Shown here one piece after another: positions 1 to 64,000 of a stretch of DNA of 64,000 bases. The DNA is taken from positions 2,656,501 to 2,720,500 of the forward strand of contig NC_135365.1 in the NCBI RefSeq assembly GCF_051622035.1, in the 5' to 3' direction. The notes beneath the pieces were generated by a model. The model did not search any database, was not told where the DNA came from, and was given only the letters and a program-made list of their open reading frames with translations. The DNA comes from Arctopsyche grandis (Eukaryota > Arthropoda > Insecta > Trichoptera > Hydropsychidae). A program made the position numbers and the translations under genes. Each line of letters begins with the position of its first letter. Position 1 is the stretch's first letter.

Positions 1-901
1 TCCGTGAGAATTACTGAAAAATATATGCTGCTCCGCTAACTGAAAAAGTTTGAGTAGCACTGGGCTAACGTCTGTTTTGTCTTTAATTTTGGATTTGCAA
101 CCGGGCACCAACTACCCTTAGAGCAGCCCTGAGTTAGCAACTCTATATATGTACATAGATTTTATTGGGTATTTGTCTTAAATTACTAAATAAAATAAAA
201 CTTTAGTTTCAATAATTTGTTTATTTATTTTATACCAATACAAATATTTTTCTTAGTAAAAAAACACAAATAATTAAATAGATCTGTATCGAGTTAATAA
301 TTAAACATTTACAGTTGTTACGAAAACTGTGGTTAGATCTAAAATACCCTTAGTAACTTTCAACTATAAATCTTAGCCCCACTTTTTTCGGAATTGAACT
401 GATAATAAATTAATATAATAAATTTATTTATCATTCAAAAGTTTTCAATCTGCTTAAATTATAATAAAATACATCAGATATTGTTTCAAATAAATGATAA
501 TTTCATATGTATGTGTGTAGTTATTTCAATACCTACATATGTAGTTTAATAAGTTAAATAAAAATTAAAACACTTAAAACTGCCGCAATTTAAATACAAA
601 AAACACGCAATACCTTCAAATTAAACATAAATTAATATTACGTAAATAATGTTAGTATTAAAATTAAGACTGAGATCAGTACAGTTGTAACTACACTTTG
701 TAAAATAAAGTATCGCATAACTAAATTCGTCAATAAAACGCATACATAATAAATTAATCATTTCACTCCACTATTAAATAAGATTTCCATTTCGAAATCG
801 AAGCAGTGCAAGATTAATTTTTAATTTCATGCGAGTAAATAAATATACATATACCAATGAAGCAATTATCGAGAATGGGAGACGGAATGATATTTTGATG
901 T
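1..901. other. AT-rich flank, no gene seen
   Basis: No supported coding region. It is the 3' flank of the peptide gene that ends at 902 on the minus strand. An ATTAAA hexamer on the minus strand at 820-825, about 80 bases past the stop codon, is a possible polyadenylation signal. Confidence 0.5.
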
Positions 902-1926
902 TCAATCACACTCTAAATTCTCACATTCTCTCATATGATGGCAACAGTAGACAAAGTAGATGTCCTCATCTGGCGAGAGATTCCTTTTCTTGTGTTTGTT
1001 ATGTCTTCGCTTGGCAACCAAAGTAGAATTTGGCGGAAGCATATTTTTTGGTATACGTGGCAAACTGTGATGATGCAGCCGGAATCGATGATGAGACGGA
1101 TATCTTAGCATATTTCCTGCAAAGGTAATCAACTTTATGAACATGGGTATACAAGTGCATTTATATATGTACTCTAGAAAGGTTATCACGCTGTTAAAAA
1201 ACTTCAAATAACACATTACAAAAGAAAATGGGTTTGGTGTAAACGATCGACAAGCGCCCGACAGACTGAAGCACAGATTAACTGGATGGCTGCTTTAAAC
1301 GCAATTCTCGACTTCACGAATGATAGATTGCACATCAGATGACGAGTAACCTTTCGATGTGCACAGATGCAATTATTAAAATTGAGTTGGATCTTTCTGG
1401 CGAGTTTAATAAGGCAAAATTCGGAACTAAAGTATCAGAAGCACATAGCGTATACAGGGTAGGTATGTCGGGACTTCGGGTAGATTTCGCTTAGTGTAAG
1501 TGCGAGCAGTGCGCACGCATAAGGTACACGTGTCGTTAATCTGTGGTTCAGTCTGTCTGGCGCTTGTCGATCGTTTGCACTGCATCGAAAGAAAATATAT
1601 CGATTTGCTATAATAGTTGATTTATTTCATTACCATTTGTACTATTCGTTGATATACTCGTAGAATGGATATGTCTTTTCTCTCGGTTATATTCACAAGT
1701 ATCCTTGACGAGCTGTCGAAAATATTCCAGGTTGCAATTCTTGTAGTCTGGATGTTGTGAGAATATTGAAGCTGCCAAAGCGGAGAACATCATAATGCTC
1801 TGTAAAGTAAAAATATTCCGTTTAATACATAAATGAATAAAATAATAAATGGCAAAATCGCAGTGAATCGATTTTAAAATGTATAATCTTTTAACACAAC
1901 ACTTAACGCACAAGTAAATATTTCAT
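902..1926 (-). CDS. Secreted six-cysteine prohormone, insulin/relaxin-like (candidate)
   Basis: Three exons on the minus strand: 1926-1912, 1799-1634 and 1116-902, giving 131 aa. Phases agree at both junctions (0, then 1). Exon 1 encodes only MKYLL, and with the start of exon 2 it forms a textbook signal peptide (residues 1-20). Then comes a segment with two cysteines 12 residues apart (NCNLEYFRQLVKDTC), a dibasic REKR site, a basic His/Arg-rich connecting region, a second basic site KHKKR, and a C-terminal segment ending YCCHHMRECENLECD with four cysteines. Two-cysteine B-like chain, cleaved C-peptide, four-cysteine A-like chain and a phase-1 intron in the connecting region are hallmarks of the insulin/relaxin family. 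The A-like spacing is CC-x5-C-x4-C rather than the canonical CC-x3-C-x8-C, and the B-like spacing is x12, not x11. So it would be a divergent member (gonadulin/Dilp8-type is one possibility) or another cysteine-rich hormone. The exon 1 donor CTT|GTGCGT is weak. Insulin assignment is inference; a secreted, processed peptide is well supported. Confidence 0.6.
1230..1587 (+). mobile_element. 358-bp long-TIR MITE, copy 1 (MULE-like)
   Basis: Inverted ends share 47 bp beginning GGTGCAAACGATCGACAAGC; the outermost 6 bp differ (GGGTTT on one side, CGATGC on the other). It is flanked by a perfect 9-bp target duplication AAAGAAAAT (1221-1229 and 1588-1596). No ORF, so non-autonomous. It lies in the last intron (1117-1633) of the peptide gene. 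Long TIRs with 9-bp duplications fit Mutator-like elements; Merlin (8-9 bp) is an alternative. Confidence 0.85.
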
Positions 1927-2288
1927 TGTAGAATGCGGTTGCAACTAATGAGCTGATGATTGTGAATGGCACCGAATCAAGTTCTTTTTTATATTTGTGC
2001 AAAAATTGCAATTTGATGACGATTAAAAAAAAATCATAAAAACGTGAAGCAATAAAATTTTGCATTGTGCAATTCATGTACAGGAAACCCTCTTTTAACA
2101 CAATTATTTTTGCAAAGAAAATAACAATAGGTTTATGTATTTTATAACGATAATATATATACGTATTTCCTTTACTTTTAAATAAGAATAAATTGAATGT
2201 AGACATTTTCAAACTACTTGGGATATTTTAAAATAAGCTCAAATTCATACAATGATTTCTTGTAGATACACATCATAATTATTTCATA

Positions 2289-3085
2289 GTAGTGTTGTAC
2301 CCGATGAAATATCATTGCATATTAAGTTATTAAATAAAGAAAAGATTAAAAGAAATGTGTCGGCTTCTGTTCGACCTGCACGAGATCAAATTTTTTTCAA
2401 ATACCTTGTAAATATATTTAATTTAATATCTATATCTAATTGTTTAATATTAAAAAAAGGTTGTGGCTATTTGCAGGTACTATATCTGCGACAGGCGCAA
2501 AGCCTTCTGCGCATGTATAATTTCTTACATTTCATGTATGCTAGACTTGATTGGATTAATAATATTAACTAATTTGGATTATATTTTTTACTCTACGTCA
2601 CTTTACGAGTTCGAACTAAATTTTAAGAAGTTTAAAAGAAAATTTTAGCAGTAAACACGCTGACAGTGACAGTTCACGCGCATGCGCAGAAAGCTTTGCG
2701 CCTGTCGCAGATATAGTACCTGCAAATAGCCAATAATTTGCCGCTATAGTACCTGCAAATAGCCACAACCTTAAAGAAAAGGTAAAAACTACCTACATAC
2801 ATATAAACAATACAAAACACCAATAGAAAAATTAAATAATTAAATAAATTTTAAATAAATGGCGGAAAATTTCTTGGTAAACTTAGCCTATTATTAGCCT
2901 AGGGGAAAAATTGGTAGTAAACTGTATATATAGAAGTTTTTTTTTATTTTGTTATTATATTGTACGCTTTGTTGGTATTGTTTTATCTGTGACGTATGTA
3001 TGTATGTATGTCGAATCGAAACGACTATTATAGTACGGTGAGCGTTATCTCAGACAGACAGACAGACAGACACACAGAATAGCGA
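2289..3085 (+). repeat. Interspersed repeat K (interrupted copy)
   Basis: This repeat starts near GTTGTACCCGATGAAATATC, passes an A/T-rich body with TAAAAACTACCTAC, and ends after a GACA/CACA microsatellite near AATAGCGATATTA. Other copies are at 14008, 20655 (minus), 29318 and 31265. The complete copy at 20655 carries a tRNA B-box-like TGTTCGATCC, so it may be an old SINE. Here it is split by a MITE at 2459-2770. The class is not certain. Confidence 0.6.
2459..2770 (+). mobile_element. MITE family D, copy 1 (312 bp)
   Basis: Terminal inverted repeats start GGTTGTGGCTATTTGCAGGT. The right end is partly duplicated (two successive GTACCTGCAAATAGCC motifs). Flanks TTAAAAAAA (2450-2458) and TTAAAGAAA (2771-2779) form an 8/9 matching 9-bp target duplication, inside repeat K. 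It is the empty-site reference for the nested insertion in the copy at 12246. Confidence 0.8.
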
Positions 3086-4505
3086 TATTAAATATATGAT
3101 GATATACTTTACATCGTTCCAGGATAATAACATATTGGTAAGGCTAAATAAGTATTCATCTGTATCAGAGATGTTGATGATCTTACATATTATATTATAT
3201 ATCCAAATTACTTCCCCAGTTATTTTATAAGGTAATATTACAATATAGCATGGTTTAAAAAACATTATGAAACAGTCCCATAATTGTAAAAGAATTGATA
3301 AATATTTTTTAAAAGAATTACATAAAATAAATAAACATTAGATTTTGTGTATTCCTTGTAATGTTGGTATGAAATATAGTTAGGATCATTAAAATCTAAG
3401 GTACACAAACTTAGGCTTAAAACCTTTTCAAGATTACTGATGTGTATTGTATAATAAATTGAACTTAAAATGCAGTATACACAATAAATCTTTTCCTTGG
3501 ATAATATGGAAATACATATATTATACATATGATTTTTCAATTTTATATATGTATTTGTATACGTGCATACATTACTTTTGGTTTGTGAAACGCTGAGTAT
3601 AACAGTTGGTTTTTAAAGCCAATAAGCAAATACATGCAGCTTCTTGTTATTATAATAATTATGCATTGAATATTATGTATAGAAATCTTCTAAAATTATT
3701 GTACATAATAAGTCACATTAAAATTTTTGTTAAATATCTTTTAAAATAAGATTTCATATAATAAATTACAGACAAACAATCAATGCATTTTTAATTACAA
3801 ATAATAATGTAGTAAATCAGAGATTTTTCAGAGAATGACTGGATTCATGGATTCAACGGAAGATTATGTATCTACGGTAACAGTTTTCAAATTTGATTTA
3901 CCTCGCAGAGTAAAACGACTCGATAATTATGAAACACCAGCTTCATTATAATTTGTTTGCGGTACACCCAGTTTTTTTTTGGCGATTTCACAATGTTATG
4001 GGCTTAAACTTTGAAATGGTGGCGCAATCGGCCACCGATGCACGATTTGCACTGCACGGTTTACTTACACTGCTAGTGAATCCACTTCCGAAAATGACTT
4101 ATATGATTTATTAGAAATGGGGCCATTTCAATTGAAGCAATAAAAATTTGACCTACATATACTCTCTGGCGAGTGGTGTTCCGATTCGTCATATGGACGC
4201 TCCGATCTCCCACCGATGAAGTAGAGGTGTATGGACGAACCGATTCAATGTCGCTGAGCGAGGTCTTGTCGTATACCAGGGTTCAAAGTCACCGTAAATG
4301 GAGATTATGATTGCTCTTGTCTCGATAGTTGAAGCTGTTCAATTTCAGAATTTCTATAAGCAATGAATTTTCTGCAGAAATTGTACAAAATATTTCATTT
4401 ACATTAATTACTTCTAGCACAATTTCTATATTACAAAAGTAATACGTATTGCTTTTCGAAAAAATGAATGTGATATGTGAAACATATCCATAAAATGTAA
4501 ATACA
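3086..4505. other. Intergenic, with an unassigned GC-richer patch
   Basis: No firm gene. Between about 3836 and 4315 the sequence is less AT-rich and holds short open frames on both strands. One, at 3839-3952 plus, reads MTGFMDSTEDYVSTVTVFKF at its start, after a TTTTTCAG acceptor-like site. None has a recognisable domain or consistent exon chain. It could be a decayed gene or a promoter region. Confidence 0.3.
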
Positions 4506-4665
4506 ATAGAAGTAGAATGCATAGAATCGCTCTCAGCTTCCAAAAATGATGCTAAAAAAACTCAGAGTTTGTTCATTGTTTGCTAAACCTCGTCTCTCTC
4601 TTCGATGGCTCGCTTTTAGACGATACTTTTGTTAACAATGACCATTCTATGCATTCTACTTCTAT
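4506..4665. mobile_element. 160-bp MITE with 21-bp perfect TIRs
   Basis: The ends ATAGAAGTAGAATGCATAGAA (first 20 bases quoted elsewhere) and its exact reverse complement enclose about 118 bp without coding capacity. I could not define a clear target-site duplication. Confidence 0.65.
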
Positions 4666-4879
4666 GATTAATACGTATCATTGAAGAAGGGTGATAGTGA
4701 AGATGAAAATAAGGAGAGATTAATATTGGAAAGTTTGCATTAGCTATATATGTATAACTATTACAATCAGAAAAACCTAGTAGGTTTCTTCTGAAAGGTA
4801 TTGGATTTCTTTTTTGCTTAAAATTGATAATAAAGAAACGATTTTACTAACAATACTAATGCGTCATATTTTTAATAGG

Positions 4880-5082
4880 ATTGTAAATAGGTTTTTGAGC
4901 TCTTTTTCCTATTACGCTGTACATATTAACATTATGATAATATAATACTATGATTACTAACAAAAATAATTTAAAATTGTAAAATAGAAAATGATCAGTA
5001 GATCAGTAGCTATTAAAATAGATATAAGATGTATTGTGAACATAATTTAGTAATAATAAAAAGCCTTTAAAAATCAAAATCT
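4880..5082 (+). repeat. Retroposon-like repeat J, 5'-truncated copy
   Basis: Shared with 10865-11165 (plus) and with minus-strand copies at 25398, 53136 and 55862. All copies end at the same 3' point around AATAATAAAAAGC while the other end varies. A fixed 3' end with variable 5' truncation is typical of non-LTR retroposons. No ORF remains. Confidence 0.55.
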
Positions 5083-5477
5083 TTTCTTCTAACCCATTAT
5101 TGGTCGCAGCGTTTTGATCAAAATTTTCTGAACAACTTACCTTTTATTACTACCAGAATTCCTATTCTCACTTTAATATTATCTTTCCTCAGATTTACAT
5201 CTGATTTATCCAGTCTCTTCTAATATTCTTAATAATTATATTTGATTTGTATTACTTATATGACAATAACAATATTTTAAATCTATATAGGAAGAGTGGG
5301 AAGCTTTTGAATTTAAAAAGTTTTCTATTTAAAAAAAGATTAACGGAAAATTAAAGACAGTTGAACATAAATTGTATCCAAGACAACTATGCATAATAGA
5401 AAGGTAAGAAGACACATTTTAATTTGGTACAATTATTTTGAGAAACATGTCTGAAAGTTTTGACATTTTACTTGTTA

Positions 5478-5893
5478 CCAGGAAGGCCTAACAAGTAAGC
5501 CCCAATGCGCCTTCCTGGCCAATTACAAGCATCGATATACAATTTTAGAATATTTTAAGAAAGCATCAAAGAGACATCTATGGATAAATTTTGATTTGGA
5601 CCATTTTTCTTATATAAATCATCAAATTTCGAGATGCTTAGTAACTTGAAATTTGCAAGTCATTTATGGACAAATATGCAGCATTTTTATACGAATCAGT
5701 GAAATTCGAAATGCTGAAAACTCGAAAATTGAGAGAAATGGATGAAGTTGCCAATTTGTCTGAAAATCAGATAAATTGGCAAAGTCTGATAGGAAACGAT
5801 CGACCTAGAGTCACAAATCAAGGTCTAGCCAGCAGCAACTAGTGAGACTCGAACCTGTGACCACTATGTTCGAAAGCATATATGCTAACCACT
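5478..5893 (-). mobile_element. tRNA-derived SINE with S1 tail hairpin
   Basis: Minus-strand SINE. A tRNA-like head with B-box-like GGTTCGAGTC lies around 5845, the core GATCGACCTAGAGTCACAAA around 5800, and the 3' hairpin at 5478-5518. That hairpin has stem CCAGGAAGGC/GCCTTCCTGG with the conserved loop. The 5' end of the head is truncated. Confidence 0.75.
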
Positions 5894-5970
5894 AGTTATC
5901 GATTACTGTCAAGCAAAGGATAAATGCAAAGATAAATCATCACCATAAACACTCTAGGGGGTGATTTTTA

Positions 5971-6073
5971 GGACTGTGTACTTTGTATATGGGCTAAGGT
6001 GCTGCGTTTTTTTCGCATGTTTAAAAGTATTTAAAGAAACACGTACCAAATACCACTCAGTGTGTTTTCGCCC
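5971..6073. mobile_element. 103-bp PIF/Harbinger-like MITE
   Basis: Flanked by TTA on both sides (968-970 and 6074-6076 in local numbering). The right end matches CACTCAGTGTGTTTTCGCCC, shared with the copies at 41855 (also 103 bp) and 34103 (296 bp). A 3-bp TTA duplication with GG/CC ends fits PIF/Harbinger MITEs. Confidence 0.6.
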
Positions 6074-6107
6074 TTAAGGAGATTTTAAATATTCGTTTTG
6101 GATTTGC

Positions 6108-6221
6108 TTAGGAAACGATCGACCTAGAGCCACAAATCAAGGTCTGGCCAGCAGCAACTGGTGAGACTCGAACCTGTGACCACTATGTTCAAAAGCATAT
6201 ATGCTTACACAGACCAGCAGC
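6108..6221 (-). mobile_element. SINE head fragment lacking its 3' half
   Basis: Contains the core GGAAACGATCGACCTAGAGC and a tRNA-like head with B-box-like GGTTCGAGTC, but no 3' body or tail. The breakpoint matches the truncated SINE at 42091-42215, consistent with duplication of a common block. Confidence 0.6.
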
Positions 6222-6700
6222 TTGATTTGGGAAAGTTTTGCATGCCATAAAGGCATCGACAAAGGATGACTACGGGAGCTTTCAGTCAATATTATATGAA
6301 TATATATTTTAATAGTCAACTTTGACAATGATGATGCTGATATATACTCATAGACAGTTAAAAATAAATTGAAAAAACTGCACATATACATATATAGACG
6401 GTTGAGCATCTGATCTAATTTCGAGCTTAAGCCCAATGACAAAATAGCGGAAGAAGAAAACTCCATAATAACACTGCAAGAGAAAGACCCTGACACACAT
6501 CATTAAATGATTTATTGCAATACGTACAAAATGAAACGGGAAGTTGTGATTGACAATTACCAAATTATGAACCACAACACTTCGTTTATCACGGTCGTAT
6601 TATATACTAATTTATAAACCGTATGAAACTATCTCTTAATATTTGATGTGTATATTGTGAAGAATACAATCGCAGCATATGAATTTTGGTATTATATTAA

Positions 6701-7204
6701 GAGGGCTGGACACCAGTGCCTTGTTCATACAAACGTATTACACTTCTCCCTTCCTCAATTATGGCACTAGAGAAATTATTTTTTAATATGCTAGGGATAT
6801 CCACCATTAGGATGCATCTATCGTTTTATTTTTTTGATTAGTTATTTTTTATAGGAGCTAGGAGCCGCCAAACATCTATAAAATTGCCTCTTTTTTACAC
6901 CCACGAAAAGACTCCAGCGTACTTATTTAACGGTCGATTTTAAAAAAAATACGCACATAGTTGCACAGAAAATATCTTTCTCATACCGATGATGAAATTT
7001 TTTTAAAAATTGGTCCAGTTTTGGAGGAGAAAATAGGAGAATACGAAACCTCGATGTTGTAGATTTAAAATACGTATTATCTGGTCGAAGCGAAACTGTC
7101 GCATTCACTCAATATATATATTGATATATATTGTCGCATTCACTCAATATAAATATCGAAGAAAGGAACGGTAACAAAATTAAGGTTTCGGGTGTACAGC
7201 CCTC
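6701..7204. mobile_element. 504-bp TTAA-type MITE
   Basis: Ends GAGGGCTGGACACC and GGTGTACAGCCCTC form a TIR with one mismatch. TTAA lies directly outside each end (6697-6700 and 7205-7208), as for piggyBac-like or Kolobok elements. There is no transposase ORF. An internal direct repeat of TGTCGCATTCACTCAATATA lies near 7095 and 7132. Confidence 0.75.
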
Positions 7205-7697
7205 TTAAGCAATCTTCATGGCAACGCTTAAATGATTATATTTGAGGTTGGATTAGTTTATCTGCTTCATTAAGACCAAAGTTTATGGTCTAGTGAGGTA
7301 AATAACCAGAATTAAAGTTGCGTGTAGAAATAAACCTTATTCAATATTTCTGAATGAAACTTTCATTAATAGTTGCATATTGTATGCTTACAAATGTTGT
7401 TTTCAATCAATACGATTTATGTTCCGAGCAAGAATGTTAATAGGAAAAATTCTTGTGCTGATATATCGTCTGCAACTTTTGATTTTATTTGCACGAGTCT
7501 TCTTAATCGACAACAGACGTGAACGTGTTATTATGAAAACATTCTAATTTGTATTGGATTTGTGTGAAGTGCTTTTTAATCTGAATATTTTCGATTGTCA
7601 CGATACAGCTAAAATAAATAAACACAAAACGAAGTTCAATGTAATGAATCATACTGTTTTTACAAAGGCTTTCTTCTTAGGTTTACTTCGCAAACGA
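7205..7697. other. Intergenic, no gene seen
   Basis: AT-rich, with no ORF of recognisable type or clear repeat ends. Confidence 0.5.
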
Positions 7698-7802
7698 TTC
7701 AGTATCTTTTCCTACAGTCTTCAGATCGTTTTGGAACTTTGACATTTTGTGCGCTTTGGTCAACGATGGATACTTTTTACAAGACTCTTCTATGTTTTTA
7801 TG

Positions 7803-8160
7803 GGGTTTGGTGCAAACGATCGACAAGCGCCAGACAGACTGAACCACAGATTAACTGGATGGCTGCTTTAAACGCAATTCTCGACTTTACGAATGATAGA
7901 TTGCACATCAGATGACGAGTACCCTTTCGATGTGCACAGATGCAATTATTAAAATTGAGTTGGATCTTTCTGGCGAGTTTAATAAGGCAAAATTCGGAAC
8001 TAAAGTATCAGGAGCACAGAACGTATACAGGGTAGGTATGTCGGGACTTCGGGTAGATTTCGCTTAGTGTAAGTGCGAGCAGTGCGCACGCATAAGGTAC
8101 ACGTACAGTTAATCTGTGGTTCAGTCTGTCTGGCGCTTGTCGATCGTTTGCACCGCATCG
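7803..8160 (+). mobile_element. 358-bp long-TIR MITE, copy 2
   Basis: Same length and ends as the copy at 1230. No 9-bp duplication is visible. The 105 bp directly to its left (7698-7802) is repeated in inverse orientation at 27795-27897 beside another copy, so this locus or a relative donated flanking DNA to the composite element there. Confidence 0.8.
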
Positions 8161-8574
8161 ATATAAAATATGAATATGTATTTGTTTTACCGCTATGAAA
8201 ATCTGCAGTTTATAATTTATTCATAGTCACCAAATTACAATACTATTACATATGTATATGGTACCCTAAATTAGATTAAAGACTTCAAAGTAAAGTTGAA
8301 CAGGCTAAGAATACAGGTTTTTCATTCTAAATTGACCCTCTTTCATTTAAAATTGACTCTTTTTAATTTCAAATTAAACCTTTTTCATTTCAAATTAAGC
8401 CCTTTTTAATGTCAATTTAATTTAATATATTATATATAAATGCTAGGATGCCCATTGATTCATTATCCGTCAAGCAATTATTTATCGATTAATAATTATA
8501 GAACATAACTAAAAAGTCTTATGTGTAAGACTATGAAAGATATTTATAAGATTTTGGGTTGTTTTGAATCTATA
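8161..8574. other. Intergenic, no gene seen
   Basis: AT-rich with a short local repeat of TTTTCATTT(C/A)AAATTAA-like units at about 8320-8430. The same motif recurs near 28795. Confidence 0.5.
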
Positions 8575-9020
8575 GCCAGCAGCATAGCTCGGTCGTTAAG
8601 CTTCTGCTTAGCGTCGAGAGGCGCCGGGTTCGATCCCATGAGCTCACCTCGATTGAAAATAATTTTTCTGAGTATATCTGTAGTGCTGCTGGTCAGACCT
8701 GGATATTTGTGACTCCAGGTCGATCGTTTCCTACCAGAGTTTGCCAATTTTCTCTGATTTCGTTGTTGAGACGGTTCCCGGTAAAATTGGCTAAATATCC
8801 TTCCTACCTACTATGTCACACTATTTGAGATTGATTAATATGCAATAAAATTTATGTACAATTCATAGATGTCTCGTTAATTTGCGAGTTTTTCAGTGTC
8901 TCGTAATTCAGCGACTTGTATAATAAAAAAAAAATGCTGCAATGTTTGTAATTGGCCAGGAAGGCGCATTGGGGTTACCTGTAAGGCCTTCCTGGTACAT
9001 ATATATGTAAAAAAAAAAAA
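8575..9020 (+). mobile_element. Near full-length tRNA-derived SINE
   Basis: Best reference copy. The tRNA-like head has an A-box-like TAGCTCGGTCG (8585) and B-box GGTTCGATCCC (8627-8637). The central core includes GACTCCAGGTCGATCGTTTC and the repeated GTTTGCCAATTTTCTCTGAT. The 3' hairpin is at 8956-8995, with perfect 10-bp stem CCAGGAAGGC/GCCTTCCTGG and a 20-nt loop GCATTGGGGTTACCTGTAAG. It ends in an A-run at 9008-9020. Pol III transcribed by inference. Confidence 0.85.
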
Positions 9021-9507
9021 TACACAGAATATAAAACATACATATAACCAATTTTGATCTTTATTCTGAGCTCAGGAAAACTATTATACTTGTAAAAGCT
9101 ATTAATATTTATATAGAAACTGTTGTAGGTATTAAATGACAATTCAAACAGTTAAATGTATGAAAGATAATTTTTTTCTTAAAGAAACATTTAAATTTAG
9201 CAAAAACGTCACTTGTCATGATATTTTTTAAATGTATAATGTAAGATTTATACTATATATGTATGTATTTAACTAAAATATATAACGTATTATGTGTAAA
9301 AATTATATATCGATAAAAAGACATATGACTTATATAAGAAATTTATTATTAAAAAAAATTTGTCACAAGTATAAGAGCCAGCTCTTATATAAAATAAAAT
9401 TTTCAGTCTTTCACAAGAACTTTGATATATTATGTAGATTGTAAATCCAAACACAAATGGATTATCATTTTAAGAAAGATGATACAACTCAAAAATCAGA
9501 ATTTTAT

Positions 9508-12171
9508 TTAGGATGGCAGAACTTTGTAAGGATTCAAAATGCCTTTTGGATCCATTAAATTCTTCAAACTCTTCATCAAACCAAGACAAGCATTACTCTT
9601 TGAGTAGTGTATGTAATTTGGCTTTCTAAAACCAATACCGTGCTCGGCACTCACAGATCCTTTGAGATTAGATGTATACTCGTATATATACGGCTCAATT
9701 TTTTTAATAATTTCCTGTGAAAACTCCTTAATCGCAATATTTACGTGAATATTTCCGTCACCTGAAAATATAATAAAAGTAAATTTTAATACATTCCTTT
9801 TAAATAAGGTATAGAATATAAAAAAAAAAAACAATTAAATACCAATGTGACCGTATCCACATATGCGAACGGCATCGCTTCCTAGTTTTTCCCTCATGAT
9901 GGGAACTATTGAATAGTAATCTTTCAATGGTAATGATATATCGTACTTTAAAACGTAGCCGTCATATAATATAGCTTGAGGAATGCCTTCTCTTAAAGCC
10001 CAAATTGGCTAAAATATATTAAACGGTTATTAATTTGTGATTTATATGTAAAAAAAATATTAAACTTCATTGATCAGCACACACTTTAATCCGACTGGGC
10101 TCAGTTTGATATGTTCCGTTCAGAACCAAGTTAGAGGACATGGTTTTTTCTAAAAATTCTGTTAGCTTTTCAGAGTCATGACTTTCATTGCTTCCACTGG
10201 TTTCGATCAAAACATAAAATGGATAGTCTCCTATAGGATTTCTGAAATTTCAGATGAGATTTTCTTTCAAAAATAAAATTGTCATAAGAATATAAATAAT
10301 ATTTTTTCCTAATAAGTTTTGTAGTAAAAGTTGTAATATTATAAATTGATTTAAATACATGTATACATACTGTAGTTTCAAATGTTCAATCGTTGTTTCT
10401 AAAGATGCAGCATCGGCCATTTCAAACGCAGACATTATTTCACCGAGGGATGATTTGGCAAGTTGATATAACTTCAGGACGTTATCAAAATTTTCCACTC
10501 CTTAAAATGTCAAACATTATTATACTACATGTACATAAATCAGCTTTGAATAGATATTTTCAAAGTAGAACAATTGGTTACCTAAGAATGCTACATTTAT
10601 AGAAGACGATAAAGTCGGACAGTTGATGGATACTTTTGTAACAATTCCTAAAGTGCCTTCTGATCCTATAAATAAGTGTTTCAGATGGTATCCAGTATTG
10701 TCCTTCTTTAGAGTTCCCAAACAATCAATGACTTCACCATCAGCTTTCACCTGGAAATATTTTAATGTTTATTACATAACAATGTGTACTACTACAATGG
10801 AGCCCTATAACTTGGATCCTAAAGCGAATATGTACGTTTGGAGTAATGAGAAATGATCAATTTAGATACCCTTTCAGGTATAAACACAGATTACCTAAAC
10901 ACAATCTGCTTTAGGTCATCGACTTTAGAGAGTCTTTAATTAATATTATGTATTAGATGTATTATGAGCATTTATAAGAATTGTAAATAGGTTTTTGAGC
11001 TATTTTTGTATTATGCTGTACATTAACATTAGAATAATATAATACTATGATTACTAACCAAATTAAATTAAATTGTAAAATAGAAAATGATCAGTAGATC
11101 AGTAGCTATTAAAATAGATATAAGATACATAATTTAGCAATAATAAAAAGCATTTACAAATAAAAAACAAATAAATTTGGATATAGCATTAGAAAAGAGC
11201 TAAAATATTAATAGTAGGATTATTAGACGCCCAAAAGTAGTCCTTGATTGATATCAAATAGGAAGTGTTAGGAGATAAGGAGATAATTCACCAGTGAATC
11301 ACATAAACGGTAAGATAATACTTAAAAATATTAAGTTAGTAAGTATTCTATGAATATACTATTGAACAATAAATTCAACTAACAGCTTCAACACCCAATA
11401 CAGATCCGTGAAGGTTTCCATATCGGAGTAATCTCAGTCCACCGGCATTTGTACTGATGTTACCGCCAATATGACATGAACCTTTTGCACCCAAATCTAG
11501 AGGCATCATCAGGTTATGTTCCCTTAAATGGTTATCGAGATTTTCTAATATGCAACCAGCTTCACACACTAGCACACCTGTAAAAAATGCTAGACATCAA
11601 GATGACACTTAAATGGATGTACATTTCTACAAAGCTCACAAATCACACCTGAAATTTCATCCAAGCTAATGATATTGTTCATGCCTTCTGTGCTCAAGAC
11701 TATTTCGTCAAAAACAGGCACAGACCCACCAACAAGTCCAGTATTACCACCTTGTGGACAGACAGCAAGATTGTTATCATTGCAAAACTTCAGTATGGCC
11801 GACACATGCTCCGTGCACTTTGGTTTCAGCACCACACGCGATTCTCCTCTACAATTTTTAATCCAGTCTATGTTATAAGATAGCAATTCAGATTCATCAG
11901 TCAATACTCGTTCTTTGCCTAGTAAATTTTGAAAGAAAGACACATGCGCATCTTCTATGAGATTGAAACTCTTTCGCTTCACGTTGTATTTGTTCTGAAA
12001 CATAACATACACAAATACATGTACATTGTACGGTGTTAGAATTCTTATTGCATGCCCTTTTCATACTTTCGAAAACTCTGGAAGTGAAGATAGTGGTCTG
12101 ATTGAGTGCTTTATGAAATTTTTGAACGGAATCAAACGTATTTCGAATGTTTTGATAGCTTGTAAAGCCAT
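9508..12171 (-). CDS. D2HGDH: D-2-hydroxyglutarate dehydrogenase, mitochondrial
   Basis: FAD enzyme of the mitochondrial matrix that oxidises D-2-hydroxyglutarate to 2-oxoglutarate. Eight exons, minus strand: 12171-12067, 11994-11649, 11577-11384, 10750-10582, 10500-10371, 10241-10085, 10008-9843, 9761-9508; all GT-AG, phases consistent, 506 aa (human about 520). Exon 1 ([20 protein letters not shown]...) is an Arg/Lys/Ser-rich, acid-free-tailed mitochondrial presequence. Exon 2 carries the FAD-binding [18 protein letters not shown]. Exon 3 has [20 protein letters not shown] and exon 4 has [13 protein letters not shown]. The C-terminal metal/substrate motif YGHIGDGNIH spans exons 7-8, followed by [11 protein letters not shown] and [11 protein letters not shown]. 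All key family motifs are intact. The start was chosen because it opens the presequence and its exon splices in frame. Intron 3 carries a J repeat, and a nested MITE cluster begins 74 bp upstream of the start. The stop overlaps a minus-strand AATAAA. Confidence 0.95.
10865..11165 (+). repeat. Repeat J in D2HGDH intron 3, antisense to the gene
   Basis: A longer copy of the 3'-anchored repeat, including CACAATCTGCTTTAGGTCAT upstream of the common part. It is closely similar, in inverse orientation, to the AROS intron copy (25398-25705). Confidence 0.6.
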
Positions 12172-12403
12172 TTTGTGGTTTTTCCTGCAACGAAAGACAA
12201 CATTCATAATAAATTGTATACTTATGTAACGCTCATATTATATATGGTTGTGGCTATTTGCAGGTACTACATCTGCGACAGGCGCAAAGCCTGAACTTAC
12301 AATCCGATTATAATTTCTTACATTTATGTAATGTATGCTAGACTTGATTGAATTAATAATATTAACTAATTTGGATTATATTTTTTTACTCTACGTCACT
12401 TTA

Positions 12404-12836
12404 AGGTCTGTTCATACCTATCCAGCACGACCCGTATCCTGCAGGTGTCATGCAAGTGCGGATAGTATTCTTTGGTACAATCTATATGGACGTATTCATA
12501 CTCCATTCGCGCATGCGCATTTACGCATTCATGCGCGTCCATATAGAATGTACCAAAGAATACTATCCGCACTTGCATGACACCTGCAGGATACGGGTCG
12601 TGCTGGATAGGTATGAACGGTTCGGTGATTACTGGTCACAAATTACTCGTCACAAAGTCACTAAAATCTCTATAACGGAACATCTGGCAGCCGAAAAGTC
12701 CATCATACTAACGATAACTATCATAGTAACGAGAGCTTGACTGCCAAATATTGTGTATTCGCGATTTTCATAGCAAAAATTGTCTTTGTGATCACCCCAA
12801 TGTGACGAATAGTCCAATTACCGTATGAACAGACCT
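12404..12836. mobile_element. Fold-back element nested in MITE D
   Basis: Ends AGGTCTGTTCATAC and its reverse complement, flanked by TTA (12401-12403 and 12837-12839). The uninterrupted D copy at 2459 reads CACTTTACGAG at this point, proving the insertion. From about 12411 to 12618 it is a near-perfect palindrome with arms of roughly 85 bp around a loop of about 40 bp. A family E MITE later inserted into its right end. Confidence 0.8.
12619..12822 (+). mobile_element. MITE family E, 204 bp (third nesting level)
   Basis: Starts GGTTCGGTGATTACTGGTCA and ends near ATAGTCCAATTACC. GTATGAAC is duplicated on both sides (12611-12618 and 12823-12830). An inverse copy of identical length is at 29363-29566. 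Confidence 0.8.
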
Positions 12837-13045
12837 TTACGAGTTCGAACTAAATTTTAAGAGGTTTAAAACAACATGTTAGCAGTAAACACGCTGACAG
12901 AGACAGTTCACGCGCATGCGCAGAAAGCTTTGTGCCTGTCGCAGATATAGTACCTGCAAATAGCCAATAATTCACAGATATAGTACCTGCAAATAGCTAT
13001 AATTTGCAGATATAGTACCTGCAAATAGCCACAACCATTATATAT

Positions 13046-14005
13046 TTGCCAGAATGTGTAAAATAAAATAATATAATAAAATAATAATAGGGAGGCAACA
13101 AATTAAATGGTCAGCAACAACGAAAATTTAGTTATAATAGTGTACTATGTATGTATATATGTAGATAAAAATGAACGGTCAGTAATCGCTTATTGTTTTA
13201 AGTATTTTTTGACCCACAGAAAATATTCCAGCAGTCAGTGACTGATAATATTATATAACTTATAGATGATGTATTTACTGACCAAATCAAACGAAGCTAC
13301 TGACCTTATAAATACAGGCTATAGATCAATTGCACTTACCGGTATTGGTTTTCAATATATATGTACGTATAATATGAGTATTGCTGCTGCACTGTAATAA
13401 TATTAATTGCACACTACACTTGAAAGATAGTACACATTAGAAATTGAAATAAATTCAAATCACGATATTCACAGCTGCACAAAATCTTTTTTTTATTAAA
13501 TTTTATACGATTTACGATTCTCAATCAATCACTGTCGTTTTTATTAACGATCAAATGTATCCACGAATGACGATAATTTAGATGCCAACACAAATATGAA
13601 GCTAATATTTAAAGTATAGCCTATTTAATGATGAACTGTATAAAATGCCAATGGACCAAAACATGATGTGCTTTATAGAACGTGATTTTTCTACTACTAA
13701 CCAAAAACATAATGTTTATTTATACGACTTTATGTATGGACAGGTGTATTCAACGTCAACATACGACTATTATGAAAAATTATTTATTTATTGAATAAAA
13801 ATATATGGAATAAATTATTAGTGACATAATTAATTTAATTTAATTTCAACAATTGTTCTAATGATAGGTTTTCTTATAGCGCGTGAGGCATTTTCCATAA
13901 TATTGATTTTTCTACATTAGCTATACTACATATGATACGGTTTAATTATATCGTTTTATTATATTATTACTAATTCAAAGATCTTCAACTCAAAGATATA
14001 ACAAC
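13046..14005. other. Intergenic, no gene seen
   Basis: AT-rich. Only degenerate GGTCAGTA-type motifs (about 13178-13330), resembling the tandem at 36.7 kb, are visible. Confidence 0.5.
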
Positions 14006-14007
14006 TA

Positions 14008-14735
14008 GTGTTGTACCCGATGAAATACCATGGCATGGATGTTGGCTTATTAAGTTATTAAATAATAAAAAATTAAAAGAAATGTGTCAGTCATTTTTTT
14101 CAAATACCTTTTATATTTTTATTTTATTTTATTACAATCAATGTACACTCGTCATTACAGATCGCTCCAATGCGACGAGTGTATGAGAACGGTCAGACAA
14201 CGTATACAACACGTTGAATGGTCAGACAACGTATACATACAGTAGGTTCAATAAACATCGAATACAATAATGAATCAAGTACATAAATAATAACCATAGA
14301 GACATCTATGGATTATTTTTTGATTTTGTGCACAATTATTATTACAATTTGTATACACATAATAAACACGAAATTATAGAGACATCTATAGATTTCAGAT
14401 TTCTGTGCATAATTTTTAGAAATTATACACAAAGATTTTGTGACAACAGGAAATGATCTATTACCAATTTTCAGAAATCGTTTCAACAATGATCAGATAA
14501 AATTGGCAAACTCTGATAGAGAAACGATCTATTTGGAGTCACAAAACCCCAAATCTAACCAGCAGTTTGGTGAATCGAACCAGCGATCGCAGTGGTGCTA
14601 AATATATACGCTACCATTAAGCCATACTGCTGGATGAATATATATTTAATTTTATATTTATATTTAATTGTTTAATATGAAAAAAATGGTGAAAACTACA
14701 TACCTACCAACATATAAGTGAAAAGTTGTTGCATC
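14008..14735 (+). repeat. Repeat K split by a SINE
   Basis: The K 5' part (14008-14139) and K 3' part (14637-14735) are collinear with other K copies. They are separated by the minus-strand SINE, showing that the SINE inserted later. Confidence 0.55.
14140..14636 (-). mobile_element. tRNA-derived SINE with S2 tail hairpin
   Basis: Its head, read on the minus strand, opens CCAGCAGTATGGCTTAATGG with a B-box-like GGTTCGATTC, a different tRNA-like head from the copy at 8575. The 3' hairpin at 14144-14183 has perfect 10-bp stem TACACTCGTC/GACGAGTGTA and loop GCATTGGAGCGATCTGTAAT. The duplicated GAGACATCTAT block appears twice in the body. Confidence 0.75.
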
Positions 14736-14737
14736 TA

Positions 14738-15066
14738 CATAAATATATAAAAATGAATATCTGTGTGTGTCTCGAATAGGCTGCTAAACCACTGAACCTA
14801 TTACGATGAAACTTTCAGGATTTGTTGTGTGCATGTCCGGGAAGATTACTGTGAAAAAAAACGGGAACGGAAACGGGAAAAACGGGAATGAGTGTCATTG
14901 CAACGCAATAATTTCAAATGTGTTCGCTACCTGCGTTTTTCCGACAAATGGGAACGGGAACTGGAACGGGAACGGGAACGAGAACAGGAACGGGAATTGC
15001 ATGTGTTATGTGCAACGGGAATTGCATGTGAATCGCAATTGTTATTATGGCATGCGTTCAGCTAGT
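14738..15066 (+). repeat. Repeat P with internal GGGAAC minisatellite
   Basis: Begins near AAAAATGAATATCTGTGTGT and contains AAACCACTGAACCTATTACG and GATGAAACTTTCAGGATTTG. It has a tandem (A)ACGGG stretch (14856-15000) and ends near CAGCTAGTATGC. An inverse copy is at 35978-36327. The CTAGT-type end recalls Helitron-related repeats, but I cannot classify it. The apparent 105-aa ORF is a by-product of the minisatellite. Confidence 0.5.
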
Positions 15067-15069
15067 ATG

Positions 15070-15318
15070 CATATATATTTAATACTTTTCCGGATTAATG
15101 GAGCAACACCTTTGTTAAAATGAGGTACGATAGATTAAGCGGCAGATGAAAACTCCTTCTTATCTAAAATTTGAGATTGATTTCAACGTAATTTTTTAAT
15201 TTTTAAATCAACTTTATTGTAACGAAGAAAAATATTCAATTTATTTACTACCACTGACGAATTTAATTTTCAATGTCATTGTTGGTGATTTTTAAATTCA
15301 CCTTCATTGTTATCTATG

Positions 15319-15349
<31 letters not shown>

Positions 15350-16198
15350 GAACGTAGATTACCTTCATAAAACTCGATAAAAATATGTCTTATACTTCAA
15401 TGTCATGAATAATGAAATAATATGTATATTCGAAACGCACTAAATAGATTTGTTTTGTATGTACAATTTCATACTTGAGTTTGCTTCATTTTTGAACGAG
15501 TAGCTAAACTGTTGACGATCTCTAGACAACCGGTTCGCAGAAATAGAACTCAAGGTTGATACCACGAACAAACACTTTAATATACATATGTACATATGAT
15601 GATGCGTGATTAGATTGGAAAGCCAAATTTATTATCAATTAATTACACATTTTTACATGAATGCATATCTGAAAATCTTCAAGTTGAGTGGTTTTATCAA
15701 ATAATAGTAAACAGCACATATATCGAAACGATTAGCGACCAGAAAATCGCAAAATAAGCAATTGCTGATTTAAGTGTCAAAAATTTTATTGCGACATTTG
15801 GAAATTTCAATGTTTAGAAATACTTTTCGAAAGCACACCTAAGCAAAATAGATGGATTGAGAAATTAAACGAGATGAGCACATTGTGGATTGAAGTTGAA
15901 AAGACATTGCGTTTTAATTGTTCTATTTTTATGCGTTTTAGTAAAATAGTCTGTTTATATTTACGTTTCCTACGCTTGCAATGAATTGCGCATGTTCATA
16001 CATATTTACATATATAGCTATACCTATGTATGTATCTACATATTTGTATACTGATCAATGAATTGTTTTTTTTTTACTGAGGCCATTGTGATATAAAGTT
16101 GTAGCCCAGCCAGAAAATATGTGTATGCTAAAACAGATCTAAAAATATCAGCGGATTATCAAGTCATTACATTGAGTGTGATTATACTTAAATATATT
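15070..16198. other. Intergenic, no gene seen
   Basis: AT-rich, with a CATA microsatellite around 15320-15348 and no supported coding sequence. Confidence 0.5.
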
Positions 16199-16556
16199 GG
16201 GTTTGGTGCAAACGATCGACAAGCGCCAGACAGACTGAACCACAGATTAACTGGATGGCTGCTTTAAACGCAATTCTCGACTTCACGAATGATAGATTGC
16301 ACATCAGATGACGAGTAACCTTTCGGTGTGCACAGATGCAATTATTAAAATTGAGTTGGATCTTTCTGGCGAGTTTAATAAGTCAAAATTCGGAACTTAA
16401 GTTTCCGAAGCACAGAACGTATACAGGGTAGGTATGCCGGGACTTCGGGTAGATTTCGCTTAGTGTAAGTGCGAGCAGTGTGCACGCATAAGGTACACGT
16501 GTCGTTAATCTGTGGTTCAGTCTGTCTGGCGCTTGTCGATTGTTTGCACCGCATCG
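16199..16556 (+). mobile_element. 358-bp long-TIR MITE, copy 3
   Basis: Same 358-bp length and ends as at 1230, with a perfect 9-bp duplication AAATATATT (16190-16198 and 16557-16565). Confidence 0.85.
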
Positions 16557-16850
16557 AAATATATTATATGTACTCGTTATTTTCAGCTGATGATTCGAGG
16601 CCGATTAACAGATTGTAAGGTTGTAATAATCAGTTGTATTCGCCAGTTTGAATTTCGCGTAATTTACACGACAACGCTTCATGAAATGAGTTCAAACCTT
16701 TAAAATTTGCACACAAGAACAGGACAGATTGAAAAAAGACTTTCACCCTTAGAAACAAATGTTCCATCGCTACAATCAGGACTGCTGAGAGAAATCCCAG
16801 GCCTTGGGGAAAATAATTTCGAGCCCTATGACAAACTAAAATAATTCTTA
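16557..16850 (+). other. Possible exon remnants, unassigned
   Basis: After a good acceptor TTATTTTCAG at about 16577-16586 the frame reads LMIRGRLTDCK. A separate frame ending at a TAA near 16845 reads GQIEKRLSPLETNVPSLQSG and continues protein-like for about 20 more residues. No phase-consistent gene model or family was found. It may be a decayed gene or an element fragment. Confidence 0.25.
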
Positions 16851-16981
16851 TACATTTTTTTTATATTCGAAAAATCTATCAGAACTATTAGAAAACGGTG
16901 ACCGTCACCGCACCGAATGTTTAAAAGTCAAAAATGTTCGTTTACCATGCATACATATGAAAAACGGTTAGTATATATATC

Positions 16982-17124
16982 AGTGGCGTGCGGTAAAAGT
17001 CTCTCTCACTTAATTTGCGCGAGCAGGATACAACAGGAACAGGCTTTTCCTCCCGTATTCTGCACGCGCACATTAAACAAGGCTGTATGACAAAAAAAGA
17101 GATAATTTCACCGCATGCCACTCA
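16982..17124. mobile_element. Short MITE with CAGTGGCGTGCGGT ends
   Basis: The left end CAGTGGCGTGCGGTAAAA pairs with a right end that reads GAGTGGCATGCGGTGAAA when reversed. AT repeats around it hide the target duplication; hAT-like by termini only. Its interior resembles the loop of the fold-back at 28098-28247. Confidence 0.5.
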
Positions 17125-17611
17125 TATATATTATATATACATAGTACCGTTTACTATGCACCCTTTTTTTGATCTTTCGACTTAAGATCTATCGATTTTC
17201 GATCTTTGCCTTCCGATATTTGCGTTTTCGGGCTTCTCACTTTCGGTCCCGTGAAGTAGAGCCATTAGAAAATTACCTATATATTGGTTATTATATTTTA
17301 AATAATTGAATAAGAAAATATGATATAGCAGGTACGATTTCCAACACAGGACCCCTCGAGTCCTGGAACTTTACCCCAGCAACGACCCTGGCTACAATAC
17401 AAGCCTAACTAAGGCCTCAAAATATACATCTGTGCATAATATTATTAACTTTACGATAGTAATATTTTGAATTGGTAGAAATTTTGGTAATTGAGTATTT
17501 CTTTTTCAGAATATCTGATGGGTTTTTGTATGATTCAGTTTAGGTTTAAGTTTCTGTGACGATGACAGTTCTGGATCAGCAAGTTTATTAAACGATAAGT
17601 AGCTCATTGGT

Positions 17612-17758
17612 AAACGGAATATTTCGCAAAAAGCAATCGAGTTCTCGTTAGTATAATATTACGCGTGTTTCGATTGATGGAATTTTTGGGTGCCAGATGT
17701 TCTGTGATCGAGATTTTAGTGACTTGCGCGAGATCGCTTTTTGCGGCATAATCACCGA
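17612..17758 (-). repeat. Degenerate MITE E remnant upstream of WARS2
   Basis: Shares TGCCAGATGTTC, GAGATTTTAGTGACTT and AATCACCGAAC with family E. It ends about 160 bp before the WARS2 start codon. Confidence 0.45.
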
Positions 17759-17917
17759 ACTGTATAAAATAAAATTTAGAATGATAAAATTTGTTTTTCA
17801 AGACTTTATTTCAAGATTTTTGTTATTTAAAGTTGGCAACAAGTTTCATTTTATGGCCAAATCACAAATGTCAGATTAGACGTTTCTTTAGGTTAGTTTA
17901 TTTGGTGCGCTGAAAAA

Positions 17918-19496
17918 ATGTCAAAGTTAAATGTTCTATTAAAATACAACAGATGCTCGAATATAATCAAACAACCAGCACTTTTCAGACGCTTAAATTC
18001 TTCAAAACCCGGAAAAAATGAGGTTCATTCATTTTTAACCTGTTTTATAATAGTAAATTTCTAATGTTTTTATAATGTGAAATATATTTTAAGGAAATAA
18101 ATACGCCAAGAAGAATATTCTCCGGAATTCAACCTACCGGTGCTTTGCACATTGGAAACTATTTCGGGGCCGTCAAGTCCTGGATAGATTTACAGAACAA
18201 AGGAGACGACGTTATGGTTTCTATTGTGGATCTTCACTCTATTACATTACCGCAGGTTTATATTATAAAATTAAACAATTTAAAAAGTATTTTGCATTCA
18301 TCAAAACATTATTTTTTGTACTTGATTTAGAATCCTGAAACCCTTCAAAATAATATATTGGAAATAACAGCGACATTGCTAGCATGTGGTATCGATCACA
18401 ATAAATCAATTCTGTTTTTGCAATCGAGCGTCCCGCAGCACTCAGAATTGGCATGGATTTTAGGATGTATTTCCACAATGGCTAGGTAATGTTTTTACCT
18501 TTTTATTATATTTATTTCTAAGAGCTTGCTTAATGTACATTTTTGTATTGAAAAAGGTTGGCTCATTTGCCTCAGTTCAAAGAAAAGTCCGAATCGATGA
18601 AGGAGGTACCTCTCGGACTATACATATATCCCGTTCTTCAAGGTGCCGATATACTCCTATATAAATCTACACACGTTCCCGTCGGCATAGATCAAATCCA
18701 ACACTTGCAAGTAGCACAGCAACTTGCGAAAACATTCAATTACAGATTTGGCAAAACGTTTCCCAGTCCGATACCTATGATTGGGGGTAATTTCACTGCG
18801 ATTCAAATTGACGATTCGATTTACCACTATTGAGTTGATATACGGTAATTATTTGCAGACGATTGTCATCAAAAGTTGCGCAGTTTGAGAGATCCCACTA
18901 AAAAGATGTCCAAATCAGACCCAGATCCCAAATCAAGAATCGAACTCACGGATGGGCCTGATTTGGTTGCGCTAAAACTGAAAAAATCCGTTACAGATTT
19001 TACTCCAACGGTATTTGAATGTTTTAAAACACTGAAGTAACTAGCGAATTGTGTAATTTTTAATGTGTTTCAATTCTAAACAGATTACGTACGATCCTGT
19101 TAATAGACCTGGCGTTTCCAACCTCGTAACCATTATGTCTTTGATGACGAACCAGATTCCTGAAGAAGTGTGCGAAGAAGCTGAAGGATTCGACACAGTC
19201 ATGTGGGTGTTTTAATTTTTCAATTCTATGTATTGTTTCGATATGAAAAATTATTATAATTCATTTTTAGGTTTAAAAATTCTTTGGCTAAGGCTATCGG
19301 AGAGGTTTTAGCGCCGATTCAAACTAAAATTGAAGACTATATGAAACATCCCGAGTATTTGGTTACTGTTTTGCAAGAAGGCTCATTGAAAGCTAGGGAA
19401 AGAGCGAGTGTTACTATGGAGGAAGTAAATATGAAAGTAGGTTTAGGTGTTCCGAATATGATAAAGAAAGAATATCACAAATCTCTAGTACAATAG
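17918..19496 (+). CDS. WARS2: Tryptophanyl-tRNA synthetase, mitochondrial
   Basis: Class I aminoacyl-tRNA synthetase charging mitochondrial tRNA-Trp. Seven exons: 17918-18022, 18094-18255, 18331-18485, 18557-18786, 18859-19010, 19084-19202, 19271-19496; all GT-AG, phases consistent, 382 aa (human about 360). Exon 1 is a basic presequence-like leader ([20 protein letters not shown]...). The HIGH-type signature is [11 protein letters not shown] (HIGN at about 54-57). [18 protein letters not shown] matches the Trp-binding region, and the KMSKS loop is exact (residues 233-237, [15 protein letters not shown]). [14 protein letters not shown] bridges exons 5-6. The exon 6 donor was placed after AT at 19202 because it restores the family spacing [15 protein letters not shown] without a gap. 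An AATAAA at 19537-19542 is the likely polyadenylation signal. Complete and apparently functional. Confidence 0.95.
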
Positions 19497-19564
19497 TTAA
19501 GTTGAGTTAGTTTAATGTAGCATAATTTAATTACGCAATAAATCGATTTATTCAGAAATGTCGT

Positions 19565-19738
19565 TTATATTTCTTCAAAAATTGTATCCCACGCTTTAAG
19601 AGTGTTATCTAAACGAGGTTCAATTTCGAGATTGTAATATGAAGCTGTATCAGAACTGTTTGATTACGAAGAGCTTGCCAAACTTTTTGTCTTACCTTTA
19701 ACTATAATTACTTTTTTCACCGTCCACTCAGCAAAAAT
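19565..19738 (-). pseudogene. Convergent coding remnant with an in-frame stop (candidate)
   Basis: On the minus strand a frame reads EWTVKKVIIVKGKTKSLASS, hits TAA at 19664-19666, then continues protein-like with SYYNLEIEPRLDNTLKAWDT and a final FEEI stop at 19565-19567. It lies just beyond the WARS2 polyadenylation signal in convergent orientation. It could be the decayed end of a gene or chance; no family recognised. Confidence 0.3.
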
Positions 19739-19888
19739 TTATCTGCATTTCAATTAATAATAAAATTGTCAATACAGCTGATTTGACAAACTGAAAGCGG
19801 AATTTTACCTATTAGAAGAATTGAAAATATTGCTACCACAACATTTTTGAAACTTTGAAGGAATCGAGGTACATATGTATGTAGATAC

Positions 19889-20203
19889 TGTAATGTGGGA
19901 ACATGAGACAGAGTATCCACTGTCTAAGTACATCCGTGGGTGAACAATAGAGACCCCAGATTAGGCTAACGGGACTAAGTATGTGCGCGAACAAAGGATA
20001 CGCTGGAGTTCTCACAGTGCGTGCGTAAACGATAGACTCGCGAGGGTAGATCTTTAAGTGCCTAGACAATAGACACACGGTGGATCAGATCATTCTGGAG
20101 TGGGCGGTGGTTCCGTGCGGACCTCTGGAATCGTTGAATAAATGCTGTGAAGCGTCTTTGGCCTTGCATTTGGATCCTGAACCCACCCCTACGCAACAGT
20201 ACT
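19889..20203 (+). mobile_element. Solo-LTR-like remnant
   Basis: Its last ~30 bases (…CCCACCCCTACGCAACA) match the end of the LTR at 55247-55657, and it contains an AATAAA near 20137. The 5' boundary and target duplication are unclear. Confidence 0.5.
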
Positions 20204-20394
20204 ATGAGATAGTATGCTAAATTTGATGGTCCTTAGTTGAAAACTGTAGCTTTGCATAGCGGATAAACTTAAATTTAAATTTTTATAAACAAACAAACAT
20301 TTTTTTTTATAATTCAAGTAGGAAATAAGCCGCATGTATGAAAAAAAAGTATTTCTTGTATTTGCAGAGCGTTTGATTTGAAAAGTTCACCGAA

Positions 20395-23300
20395 ATGGTA
20401 AGTAATTCAGAAAGTGAGTTAAGATATTTCGAATATTACTCTGAAAGAGTATTAGAAGTTTGTCAAAATATATATTTAGAAAGTAAGGGCTGCTTTTTTT
20501 TAAAATAAGGTAACGGAACGCACTCCTTGTTCTTGTTTTTGAATCCATATTGTATCATATTCATAAGAACTCCATATTTTATCATTTTGGCCAATTATAT
20601 AATATAAATTAATTAATTTTACGTATCATATATAGTATAATATTGCTAATCTGTCTGTGTATCTGCGATAACGCTCGCCGTACAATATTGGTCGTTTCGA
20701 TTTGACATACATATATACGTCACATCTAAAACACTGCCAGCAAAATGTACGAATATAATAACGAAAGAAAAAAACTTCTATATATACTGTTTGCTACCAA
20801 TGTTTCCTCTAGGCATTTAGCGTCATCTATTTAATTAATTAATTTTTCTATTGGTGTTTTATATTGTTTATATGTAGGTAGGTGGGTAGTTTTTACCATT
20901 TTTTATTTCATATTAACAATTTAATATATTAAAAAGGTATTTAAAAAAAATTTGACCGCGAGCGGATCGAACACAGGACCAACACATTTTTTTTAAATTT
21001 TTATTTTATTTTATAACTTAATACGCCAACATCCATGCGATGATATTTCATCGGGTACTACACTATCGTAGTATAATTTAATCAAATTTGTAGATATCGT
21101 TTTCGTTTCTTCAAAAGTCAATTCCCTAGCTTATATAATTGAACACTGTAATTAGTTCGGCTCTAACCTCAACAGGTAAGAAATTAGGTGGATTCAGGAA
21201 ACAGATTAAATTAAGCAAAATTTCAGCGGAAACAAAAAACCTAATTAAGCATAAAAGGAATTTAGATAGGGATAATAATAAGCAAGAATACAATCTAGTA
21301 AATAAGGAAATTAAAAAGAGAATAGTCAGGGATGTCAGGGATTTTAACAGCAAGCTAATAGAAAATACCATTAAGAATAACCGTAGCCTAAAAAAGTGCA
21401 AACAGGATCTTTTCTTAGGCAAAAACCAAATGATCGCAATCAGATCAGAGAGCGGAGTAATAATTAGGAATAGAGAAGAAATCATAGACAGAGTTCACAC
21501 GTTCTATGCAAAACTATACGAGAACGACAACGGCCAATTCCCCGCTCTGGAATCGACACACGGCCAAAGGGTTCCTGCAGTATTGCCTAGCGAAGTAGAG
21601 GCCGCGCTAAAAACTGCAAAGAACGGTAAAACCCCAGGGGAAGATAATATTCCCATTGACTTACTAAAATGTGGCGGCCCCCCCCTAATTAATATCTTAG
21701 CTAGGCTTTTCAGCAAATGCATCCAGAACCAAGCTATACCAGAAGGATGGAATAACGCAACTATCATTTTAATACACAAAAAAGGCGACAAAAGCGATAT
21801 CAAGAACTACCGACCCATTAGTCTACTTTCAGCGGTCTACAAGCTCTTCACGAAGGTTATTACAGAAAGGCTGAAGAATATCCTCGACGAGAACCAACCT
21901 ATAGAGCAGGCAGGGTTTAGGGCAAATTTCAGCACAATGGACCACCTCCAAGTAGTTGGCGAACTAATCGAGCGCGCCAACGAATATCAACGGCCATTGT
22001 GCCTAGGTTTCGTCGATTATGAGAAAGCCTTCGATACAGTTAGTCATAATGCAGTACTTAACGCTCTAAAAACACAGGGAGTGCCGGAACCCTATGTGGG
22101 ACTGTTAGCTGCAATATATAAGAATGCCACAGCTTCGGTTAAAATTTTTTCAGGTACAGATAGATTTAGCATAGGAAAAGGAGTAAGACAAGGAGATACA
22201 ATCTCGCCCAAGTTATTCAATGCGGTGCTTGAGGGAGTTTTCAGGAAATTGGATTGGGATACAGCCGGAGTAAGCATCGATGGTCGCTTTTTGAGTCACC
22301 TTCGGTTCGCAGACGATATAGTTTTAGTAGCTCGTGATTCAGCTGACCTACTTATCAGACTAACACAGCTGGACAGGGAAAGTAGAAAAGTAGGATTAAA
22401 AATTAACGTAGATAAGACTAAACTAATGTTCAATAGCTATTGCATGCCTGATAGCATCCCCTTAGATGATAAACCAGTAGAAGTAGTAAATAATTATTTA
22501 TATTTAGGCCAAATAATTGACATGTCTGGTAGTAAAAATGAAGAGATAAAGAGACGTATGAAATTAGGGTGGAGTGCATTTGGACGGATGAATGCTGTTT
22601 TTAAATCAAAAATGCCACTCTGCCTGAAGAAAAGGATCTTTGATCAATGCGTTTTGCCAGTGATGACGTATGGATGTGAAACTTGGACACTGAACGCCAA
22701 GATGCAAAATAAAATCCAATGCACTCAAAGAAGTATGGAACGCTGTATGCTTGGCATAACGAGGAAAGACAGGAAGCGGAACACGTGGGTGAGAAATATG
22801 ACAAGGGTAGTGGACATAGTGGATAGAGTGAAGAGATTGAAATGGCAATGGGCGGGTAACGTAGCTAGGAGGATGGACGAAAGGTGGACAAAAGAAGTGC
22901 TTGAATGGTACCCGAGAGAAGGCAAAAGAGTAAAAGGAAGACCGCAAGGAAGATGGGTGAACGAAATTAGGAAAATGTGCGGAATGAGATGGATGAGTGT
23001 TGCGCAAAACAGAGACGAGTGGAAGCGTGTTGGAGAGGCCTTCATCCAGCAGTGGATGGCGAATGGCTGTAAATGATGATGATGATGATGATATGTATTA
23101 CGGCATTGATGGGCCATTTTATCTTGATATTTAGGGTTCGGTTATTAGCTCTTAAATGATAACAACTTCAATAACAACGTGAGTAAATCGAGTTGTCAAC
23201 ACTACAAAGGTCACTGCAGTAGAGGTGAAATCAAAATCGATATGCTATATAGAGCTTAAAATAGAAAAGTGTTGATGGTTCAGATTTATTTTGCTGCTGT

Positions 23301-23816
23301 CGACTTCGGTACTGAATATTAGCATTCTTCTTTTAACTCTCGTATTTCGATTAATCAGACTAGTACAGATAACGTGAGTGAAATTCTTTTCGACGATGAT
23401 GACATTGAATGGAATCAAATTGCTCAATTTCATGACTCAATTGATCATTCTGCCGGCGTCTTTGCACTGAATCGTACGTATTGAATATTTTGCTTTTGTT
23501 GTACTTTATTAATTGTGAATATTTATTTTTTTCATTACATTTATTTAATTTTATACATATGTATATGGACAAGAATATTTGACCCACTTACACATATCAA
23601 ATTTTAAAATTATAAATAGTAAAAATGACAATATATTATATTATACAAAAAAATAATTGATTTTCCCCCAAAATGTTTAATTATAATGTCTTCAAATTAC
23701 CAGTTAAAGTTTTGAGCTTTCCAAGAAAGAAGCTTTGTTGGAAAGCATCTACATACATATATTCTATTTACTTGGTTACTTTATCAATTCAGCTAAAAAT
23801 CAAGGGTAAAAAATAA
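20395..23816 (+). CDS. Unidentified three-exon gene, intron hosts an RTE element
   Basis: Model by splice phase: 20395-20482 (ATG after a TTTGCAG acceptor ending at 20367), 23369-23473, 23704-23816; 101 aa, phases 1 and 1. Exon 1 reads MVSNSESELRYFEYYSERVL then EVCQNIYLE. Exon 2 is acidic (SEILFDDDDIEWNQIAQFHD) with a strong GTACGT donor. Exon 3 starts LKVLSFPRKKLCWKAS, then becomes less protein-like before TAA at 23814, which overlaps AATAAA. No signal peptide, membrane segment or known domain was recognised. Intron 1 (20483-23368, about 2.9 kb) contains a minus-strand K repeat and the RTE copy. Exons 1-2 look convincing; the end of exon 3 is uncertain (an alternative exon may follow). I infer a real small gene of unknown function, lying between WARS2 and AROS. 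Confidence 0.5.
20655..21066 (-). repeat. Repeat K, uninterrupted minus-strand copy
   Basis: About 412 bp; it runs from CTGTCTGTGTATCTGCGATA to ATCGGGTACTACACTATCG. On the minus strand it has a B-box-like TGTTCGATCC and an A-rich stretch. It lies in intron 1 of the gene at 20395. Confidence 0.6.
21130..23093 (+). mobile_element. RTE-type non-LTR retrotransposon, 5'-truncated
   Basis: Covers a reverse transcriptase ORF followed directly by a (TGA)n tail at 23074-23093, typical of RTE elements. The apurinic-type endonuclease region upstream of the RT is missing, and a TAA precedes the open frame at 21136. A second, 3'-only copy lies at 46860-47180 in inverse orientation. Confidence 0.85.
21139..23076 (+). 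CDS. Reverse transcriptase of RTE-clade retrotransposon (partial)
   Basis: 645 codons open to TGA at 23074. The frame starts at a TTG after a stop, so this is an internal truncation, not a true start. RT fingers/palm motifs are present: AKNGKTPGEDNIPIDLLK, TIILIHKKGDKSDIKNYRPI, LLSAVYKLFTKVI, EQAGFRANFSTMDHL, LGFVDYEKAFDTV, GVRQGDTISPKLF, and the catalytic LRFADDIVLVA (FADD box). A C-terminal region follows with AGNVARRMDERWTKEVLEWY and KGRPQGRWVNEI, typical of RTE/BovB-like proteins. The RT frame is intact, implying a fairly recent insertion, but without the endonuclease it could not mobilise itself. It sits in the sense orientation inside intron 1 of the gene at 20395. Confidence 0.9.
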   Translation: MNTVISSALTSTGKKLGGFRKQIKLSKISAETKNLIKHKRNLDRDNNKQEYNLVNKEIKKRIVRDVRDFNSKLIENTIKNNRSLKKCKQDLFLGKNQMIAIRSESGVIIRNREEIIDRVHTFYAKLYENDNGQFPALESTHGQRVPAVLPSEVEAALKTAKNGKTPGEDNIPIDLLKCGGPPLINILARLFSKCIQNQAIPEGWNNATIILIHKKGDKSDIKNYRPISLLSAVYKLFTKVITERLKNILDENQPIEQAGFRANFSTMDHLQVVGELIERANEYQRPLCLGFVDYEKAFDTVSHNAVLNALKTQGVPEPYVGLLAAIYKNATASVKIFSGTDRFSIGKGVRQGDTISPKLFNAVLEGVFRKLDWDTAGVSIDGRFLSHLRFADDIVLVARDSADLLIRLTQLDRESRKVGLKINVDKTKLMFNSYCMPDSIPLDDKPVEVVNNYLYLGQIIDMSGSKNEEIKRRMKLGWSAFGRMNAVFKSKMPLCLKKRIFDQCVLPVMTYGCETWTLNAKMQNKIQCTQRSMERCMLGITRKDRKRNTWVRNMTRVVDIVDRVKRLKWQWAGNVARRMDERWTKEVLEWYPREGKRVKGRPQGRWVNEIRKMCGMRWMSVAQNRDEWKRVGEAFIQQWMANGCK

Positions 23817-23984
23817 ATAAAATTTTCAAAAATGGGAATAAACAAATTTAGGTCAAAGAAAAATTGATCCATAAATTACATTGTATACTTCGTTTTAACC
23901 GTTGTCCTAGGTAAATGGAATGCATCATAAAAGAATACGGCATTTCAGCTTTTTCGACCCAAAAATTCGACCAATTTTTAATTT

Positions 23985-25083
23985 TTTGGGTGTGACCAGT
24001 TTTCTCGTGACCAGTTTTAGGGTGTGACCAGTTTTCTCGTGATCAGTTTTAGTGTGACGGGTGATCACGTGTGACTGATCTAGAGCGACCGGTTGTCCTG
24101 TGACCGGTTCACATTTGACTAGTAATCACCTTAAAAACATACATAAGAAATAAACGTAGCATTCATAGATCCATCGTATCTCATAAATTATTAAATTCAT
24201 AATATTTTCTAAATTCACACTATTCCTTCATTTAGGGGGGCAAGTGCCCCCCTATGCCCCCCCCAAATTACGTAATGCATAATATTTTCAATTAATGTTA
24301 CTCGAAAATCGGGATTTTTGGGGAGGGGGCCCCTATCCTATATTTCTATTTACATGGATGTGTCTGGATTAGGAATAGATTTTATATTCGGAAACTGTTC
24401 AAAATTGTGTATTTAAATCTTACTATATCGTCGAAGTATAATCAATATCTTATTTTGAAAGTATGAAGTAAATTTAAATCGCTGGTTGATGATGAATCGT
24501 CCTATCAAAATTGTTTTAAGCAATTCAGTTTATATTATTCACGGAAATTTGTTTATTCCCATTTTTATTTCAGTAGGTAGTTTTTACATAGGTATTGGTA
24601 TATACATAATATTGACGTTGGAAATGGGACCGGCAAAAGGGCCCACGCAAATGTTGAAACTTACATTTCGATCCTAATAAAAAAAGTTAACCGATCCTTG
24701 GGCTGTTAAAGCAGGTATTAGTTGTTTGTGTATATCGTAAGAAATTTGTTTTGTTGAAATGCCCAAACTTTAGGTCCCAAAGTGCAATATCCTATAAATT
24801 TTTACACACGTGAAATAATTAAAAAGTTATTTAATTTTACTGAGGGCCCATATTTTCTAACAAATAGTGGGGCCCACATGCCATCGGGCATGTTCGCTTG
24901 TATGGCCAGTCCGCCACTGCCCGTCACACTAAAACTGGTCACACCCTAAAATCAGTCAAGAGAAAACTGATTGACCGATTTTAGGGTGTGACCAGTTTTC
25001 TCGTGACCAGTTTTAGTGTGACCGATCTAGAGCGACCGGTTGTCCTGTGACCGGTTCACATTCGACTAGTAATCACCGAACCC
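23985..25083. repeat. Repeat F pair flanking a degenerate transposon
   Basis: Two related blocks (23985-24130 and 24905-25083) consist of repeated GTGACCAGTTTT motifs and end in GACTAGTAATCACC, the same end motif as MITE E. Between them, G-runs near 24235-24330 and a terminal-like motif CCAGTCCGCCACTG at 24903-24916 suggest an old DNA transposon. This block ends about 160 bp upstream of the AROS start codon. No coding capacity. Confidence 0.5.
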
Positions 25084-25244
25084 CAAAAAATATGACAAGG
25101 AACAAAATGCATGGCCGTATTTATTAGTTTTATGTATTGTAATGACAGTATGGCCAAATATACGTCAAAGTGTCAAATGCACGATATCTAACCTCTCTTT
25201 GTGGGTTAGTGGAGTGGAGTGGATTGGAGTGGAGCGAAGAGGTG

Positions 25245-26378
25245 ATGTCGTCTAGTCTGCTGCGAAGGTCGCTTCAGCTCGCTGATGCTGAGCCACGTCA
25301 TTCTGGTGCATATATTTCGTCTCCCTATTCGATCAAACCCTTCACTCTTATTACACAATAACATGGACACATTTACATACATGCTATTAATTTAATTAAT
25401 TTTAAATGCTTTTTATTATTACTAAATTATGTTCACAATACATCTTATATCTATTTTAATAGCTACTGATCTACTGATCATTTTCTATTTTACAATTTAA
25501 TTTAATTTGGTTAGTAACCATAGTATTATATTATTCTAATGTTAATCTACAGCATAATAGGAAAAAGAGCTCAAAAACCTATTTACAATCCTTATAAATG
25601 CTCATAATACATCTAATACATAATATTAATTAAAGACTCACTAAAGTCGATGACCTAAAGCAGATTGTGTTTAGGTAATCTGTGTTTATACCTGAAGGGT
25701 ATAGAAATTTTGTTGTAATCACCGAGACTCTTCACAAGTGTGTTAGTATACGGTTATTAGTGATTCTGTCATAGAATCTACTGGTTAGTTTGTTAGTAAT
25801 GTCTGTAACAAACGCTATTACAACATTAATTATGTATTGATTCGTTCTGATTCAAGGTCGCAAAAAGGACAAGAAGAGCAAAGGCGTTTTCGATATAATA
25901 CCGGATCATCACCGCACTGTCAAGTCTGTCGGCGCTGGTGGTAAAATCGGTTGGTATTTAAAATAGTGATGTTTATTATAATGTCATTGCTTCAATTTGT
26001 CATTTGAAATTATGTGGTTTGGTTTGTGGCAGAAAAGCGGAAGATCTACAACGTGAGCGAGAGTAGTTCGAGGACACGCCAGTCGAAGAAGGCATCGTCT
26101 GAATCAATCGTTGAAGAAAATTTGAAAAAGTTGGGCATATTGGGAAGCCACAGTATCGATTCGAATATTGCAAATAAGGTTCGTTGTGAAATACTGGTCG
26201 ATTGATTATTACTGATTGATTATCCTTTGGAATACTTCACGTGTTGATGTTTCAGCTTGTAAAGAGGGCTCAAAGAGGCAGAGCGGTGATAGAAATAGAA
26301 GAGGAGAAACCGGAAGAAGGCACGGCATTTACAGAGGAAGACTTTCAAAAATTTGAAAGAGAATATTTCTGTTCATAA
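25245..26378 (+). CDS. AROS-like protein (RPS19-binding protein 1 homologue)
   Basis: Homologue of vertebrate active regulator of SIRT1 / 40S ribosomal protein S19-binding protein 1, a small basic nucleolar protein tied to small-subunit biogenesis. Four exons: 25245-25305, 25857-25949, 26033-26178, 26256-26378; GT-AG, phases 1, 1 and 0; 140 aa (human 136). The N-terminus MSSSLLRRSLQLADAE resembles the vertebrate start. The C-terminus EEGTAFTEEDFQKFEREYF is nearly identical to the vertebrate end and is the main evidence. The middle is Lys/Arg/Ser-rich (KKDKKSKGVF; KRKIYNVSESSSRTRQSKKA). Intron 1 (25306-25856) contains an antisense J repeat. The stop codon is only 5 bases before the next start codon (26384), so this gene probably heads a shared transcript. 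Confidence 0.9.
25398..25705 (-). repeat. Repeat J in AROS intron 1, antisense to the gene
   Basis: Long copy of the 3'-anchored repeat (3' end at 25398 side), near-identical to that in D2HGDH intron 3 in reverse orientation. Confidence 0.65.
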
Positions 26379-26383
26379 CTTTA

Positions 26384-26714
26384 ATGGGTCTCTCAGATTC
26401 TACTATCGGTAAAAATGTCCTCATCTTAACGTTCGCTGCATTTTCATACATCGTCATCTGGCTCACCGTTTTACCGTTCACCGATTTCAAAGAAGGCAAC
26501 GTATATTCTATATATATTTTTCATATACTTTTATATTCACCGTATCTTAACGGTTGACTTTATCATTACAGATCACTGGTTCTACAGAGGATTCTTAGAT
26601 CAAAGCTACGCATTTGCATTCTTCGCATCGTTCGGATTTACATTCATAGGAACGTTGATGATATTCACTCTGTATCACCTTTATCCTGTATTAGGAAATA
26701 AAAAAACTGTTTAA
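26384..26714 (+). CDS. DPM2: DPM2-like subunit of dolichol-phosphate mannose synthase
   Basis: Small ER membrane protein that stabilises and regulates dolichol-phosphate mannose synthase, which supplies mannose for N-glycans, GPI anchors and C/O-mannosylation. Two exons, 26384-26495 and 26572-26714, give exactly 84 aa, the same length as human DPM2. Two membrane segments: about residues 10-32 (NVLILTFAAFSYIVIWLTVL) and about 50-73 (FAFFASFGFTFIGTLMIFTL). They are joined by a short loop with LPFTD, matching the family's LPF-D motif, and a HWFYRGFL stretch. The only in-frame junction uses a GC donor (GAAG|GCAACG) with a normal CAG acceptor; the nearby GT at 26501 would lead to an early stop. 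The start codon is 5 bases after the AROS stop, and the stop (26712-26714) is 21 bases before the kinase start. Family assignment rests on topology, LPF-D motif and length. Confidence 0.75.
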
Positions 26715-26735
26715 ATTTATTATATAGTCTATTAT

Positions 26736-27284
26736 ATGTCAAACATGTGGATCGTAGTAGGTTTATCAGGCGTGACTTGTGGAGGAAAGTCGACGATATC
26801 CAAAAAGCTCAAAGATACATTGAAACGGTGCGAAGTATTGAATCAAGACGACTATTTCCATCCGGATGATAGTCCAATCTTAGACAAAGTGGAAAATTTG
26901 GAGCATAATAACTACGACAATCTCGCTTGTCTCGATATGGAAAAAATGTACGACGATGTTATGAAGATTATTAATAAGTCGGATCCATCTGATGAGCCTT
27001 CTGTTTTGGTATTGGACGGGTTTTTGATTTTGAATTACAAACCGATCGCCGATCTTTGCCGTTTGAAGTATCAGGTGTTTTTGGATAGGGAAGAATGCTT
27101 GCGCCGTAGACATTTGAGGACTTATTTGCCACCTGACATTCCAGGGTATTTCGAATTGTGCGTCTGGCCCGAGTATTGTAAATACAATGATGAGGTGAAG
27201 ATGATGGACGACGTCACCTTTCTTGACGGGAAGGCCAACGATTCGTTTGACAAGATTTTAAATGATATAAAACAACTTTTTTAA
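26736..27284 (+). CDS. NMRK1: Nicotinamide riboside kinase
   Basis: Cytosolic P-loop kinase that phosphorylates nicotinamide riboside to nicotinamide mononucleotide for NAD+ salvage. Single exon, 182 aa, close to the family's usual length. Walker A motif GLSGVTCGGKST (residues 9-20, Lys18). NQDDYFHPDD matches the QDDFF substrate motif, and LDGFLILNYKP and FLDREECLRRRHLRTYLPPD cover the central strand and LID arginines. DIPGYFELCVWPEYCKY is the conserved PPD-PGYF...WP-Y block. The start is fixed by the hydrophobic strand leading into the P-loop; there is no room for an upstream extension before the DPM2 stop 21 bases earlier. AATAAA at 27327-27332 is the only evident polyadenylation signal downstream of the three-gene cluster. 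Confidence 0.95.
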   Translation: MSNMWIVVGLSGVTCGGKSTISKKLKDTLKRCEVLNQDDYFHPDDSPILDKVENLEHNNYDNLACLDMEKMYDDVMKIINKSDPSDEPSVLVLDGFLILNYKPIADLCRLKYQVFLDREECLRRRHLRTYLPPDIPGYFELCVWPEYCKYNDEVKMMDDVTFLDGKANDSFDKILNDIKQLF

Positions 27285-27326
27285 TTTTTTTATATTGCAC
27301 TTATTGTAATTGTCCCAAATGAATTC

Positions 27327-27332
27327 AATAAA
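27327..27332 (+). promoter_or_regulatory. Polyadenylation signal of the AROS-DPM2-NMRK cluster
   Basis: AATAAA 43 bases after the kinase stop. There is no space for such a signal plus cleavage site between the three coding regions, so it probably serves all of them. Confidence 0.6.
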
Positions 27333-27432
27333 TTTCATTCCAGTGAATGTATTTTAATACATCCTCATTTTATTCATATCATTAAATATTTTTCTTTGTA
27401 TTTAATATATATGTATATGTATTCTATTCTAT

Positions 27433-28461
27433 CGATGCGGTGCAAACGATCGACAAGCGCCAGACAGACTGAACCACAGATTAAATGTACGTGTACCTTA
27501 TGCGTGCGCACTGCTCGCACTTATACTAAGCGAAATCTACCCGAAGTCCCGACATACATACCTACCCTGTATACGTTCTGTGCTTCTGATACTTTAGTTC
27601 CGAATTTTGCCTTATTAAACTCGCCAGAAAGATCCAACTCAATTTTAATAATTGCATCTGTGCACATCGAAAGGGTACTCGTCATCTGATGTGCAATCTA
27701 TCATTCGTGAAGTCGAGAATTGCGTTTAAAGCAGCCACCCAGTTAATCTGTGGTTCAGTTGGTCTGGCGCTTGACGATCGTTTGCACCAAACCCCATAAA
27801 AACAGAAGAGTCTTGTAAAAAGTATCCATCGTTGACCAAAGCGCACAAAATGTCAAAGTTTCAAAACAATCTGAAGACTGTAGGAAAAGATACTGAACTC
27901 GCCAGAAAGATCCAACTCAATTTTAATAATTGCATCTGCAGATGACGAGTAACATTGAAAGGTTACTCGTCATCTGATGTGCAATCTGGTTACTTGACAA
28001 CTCGTTGACAGATTTTCCGTAAACCGAGGATGCGCTCCAGGCATTACGTATACGGCCATCTCTTTCTCACCCCATCTGTTCACCAAGATCTCGTTTACTC
28101 TTGTATCCTGCTCGTGCACATTAAGTAAGGCTGTACGACAAAAAGAGAGAATTTCAGCGCACGCCACTGCGTTTACTATGCCATTACGTATGCAGCCATC
28201 TCTTTCACAGGCCGTCTGTTATCGGTGAACAGACAGTAATGGCATTGTAAACGAGATCTTGGTGAACAGACGGGGTGAGAAAGAGATGGCCGTATACGTA
28301 ATGCCTGGAGCGCATCCTCGGTTTACGGAAAATCTGTGAACGAGTCGTCGTGTCACCGTGCAATCTATCACTCGTGAAGTCGAGAATTGCGTTTAAAGCA
28401 GCCATCCAGTTAATCTGTGGTTCAGTCTGTCTGGCGCTTGTCGATCGTTTGCACCAAACCC
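27433..28461 (-). mobile_element. 1,029-bp composite transposon with 9-bp duplication
   Basis: Outer ends CGATGCGGTGCAAACG and ...TTTGCACCAAACCC are the two ends of the 358-bp MITE family. CTATTCTAT flanks both sides (27424-27432 and 28462-28470), so the whole block inserted as one unit. Inside: a full MITE copy (27433-27794); 103 bp of host-like flank matching 7698-7802 in reverse; MITE internal fragments; a 97-bp-arm fold-back; and the end of a second MITE copy. Confidence 0.85.
28001..28344. repeat. Long inverted repeat, 97-bp arms, 150-bp loop
   Basis: Arms 28001-28097 and 28248-28344 are near-identical reverse complements (for example ACAGATTTTCCGTAAACCGA and its inverse). The loop holds sequence related to the MITE at 16982. 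Transcribed, it would fold into a long double-stranded RNA hairpin. Confidence 0.85.
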
Positions 28462-28470
28462 CTATTCTAT

Positions 28471-29317
<847 letters not shown>

Positions 29318-29362
29318 TGTATAAATGAAATATCATCGCATGGGTGTTGGCATATTAAGTTA

Positions 29363-29566
29363 GGTAATTGGACTATTCGTCACATTGGGGTGGTCACAAA
29401 GACAATTTTTGTCATGAAAATCGCGAATACACAATATTTGGCACTCAAGTTCTCGTTACTATGATAGTTATCGTTAGTATGATGGACTTTTCGGCTGCCA
29501 GATGTTCCGTTATAGAGATTTTAGTGGCTTTGTGACTAGTAATTTGTGACCAGTAATCACCGAACC
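29363..29566 (-). mobile_element. MITE family E, 204 bp
   Basis: Inverse copy of 12619-12822, the same length, with a perfect 9-bp duplication ATTAAGTTA (29354-29362 and 29567-29575). Confidence 0.85.
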
Positions 29567-29718
29567 ATTAAGTTATTATTATATATTATATATATTATGA
29601 TCTGCACGCGGTCGAATTGTTTTCAAATACCTGTTAAATATATTTATATTTAATTGTTTAATATGAAAAAAAAAAATGGTAAAAACTACCTACCTATCTA
29701 AATTTAAACAATATAAAG

Positions 29719-30073
29719 AAATGTTATAATAATAGAAGGGCCCTTACGAATAAATAAATTGTGTCAATATTACGCGGTACGTCTCTACAATAACTACGCT
29801 ACAACGCACGGAATACAATCAGATCAATTCACTTATAAAAATGTATCCCTTGTTGTTTATTGTGTGTTATTGAATGCATTGTGCAAGTTTTAACGATGCA
29901 CTTGCCCATCTTGCGAGTAATATAAACAAACAGAGAAGTTTTTATCGGACATACATCAAAAACCAAGCATCAAATACGACTGACGCTAAAATTATTTAGA
30001 AATGTCTGTGGACAATCGTCACTTGACAACAATATTACGTCTTAAGTCACTTATATTATTATAACATTTCTCT
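29719..30073. mobile_element. TIR element containing a satellite monomer
   Basis: Ends GAAATGTTATAATAATA and TATTATTATAACATTTC are inverted. The interior from about 29829 shares long stretches (GAATGCATTGTGCAA, CATCTTGCGAGTAATATAAA, AGCATCAAATACGACTGACG) with the 292-bp satellite at 60.5 kb. Confidence 0.7.
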
Positions 30074-30357
30074 GTAAATACCAATAGAAAAATTTATCAA
30101 TTAAATAAATTTTCAATAAATGGCGCTAAATGCTCGGAGAGATTTACCTAGAAAAAACATTGGTAACAAACAGTATATATACATAGAAGTTTTTTTCTTT
30201 CGTTATTATATTCGTACATTTTGTTGACAGTGTTTTAGTTGTGACGTACATATGTATTTCGAATCGAAACGACTATTATAGTATGGCGAGCGTTATCGCA
30301 GATACACACACACAGACGCTCATTATATATATGATATTTTATTTTTACATAGATATA

Positions 30358-30495
30358 TACCAGGAAGGTTTGACAGGAAGTCAAAGGAAGTCTTCTGGAA
30401 ATACAGTTATTTATGTAATAATAAAATGCTGCATTGTTTGTAATTAATTGTCCAGGATGGCGCATTGGGGTCTTCCTGTCAAGCCTTCCTGGTAT
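30358..30495. mobile_element. Head-to-head SINE tail fragments
   Basis: A minus-strand partial S1 tail begins at 30360. A plus-strand hairpin at about 30452-30493 (CCAGGATGGC/GCCTTCCTGG) has a loop starting GCATTGGGGTCTTCCTGT, intermediate between loop types 1 and 3. The 76-aa ORF here is not a gene. Confidence 0.6.
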
Positions 30496-30644
30496 ATATC
30501 TACGTAAAAATAAAATATGTATGTATGTACATATGTATAAGTGTAATATATCATTAAAAATATTAGTTTTATTAATAATATCTCAAAATTTCATTTGATA
30601 CAAGATTCACAGAAACTTAATCGAGAGATTTTTCTGTCGTAGCT

Positions 30645-30725
30645 GTCATAGCTAGTAGACTGTCATAGCTAGTAGACTGTCATAGCTAGTAGACTGTCAT
30701 AGCTAGTAGACTGTCATAGCTAGGC
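30645..30725 (+). repeat. 17-bp tandem repeat, about 4.7 copies
   Basis: Unit ACTGTCATAGCTAGTAG repeated almost perfectly, implying recent slippage. Confidence 0.85.
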
Positions 30726-30800
30726 TAAAGATGTAGCGAGAGATCCTACGAAAGACTGTGCAAATTTCTCCGTAAATGTTCACATTCAGATATTTATAAC

Positions 30801-30967
30801 CAGAGACCGGCGAACACGATGCTTGAAGGCTAAAAAAGGAGGTATGTAAAAAATGGTTCACTATTGCAAATTACTATTGTCAACCATTTTGTTTTGCTCT
30901 CCTCCTTTTTCGGACAATGAGGAGGTCTATTGTTATTTTAAGGCAGCATCCTCGATGCGTAAGTCTG
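30801..30967. mobile_element. hAT-like MITE
   Basis: Starts CAGAGACCGGCG and ends GTAAGTCTG. The flanks TTTATAAC and TTCATAAC form a 7/8 target duplication. Confidence 0.5.
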
Positions 30968-30982
30968 TTCATAACTTATGAT

Positions 30983-31137
30983 CAGAGGTAGGCGTTTGAT
31001 GGATGCTTTTTGCACAAAAAATGCTTCACTATTGTCAATTTCTTAGAAAAGTCATGCTTTTTGTTGTTGTCTTGCTTTGTATGTAAATTTAATGGTCTAT
31101 TGTTATTTAACGAACACCCAATCAACGCCTACTTCTG
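30983..31137. mobile_element. hAT-like MITE with CAGAGGTAGGCGTT ends
   Basis: TIR CAGAGGTAGGCGTTTGAT pairs with ATCAACGCCTACTTCTG. The target duplication is weak. It directly follows the MITE at 30801. Confidence 0.6.
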
Positions 31138-31264
31138 CTAATGTATAGGGATCAGATGGTGATAAGGGCAATGACAATTTATTATACACGTTCCAACAGT
31201 GCTGAATGCAATAAATGAAAAAAAACGCTATAGTTAAAACGCTACGGCCATAATGCCTCAAGTA

Positions 31265-31787
31265 TTATATATAAAGCCACTAGTGTTGTACCTGCATAAA
31301 CATGGTAAAACAATCTAATAGTAAACATTTATTTGTTTTTTTTTTTAATTTATTTGAATCGAAAAAAATAGTATTTAACGATATCTCTGTCATAGAAACT
31401 TTGATTTGTTTTCGATGTTCCTAACAAACCTTACATACATAGTTACATATATAGTAACATACAAAGTCTCTTTCGAAATTATATATTTATTTGAATTGGC
31501 ACACACAGAATAAAATATAAAAAAGAAAGCAGTATACATAGTAAGACAAAAAAATAATAAATACAAATAAAAATATAATATTTCATGTACAGTGAGCACC
31601 ACATGGTAAAACACATTAGATTTAATATTTATATTTAATTGTGTAATATGAAAAACAAACTACCTACCTACCTACATATAAACAATATAAAACACCAATA
31701 TAAAGTATAATTAATTAAATAAATAAATTTTCAATAGATGGCGCTAAATGCTCAGAGACTTGCCAAGCGGAAAAATTGGTCACAAAC

Positions 31788-31880
<93 letters not shown>

Positions 31881-31932
31881 GTTTTGTTATTTCGTCATTA
31901 TATTTGTACATTTTATTGCGAGCGTTATCCCA

Positions 31933-31990
<58 letters not shown>

Positions 31991-32300
31991 TAAAAATATA
32001 GTATTCCATGTACAGCGAGCATCACATGGTGAAACACATTAGATTTAATTGTTTAATATGAAAAAAATGGTAAAAACTACATACCTAATACACATAACCA
32101 ATATAAAACACCAATAGAAAAAATAGTCAATTAATTAATTAAATAAATTTTCAAATTATGGCGCTAAATGCTCAGAGACTTGCCTAGCGCAAACATTGGT
32201 AACAAACAGTATATATAGAAGTTTGTTTCTTTCGTCATTTTATTCGTACATTTTATTGCGAGCGTTATCGCAGATACACATACACACACGCAATAGCGAT
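31265..32300 (+). repeat. Repeat K/C derivatives with TA and CA microsatellites
   Basis: Consecutive partial copies of repeats C and K, each reading AATGGCGCTAAATGCTC and TTATTGCGAGCGTTATC. They are interrupted by pure (TA)n at 31790-31876 and (CA)n at 31935-31986. All ORFs here are microsatellite artefacts. Confidence 0.65.
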
Positions 32301-32335
32301 TTTTTTATTATTTTTTATTTATAGTTAGTTTTGGA

Positions 32336-32376
32336 CCATTTTGGCATTACATGAAGAACCTAATGCGCCACAATGG
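32336..32376 (-). mobile_element. SINE-type tail hairpin, S3 stem
   Basis: Minus-strand stem CCATTGTGGC/GCCAAAATGG around a 21-nt loop starting GCATTAGGTTCTTCATG. Only the element's 3' end is present. Confidence 0.6.
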
Positions 32377-32449
32377 CCTACAATTATATTAAACAATTAA
32401 ATACATATACATATGTACATATTTGTATATAAGCATAGAAGTAGAAGAA

Positions 32450-32492
32450 TATCTTATATACATAGAAGTTCTACTTCTATGTATATAAGATA
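32450..32492. repeat. Perfect 19-bp hairpin
   Basis: TATCTTATATACATAGAAG, a 5-nt loop, and the exact reverse complement. Part of its right arm is the target duplication of the next MITE. It is shorter than a normal miRNA precursor stem. Confidence 0.7.
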
Positions 32493-32496
32493 ATAA

Positions 32497-32715
32497 CATT
32501 GATGTATAATACACATAGATGGGCCCTGACGTGTGATTTTGGTCGGAGAACTTGTCTTCACTAACCGAGGGGTGCGGGGGGTTTAACTAGCGGGGAAGTT
32601 GGGAAAAAAAATGGACGCAGCGGTACCTACCTACCTACCGAGAGAAACTGTGCATGCGCCAAAAGGGAGACCAGTATAAGACGTGAGGGCGGATCTAGTG
32701 TATTATACATCAATG
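32497..32715. mobile_element. 219-bp MITE with 8-bp duplication
   Basis: TIRs start CATTGATGTATAATACAC and continue to a G/C-richer GGGCCCTGACGTG. GATAATAA lies on both sides (32489-32496 and 32716-32723). hAT-like by duplication length. Confidence 0.8.
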
Positions 32716-32889
32716 GATAATAATCTTTATCCGCTGTCTATTTATGAGATGAGCAGTTGTGAAATATTATCGAATGGTGAAAAGCTCCACAGTGTTTCAA
32801 GTTTTTATGAATGAAATCTGATATTGAAAAATGTAATATATATTTTTCACTTCAAACATACTGAATACAAACAAAACCTGTGTGTAGAA

Positions 32890-33343
32890 AAGTAGCAGCA
32901 TCCGATCCCAGAGGCGATTGATGTTTCCGTGAAAGCCTTCAGTGTGGCTGTCGGATGACAGCTGGAGTCAGTCCACGTGCGGCCGTCGGCTCAATCGCAC
33001 GTGCCGCTCATCTATTCATCATCATCATCATCATCATCGACGTCGTCGTCGTTGACGATAATAACAAACGAGAGAGTTGCATCGCGCAAAGTACAAACGC
33101 ATATCAATTTGTCGACAAATCGAGACCGGATAATACATACGTCCCGTTTTCCACGGTGGAAATTCCGAGTTTTCCCCGCGAAAATGTCAGTGTTTCGCCC
33201 GTGTGAATCGTGTCGTGTTTGTAATACAGAGTGATTATACAAATTTGAAGTATGTGTGTTTTCTTGTTCAGTGCTCGCTGATGTTTGGATGAACAATTGG
33301 ATATTGTTTTTTTTTTTTTTTTGGAAAGTGAATCAAAGCAATG
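32890..33343 (+). promoter_or_regulatory. Promoter-like region and putative first exon ending ATG|GTAAGT
   Basis: A non-repetitive, CpG-richer block in an AT-rich background. It has two CACGTG E-boxes 24 bp apart (32974-32979 and 32998-33003), an initiator-like TCAGT just before the first, a CAT microsatellite (about 33017-33038), and then a long leader. At its end ATG (33341-33343) is followed immediately by a consensus donor GTAAGT. The simplest reading is the 5'-UTR exon of a plus-strand gene whose first intron begins at 33344; no downstream coding exon was recognised. Two upstream AUGs with short frames are present in the leader. Confidence 0.45.
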
Positions 33344-34102
33344 GTAAGTTTTTATTGTTATGTGTTGTATGGCTTTGTTTTTAATGCTTTTCACGAATGG
33401 AAAATGTTTTTGTGGCGGTGAAGTTTCGATGTTGGTTCACTATCATATAATTGTAACATGTATTAATTGCCCGGCGTTGCTCGGCTGGGTGAATGGAGAA
33501 AAGTAAAAAATTCCACTTTTATTAAGAGTATTGAGAGATACATATGTATGTGTAGGTATATATGTATGTAGTGTGCTAAATTTGACAGGTTAAAATTTAA
33601 AATAAATTTGCATAATGGGCAAACAAACAAAATTTCATCATTATTTACATTAATACATATATATGTATGTAGATAGAAATAAAGAAAAAAATGTGGCATA
33701 TTCTTCATTTTACTGAAAAAAAACTTTTTTTGGTATCAAAAAGCTCTTCAAAGGACTTCAATACAAATGCAAAAACCTTTTAAGTTTGATGTGGAGTTAT
33801 ATATATTTTTTAAATATTTATTTTCATTTTTAAAAGAAGGGAGTTTAGCTTTCAAACTGTTACCATGACGTTTATAATTATTGAAATATAAAAAAAAAAA
33901 CATTTTTCAACATATTGGAGGCCTTCATTCACTACTAGACTAAGGCCTCTTTAAAAACTATGTCCAGTACGTAAAATAATGCTGTTTTTTAAAATAAATA
34001 AGGATTTTTGGGTTCTAATTAAGTTATTGAGAATCCGTGAATATGCCGATTACGTGTAATCGGCAAAATATTGCCTAATTCATGAAATACGCAAACCCGT
34101 TA
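33344..34102. other. AT-rich stretch, no gene seen
   Basis: Possible first intron of the gene above. A short repeat C-like motif GCCCGGCGTTGCTCGG is at about 33470-33486. Confidence 0.45.
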
Positions 34103-34398
34103 GGGCGCAAACACACTGAGAGGTAAGTGATACGTGTTTTTTTAGATGATTTTAGACATAAATAAAAACGCATCACCCATACACATGGTATACAGGCCCC
34201 AAAACCACCCCCTGGAGTGTTTTCGGTGATATGTTATCATTGTATTTATCCTTGCTTGATAGTGATCGATAACGGTGAGACCTATATTTGACGAAATAAA
34301 GGAGAAAAATATGCACTGAATTCGGTTTGTGGAACACCCACTGTCAGAGCGTGGGGCCAAGAACGTGACGTTCCGTACCACTCGGTGTGTTTTCGTCC
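34103..34398. mobile_element. 296-bp PIF/Harbinger-like MITE
   Basis: Ends GGGCGCAAACACACTGAGAG and CGGTGTGTTTTCGTCC, flanked by TTA on both sides (34100-34102 and 34399-34401). A longer relative of the 103-bp elements at 5971 and 41855. Confidence 0.7.
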
Positions 34399-35977
34399 TT
34401 ACCGATTTGAAGTATTAGGCAAATTCATCCACACTATTATATGTACATTAATTAAATATACGCATAATAATTTAAAAATAAACTTTTTGTAATATTCAAT
34501 GAAATATTTCTACATTTAATTTAAGTTTTTCAAATAATTGATTTCGAATCTCAAAAATAGTTTAAATATAAAAGAATTCACCATTGAAAATGTATCTAAT
34601 TAGAAATGTCCTAGGATTGTGACAGACTCGAGCTAAATTACTAAATTAACTTAATTTCATCTCATAACTGTAAAGCATTGAGAATCCGGTTTGTTAGTTT
34701 CTAAGGTGTTAAATAACAATTAATTAGAAATAAATAAAGAAATGATCATAAAACATGGTCACTTATTTGTATACTGACAAAAAATAAGTCACAAAATGAA
34801 AGACAAAACTACAATCCTTACCATTCATTGATTCAAATACTAATTTCGATTGTGGCATTGCAAGCCGTATGTTATTACAGGTATTTCGACAATTTCTTTA
34901 TTGATATTCGGATTCATCTTATCGGCATGATCATCAGCATCATCAATACGCCTAAATTTCATACGACCTACATACTATTTTACACGAAGAGTCATCGATT
35001 TCCGTGCTCGTAAATTAAACAAACACCTAACAACAATAAAATGCATTTGCATAAGCACGTTTCGACACTCGGACATTTCGTACATTGTATATTCACACGT
35101 ACAACTTGTATACATTTGTATATACGTATACAACATATGTACATACACTGTGTGTCTTTTTACAATGTATGTATGTATGTATGTATACACATGTCATTAA
35201 CAGACAAAATTGATTCCATCACCGAAGCCAAGTTCGAACCTTTTGTTGCGTTCGAAGCGACACAATAATGTGTTTCATCTCGTGCCGAAATCCAATTTGG
35301 TAACTTTGATTCATTCTGAAAAAATCAACACGTGTTCTATTTATTTCCTTTTTTTCTCAAATGATACAGTGAAATATTGATAAGGTTCGTGTGTACATAC
35401 ATACATACATTTGTCCTTATATTGCGTCCTTAGAGGATAAAGGCGATAGCCCCATAGTTTTTCCACATAAACTAATTCATTTGGAACTTTTCAAATTAAC
35501 ATTCCATTTCTTTTTGGCAATACAGTATACCATCTATAAGTTTGATTCCAAATCAAATATTGATTCATATTCAAAACCACCAGTTGAAAAATGTCAACGG
35601 GCAAAATAATAGTAGAGAATAAACGTTATAGAACTTACAATTGACAGATTTATGAGGCATGGTATATGAGTAACTTTCTTAGTAGTAGATGTATAAAAAA
35701 ACCTTATACTAGTCTTGTAAACAGTGTTAAAATCGAGAGGTGGACTGTGGTGGTGACAGCGAAAAGAGGAGAGAATTTTTAGATATAATATAATATGTAT
35801 GAGATGGATGTATATTATGTAAGTATGTTTGTATGTGCGAGTGCGTCGACAAGTATTGAGATTTAAAAAATAAATTAAGAAACTAATTAATTTAAAATTT
35901 CGGTTCCGATTGCAATTCCGATTCCCGATTCCTATTTCAGCTATTATACATATTATAACTTTATTTTATTCCTTACT
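34399..35977. other. Intergenic, no gene established
   Basis: AT-rich. A 25-codon frame at 35191-35268 (MSLTDKIDSITEAKFEPFVA then FEATQ stop) is protein-like but has no exon partners. Confidence 0.4.
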
Positions 35978-36327
35978 AGCTGAACCGGCATGCGTTGTAA
36001 TGCCACAATAACGCGTGCAATTCCCGTTCCCGTTCTTGGGCCATCCGCTGAGTGTTTGTGGTATAGTCCTGAATTGTCAGTTCATTCGATTGCGAGGTAG
36101 GCGTGGCGCGATTATTGTCACACTCGCGGCGTGATGGATAGCTTTATTTTAGCGTCAGTAAAATCGTAATTATGAATATTATTATTAAAAGGTTTTTTCC
36201 CGGTTTTTTTCCACAGTAATCTTCCCGAATATGCATACAACAAATCCTGAAAGTTCCATCGTAATCGGTTCAGTGGTTTAGGAGCCTATTCGAAACACAC
36301 ACAGACATTCACTTTTATATATTCGTT
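35978..36327 (-). repeat. Repeat P, inverse copy
   Basis: Reverse complement of the repeat at 14738-15066, including CTGAAAGTTCCATCGTAATC and the CCCGTTCCCGTTC minisatellite part. Confidence 0.55.
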
Positions 36328-36341
36328 TTTTATTTATTTAT

Positions 36342-36683
36342 ACCAGGAAGACCTAACAGGTAACCCAAATGCGCCTTCCTGGTCAGAAAACTTGTACATT
36401 TGATACAAATATTATTAGAATTATACAATCAATTATACATATCAATTAATATCCACTGAGACATCTATGGTCAGATTTTTAAATTTGCAGCATTTTATAC
36501 AATTCAGCGAAATTTGAGATTGCTGAAAACGCGGGATTTTGCTCGAAAATGGGTAAGTTTGCCAATTTGTTGGAACCGTTTCAATGAAAATCAAATATAT
36601 TGTCAAATTATGATAGGAAACGATCGACTTGGAGTCACAAATCCAAATCTGTTCAAAGCATTATATGCTAATCTCTAGTCAAT
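36342..36683 (-). mobile_element. SINE, S1 tail, head mostly lost
   Basis: Hairpin at 36343-36382, core GGAAACGATCGACTTGGAGT near 36620, head truncated after CTGTTCAAAGCATTATATGC. Confidence 0.7.
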
Positions 36684-36689
36684 TTAAAT

Positions 36690-36975
36690 ATAAACGGTCA
36701 GTGTGGATATTAAAAGGCCAGTATTTATATTAAACGGCCAGTATCTAACGTTCAGTATACAAGTAGTCGGTATAGATAATAATGGTCAATATTTATAACA
36801 AATTATCAGTATTTAAACATACATGGTCAGTATTTAATCATAAATGGTCAGTATTGAAACATAAATGGTCAGTATTGAAACACAAATGGTCAGTATTGAA
36901 ACAGATGGTCATTATTTAAACATAAATGGTCAGTATTTAAATATAAATGGTCAGTATTAATGTTAAATGGAGAGT
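36690..36975 (+). repeat. Degenerate tandem repeat with GGTCAGTATT units
   Basis: At least nine units of about 20-22 bp of the form AAATGGTCAGTATT(T/G)AAACAT. Related scattered motifs lie at 52.9-53.6 kb in reverse and at 13.2 kb. Confidence 0.7.
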
Positions 36976-37133
36976 TTTATTTTGACGTTTAGCCAGTATT
37001 ACTTTTTGATTGTTTCAACACAAGATTTGCACGATCTTAATAGACAATTCCATCCAATGGGCGTTGCTATTTGTTCTGGCGAATGATGTCAGATTTTTTA
37101 TTTATTTATTTATTTTATTTATTGTTTTTTGGA

Positions 37134-37174
37134 CCATTGTGGCATTACAGGAAGAACCTAATACGCCAAAATGG
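37134..37174 (-). mobile_element. SINE-type tail hairpin, S3 stem
   Basis: Minus-strand stem CCATTTTGGC/GCCACAATGG with loop starting GTATTAGGTTCTTCCTGTAA. No body or head is attached. Confidence 0.6.
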
Positions 37175-37189
37175 CAATGTTAATACTGT

Positions 37190-38520
37190 CCATTTTTTAT
37201 TTATACTGACATTTAATAATATAATATTGAAAATATTGTAATAAAATACTGGCTGAAAGCTGATTTATATACTTACCAGAATGTATTAAATAATGAAAAA
37301 GTTATTGATGAATCCTGTAAGGGGTTCCTAATGTGATGAATTTAGAAATATATGTTTATACCTACATATATATGTATAGCATGTTTTCATGTTTTAAAAG
37401 TTGCCGTACGCCACTGATATACTTACATATGTACTTAGTATACTTATGTACATATGTACTTGAACTTGAGGAATCAGTGACGACATCTTGAACACAAAAG
37501 GTACGATCACATTATGTGATCACATTATTCATGTGTCTCGAACGAGTGTTGCTTTTTGTATGGTCGTTGCGAGTCGACCTCATATTTCTCGACGATTAAA
37601 CGATAAATTTAATCATGTTTTGTACACAAAACGTATGCATGTATGTATTTATTTTTGCGTGAAAAAATATTGAGTGTTGCCAACGCGATGGTATAATGGC
37701 TTAATTTATATTCTTTTAATTCATATTCCGTACACAGAGTGTGGTAGTTGAATGTTTTTACTGTTGAGAATTCAATTAAATGTTGCCAGGACCAAATTAT
37801 ACAGTCCGGAATTAAATAATACATTGATATGATAGTTTTGCAATTTTTTTTATTCAATTTGGAATATGTAGTTGTATATTTTGTAAGCAGAATGACACAT
37901 GTTTGAAGAATTTTAGTCGAAAAAAAGAATGATTGGACTTAATGGTTTTGAATGGTCGTTCAAAAACGGGTCCACATCCCATAAATTACGTCAAATTAGC
38001 ACCTAAACGTTCATTCTTATGATTTGTTATACTATTTATTCTAATGAGTGCGAATTTCGTTTGAATTTCGCCCTGAATACATTTGATTTAAATTAGAATA
38101 GATATTTTTTTCTGACAAGAATTAGCTTACTGGCTGGAAAATTTATATTTTCTCATAAGAAAATCTTCCAGATACATAGGTTTGTATTTAATTTAAATTT
38201 TCTATCAACAAACTATCAATTTGATTTTTGACTACATTATCAAAAACAATTTTAAATTATAAAATAACTTATTTCTGGTGACTTTTTGGATACAATGTGA
38301 TTATTTATTTAGTATTTTGTCTTTGCAATCTAAATATGTACCTAAAGCCTTACATTTATTTATATTTTATTTGTGGAGCTCTAAATCTACCGGGTAAAAT
38401 ACTAGGATGGCCAAGAAGTCGTTGGAGGAAGGTGCGAGCTGAATCTGTGAACTTTTAGTGACAGCTAGCTGAAGTTCTCTTGAGGAAACCTTCCAAATAC
38501 GTTTGAACTCTAAATTAACC
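37190..38520. other. Intergenic, no gene seen
   Basis: AT-rich, no supported exon. Confidence 0.5.
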
Positions 38521-38523
38521 TTA

Positions 38524-39115
38524 CAAAGGGGAAGAAGATGAAGAATAATAAAAATAAAATAATATAAGGAAAAATGAGTGTAAGAGGAAGTTCATAGAGG
38601 AAAAGGAAGAGAAAGAGGAATAGTAAGATGAAAAGTAAAAGAAGAGGAAGAAGAGGAGAAAAGAGAAGAAAAAGAGGAGCAGGAAGAGAAATGAAAAGAA
38701 GAAGAGTAATAGTAATAGCAAGAAAAAAGAGGAAGAAGAGAAAGTATACGAAAAAGAGGAGCAGGAAAATAAATAATAATAATAAGTAGAGAGAACAGGA
38801 AAAAAAATAAGCAGAGTAATTAGAGGAAAGAGAAGAAGAAGAAAACAATATAATAAAATGAGTGTACGAGGAAATTCATAGAGGAAAAGGAAGAGGAAGA
38901 AGAATAGTATATAAGAGGAAGAGGTAAGAGGAAAAGGAATAGTAAGAGGAAGAGAGAAAGTATAGGAAAAAGAGTATAAGAAAAAGAGGAGCAGAAAGAG
39001 CAAGAAGAAGAATAAGAGGGAGGAGAAGAAAAAAAGGAGCAGGAAAAGGAAGAAAAAGAAGATGAAGTAGAGAAAGTAGAGTAAATAGAGAAAATAAAGA
39101 AAAAATAATTGAAAA
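38524..39115 (+). repeat. Polypurine tract of about 590 bp
   Basis: Almost exclusively A and G on the plus strand (GAAGAGGAAGAGAAAG-type). It contains a 284-bp-spaced internal duplication (AGTGTAAGAGGAAGTTCATA at about 38577 and a near copy at about 38861). It creates long Phe/Leu/Ser-only minus-strand ORFs that are artefacts. Confidence 0.8.
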
Positions 39116-40895
39116 AGTTCTGCTAACTGAGGATCGCTGCCCTTAACCACTTACTCGCCAAGCGCGCACCGGTGGTGCCGGGTCTTTCGTGTTTCAGACT
39201 ATGATTCGAAACTAGTTTTGGTTTCTTCACAGTGACATCTAAAACTATCCTGTGATACTAATGAAATTGAAAAACGTCAATATTTTTCCTTAGTTTGTTA
39301 TACTTATATGCAAGAGGCAGTGTCAAGGGTTGACACTAAACATAAACATAAAATAATCGAATTGATGTCGTCTAAAAACGCGTGGTTAAAAGACTATCGA
39401 AAATGATCAGCAATCCGTTTTCAGATCTTGATTTCAACTCCTTATCGATTTTTCTCTCTTAATAAGCCACGATCATTACGTCTGATGACCGCTATATTAC
39501 AGTACATTCGTATGAGGCAGCGACATTTTTGTCCTCAAATACATTGTATTATATGTACATATGTAGAGCTGGCATACTTTTGCATCGCATTTAATCGCCC
39601 AAGAGTGAGTTTCTTTTCAGGTGCAATTTGTCTGCGAGATAAATGCATCTATCCACCCAAGACTTGGATGTAGAGCGCATTGGCATTAGTTCCGGTTTAA
39701 CGAGTATGATCGATGTCCTGAGCGTTAAAGGACACGCGTTCGACCATAAAACACGATTGTCGGAGACACGTACGAGACTCCTGGAATTGTACAGTTACTC
39801 TGTGGCAACACACCTGATTCCAGGACGGGTATTTTTTGCACTAAGAATATGAAGGATTTACGAGTCACTCTCAACTGACAGGTGATGGTTGCGTTCAAGT
39901 GCCTCTAGTTATACGATGCGTGCTACTGTCCTCTGAGGGTATGTGCCTCGAGCAACGTTTGACAGATTTTCTTAAGTAGTTTTAGCTGAATTACCTAGTA
40001 TCTCTTCGTTTTTGCTTTCTTCTAGGATCTATGTAGATCTTCTTGGTAAAAATCACTTGATTTGTCCATATGCTGTTTTTGGTTACTTGGCCGCTGCTAT
40101 GGTATGCATCATGTTCATGATCAGAATACCTCATTAGTACTATATTATACAGAATCGCAATTAAAACGAGTAAAATACATAAATAAGGTTGCAGATCACC
40201 TCCAGGATACAATTTTTATTTAATTAACTCCATGTACATATCTGAAACTATGCATCTGTGTAACTATTAACTCCATGTATCTGTGTGTCCCTGCGTGTAG
40301 TTTTAAAACAGTTATACATTGCATACGTTTGAATTCAGATCGAGTGATATTGTGAAAGTTACAACTTTTTAAGTAAATTTACGACCCGTTAATAATCGAA
40401 CGAATAATCGATTTTATACAAATCAATAAAGTTAAAGCGAGATTAAGATCTAGAGCAAGACGTTAGCCTGAAATAATTGATATGCAAGGGGTACCACAAC
40501 GAGAATGATAATTAAAAGTAAATACAGTTGTCATTTTTAGCCGTTTGAAACGTTTACACGTTTCCATTCGAAACCGGTCGTTCTTTGAAATCTTAAAACG
40601 AAGCCAACTCCGGAATACTTCCTGTATTTGAAAATCATTATATCTCGCAGTTACACGGATACATCTAATGGGGAAAAGATGTATCTATGCAATGGTTCCG
40701 TTCGTTCAGAAGCCACTACTAGTCTTGATTTATGCATGCATTTGCTAGTTCGATGCAAATTTTATGCGCACATTCGTGTAATTGATTCGAATTTATGTCG
40801 GGCGACGCCTGGTAGCACTTTCCGAAAGTTTTATTGCTCTTGGGTACGGGAAAATATACGGCTATTCACTCTATGTGTTGGTTTATTATCTTTAG
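39116..40895. other. Mixed-composition region, no gene established
   Basis: Less AT-rich than its surroundings. Possible terminal-exon-like frame after TTCTTTTCAG at 39611-39620 (AICLRDKCIYPPKTWM stop at 39673) and another open frame at 39643-39852, neither with partners or a family. Could hold undetected exons. Confidence 0.3.
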
Positions 40896-41330
40896 CTTAT
40901 ACCAGGAAAGCCTAAAAGGTAACCCCAATGCGCCTTCCTGGACGGAAACATTGAAAATTTGATACAAATTATTTTTATTTATTTATTTCATTTTTTACAT
41001 ACATATATACCAGGAAGGTCTTACAGGTAACCCCAATGCGCCTTCCTGGCCAATTACAAACATTGCAGCATTTTTTTTTATTATACAAGTCGCTGAATTA
41101 CGAGACACTGAAAAACTCGCAAATTAACGAGACATCTTTGAATTGTACATTAATCATACTCAAATAGTGGTGACATAGTAGGTAGGAAGGATTTTAGCCA
41201 ATTTTTAATCGGGGACCATTTCAACAATGGAATCAGAGAAATTGGCAAACACTGATAGGAAACGATCGACCTGGAGGCACAAATATACAGGTCTGACCAA
41301 CAGAACTACAGATATCCATATGTAACCGAC
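40895..41330 (-). mobile_element. SINE tail fragment plus a truncated SINE
   Basis: Hairpin-only copy at 40902-40941. Then a copy with hairpin 41010-41049, body with GAGACATCT and GAAACGATCGACCTGGAG, and head lost beyond about 41330. Confidence 0.7.
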
Positions 41331-41404
41331 GAGTTTCTCCTACATTTCTTCAAATATGGGATTCATCGTTATTTATTTAGTATTTTGAGTATTTATTTTT
41401 AATA

Positions 41405-41782
41405 TATACCAGGAAACAGGTAACATCAATGCGCCTTCCTAGCCAGAAACATTGTATCTATACATTTGATACAAGTATTATACAAAGTAAATAAATATCA
41501 ATTAACACCCACAGAGACATCTATGGTCATATTTTTAAATTTGCAGCATTTTTATACGAATCAGTGAAATTCGAAATGCTGAAAACTCGAGTATTGCGAG
41601 AAAATGGGTAAGGTTGCCAATTTGTTGGAACCGTTTCAATGAAAATCAGATAAATTTGGTAAACTCTGATAGGAAACGATCGACCTGGAGTCACAAATCC
41701 ATGGTCTGGCCAGCAGAAACCAGTGGGATTTTAGCCCGTGACCACTCTGTTCAAAGCATTATACATATGCCTACCACTAGTT
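41405..41782 (-). mobile_element. SINE with partly deleted S1 hairpin
   Basis: The loop-side 5' stem is shortened (CCAGGAAACAGGTAAC). Core GGAAACGATCGACCTGGAGT is near 41671, with a tRNA-like head to about 41782. It pairs with the SINE at 5478 as part of a duplicated block. Confidence 0.7.
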
Positions 41783-41854
41783 ATCGATCACTGTCAAGCA
41801 AAGGATAAATACAAAGATAAATTATCACCAAAAACACTCTAGGGGTGATTTTTA

Positions 41855-41957
41855 GGGCTGTGTACTCTGTATATGGGCTAAGGTGCTGCGTTTTTTTCGC
41901 ATGTTTAAAAGTATGTAAAGAAACACGTACCACGTACCACTCAGTGTGTTTTCGCCC
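41855..41957. mobile_element. 103-bp PIF/Harbinger-like MITE, second copy
   Basis: Same length and flanks as 5971-6073, with TTA on each side (41852-41854 and 41958-41960). The surrounding sequence is also shared, so the two arose by block duplication after insertion. Confidence 0.65.
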
Positions 41958-42015
41958 TTAAGGAGATTTTAAATATTCGTTTTGGATTTGATTAACGATT
42001 TCAATTTGATTCTAG

Positions 42016-42090
42016 ATGGTTCCCATTGATGAAAATATCTTTGAGTTTAAAGATACGCCATCTGCGTATAAGCGAGTTCAAAATGGTCAT
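42016..42090 (+). pseudogene. Orphan exon resembling a zinc-type dehydrogenase C-terminus
   Basis: After an acceptor TTTGATTCTAG the frame reads MVPIDENIFEFKDTPSAYKR then VQNGH. This matches the closing segment of medium-chain dehydrogenase/reductase proteins (RTN4IP1/quinone-reductase type: P-I-(x)n-F-F-(x)2-P-A-Y-(x)-R-V-(x)2-G-H-(x)2-G-K). The expected GK-VV tail is absent because a 3'-truncated SINE starts at 42091. The frame continues into the SINE to a TAG at about 42139. No upstream exons were found. Either a broken gene piece, a captured exon or a gene with a SINE-derived end. Confidence 0.5.
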
Positions 42091-42215
42091 CAGATAGGAA
42101 ACGATCGAACTGCAGTCACAAATCGAAGGTCTGGCCAATAGAAACTAATGGGATTTGAACCCGTGACCATTCTGTTCAAATCATTATATGCTAACCATTA
42201 GTCTATTCTGCTAGA
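42091..42215 (-). mobile_element. SINE head fragment without 3' half
   Basis: Contains GATAGGAAACGATCG and a tRNA-like head with B-box-like GGTTCAAATC. It is truncated at the same internal point as 6108-6221. Confidence 0.6.
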
Positions 42216-43880
42216 TTGATAATATGGGGGTAGGAGGAGTGAGACAACTGTGTTGGTAATGCATAACTGTTTATTTTGGCGGCCGGGAAGGAAGTGAATG
42301 CCAAACGGCGAAGCACTGGCCAACCAATGGTTTAGAGTCAATACCTCGGTGTTGCCACAATACGTTTGAATATACTGAAGTCAATCAAATTTTGACAAGG
42401 TTACCATTTATATTGTGTATGGCATGCGTAGAGAGCTTGTTAAATCGCAAAAAGTCAGTGATTTTAGATTCGTTGAGTCGACGGACACGAACTAGTTTGA
42501 CGGCAACGTATGACAAATATGGTCATACGTTGATTGAAGATTGAACTTACAATGTACATATGCGGGTGTTTTGTTGCACATATTGCAATATTGTGAATGC
42601 AATCTTCATTCATGCGCTTTTTACGTCGCGGAATTAAAATGCCGGAAAACGAATCGCGAATGGCGGAAGCTTTGAGTCGCGAATAACGGAAAGTTTAACT
42701 AGGAGTTTGTTACGTGTCGTACAGAAGCGTAATTAATAACCTGAGGTGACGTTTGACTTGTGTTTTATTAGTTTAGAGGTGTGGTTTAAAAGTGGCTTAG
42801 CTATTTTCATATTGTATGTAAGTTTTGATTTATATACTCGTATGTACATATAGTATGGAAGTTTATTATAAAATTTAATCGAATGAAATTATTAATATAC
42901 TAATTTGACAGTTTGTATAGTTATAGCAGGTTTGATCGATTGTAGATTAGTTATCAAATTTAACCATTTCATAAATAAAGAAAAATTATTTAGCAAAAAT
43001 GAAAAAATGAATTTTGGTGCGACACTAGGAAATATCTGGTTTTTTTCGAAAAACCTCTTCTTACTTCAGAAACTATTTGGTCGTGTGAAAAAGTTTGGGT
43101 TCTTATCCGATCGTTTTAAAAACTTTGCCATTTTGCTCGGTTTAGTCATCAATATAATTGGAAATGACGTTCGCCATTATGATGGTGAAAAATAATCGTA
43201 ATAGACACGTTTGAAAATACTCCGTCATATTTCTTCTTGACGTTTATCGTCCAGTTTGTTCGTTTTAGTCTCTTCTTGTTTTATATTCCTTTTCGCCGCC
43301 ATCTCGCTATGTCAAATTTTAATTGTTTAAACGCCTATAACTTTTTCTTTTTTCGCTCTATATTTTATAATTTAAAATATACGTTCAACCATGAGTAAGT
43401 CATATTTGGAATATTTGGAACACAATTTAATCAAAAATTATTTATTTTATTCAATTTTAGAGACATTTTTAAGAAAAATGCATATTTTAAATAAAAAAAT
43501 TTCCTACAGCGCATTTTTTGAAATTTTTTTCTAAAAAAAAAATTTGCCATTACTTTTTATTTAAAATGAATATATATTTACAGTTATATATTTCGAAAGA
43601 ACCTTAAGAGCACTTATAAAAAAATCTATTTCATTTTAAATTAAAAAAATTTTGACCTCAGATAAGTAAAATTTAGAATTGGAAGTCAACTTACGTTATC
43701 CGATTTTAATCAACAATTAGCTATAAAATTGTATATTTTCTTCAATTTCAAAGATTTAAAATAAAATGTATCTATTAAATATATGTATGTACGTATATAT
43801 TTATATAAAAAAATAGGCCTGCATTGAATTTTTTTTATTTCATTTAAAAAAATTCTGCAGCTTTCATTTAACTTTAAATT

Positions 43881-43917
<37 letters not shown>

Positions 43918-44092
43918 AAGCAAATTTTAAATTCGAAATTTTAATTCAATTAAATATGGGTTTTTTCTACCGATCATAATGAAACACGAAAAGCTGCGCC
44001 TCAGAAAAAATCCTTTTCTTTTCTATCTTTTTTACTTTTTCACTTACGTTTTTATCAAGTTCACATAAGAATACTTTGGCAACTATGATAAT
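42216..44092. other. Intergenic, no gene established
   Basis: A GC-richer start (42230-42360), then AT-rich. The 96-codon frame at 42905-43195 shares TTATCCGATCGTTTT with a non-coding stretch near 53084, so I treat it as repeat-derived. Confidence 0.4.
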
Positions 44093-44244
44093 TAGAGGTA
44101 GGACCGGAAGCGTGCTTTTTCCAGGAATCAGGGCGTTTTGGGTCTATTTGCAAAGCTAGAGTGCAAAAAAAAGGTTCATCATAAAAATGAACAAAGCACG
44201 GCGGACAATTAACAATGAACGGCACGCTTCCGGTCCTACCTCTA
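44093..44244. mobile_element. 152-bp hAT-like MITE
   Basis: TIRs start TAGAGGTAGGACCGGAAGCG. Perfect 8-bp duplication ATGATAAT (44085-44092 and 44245-44252). Confidence 0.85.
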
Positions 44245-46801
44245 ATGATAATATTAAATCTCCCGTTTTGAAATTTTCATATTCAATCTATTATTATCTA
44301 TGAAATAATTATCCATTCCCTCTTTCTTCACACAATACATATTCGCATTTTTATTTGTTTAAATATATGTATAAAAAGTCATTTTGTGCATATCGGTTTT
44401 GGGGCGTTGCACATCGAGTGCATTTCTGGTATGGGGCGTGCATACGAAACCGCTCCGAGCCATATCTCACGTCGGCGAGAACAATGAGGCCAACAAAACT
44501 CCACAGACTCCAACCCTGGGTTATCACGACCCCTCCCTATTGATCACTTCGATACTGATGCCTAAGGATTGGCGCATACTTTGACACCAAAATAATCCAA
44601 CGACCAAAAAGTAGACTACCAAAACCATAGTGTGCATACATACATACATATACTGTACGAAAATAGACTTTTATAATTAGTGGTTATATGTAGTTAATCC
44701 TTGCCTAGTTAATAAAGTTTCAATTTTCATATTAAAATATTTAAAAAATAACAAGAAGCAACTCAGAAGTTTCACTTTTACCGTGCGTTTTTCTCGGAAG
44801 CTTCACACACATATTTTAAGAAATTATTTTTATATGTACGTAACGTAATGAATGAATCTTCTTTGTACAATGAAAAATAGTCATATAACACCAAAACGAA
44901 GAATCTGTCACTGGTGTCTGTCAAAATTTGGGAATGTATGTATTTTAAATTTTGATACGGATATTTTTTGCATAGTTTAAATCAAATTTATAAGGCAAGT
45001 TTTAATTGTATAATTAAATAAAAACGTAAGTGTGCAATTAAACTGTATTCCTGATTAATAATTGTGAAAATATTACGTCAAAGATAACTTTTTTTAAATT
45101 TTTGAAAATATAATATTTAAAACTTTTTACACCAAAAAAGTCGGAACCGGAATCGCAACCCGAACTGAAATAAGAATCGGGAATCGGAACTGAATTGGGA
45201 ATAGGGAATCGGAACTTAAAAAGGAATTGGGAATCGGAACTGAGATAGGAAACGGAAATCAGAAATGAAATAAGAATCGGGAATCAAAATCGAAATTTTA
45301 ACGTAATGCTAAAATTTGTTGTTTTTTTTTTTAAATCTCTATATTTGTCGATTAAACATGGCCAATCTAATAGTAAAACATTTTATTTAATTTATTTGGA
45401 TATTCATTCGTTTTTTTATAAAATTGAACGTCATGAATTTTACCAACCAAACAAACATACAAAGTCTCTTTCGAAATTATATATTAGAAGATATTATATT
45501 TACATATATATTATACTAGTGGTCCGGACGTACGAAAATTGGTACAATAGACGTGTTAATAGCTGTATATAAAACACGCCTGAATGCATACACGCTTCGC
45601 GCCACATTATCAATAGTCTTATCTGTGAAACGCGCTTGTACTTCAACTATTAGAAAAGTATTAATATTGTATCCATGCAGGATGGACATATGGCTTAGCC
45701 TTTTATTTATACATAATATATGATAATAATCAAATTTGATAATAATCACTGCATTCAAATTTGAATCCAAGCGGAGCTGAACACTTTCGCTAACTGAACG
45801 ATAACGTATTCGCGCGTATATATGTAATTACGGCGTGATTTTTTTCATGATGAGTCTCGAATAAAGACGTTTCCTACTTCAATTATCCAAAGTTGATTTT
45901 CGTTCCATTTAATTTGATTTCGGGATCGAATTAAAAAGCACAGTTACGGCTGTTTTTTCCTCTTTCTACTATTGAGCACATTCATTCATTCGATTTTTTT
46001 TTCATCGCACTTATATCTAGGCATTTGAGATTGAATTTGAAATTCCAAGAATCCAACGAGGCACTCAAATGTTTGAATTGGTTTTGGACAACGAAGACCA
46101 CACCATAATATTTGGACAATGCACTTAAAAAGACGCGAATTAAACTCGACTCTTAAACTGACTCCCAGTAATAACGTTTCATTATTATAATCATGTACTC
46201 GTATGAAAGTGCGTCTGTCGGATATTTATTATATGTACATCAACGCATTGAGTAATATTTTGACTACGTATTTTTTTTTAAATTTACATAGTATATATGT
46301 ATGTATATGTACATAATGTAATCCAAGTATAATGTGTAGTATTGCATACAAATATAAAAGTATACTATATATGTATGTATGTAGTGTGTTGTCGATTGAT
46401 TTTGTAATGAAATTGGAAATATTCATGTGATACCCAATGGCCTACATTTGAAAAAGAGTAATAAAATAAAACAAAAATAATACATAAAAAATGAACAAAG
46501 GTGAAAAAATCAAATAAAAGAATAAATAAAATCCTCAAATCCCATTCATAGTTTCAAATTGAACAAAATAAAAACAGTATTTTAATTCGTGTATCAATTC
46601 GTTTCCGAAGCCACCCGTTGAAATCCACGGGCACAACACTAGTACTTGAATAATAATAAAATGACACTCAATTGGAGTACAATATGAACAATTATTTTAT
46701 ATATGAATTACTGCAATATTTGAAATGCTACTATGATTAATAGTCTTTTTGACACAACACAGTTGCGCTCAAGGATGCTTGATATTTATTTATTTACAAA
46801 T
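44245..46801. other. Intergenic with repeat remnants and one unassigned ORF
   Basis: GC-richer frames at 44355-44584 (for example GYHDPSLLITSILMPKDWRI) look protein-like but match nothing I know. A GGGAATCGGAAC-type minisatellite is at 45137-45295, repeat C remnants are at 45306-45545, and the rest is AT-rich. Confidence 0.35.
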
Positions 46802-47570
46802 ATACCAGGAAGGCTTAACAGGTAAACCCCAAATGCGCCTTCCTGGTCCACATAGTTATTACATCATCATTTACAGCCATTCGCCATCCACTGCTGGATG
46901 AAGGCCTCTCCAACACGCTTCCACTCGTCTCTGTTTTGCGCAACATTCATCCATCTCACTCCGCACATTTTCCTAATTTCGTTCACCCATCTTCCTTGCG
47001 GTCTTCCTTTTACCCTTTTGCATTCTCTCGGGTACCATTCAAGCACTTCTTTTGTCCACCTTTCATCCATCCTCCTAGCTACGTGACCCGCCCATTGCCA
47101 TTTCAATCTCTTCACTCTATCCACTATGTCCACTACTCTTGTCATACTTCTCACCCACGTGTTCCACATTCTGTCTTAACATAGATACATGTAAATCTAA
47201 ACAATATCTGACATCTATGGTCAGATATTACAAGCATCGTATTAATACGATAAATAACAATGAATAACTTTCATGTAATAATATGATTTTTTTTTATATT
47301 CGATAAACAACCACAGAGACATCTATGGTGAGCAATATGGCGAAACCTAAGATATAACAATAACTAAAGGTTCGCAACAGAAAATTGGAAAGGAAACGCC
47401 AATTTTTACAGGAATCGTTTCAATGAAAATCAGAATAATTGGCAAATTCTGATAAGAAATGATCGACCTTGACAAACCAAGATCTGGCCAACAGCGAGAC
47501 TTAGCGGGAATCGAACTCGTAACATCAAGTACGAAATAATTCAACATTCACCACTAGACCACGCTGTTGG
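46802..47570 (-). mobile_element. SINE split by an RTE fragment
   Basis: Hairpin at 46805-46846. The body resumes after the RTE piece and continues to a tRNA-like head whose minus-strand start reads CCAACAGCGTGGTCTAGTGG with B-box GTTCGATTCC. ACATAG occurs at both edges of the RTE piece, a possible target duplication. Confidence 0.7.
46860..47180 (-). mobile_element. RTE 3'-end fragment
   Basis: Encodes the last ~100 residues of the RTE protein (VARRMDERWTKEVLEWYPRE, GRPQGRWVNEIRKMCG) and the TGA-repeat tail. About 95% like the copy at 22.8-23.1 kb by eye. Heavily 5'-truncated. Confidence 0.85.
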
Positions 47571-47574
47571 TTGG

Positions 47575-50265
47575 TGGTGAATGTTTAAAATTTATTTTTA
47601 TGAAATTACATTCATTAAAATAAATTTTAGCATTTTAATTAGTGATGCGTCAAAATGCATTACATAAAATTTATATTCAACTTTTTCCATAAGGTCAAGT
47701 TGACCTCTCTACGCACGATCGGCATTTCGTACCTACTCTCGAGAGTTTTCAACAAAAACCCAAGATTGCATCTTTACATACTTATATATATTTATATACA
47801 TGCATACACACTCAAAAGCATGTATTGCACAACGTGGTGTTTACCCTGGCATTAAATTACTCAAATTGCATGCAACTTGCAAATCGTGAGATGTTCCGCT
47901 GTCGATCCGTCTATCGTATCGGGACTCGAACCAGCATTCGACGAGGGTTGGCAAAATTCTCGTTAGACTATTAAAATTGACTGCGATAAGTTTTAAACGG
48001 TATGGAATGTTTCATGAGCGCATATTAAGCTCTCGATTGGTGGACGTGCAAGCCGTCAAAGTCTACGTTTGAAAACTTCATGCTCGATCAAGTGGAAAAT
48101 TCAGGTTAATGTTTATTATTTGTTTTACGATGACAGAGCTTTATTTGAGAAGTGTGTTTGACAATGAAGAATGTGTAATATTGTCGTGTTTGCAGTTTCC
48201 GTTCGACCGCAATACCATTTATTACAGTCGATTTCACGGCAGAACGCACATCGGCAAGTCTGATAGTTATCTTAACTGTGCCGTATGACTTTTACTGCGG
48301 TAATTTTTGAGCATTCGCCTTTTGAATATTGTTATTATTTTTAAACTGGTTTTTGAAAGTTCAAACTTGCTTGTTTACATGACTTTATGTCGGTGGGCTT
48401 TCAAGTGCGGTCACAATGACCGCATGCGGCCGCCTGCCAAGTTTGCTGCGGCCACAAACGCACGAAAAGTAAAAGAGTGTGAATCAACTATATGTACTTC
48501 TGGGTGTAATCTTAAAATCAGCTGGGAAAATATGTTTATTTTTATTACAAGCTTTTTATTAGAATTATACTAAAATATTATTAGTATAAATAACACTGTT
48601 CGACAAATGACGACTTTTTTTTTGGTTCATAGACGAGATATGACTTTTCTTATAAATCTATGCCCAGTGAACACGAATCTAGTAATAAAAAATGTTGATT
48701 GGCTCGAGATTCGGATATATGTGTTTTTTAAATCGCGCGATTTTTCTATATCTTGGTGTGGTTCGGTCGATGTCTCAAAATCTGTCAATTTCCTGTTCGA
48801 AATGAATATTAGAATCTATAGTCGGGTATTTTATCTATCAATTGAAGTACTTTTCAGCTTTAAAATCTCTCTAAGTAGTCGTCCAGTTTAAATCAAAAGT
48901 CAAAAGTACGTATTTTCACTTAGGATTTTTTTCCACTGTTAATACTATTTTATATTGAGTATTTTCTATTGAAACATGTTTATTGAGATAATGTTCTGGA
49001 CACACTATTTGTTGTGTGCTTAATTTTAAATCGGTAAAATTGCGAGCTAAAAGCGCGTACTAGTATTTACACGAATCTGAATTAAATTAATAGGGATAAT
49101 ATATTAAATTGTCTTTATATGAGAATTAAATAAAATTCCACTTAGAAAAATCATATTTTGACTATTCATTTATTTTATCGAGGTAAACCAGTTATCAATA
49201 GAATATTTGTTATTAATCCACAAGATCCATTCATCCACGAAACTGAAACGAAATGAAATTGGCCATCGCGGGTTGAGTAGGGTCTCATGCTGGATCGGTT
49301 CGACTATTCGTTCGACATTTAAATATGAAAATATTATAAATACAAACAAGAAAAATAATGTGTAAAATAGATAATAACCACTGTATCAGTAGCTATTAGA
49401 ATAGATCCAAGATTATTTTGTAAATATAATTAATGCATAGTAAAAAAGCATTCAAATAATCGTGTGAAAAAAATCATGCGCATATAATAACTTTATATTT
49501 ACTGTATTTGAAAAAAATAGCAGCACATCTTGAACTTTGCCTACAAAAAAAAATGAACTAAATTTATTAACTGATCTACATATGAAATTTCTAGAAATCA
49601 ATAAATCTACTTAATAAGCGACATTTTAACGACAGCGTTAAATTTACAATAACGAACGTCGCACACGTCGTCTAGAATTTATACATTTAATATCAACCAT
49701 TTAAGACATTTTGTCCCATACAAGTCTATGCGATAAAATATAATGGCACATTACACACATACCATTTTATGAATTATCCATTTTCTCGATAATGTTCGGG
49801 ATGCTGAAATATTTCTGTTATTTTTTTTTGTTTTCTTCGCGACGACCACACGCGTGCACTGTTTGAGAAGCGCTGCGGTTTATCTTGTATACGGTGTCAA
49901 TCTTGTTATTCGATAAGGGGTACTCTATTATCGTTGTCGACAGTGCTTTCGATTGTTTTGAAAAAAAATCTGTTAATGTTATATGCCGTCTAATGAACGG
50001 TTCGACGCGACATGTGAAACACGGCCGTGAGTGTGTTAAAAAGTCGTCGAAGCCTTATAAGGTTATAAAGGATTCTCTTGATCGGTCGCAATCAATTGAT
50101 GTACCGAACTTAAAAGGGTTTTTATACTAAGAAGTAATAAGAAAAAAAATGTGTATGTATAAAACAGTCGGTAGACGAGTTGATGTTTATTACTCATATA
50201 GGTTATTTATTCAATTATACATATCTGTCTTAGTCACAGTGTGTTGGTAGAGTTCGGTTTTCGGA
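47575..50265. other. Intergenic, several unassigned open frames
   Basis: A tRNA-like minus-strand motif with TAGTCTAACGAG and GGTTCGAGTCCC lies at about 47912-47970 (a SINE head relic rather than a functional tRNA). A 20-bp hairpin TGCGGTCA/TGACCGCA is near 48410. The frame 49885-50130 (ending RSQSIDVPNLKGFLY) is protein-like but unassigned. The 94-codon frame at 48607-48891 is probably repeat-derived. Confidence 0.35.
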
Positions 50266-50543
50266 CATGTCCCCATGGACACGGTTCCCGGAAATATGCA
50301 CTAAATTGCACTGAATAGTAGCGCAGTTTCGAGATGTCATAATGTTCAAAGGCGCTCAAAAAGAACTTATGCAATGGAATTGCACAAAAAAAGGACAGCA
50401 TCTTCGGATACCATACAAATACCCCTTGACACTTTTTTGTGGAATTCTATTGCGTTAGTTCTCTTTGAGCATCTTTGAAAGTTTGGATGTCTAGAGAGTG
50501 CAACTTTCTCCAGTGCATTTTTCCGGTCACCCGTGGACACATA
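50266..50543. mobile_element. Fold-back MITE, about 275 bp
   Basis: Ends resemble GTCC...CCGGAAATATGCACT and its inverse. Nested inside is a second inverted pair (TTCAAAGGCGCTCAAAAAGA and its inverse near 50455-50495). Confidence 0.6.
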
Positions 50544-51584
50544 CCCCCGGCCAAAAACCCCGTGAAAATTGCCCCCGCCATGGATAAAAATTGTTTAAAA
50601 ATAGCAATAAATAATTAATAATCTAATATATAATTTCGAAAGAGATTTTGTATATATGTAACCTTCGTTCGTTGGTCCGACACATTTTTTTTCGATTCGT
50701 GGGCGCCGATTCGATTTTTTTTTATTCAAAGGATTCGAAGTCCCCGGGGGCGAAGGCTCTGGGGGCGAAGGGTCTAGGAGGCGCCGATGGTGGAAGCGCC
50801 TTCGCGCTGGGGGCAAAGATGGTGGGGGGGCCGCCGGATTTTGGTATACATATAATTTCGAAAGATATGTAGTATATATGTTTGTTTGTTCGTGACAGTC
50901 AATTTAATAAAAAGTAAGAAGAGGTTAGTAAAAAAAACAATTGATTATTCAAATACATTTATATAAAATAAAACTATTCAAATAAATTTAATAAAATGTT
51001 TACTATTAGATTAGTCATGTTTAAGTGGATTATATTACAAATACCGAGCGAAGCCGGGTAAAACCACTAGTTAATAATAAATTAAGTAATATATAAGAAT
51101 AAATTAAGTGTGGTAGAGCATATTTAATTTGAATTTACAGACAATATTTAATTTCAATTTATTGTTATAAATAGAATAAATATAAATTTAAAAGACTTTT
51201 AGTCACCAGTTAGCGTTTGCGTTCTGTGGTATTGAAATTGAAGTATATATTATTGTTATATTATTATTATTATAATTTAAATATTTTTAGACTATCCATG
51301 ATGGAATTTGTCGAGAAAAGGAAAAGAAAAAGAGATTAAAATACAATTGATTTTGGAGTATATTTTAAATTATTATTATTGATTACTGATTTTTTATTAT
51401 TGATTATTTATAAAGCATCTTATACGTGTTTTATTAATATCTGTATTTATCTGGCTGAAATAAATTAGCATTGATACTGAATTTTTTCTTAAGATACTGT
51501 CAATTTTTATAAAATATTTGTATCCTTGATGCGGGGGGGGGGGGGGTTAATATCCAGGGGTTTTTTGACCGGGGGTATGTGTCC
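50535..51584. mobile_element. 1,050-bp TIR element hosting repeat C
   Basis: Ends GGACACATACCCCCGGCC and, inverted, GGACACATACCCCCGGTC, followed by AAAAACCCC and a G-run near 51534-51547. The interior includes a minus-strand repeat C (about 50630-51070) and a GC-rich GGGGGCGAAGG minisatellite (about 50750-50830). No transposase. Confidence 0.65.
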
Positions 51585-52390
51585 TGTTTCTCATTAAAGT
51601 ATTTCATCTTTCTTTGACTTTTCAAAATAAACAATTGAGAGCTTTCACAGTGGAAAATTGATCACAATATACAGATGTTAAACTTGCTTATGCAAAATCT
51701 GTATAAAACATTGGGTGAATTGAATTTATGAGACAGTCATTTTGCAGGTTTTTTGTCACGATTTGCGCGATTTATTGAGGTTGAAGATCCATCCGAGGGA
51801 TGAATCTATGACTTTTGGTTTATTTTTTCGGTTATCAGTCTATGCATAGTCGAAAACTGGTTTACAGGTTCGTTCGCGCGTCCGATGATCGTCGACCCGT
51901 TCATTCATCAGCTAACCGCAAGAGTATAACTTCAGATGATGCCGCAACCGCAAGAATTGATTCGAAAGACTCGGATTTGTCTGTCCGTCGGTCACTATTA
52001 CACCCCTAGGTGGTATGTATCGATTACCACTGAGAATATTTTCACACGTTCGATTCATCGGCTTAAATTGGCCACCGATAGAGAGATTTATCTGCAGATG
52101 AACTGTCTTTAGAGATCAGTTCGTCTGCCAAAGGACGAGGCTGTTTTATTCGCAATATTATATAATTAAACTTAAGAATGTTAGACGTATGTTAGATGAA
52201 TTGAAATGGTTGGATATTAGAAATAGTCTTAAATTAAACACATTAAAATTTGTATATAAGCTATGTAGATAAGAATCTATTAGCACTGTATATGCGAGAT
52301 TTTTTTTAATTAAAAAAATATAACAACCCGACACTCTTTAATATTACACAAAATAAATAAATAGAATTGTTCATATAAATATTCATATAA
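51585..52390 (+). other. Intergenic with a possible terminal exon
   Basis: After acceptor TTTACAG the interval 51868-52009 is open (47 codons), reading FVRASDDRRPVHSSANRKSI then a Ser/Asp/Arg-rich tail to TAG. Its codon use is more balanced than its surroundings, but no partner exon or family is recognised. Confidence 0.3.
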
Positions 52391-52391
52391 A

Positions 52392-52770
52392 CGGGCTAGT
52401 GCTTAGCATATTATGCTTTCGAGTGCAGTGGTCACAGTTCGATTCCCACTAGTAGCTTTTGGCTAGATCTTGGTTTGTGACACCAGGTCGATCTTTTCTT
52501 ATCAGAGTTTGGTAATTTTTCTGATTTTCATTGAAACCATTACTGCAAATTGGGACCTCCTTTTCAATCTCTCTTGCAAATCTCAAGCTATTCAGCGTCT
52601 TGAGGTTAGCCAATTTCTATAGTAAAAATGCTGTGAAAATTGCTCCATAGATGTCACAGTGGATGATGTTTGCATGAATTCGCATTGTATTGATTATATT
52701 GTATAAATGCTTTCACAATGGTACTTTGCAATGTTTGACCATCGATGTCGTATATAATGTAAAAATATAT
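52392..52770 (+). mobile_element. SINE, plus-strand copy
   Basis: tRNA-like head with GCTAGTGCTTAGCATATTAT and B-box AGTTCGATTCCC, then the core GTCGATCTTTTCTTATCAGA. The tail region is unclear. Confidence 0.65.
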
Positions 52771-53135
52771 TTTATAAATAATAAAATCAGTTTTCGGCTA
52801 GTATTTTATTATAAAATTATAAGTATTATATTGTTAAATGCTGAAAATAATAAATAACAGATGGACAGTATAAAAATTTGATGCGCGTAATTGACAGAAT
52901 TGTCTATCAATTTTTACGAATCTTGTGTTGATACTAATAAAAACGTAATAATGGCCATTTTTCAAAATAAAACTTAGCATTTAACGTTAATACTGACTAT
53001 TTATGTATAAATATTGACCATTTTTTACTTACCTCTTCTTAACTTGCCTTACGATTACAATTTAGTAAAAAATTTGGCTCTTATCCGATCGTTTTCATGC
53101 CATTTTTGTATAAATACTGAAAATTTATGTATTGA

Positions 53136-53340
53136 TTTTGATTTTTAAATGCTTTTTATTATTACTAAATTATGTTCACAATACATCTTATATCTATTTC
53201 TATAGCTACTGATCTACTGATCATTTTTTATTTTACAATTTAAATTTAATTTTGTTAGTAATCATAGTATTATATTATTCTAATGTTAATGTACAGCATA
53301 ATATGAAAAAGAACTCAAAAACCTATTGCACAATTTACAT
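53136..53340 (-). repeat. Repeat J
   Basis: The same 3'-anchored segment (TGCTTTTTATTATTACTAAA on the plus strand) as at 25398 and 55862. Confidence 0.65.
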
Positions 53341-53604
53341 ATGTATAAATATTAACCATTTAATATAAATTTACATTTATTTTTTTTATTTTTATGCATT
53401 TCTACATATGTACATCTGTTGTCTGTTGATTTTTCATTAAATAAATAAATACTGACCTTTCATTACTTATACCGACCACTTGTATACTAAACAATAGATA
53501 CTAGTTGTATAATATAAATACTGACCTTTCATATTTAAATACTGATAAAACTAGACTAAAATACTTGCCAGCAATTTTTTTATTTATTTTTTTACATAGA
53601 TATA

Positions 53605-53976
53605 TACCAGAAAGACTTGACAATTAAATACAAACAATGTAGCATTTTATTATTACACAAATCACTGTACTTCCAGAAGCTGAAGAACACGAAATGACAA
53701 TTAATTACAGAATTAATCCATTGAGACATCTATGGATTTAGATTTTGTACAAATTATACACACAATAAATACAGAAGATTTTTGACAGCAGGAAAGATGA
53801 TTTTTTGCCAATTTTGAGGAACCGTTTCAACAATGATCAGATAAAATTGACAAACTCTGATAAGCAACGATCGATTTGGAGTCAAAAATTCCCCCAAATC
53901 TAAACAGCAGTATGGCGGATCGAACCCACTGATCACTTGGTACTAAACATACACGCTGCCATTAAGCCATACTGCT
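53605..53976 (-). mobile_element. SINE with eroded tail
   Basis: The head on the minus strand starts CCAGCAGTATGGCTTAATGG, as in the copy at 14140, and the core GAAACGATCGATTTGGAGTC-type is present. The S1 hairpin is reduced to CCAGAAAGACTTGACA. Confidence 0.65.
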
Positions 53977-54880
53977 GGCTAATATACAAGTTCATAAAAT
54001 ATGTATATCTTGGTCACCCGCTATCCATCAAGGTGCGGCAAGTGTTAATGATCTTTTTTTACAAAATTGCATTGCAAAAATATATTTTATACCACAACCG
54101 ATTCTCGAAAGTCTTACGATAGATTTTTCAGCCGACAAAAGCCAGTGTTCAGCTTTGTATGATGTTTTTTCTTTATAGGTCTTTATATACCTATATATAG
54201 TATTAACGTACAAGTTGATTATTAACTTGTTTGTTTCTATTTTGAATTTTATATTATTTTCAACGGCTCCCGAACGAGAATGTGTTTGTATACTCGAAGT
54301 TCAATTAAGCGAGTAAAACATATGATTTTTTTTATATTATTATTATCGTTTGGTCTCTAGCATGTATGAGCCATTGTGTCGTTGGACAGTTTAATGAGGT
54401 GTTTTGATTAAATTGGATACCTTCTCGATCAACACTCTCCCGACTGGTGGACGAGGCTTTGGGGTTATTCAAGGAGGTAGTTGCTTTTGAAAAAATCGCA
54501 TAGTCATCGTTTCGACCATCGAATGATTAGATAGACTATGTTTGATATTTTTAGAAATAATAAGGTCAAACGTGCCTGGGAAAAGGGTGAATTTTCCGGT
54601 GCGAATTTTATGTAATTTAATATTGCACAATACTATTTAAAATATTGCACAGTACTATTTAGGGAAGCTTTGTATTTGCGGCTGGTTCTTATATAATATA
54701 TTGGTGCTGGCTATAGGTGCAAGACACTCCCTACTTTGTATTTTATTATTTGGTAATTTTACTTGATCTGCTGTTATTATAATGCTAATATTTTTTATGA
54801 TTATGTATAAATGTATTTTTGTCTATGTATATACATATGCATATATTTTTAGTTTTTTTAATCTCTGTGTATTTTTTCGA
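53977..54880. other. Intergenic, no gene seen
   Basis: AT-rich. A short duplication of ATATTGCACA(A/G)TACTATTTA is at about 54615-54665. Confidence 0.45.
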
Positions 54881-55099
54881 CCATTGTGGCGCATTAAGGA
54901 CTCCAGTAAGGGGCGGGCCGCACAGTGCGACTTGTGAGCGACTTGGTTGAGGGCGACCAGACCAATGCACTCAGGTAGATGGGACATGCCACACCCGTCA
55001 ACTTATTTGTCGCACACATTTTCATACATTTTTTCGTGTCGCGCAACTAGTCGGCCGACAAAGTTGTACTGTGCGGGCCCGGCCCTAATGCTACAATGG
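54881..55099 (+). mobile_element. S3 tail hairpin with a MITE inserted in its loop
   Basis: The stem CCATTGTGGC (54881-54890) pairs with GCTACAATGG (55090-55099). Removing the inserted MITE and one TAA leaves the 20-nt loop GCATTAAGGACTCCAGTAAT. Confidence 0.65.
54910..55085. mobile_element. 176-bp PIF/Harbinger-like MITE
   Basis: Ends GGGGCGGGCCGCACAGTGCG and, inverted, GGGCCGGGCCCGCACAGTAC. TAA duplicates at 54907-54909 and 55086-55088. Confidence 0.75.
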
Positions 55100-55246
55100 T
55101 CCAAACTAAAACTTAAATATATAAATAAAACAGCGGAGATATTTGTTGGAAAATCGGTCTAAACATATTTGTCTGTCGTTGTGGTTTCTCGGTGGCTTAC
55201 TAAATAACAAACAATCGTATGTTATGTTTTAGATGATTGATGATAT

Positions 55247-55657
55247 TGTTACGTACGCCGCGGATTAAGTGAATAGAATCCCAGAGACTATGTAAGTGCT
55301 TGCACTTAGACCAACGGATATCTGTTATTGGATTAGCTAAGTGCTTGCACTTACCTTCCAGGATTATATCTGGACTCTAAGTGCATTTAGGCTAAACAAT
55401 GACCGTTATTAGTCTTTTCTCAGAATCAGTACGGGGAGACCCAATGTCGTGGAAATACATATCCGAATACGTGACTATACAACAGGTAAACAGATTAGAC
55501 GACCTGAGAGATCTACCCTTTATAAGGCGGTACGTAGGCGATATCATGTCATTCTGGACTGAGCACTGCCAGTGCGTGTATCTCCTTAATCATCAATAAA
55601 CGCTGTCAAACGACTGTTGGCCTTTTACTTGGATCCTCCACCCACCCCTACGCAACA
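55247..55657 (+). mobile_element. Solo LTR, 411 bp
   Basis: TGTTACGTACGCCGC ... CCTACGCAACA with a 4-bp ATAT duplication (55243-55246 and 55658-55661) and an internal AATAAA near 55597. Gypsy-like by duplication length. A near-complete minus copy is at 63203-63594. A 66-codon frame (MTVISLFSESVRGDPMSWKY...) is open in both copies. Confidence 0.75.
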
Positions 55658-56892
55658 ATATGTAACGACAAAATAGTCTCGTTGTTTTTGTTGATATGAT
55701 TTCAAGTCATATATTTTAAAGATACTTTTTCCAATAATAAATTTATAAACAATTGATTACTTATATATAGTATACAATGATTTTGAAAATTTGATATGAC
55801 TTTATTTACCGATTTTGGCTATGCAATGGTTCTTTAAACGTATACCTATGTACATATGTTTGATTTTGATTTTTAAATGCTTTTTATTATTACGAAATTA
55901 TGTTCACAATACATCTTATATCTATTTTAAGGACTACTGATCTACTGATCATTTTCTATTTTACAATTTAATTTAATTTGGTTAGTAATCATAGTATTAT
56001 ATTATTCAAATGTTAATGTACAGCATAATAGGAAAAAGAGCTCAAAAACCTATTAACAATTCTTACCTACATATGTAACTGTAATATATGATATCAAATT
56101 ATATAATACTTGAATAAAAATTCATAATATACGTGACGAAATTTTGGCAATAAACAAACGCTTTTACGACTATTGCCGAATTGCAGAATAATGACGCGTC
56201 TGTTTGCGGCGTCCGCTCTTGACCGAATCAAATATTAAATAACGATTTCCTATCAGACCTGAAGTTGGAAAAAAATCGTCTATTGAATTTCAATTTTATT
56301 GATGTGTAATAAATTTTTTCTCGATCACAAATGATTTTTATTGTCTATGGAAGCCGAGAAAAGCTAATTTTCCGCTCGGGTATGCGTATTGATTCAAATT
56401 TTAATGTTATTATATTTTGATTGCAATATTACATACGTAGGTATATTATACTTTCATAATATTGGCATTGGATCTATGTATGTACATGTGTACATGTGTA
56501 TATGTGTATACATAATAAAATAGCCGAGCGATGATTTTAATCGATTAGTTGGAGTTAGCGGTCTTCGTTTACACGCATACATAACTATGTACATGCATAT
56601 AATCCATACAGTGCGACTCTTTTATACTTACTATTTATTTATTTAAATTACAATTTTGCCAAGAGTAGTTCCAAATCGTCACTATGGATAAACAAAAAAA
56701 ATAATTAAGTATACCTATACAATAAGATGAAAATAAAATAAGCATAAATATAAAACTAATAAACAAATTAAACAATCAACCAGATCAGTATATTTTAGAT
56801 TAAAAAAATCCAAACTAATAGAAATCCGGTTGAGGAGCTTGATGCCCCTGGCAACAGGCGACGAAACCATCATGTTGGTACTTGGTAATATA
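55658..56892. other. Intergenic with repeat J copy
   Basis: J repeat on the minus strand at about 55862-56072; otherwise AT-rich without genes. Confidence 0.5.
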
Positions 56893-57035
56893 CTACACTA
56901 GTTGTTTTACCCGGCTTCACTCAGTATTTGTAATATAAACAGCTTAAACATGGCGAATCTAATAGTAAATATTCATTCGTCGTCCCAACCAAAAATACTA
57001 ACAAACAAACTAAGTCTCTTTCGAAATTATATAAA
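56893..57035 (+). repeat. Repeat C, short copy
   Basis: Begins ACTAGTTGTTTTACCCGGCT and includes GGCGAATCTAATAGTAAA and TCTCTTTCGAAATTATATAA. Confidence 0.55.
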
Positions 57036-57825
57036 CAATCATGGACGCACATTTACGTCTCAAAAATCAAAATCAAGTGATTTTAGTAAATGTATACAAT
57101 TTTGGAGCTTTTTGCACATTTGGGTCGTCGTCGCAAGTGACAACCCATATGTAATATTTAATATTGGGCCGAATAGTAGATATGAACATACATATGTAAA
57201 TATAATCCGTACATCAATAAGCTACATATAAACACAAAAACTTGAACGTTTCTTTAGACATGTGTCACATCTTTTGGGTTTTATGAATGCTAATGAAAGA
57301 TGGTAGGATTTGTGCGTTTTCTTTTTACCCGATAAACAGCCTACTTTTCCGTAAATGAAAAATAAAACGGAATAAATCGCGCTAACGAAGCAACAGTCGA
57401 CTTTGCAAAGTAATATATGTAATATAATATGTGAATAACTATCGGAGCGTGAAATAGTTAAAAAGACGAACGCTGAAGCTCGCACTAAGTAAACCTGTAA
57501 ATAATCCGATGATAGTAGACACGTCAGCGCTTCTCAAACTGCATCTTCGATCTGTATACTTACATTTATATCGGGGATTCTTAACCTTTTAAAGTATTAA
57601 CATTCTAAGCGAGGGAGTGAGTCTTAACCTGATGTGAAACGTAACGCTTTAATCTTGTGAGTCACAGTGGCGACACCTGTTGCTTATTTTGTAGAGCTCA
57701 ACAACTTGCCTCTGACATTTCGCTGCGCATTACGCATTACATTTGGTGTCGCTCATGTCCTTCTAGATTTGCAACTTGAAACTTAATAAGTGACCTTCCA
57801 CAAACTCGTTTATTAAAAGCAGCGT
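57036..57825. other. Intergenic, no gene seen
   Basis: No supported exon or recognisable repeat end. Confidence 0.45.
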
Positions 57826-58570
57826 GGTCTAGTGGTGAGTGTTGTATTCTTTCGTGCAAGGTGTCACGGGTTCGATTCGCACTAGAGTCTCGTTGTTGGC
57901 CAGACCTTGGTCGATCTTTTCTTATCAGAATTTGCCAATTTTTCTGATTTTAGCTAACCCCCGTTTGTCGGTAAAATATCAATGCGATCTAAAGAGTGGA
58001 AGTGGTTCGAAATCAGATTTTTGACGGGCAGGAATTTCATGGAACTAATTTATGTACATATATGCTAACCAGCAGCGCGGACTAGAGGTTAGCATATTAT
58101 GCTTTTGAATGGAGTGATCACGGTTCGATTCCCACTAGTATCTGTTGGCCAGACCTTAGTGTGTGACTTCAGGACAATCGTTTCTTATCAAAGTTTGCCA
58201 ATTTTTATGATTTTCATTGAAACGGTTCCTTTAAAATTGGCATCTTCTTTCCTATCTCTCTTGCTAATCTCAAGTATTCAGCGTCTTGAGGTTCGCCAAT
58301 TTATATAATAAAATGCTTCAAAAATTTCTCCATAGACGTCAGAGTGGATGCTTTTTGTATGAATTCGCATTGTATAAAATGCTTGTATTGATTGTATCAT
58401 TGTATTGTGTCGGTATGAATACAATTGCCGCTTTGGAGCGATCTGTAAAGGCGAGTATAGTTCGATTGAAATAAAATAATAAAATAAAAAAAATATATAC
58501 CAGGAAGGCCTAACAGGTAAACCCCAATGCGCCTTCCTAGCGAAATACAAACATCGATAAACAATTATAT
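57826..58570. mobile_element. Cluster of three SINE copies
   Basis: Plus-strand 57826-57960 (head GCAGCGTGGTCTAGTGGTGA, B-box GGTTCGATTC, 3' part lost). Plus-strand 58071-58492 (head GCAGCGCGGACTAGAGGTTA, tail with loop-like GCTTTGGAGCGATCTGTAAA and AATAAAATAA end). Minus-strand tail fragment 58498-58570 with S1 hairpin at 58500-58540. The second and third abut tail to tail. Confidence 0.7.
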
Positions 58571-58593
58571 TTATATATATTTATAACTAGTTA

Positions 58594-58810
58594 TATTTAT
58601 ATTTTTTACCTGGCTTCGCTCAGTATTTGTAATATAAACAGCTTAAATATTAATTTATTTTTTTATTAAATTTATTTGAATCGAAAAAAATATAATATTC
58701 AACCAATTGTATTATCGTCATAGAAATTTTGTTTTGTTTACGAAGTTCCCAACCAAAGATACTTACATACATACATATGTATATATAAAGTCTCTTTTTA
58801 AATTATATAT
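58594..58810 (+). repeat. Repeat C copy
   Basis: CTGGCTTCGCTCAGTATTTG through AAAGTCTCTTTTTAAATTAT, the same order of blocks as at 62906. Confidence 0.55.
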
Positions 58811-58974
58811 TAGATAGTATCACAGATACATATATGGACAAATTCAATAATAAACATTTAAAAAAATATATAAAATTTTTGTTAGCATATGCATGTATAT
58901 ATCGGCAAATTGGACATGCTAAAAATTTTGCGAGAGACACGAAAAGTTGTCAAAATGGTGGAGCAGTTTCAAGG

Positions 58975-59105
58975 AAATCAGAAAAATGGACAAACCCTGA
59001 TAGGAAACGATCGACCTGGAGTCACAAATCCAAAATTTAGCCAGTAACATCGGGTCAGGAACTGAACTCATAACCACTGAGTTGAAAGCATTACACGCTG
59101 ACCAC
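58975..59105 (-). mobile_element. SINE 5' half
   Basis: Core GGAAACGATCGACCTGGAGT and a degenerate tRNA-like head to about 59105. Confidence 0.55.
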
Positions 59106-59649
59106 AAAAACTTTTATCGTTTAATTGAAGTTGGTTTTTCTATGCATAGAGATCCTTCAAACCTTTCTATGGATCCCCAAAAAAGTCCGTGGGCCGTCGG
59201 TTATGAACCCCTGGTTTAGATTATACATATGTGTATGGATTTGTATTATGCTATTGAATATTTTTGAGTGGGTGTTGCCAGTTTTATATCGGATGAAAAG
59301 CGGCGCGAATCACAACACTCCGATATGCAAATGACACGCGCGGATTCAATAGAACGTATTATTATTGTCTTTTTTTATTTTTTATTGTGTGTTCGATTCG
59401 CATTTATCAAAATTTATTTTTATAAATATTTATGACAGTGTGAGTTATGGGTCTAATGATAAAATTGAATTTTGTGTGTACAAAAGTATGTTAATTGGTA
59501 TTATGTAATGGTTTCTTGCACTATACTTGTTGTCGATTTCAATAATTTGGTTATGCACATCGTAGCTTTTTTTAAGCATGGTATTTAGAAGCTTAGCTTT
59601 TCCGTTTTTTTCTTATTAAATATTTGGAAATTAATTTTCCGTCATTAAA
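59106..59649. other. Intergenic, no gene seen
   Basis: AT-rich, nothing recognised. Confidence 0.45.
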
Positions 59650-59898
59650 TTTGTCGCCGACATAAGCGCGCAGATATAAGCGCGCCGATATAAGCGCGCC
59701 GACATAAGCGCGCCGACATAAGCGTGCCGACATAAGCGCGCCGATACAATCGCGCCGATATAAGCGCTTCGACATAAGTGCGTCGACATAAGCGCGCCGA
59801 CATAAGCGCGCTGATATAAGTGCGCCGACATAGCACCCCGACATAAGCGCGCCGAAATAAGCGCACCGACATAAGCGCGCCGACATAAGCGCGTAATA
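59650..59898 (+). repeat. 14-bp GC-rich minisatellite, about 17 copies
   Basis: Unit GACATAAGCGCGCC with variants. Because 14 is not a multiple of 3 and the unit has no minus-strand stop, all three minus frames stay open across the array, giving Arg/Ala/Leu repeats of 14 residues. I regard these ORFs as artefacts. Confidence 0.85.
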
Positions 59899-60530
59899 TT
59901 TATAATAGAACTGTGGCTTATAGCAATTCTCCCATTCCTCGTGGCCTTCGTTTCTTATATTCACTGGATGGTGTCATTGACATTTGTCACATCTCTCGTC
60001 ATTTTCTGCACCACTTCCTCGGTAACGGAGGTCGCGACCGATTGGAACAGTTGAGTTAGTTCGATCAGTAAATAATTTTTAGGTCATGTTTATTTATTTT
60101 TCTCTATTTCTTTTCTTCTATTTATGTATTTTTACTTGTATTTTCATGTACTTTTTTCCATTATAAATCTGTTTAGCGCACACGTCGCTTTGGAGCAATC
60201 TGTTAGACGAGTGTGCTTGATTAATTGATGTACAATAAAATAAAATTTAATGAAGTAAATGAGGATTTATTCCCATGTATTTTTTACAAGATTTTTATAA
60301 GTTTCACTTTGTTCAAAAATAAGTGGCCCCTTCCTAAACTCTTCCTATCGCTTTGAAACTTTGCCATTTTTCGAGGGTTGGTCCCCGATAGAGATTTCAA
60401 TTGTTTCATTTTGACAGAAATTAAAGTTTTATTTTGATATGTATAGATTTATTTACAATCCGTTTATTTTCTCGGTTTGCGGTTATCGCCCCCAAGAGAA
60501 ATGTTTTTACATTTATTTCAATATAATTTT
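59899..60530. other. Intergenic with a degenerate S2-type tail
   Basis: An eroded S2 hairpin with loop GCTTTGGAGCAATCTGTTA lies at about 60178-60216, followed by AATAAAATAAAA. No gene. Confidence 0.45.
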
Positions 60531-61795
60531 TACATTTCTCTGGTGCTACCCCTAAAATTGTATGTAGAATGCGGGCGATCGCCATGACACTTTAGAAACT
60601 GTCAAACTACGATGTTAATTGAACAATGTGTTACTAATTTACTTATAAAAATGTATCCCATGTTGTTTATTGTGTGTTTTTGAATGCATTGTGCAATTAA
60701 TTTTTAACGATGCACTTGCCCATCTTGCGAGTAATATAAACAAACAGAGAAGTTTTTATCGGACATATATTTACATATATGTACGTCGAGCACCAAGCAT
60801 CAAATACGACTGACGCCAAAATAATTTTTACATTTCTCTGGTGCCACCCCTGAAATTTTATGTAGAATGCGGGCGATCGCCATGACACTTTTAAAAACTG
60901 TCAAACTACGATGTTAATTGAACAATGTGTTACTAATTTACTTATAAAAATGTATCCCATGTTTATTGTGTGTTTTTGAATGCATTGTGCAATTTTTAAC
61001 GATGCACTTGCCCATCTTGCGAGTAATATAAACAAACAGAGAAGTTTTTATCGGACATATATTTACATATATGTACGTCGAGCACCAAGCATCAAATACG
61101 ACTGACGCCAAAATAATTGTTACATTTCTCTGGTGCCACCCCTAAAATTTTATGTAGAATGCGGGCGATCGCCATGACACTTTTAAAAACTGTCAAACTA
61201 CGATGTTAATTGAACAATGTGTTACTAATTTACTTATAAAAATGTATCCCATGTTTATTGTGTGTTTTTGAATGCATTGTGCAATTTTTAACGATGCACT
61301 TGCCCATCTTGCGAGTAATATAAACAAACAGAGAAGTTTTTATCGGACATATATTTACATATATGTACGTCGAGCACCAAGCATCAAATACGACTGACGC
61401 CAAAATAATTGTTACATTTCTCTGGTGCCACCCCTAAAATTTTATGTAGAATGCGGGCGATCGCCATGACACTTTTAAAAACTGTCAAACTACGATGTTA
61501 ATTGAACAATGTGTTACTAATTTACTTATAAAAATGTATCCCATGTTTATTGTGTGTTTTTGAATGCATTGTGCAATTTTTAACGATGCACTTGCCCATC
61601 TTGCGAGTAATATAAACAAACAGAGAAGTTTTTATCGGACATATATTTACATATATGTACGTCGAGCACCAAGCATCAAATACGACTGACGCCAAAATAA
61701 TTGTTACATTTCTCTGGTGCCACCCCTAAAATTTTATGTAGAATGCGGCCGATCACCATGACACTTTTGAAAACTATCAATCTACGATGTTAATT
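60531..61795 (+). repeat. 292-bp satellite array
   Basis: Unit starts TACATTTCTCTGGTGCCACC at 60531, 60829, 61121, 61413 and 61705: four full units (298, 292, 292, 292 bp) and a partial. The last three are nearly identical. Each has GGGCGATCGCCATGACAC with a GGCGATCGCC palindrome. The left boundary GAGAAATGT and right ACATTTCTCT are inverted, as in the TIR element at 29719. Confidence 0.9.
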
Positions 61796-62905
61796 GACTA
61801 ATATTCGCGATTTTCATGGAAAAAATTGTCTTTTGCGCGATTGCAATGTGCGTAATAATCCAATTACCCTCTCACATATGTATGTACCTTTCATGATACA
61901 GGTTCAGCACCACCTACAAACACGTGCACAATCTTCACGTATGCACTTTGACAAGCTCTGAATATCACGATTGACACATTCAGTCCATTACACCTGATCT
62001 CGCGAGTATTCTCACGTTTTCCTAAAATCATACTCGTGGATATCAACGACTCCAATTTTCAGTCACGAACTGGAGCCGAAAATGTTCCAATCCGTTTACC
62101 GTTAAGTGTCGACCTTCGGGGTCAAGGTTTTCGCTTCACGAAAACATTCCTTATATTTAGATGACCCTCGGGTTCACGAAAACGTTACACGGGTATGGGT
62201 AGTTGTGTACAGGTGTGTACAGGTGTCTCGTTTGTCGAGAGTTCATCGCGCGTATATTGTGTACGTGAGTGCTATTATGTATGGGTGTTTAATATTAAGC
62301 ACACGATATTCGTGACCCTTTCTCAACGTGTGGGCCGCGCGAGGGGTCCGCCTAATGAAAGAGGTCGTTCGTATCCGAGCCTCACCTGTAATTTCGTGAA
62401 ATAAATTAAAACGAAATCGAAAATGCTCACTTTCGAATGATGGAAATTCGATGGTTCAAGGGTTCAGAAGGTGAGACAAAAGGGATCGTCGAGTGTGCGA
62501 GGTCGTGCGATTTCCCACGTTTTGTTTGTTTCGTGGAAAAATTTTATGAGTGTTTGTTTTTGGTCTCGGGAGGTTAGGATAGGTTAGGTTTGTTAATTCG
62601 TTTTATTTTTATGTTACAAATTACTATTTAACCATTTTTTAGCGAATTTTAAAATCGAGCTTTCGACCATAAATATACTTATACTACTGTTATCCCATGA
62701 GCTGACTTCGATTGAAAAGATTGCTATTCAATATGGATATTTTCAACCTGCAATGATATGCAAATTTGGTCGAAGCATTATTGAATTGATTTTTTTAGTT
62801 TCTTAAATTTATTTATTTACATATTTACCACAGTAACATTACAGAATACAGAATACAAATACTATATTTAAGAATATAGACATATAAGCATAATACAAAT
62901 AATAT
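61796..62905. other. Non-repetitive, GC-richer region; possible promoter
   Basis: After a MITE E remnant (about 61798-61873) the stretch 61900-62600 is not obviously repetitive. It has CpG-rich parts (62225-62400), a GGTTCAGAAG|GTGAGA donor-like site near 62462-62477 and a GGTTAGGATAGGTTAGG motif at about 62571. It may be the 5' region of a gene outside the window; no coding exon identified. Confidence 0.35.
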
Positions 62906-63140
62906 ATACTAGTGGATTTACCCGGCTTTGCTCGGTATTTGTAATGCAATTTGTAATATAAACCGCTTAAACATGCTTAATCTAATAGTAAACATTCATT
63001 TTTTTTTTTTATTAAATTTATTTGAATCGAAAAAAAAAATATTCTACGATCGTCATAGAAACTTTGATTTGTTTTCGATGCCCCCAACAAACCTTACATA
63101 GTTACAAAGTATTTTTCGAAGTTATATATTAGATAAGAAG
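62906..63140 (+). repeat. Repeat C, longest clear copy
   Basis: Starts ACTAGTGGATTTACCCGGCT, then TAATATAAACCGCTTAAACA, an A-run with TTTGAATCGAAAAAAA, CGTCATAGAAACTTTGATTT, ending near TTTTTCGAAGTTATATATTA. It recurs at least five times in the window; class unknown. Confidence 0.6.
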
Positions 63141-63202
63141 AGAGACATATAAGCATTATACAAATACTACATATACGAATTAGCGAGACATATACATATG
63201 TA

Positions 63203-63594
63203 GGTGGGTGGAGGATCCATGTAAAAGGCCAACAGTCGTATCACAGCATTTATTGATGATTATGGAGATACACGTATTGCCAGTACTCAGTCCAGAATGA
63301 CATGATATCGCCTACGTACCGCCTTATAAAGGGTAGATCTCTCAGGACGCCTAATCTGTTTACCTGTTGTATAGTCACGTATTCGGATATGTGTTTCCAC
63401 GACATTGGGTCTCCCCGTACCGGTTCTGAGAAATAACTAATAACGGTCATAGTTTAGCCTAAATGCACTTAGAGTCCAGATATAATCCTGGAAGTAAGTG
63501 CAAGCACTTACATAGTTAATCCGATAACAGATAACCCTTGAACGGTCACATAGTCTCTGGGATTCTATTCGCTTAATCCGTGGTGTACGTAACA
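63203..63594 (-). mobile_element. Solo LTR, inverse copy
   Basis: Minus-strand relative of 55247-55657. Its 5' end TGTTACGTACACC is intact at 63594; its 3' end is eroded around 63203. Confidence 0.75.
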
Positions 63595-63604
63595 ATATCA
63601 TATT

Positions 63605-64000
63605 CAAATAGTGGTGACATGGTGAGTAGGATGGTTTTGCCAATTTGATGGATACATTGGAAAAACTCTGATAGGAAACGATCGATCTGGAGTCACAAAT
63701 ATCCAAGTCTTACCAGCGGCATTTAGATTAAACCCAGAATAAATTCTTTTCAATTGAGGTCAGCTCACGGAAACAATGCAGCATTTTACGAGACACTGAA
63801 AAACTCGCAAATTAACGAGACATCTATGAATTGATGTACATACATTTTATTGTACATTAATCATACTCAAATAGTGGTGACATAGTAGGTAGGAAGGATT
63901 TTAGCCAATTTTTAATCGGGTACCGTTTCAACAATGAAATCAGAGAAAATTGGCAAACTCTGATAGGGAACGATCGACCTGGAGGCACAAATATCCAGAT
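63605..64000 (-). mobile_element. Two SINE fragments, second runs off the window
   Basis: 63605-63725 and 63775-64000 both carry GAAACGATCGA(T/C)CTGGAG and GTGACAT(G/A)GT(G/A)(A/G)GTAGGA(T/A)GG blocks. The second matches the body of the SINE at 8575 in reverse. Confidence 0.65.

Follow-up and report, generated by a model that had tools for sequence, protein, structure and literature searches.

The ends of SINE copies across a 64,000-nt stretch of the Arctopsyche grandis genome (the window) fold into hairpins with related loops and differing stems. This raises the question of what the hairpin does and to which elements it belongs. Very probably it is the 3' recognition element of caddisfly LINEs (non-LTR retrotransposons), borrowed by tRNA-type SINEs, with binding by the LINE enzyme as the presumed step. 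The hairpin ends at least two LINE lineages (S3 and S4, named by stem type) and several SINE families. Prediction and covariation together establish its modelled structure. The system is best read as a "stringent-type" LINE/SINE pair.

Hairpins were counted where a loop of 19–22 nt starting with GCATT or GTATT is enclosed by a 10-nt stem that has 9 or more Watson-Crick pairs and a 5' arm containing 4 or more G or C. The window contains 11 such motif hairpins with both arms (8 S1, 1 S2, and 2 S3), and every one of 20 dinucleotide shuffles contains 0, indicating that the hairpins are real and not due to chance. S1, S2, and S3 hairpins are complete at these 11 sites, including S3 at 32336 and 37134, but the S3 copy at 54881, also listed in the preliminary description, has lost its 3' arm and is not a paired hairpin (4/10 paired, fold z 0.13). 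A covariance search of the window added an S2-type hairpin at 60177–60215 (+) (25.5 bits, E 1.9e-6). The hairpins and their remnants are as follows.

5478..5518, − strand: S1 terminal hairpin of a tRNA-type SINE (core 5748-5817 −); covariance search 57.1 bits
8956..8995, + strand: S1 terminal hairpin, 10/10 paired, of a SINE (core 8706-8791 +); fold z -4.57
14144..14183, − strand: S2 terminal hairpin of a SINE (core 14461-14545 −); covariance search 50 bits
30452..30492, + strand: S1 terminal hairpin; the 520 nt displayed upstream contain no SINE core
32336..32376, − strand: S3 hairpin with A-rich tail but no SINE body, of the LINE 3' end type
36343..36382, − strand: S1 terminal hairpin of a SINE (core 36559-36641 −)
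37134..37174, − strand: S3 hairpin with A-rich tail but no SINE body, of the LINE 3' end type
40902..40941, − strand: S1 terminal hairpin, directly 3' of the SINE ending at 41010
41010..41049, − strand: S1 terminal hairpin of a SINE (core 41197-41283 −)
41401..41446, − strand: decayed S1 hairpin of a SINE (core 41614-41697 −)
46805..46846, − strand: S1 terminal hairpin of a SINE (core 47398-47472 −) split by an RTE-like LINE
53589..53623, − strand: S1 tail with the 3' arm alone remaining (SINE core 53805-53887 −)
58420..58459, + strand: degenerate S2 terminal hairpin of a SINE (core 58162-58242 +)
58500..58540, − strand: S1 terminal hairpin of a SINE (core 58947-59028 −)
60177..60215, + strand: S2-type hairpin, 3' end of the LINE-like fragment 59889..60059, followed by a AATAAAATAAAA tail

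The predicted RNA fold consists of a basal stem of ~10 bp, an internal loop with GCAU on the 5' side and UAA on the 3' side, and a 4-bp apical helix capped by an apical loop of 4–5 nt. The apical helix starts with a U-G wobble, and the next pair is a G-U wobble. The preliminary outline of a 10-bp stem with a 20–21-nt loop is right about the hairpins, but the loop itself is structured by the internal loop and the apical helix. RNAalifold recovers both helices unaided from 12 hairpins. Among 15 diverse hairpins, the apical U-G pair is kept in all 15, and the next pair is G-U in 11 and A-U in 4. The sense strand folds better than the antisense strand in 12/12 hairpins, and the hairpin at 60177 agrees; the constraint thus fits the RNA sense strand. 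Most displayed hairpins have a short A-rich tandem tail on their 3' side. The combination of terminal stem-loop and short tandem-repeat tail is therefore present, with one exception lacking an A-rich tail (L027:913-954 of the genome samples, a model match of 26.4 bits).

The window contains 16 SINE core copies in SINE sense, after three weak opposite-strand rows (E above 1) are taken from 19. Nine of the 16 have a same-strand hairpin downstream, including the decayed one at 41401-41446, which places the hairpins at element ends. One core keeps the 3' arm alone (53589-53623), and six have no hairpin of their own in the 560 nt displayed. A- and B-box-like strings are seen by eye in the SINE heads, and ARAGORN calls no tRNA in the window. 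The SINE core contains a further hairpin, possibly covarying. The SINEs with tails at 14144 (S2) and 53589 (S1) are 80% identical over about 290 bp and differ in their tails, and the SINEs at 14144 and 58420 have 75 bp in common starting at the hairpin. Closely related SINE bodies thus carry different tails, which is best read as an exchange of tails between SINE families.

The other side of such a pair is seen in LINEs. S3 ends a LINE with reverse transcriptase and S4 ends a second LINE; with the S2 LINE-like fragment, these ends support the earlier suggestion of a partner LINE sharing the 3' end, whose reverse transcriptase would bind the hairpin. The preliminary description took S3 copies as SINE tails, which does not hold: within the 520 nt displayed upstream, neither the copy at 32336 nor that at 37134 has a SINE core, and S3 is a LINE end. 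In tblastn, a LINE ORF C-terminus lies upstream in 6/10 fetched S3 copies, three of the six (L029, L035, and L037) having themselves contributed letters to the query. The reverse transcriptase domain of the S3 LINE, RVT_1, is matched in L041, which lies directly upstream of L029, at 30.6 bits against a cut-off of 29.6; in the L040 piece it scores 25.1 bits, under the cut-off. S4 ends a different LINE, of which one 3' end is seen (L024). Among 5246 first-look candidates for its C-terminal protein, the best 150 are all 95–100% identical; whole-genome counts are of this kind, with only the best candidates scored. On these protein matches and the one 3' end, the S4 LINE is apparently a young family. 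For the S4 and S2 LINEs, the part seen is the C-terminus alone. The window itself contains the following LINE-derived features.

54580..54910 (left bound approximate), + strand: LINE 3' UTR like L016/L017 (by eye), ending in the S3 5' arm and loop at 54881
56640..56687 (far bound approximate), − strand: broken terminal hairpin of the LINE 56718..56897, with 5' arm CCATAGTGAC, loop start GATTTGGA, and no 3' arm (by eye)
56718..56897, − strand: LINE ORF C-terminal fragment of a third lineage; E 2e-5, or 3.5e-6 trained without the fragment
59889..60059, + strand: LINE-like ORF C-terminal fragment with stop codon, upstream of the S2 hairpin; E 0.0083 and 0.015, trained without the fragment
46862..47177, − strand: 5'-truncated RTE-like LINE copy, nested in the SINE of hairpin 46805..46846

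In the same LINE scans, E values of 0.023-0.49 are reached by the antisense strand of the NRK gene, which is certainly no LINE. The LINE nature of the fragment that ends in S2 (59889-60215) has modest support. It is for S2 that the same 3' end is seen on both kinds of element, with SINEs ending at 14144, 58420, L014:7602, and L022:8753. S3 and S4 are seen on LINEs only, and in the genome samples searched no LINE was found carrying S1, the commonest SINE stem, or S5 or S7. The RTE-like LINE of the window was rejected as a partner: its copy at 21139-23076 ends in an ATG repeat, and a second copy is nested in a SINE.

It is unlikely that the hairpin instead serves transcript stability or 3' end definition of LINE and SINE RNAs, both of which would need that function. 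The second, possibly covarying hairpin in the SINE core speaks for it. However, SINEs and LINEs are normally transcribed by different polymerases, and the shared element lies exactly at the 3' end and is swapped as a tail unit, so that reverse transcription fits better. Recognition is also favoured by experimental precedent, as given in the accessible part of PMC4176376.

Comparison of the stems bears on whether the likeness of the hairpins is more than shared ancestry. S1 and S2 have 4/20 stem letters equal, and S2 is the sole stem that differs throughout; 8/10 basal pairs differ with compensation on both sides, while 14/20 loop letters are kept. S1 and S3 have 12/20 stem letters equal and just 3 compensated pairs, and their loop conservation is not in excess of stem conservation. 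Of the three stems formerly called unrelated, S2 is thus unlike S1, but S3 is not. By single linkage, S1 falls together with most S3 and a single S6 into one cluster with 27 members. The S1 copies have one common stem, in which changes mostly break or weaken pairs, i.e., are mostly decay, and compensated pairs occur in 0 of the eight copies compared.

Across 12 hairpins, 94.6% of cells are paired vs. 76.8% in shuffles. In the set of 15 diverse hairpins, picked largely from model matches, which favours pairing, 91.9% of cells are paired vs. 68.8% when shuffled and 34.3-52.2% with partners slid. The covariation score is 0.676 vs. 0.230, and 52 cells are changed on both sides vs. 17.2 in shuffles; with few lineages behind these counts, the cells cannot be taken as independent events. 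The number of pairs with change on both sides is reached by 157/500 shuffles, and the number of pair types by 24/500.

A loop-only scan, in which the stem is not used and the flanks are checked for pairing afterward, covered the window and 20 ten-kb genome stretches. At 16 bits or more, 32 of 41 matches have flanks paired at 8/10 or better, vs. 1.7% of random positions; at 8-16 bits, 2/292 have flanks paired at 8 or more. The matrix was trained on window loops, so independence from training holds only for the 27 matches beyond the window; of these, 20 have flanks paired at 8 positions or more, and S1 or S3 stems recur in many of the 27. Among the numbered genome samples, L009-L028 and L043-L047 were chosen at round coordinates, and L002-L008 come from an S1 query, so that S1 matches there are not random. 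The 91.9% pairing and the 32/41 loop-only matches support selection on RNA structure, as the preliminary description had proposed.

Descent alone, with one ancestral LINE tail and a loop likeness that is residual homology without present selection, is therefore improbable. The predominance of broken or weakened pairs among S1 copies, with none compensated, speaks for it. The exchange of 8/10 basal pairs between S1 and S2 with the loop largely kept, and the 52 cells changed on both sides, argue against it.

There is still less to suggest that the hairpin corresponds to the conserved stem-loop of 40 bp reported from the V-domain of mollusk and arthropod SINEs. As described second-hand in the accessible part of PMC5135761 (citing Matetovici 2016), that stem-loop belongs to the same length class, is also present in arthropods, and is of unknown function, but it is a central subdomain set apart from 3' UTR stem-loops. 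The caddisfly hairpin is terminal and also ends LINEs, and the identity was rejected on this difference in position. The letters of the V-domain are not known to resemble the caddisfly motif. Helitrons can also bear terminal hairpins and one RTE-like LINE is nested inside a SINE, but Helitron-like or palindromic DNA ends or a nested-insertion artefact can be practically dismissed, because a Helitron is defined by a 3' hairpin followed by CTRR without an A-rich tail, whereas most displayed hairpins carry A-rich tandem tails and, owing to the conserved wobble pairs, it is the RNA sense strand that folds better.

Recognition by a LINE enzyme would work as follows. The LINE ORF2 protein would bind the hairpin and start target-primed reverse transcription. 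It would read the internal loop and the apical helix mainly by sequence and the basal stem by shape, which could be why the basal stem drifts by compensating change and the inner motif is kept. SINEs might switch their partner LINE by gaining another tail. It can be tentatively speculated that the GCAU/UAA internal loop and the U-G apical helix are a module kept across several diverged LINE lineages of one genome, each of which replaces the whole basal stem. The stem might then work as a key particular to each lineage on a lock common to all, with SINEs switching host LINE by swapping a tail of ~75 nt.

Experiments have explained for few elements how a LINE enzyme recognises its own RNA tail among others and how such tails come to be stolen by SINEs. 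The present genome offers a natural series with one inner motif, several stems, at least two LINE lineages, one of them apparently young, and several SINE families. With swaps made by nature, the respective roles of stem and loop are directly testable.

The hairpin has no match in Rfam at gathering scores, and exact-pattern scans of viral and genome contigs, whose coverage may not extend to the genome of the window and those close to it, give no match. In the literature searched, outside which most subscription papers lie, three papers contain hairpin strings, none of them about SINEs by title; a printed description elsewhere is possible. The words hairpin and stem-loop are absent from the main texts of a caddisfly repeat survey (PMC8881205) and of a paper on lepidopteran SINEs (PMC8010984). 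From the description in the accessible part of the latter, not from sequence, the lepidopteran SINEs are similar in being insect tRNA-derived elements with shared conserved bodies.

The stringent-type L2 LINEs ZfL2-1, ZfL2-2, and UnaL2 likewise have a 3' stem-loop and SINE partners (PMC4176376, accessible part), a likeness of structure. ZfL2 ORF2 binds the tail stem-loop, the stem generally and the loop specifically; recognition by ORF2 is experimental for these elements, whereas for the caddisfly it is proposed. A close pattern is that of monocot L1-clade LINEs and maize and sorghum SINEs, which share a 3' end of ~45-50 nt with a hairpin (Ohshima, PMC3747384). A variable stem with compensatory changes and conserved loop letters is common to both systems, so that the general pattern is already known from these plant L1/SINE pairs. 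The monocot pairs belong to a different LINE clade and host, and have the conserved loop UCU and the 3' flank CGAG. The caddisfly hairpin differs from them in its 10-bp stem, conserved internal loop, and apical wobble helix, and in its occurrence, within one genome, on two or more LINE lineages and in several types of SINE tail.

The hairpins with S1, S2 and S3 basal stems stand at the places given in the preliminary description, except that the one at 54881 has no 3' arm. Eleven hairpins with the motif are seen in the window, and none in any of 20 shuffles. The reported shape, a 10-bp stem closing a conserved loop, holds but is incomplete: both single folds and RNAalifold place a further 4-bp helix (UGGG/CCUG, UGGA/UCUG or UAGG/CCUG) towards the apex, divided from the basal stem by a conserved GCAU/UAA internal loop. 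The fold z-scores of eight folded hairpins range from -4.57 to -0.67, the latter belonging to a degenerate S2 copy (58420). The S3 hairpin at 32336 scores -1.50, and 54881 scores 0.13.

The SINE copies are composite: a tRNA-like head leads into a core around TTTGTGACTCCAGGTCGATCGTTTCC and a body, and the hairpin and an A-rich tail close the element. The head was assessed by eye, because a tRNA caller reports 0 tRNAs in the window. Among the 16 core copies in the window, nine are followed by the hairpin, one by the 3' arm alone, and six have none of their own within the 560 nt viewed. The SINE at 14144, with an S2 tail, is 80% identical over head, core and body to that at 53589, which retains only the 3' arm of an S1 tail. 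The copies at 14144 and 58420 have a common 75-bp tail starting within one base of the hairpin, while their front parts are 68% identical. This points to a probable exchange of tails among SINEs. Two S1 tails, one with a partial hairpin, form a face-to-face inverted pair at 30342-30511. At 46862-47177, a 5'-truncated RTE-like LINE lies just upstream of the hairpin inside a SINE spanning about 46805-47560 (-), where it mimics a hairpin-carrying LINE.

Pairs were counted on two sets, one of 12 hairpins and one of 15 diverse hairpins largely chosen from model hits. In the latter, three measures lie above every shuffle: the percentage paired, the covariation score and the count of cells with change on both sides. 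Nine pairs show change on both sides, and 157 of 500 shuffles give at least as many; for further pair types, 24 of 500 shuffles attain the observed number, since diverse stems vary by themselves. Between S1 and S2, stem identity is 4/20 and loop identity 14/20, and eight of the ten pairs are doubly compensated. Between S1 and S3, the values are 12/20 for the stem and 13/20 for the loop, with three compensated pairs; therefore, the loop is not conserved in excess there, and S3 is not the unrelated stem it was said to be. The SINE core carries another hairpin (e.g., 8696-8721 (+) and 14530-14555 (-)), with the variants GACCTGG/CCAGGTC and GATTTGG/CCAAATC. Its cells are paired at 87.0%, versus 81.1% in shuffles, and four of its seven pairs change on both sides (reached by 9/500 shuffles); its pair-type count is not above shuffles (258/500).

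The hairpin model was searched in twenty 10-kb stretches of the genome taken at round coordinates. For a stem-blind test, the loop alone was searched in these and the window. Among 41 matches of at least 16 bits, 32 have flanks in which at least 8 of the 10 positions pair (20 of 27 outside the window), against a background of 1.7% and 2 of 292 among loop matches of 8-16 bits. Arms pair better with their own than with another cluster's arms (6.9 vs. 4.9, P 0.005) across seven clusters; two of these are single matches, L025:9648 and L024:51, which seem broken or spurious (L handles denote further stretches of the genome). Four further stem types are seen:

L024:3481-3520, S4 hairpin
L007:2612-2651, S5 hairpin
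L017:9890-9930, S6 hairpin
L028:8738-8777, S7 hairpin

By eye, S5 and S7 terminate elements having a SINE-like head and core; nothing recognisable is seen upstream of S6. L027:913-954 matches the hairpin model (26.4 bits) without an A-rich tail. Five extra stretches contributed L046:5369 (S1), L045:8824 (S1) and L045:559 (S2).

The proposed LINE with the same 3' end is found with S3. Of 113 candidate S3 copies, 40 were scored, and the ten ranking highest apart from those of the window were retrieved together with about 0.7 kb of upstream sequence. Six of them (L029, L030, L032, L035, L037 and L038) have a LINE ORF C-terminus upstream in tblastn, the query being built from three of these same copies (L029, L035 and L037). 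L031 is alignable with the six in its 3' part. Immediately upstream of L029 and of L037 lie reverse transcriptase pieces that match RVT_1. L042 is a 157-aa C-terminal piece of this LINE; its relatives include sequences from the lepidopterans Spodoptera, Leguminivora and Parnassius. The S3 LINE may be CR1/Jockey-like.

A second LINE, 34% identical to the S3 LINE over 56 aa, terminates in S4 at L024. Its C-terminus has 5246 first-look candidates; of these, 150 were scored, their identity is 95-100% throughout, and many hold an open frame of 960 aa. Two open frames in the window are:

26739-27284 (+), NRK1 frame, encoding nicotinamide riboside kinase
11590-12060 (-), frame resembling a D-2-hydroxyglutarate dehydrogenase exon, by eye

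The first eight matches of the NRK1 frame that name a species are all Lepidoptera (46-49% identity), in agreement with a net-spinning caddisfly (Trichoptera, Hydropsychidae) as host. The window fragment 59889-60056 resembles the LINE C-terminus described above (E 0.0083; 0.015 with another training set), and an S2 hairpin stands 117 nt past its stop codon. Support for this likeness is modest: in one such scan, the opposite strand of the NRK frame scores as well as E 0.023. A 14-bp minisatellite (CGCCGACATAAGCG) occupies 59627-59905 directly upstream of the fragment. About four copies of a 292-bp tandem repeat lie at 60519-61874; a diverged partial copy of it is found 30 kb off, at 29854-30011. 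Downstream of a third LINE fragment (56718-56897, E 2e-5) stands a broken hairpin of S6-like type.

To count the association, 25 stretches of 10 kb and L002-L007 were taken together with the window. LINE C-terminal matches with E below 0.05 occur at eight loci (L023, L024, L016, L017, L026, L002, window 56718 and window 59889); L024, L002 and both window fragments were themselves among the sequences in the profile. Both hairpin arms are downstream in three (L023, L024 and window 60177). The hairpin is partial at L017, reduced to a 5' arm with its loop, or to decayed remnants, in three (L016, L026 and window 56687), and not seen downstream of the L002 C-terminus. By chance, 2.9% of ends should have a hairpin on the same strand within 450 nt; 3/8 has a probability of 0.0013.

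Most likely, a LINE ORF2 protein would grip the hairpin ahead of target-primed reverse transcription. This has been shown for ZfL2 elements (PMC4176376), where recognition by the protein is general for the stem and specific for the loop. Such a reader would let the stem drift by compensation while holding the inner motif. In a literature search covering few subscription papers, with a paper on mollusk and arthropod SINE stem-loops outside it, the caddisfly version of the tail was not found described. For monocots, PMC3747384 describes LINE/SINE pairs that have a hairpin in which stem changes are compensatory and loop letters are conserved.
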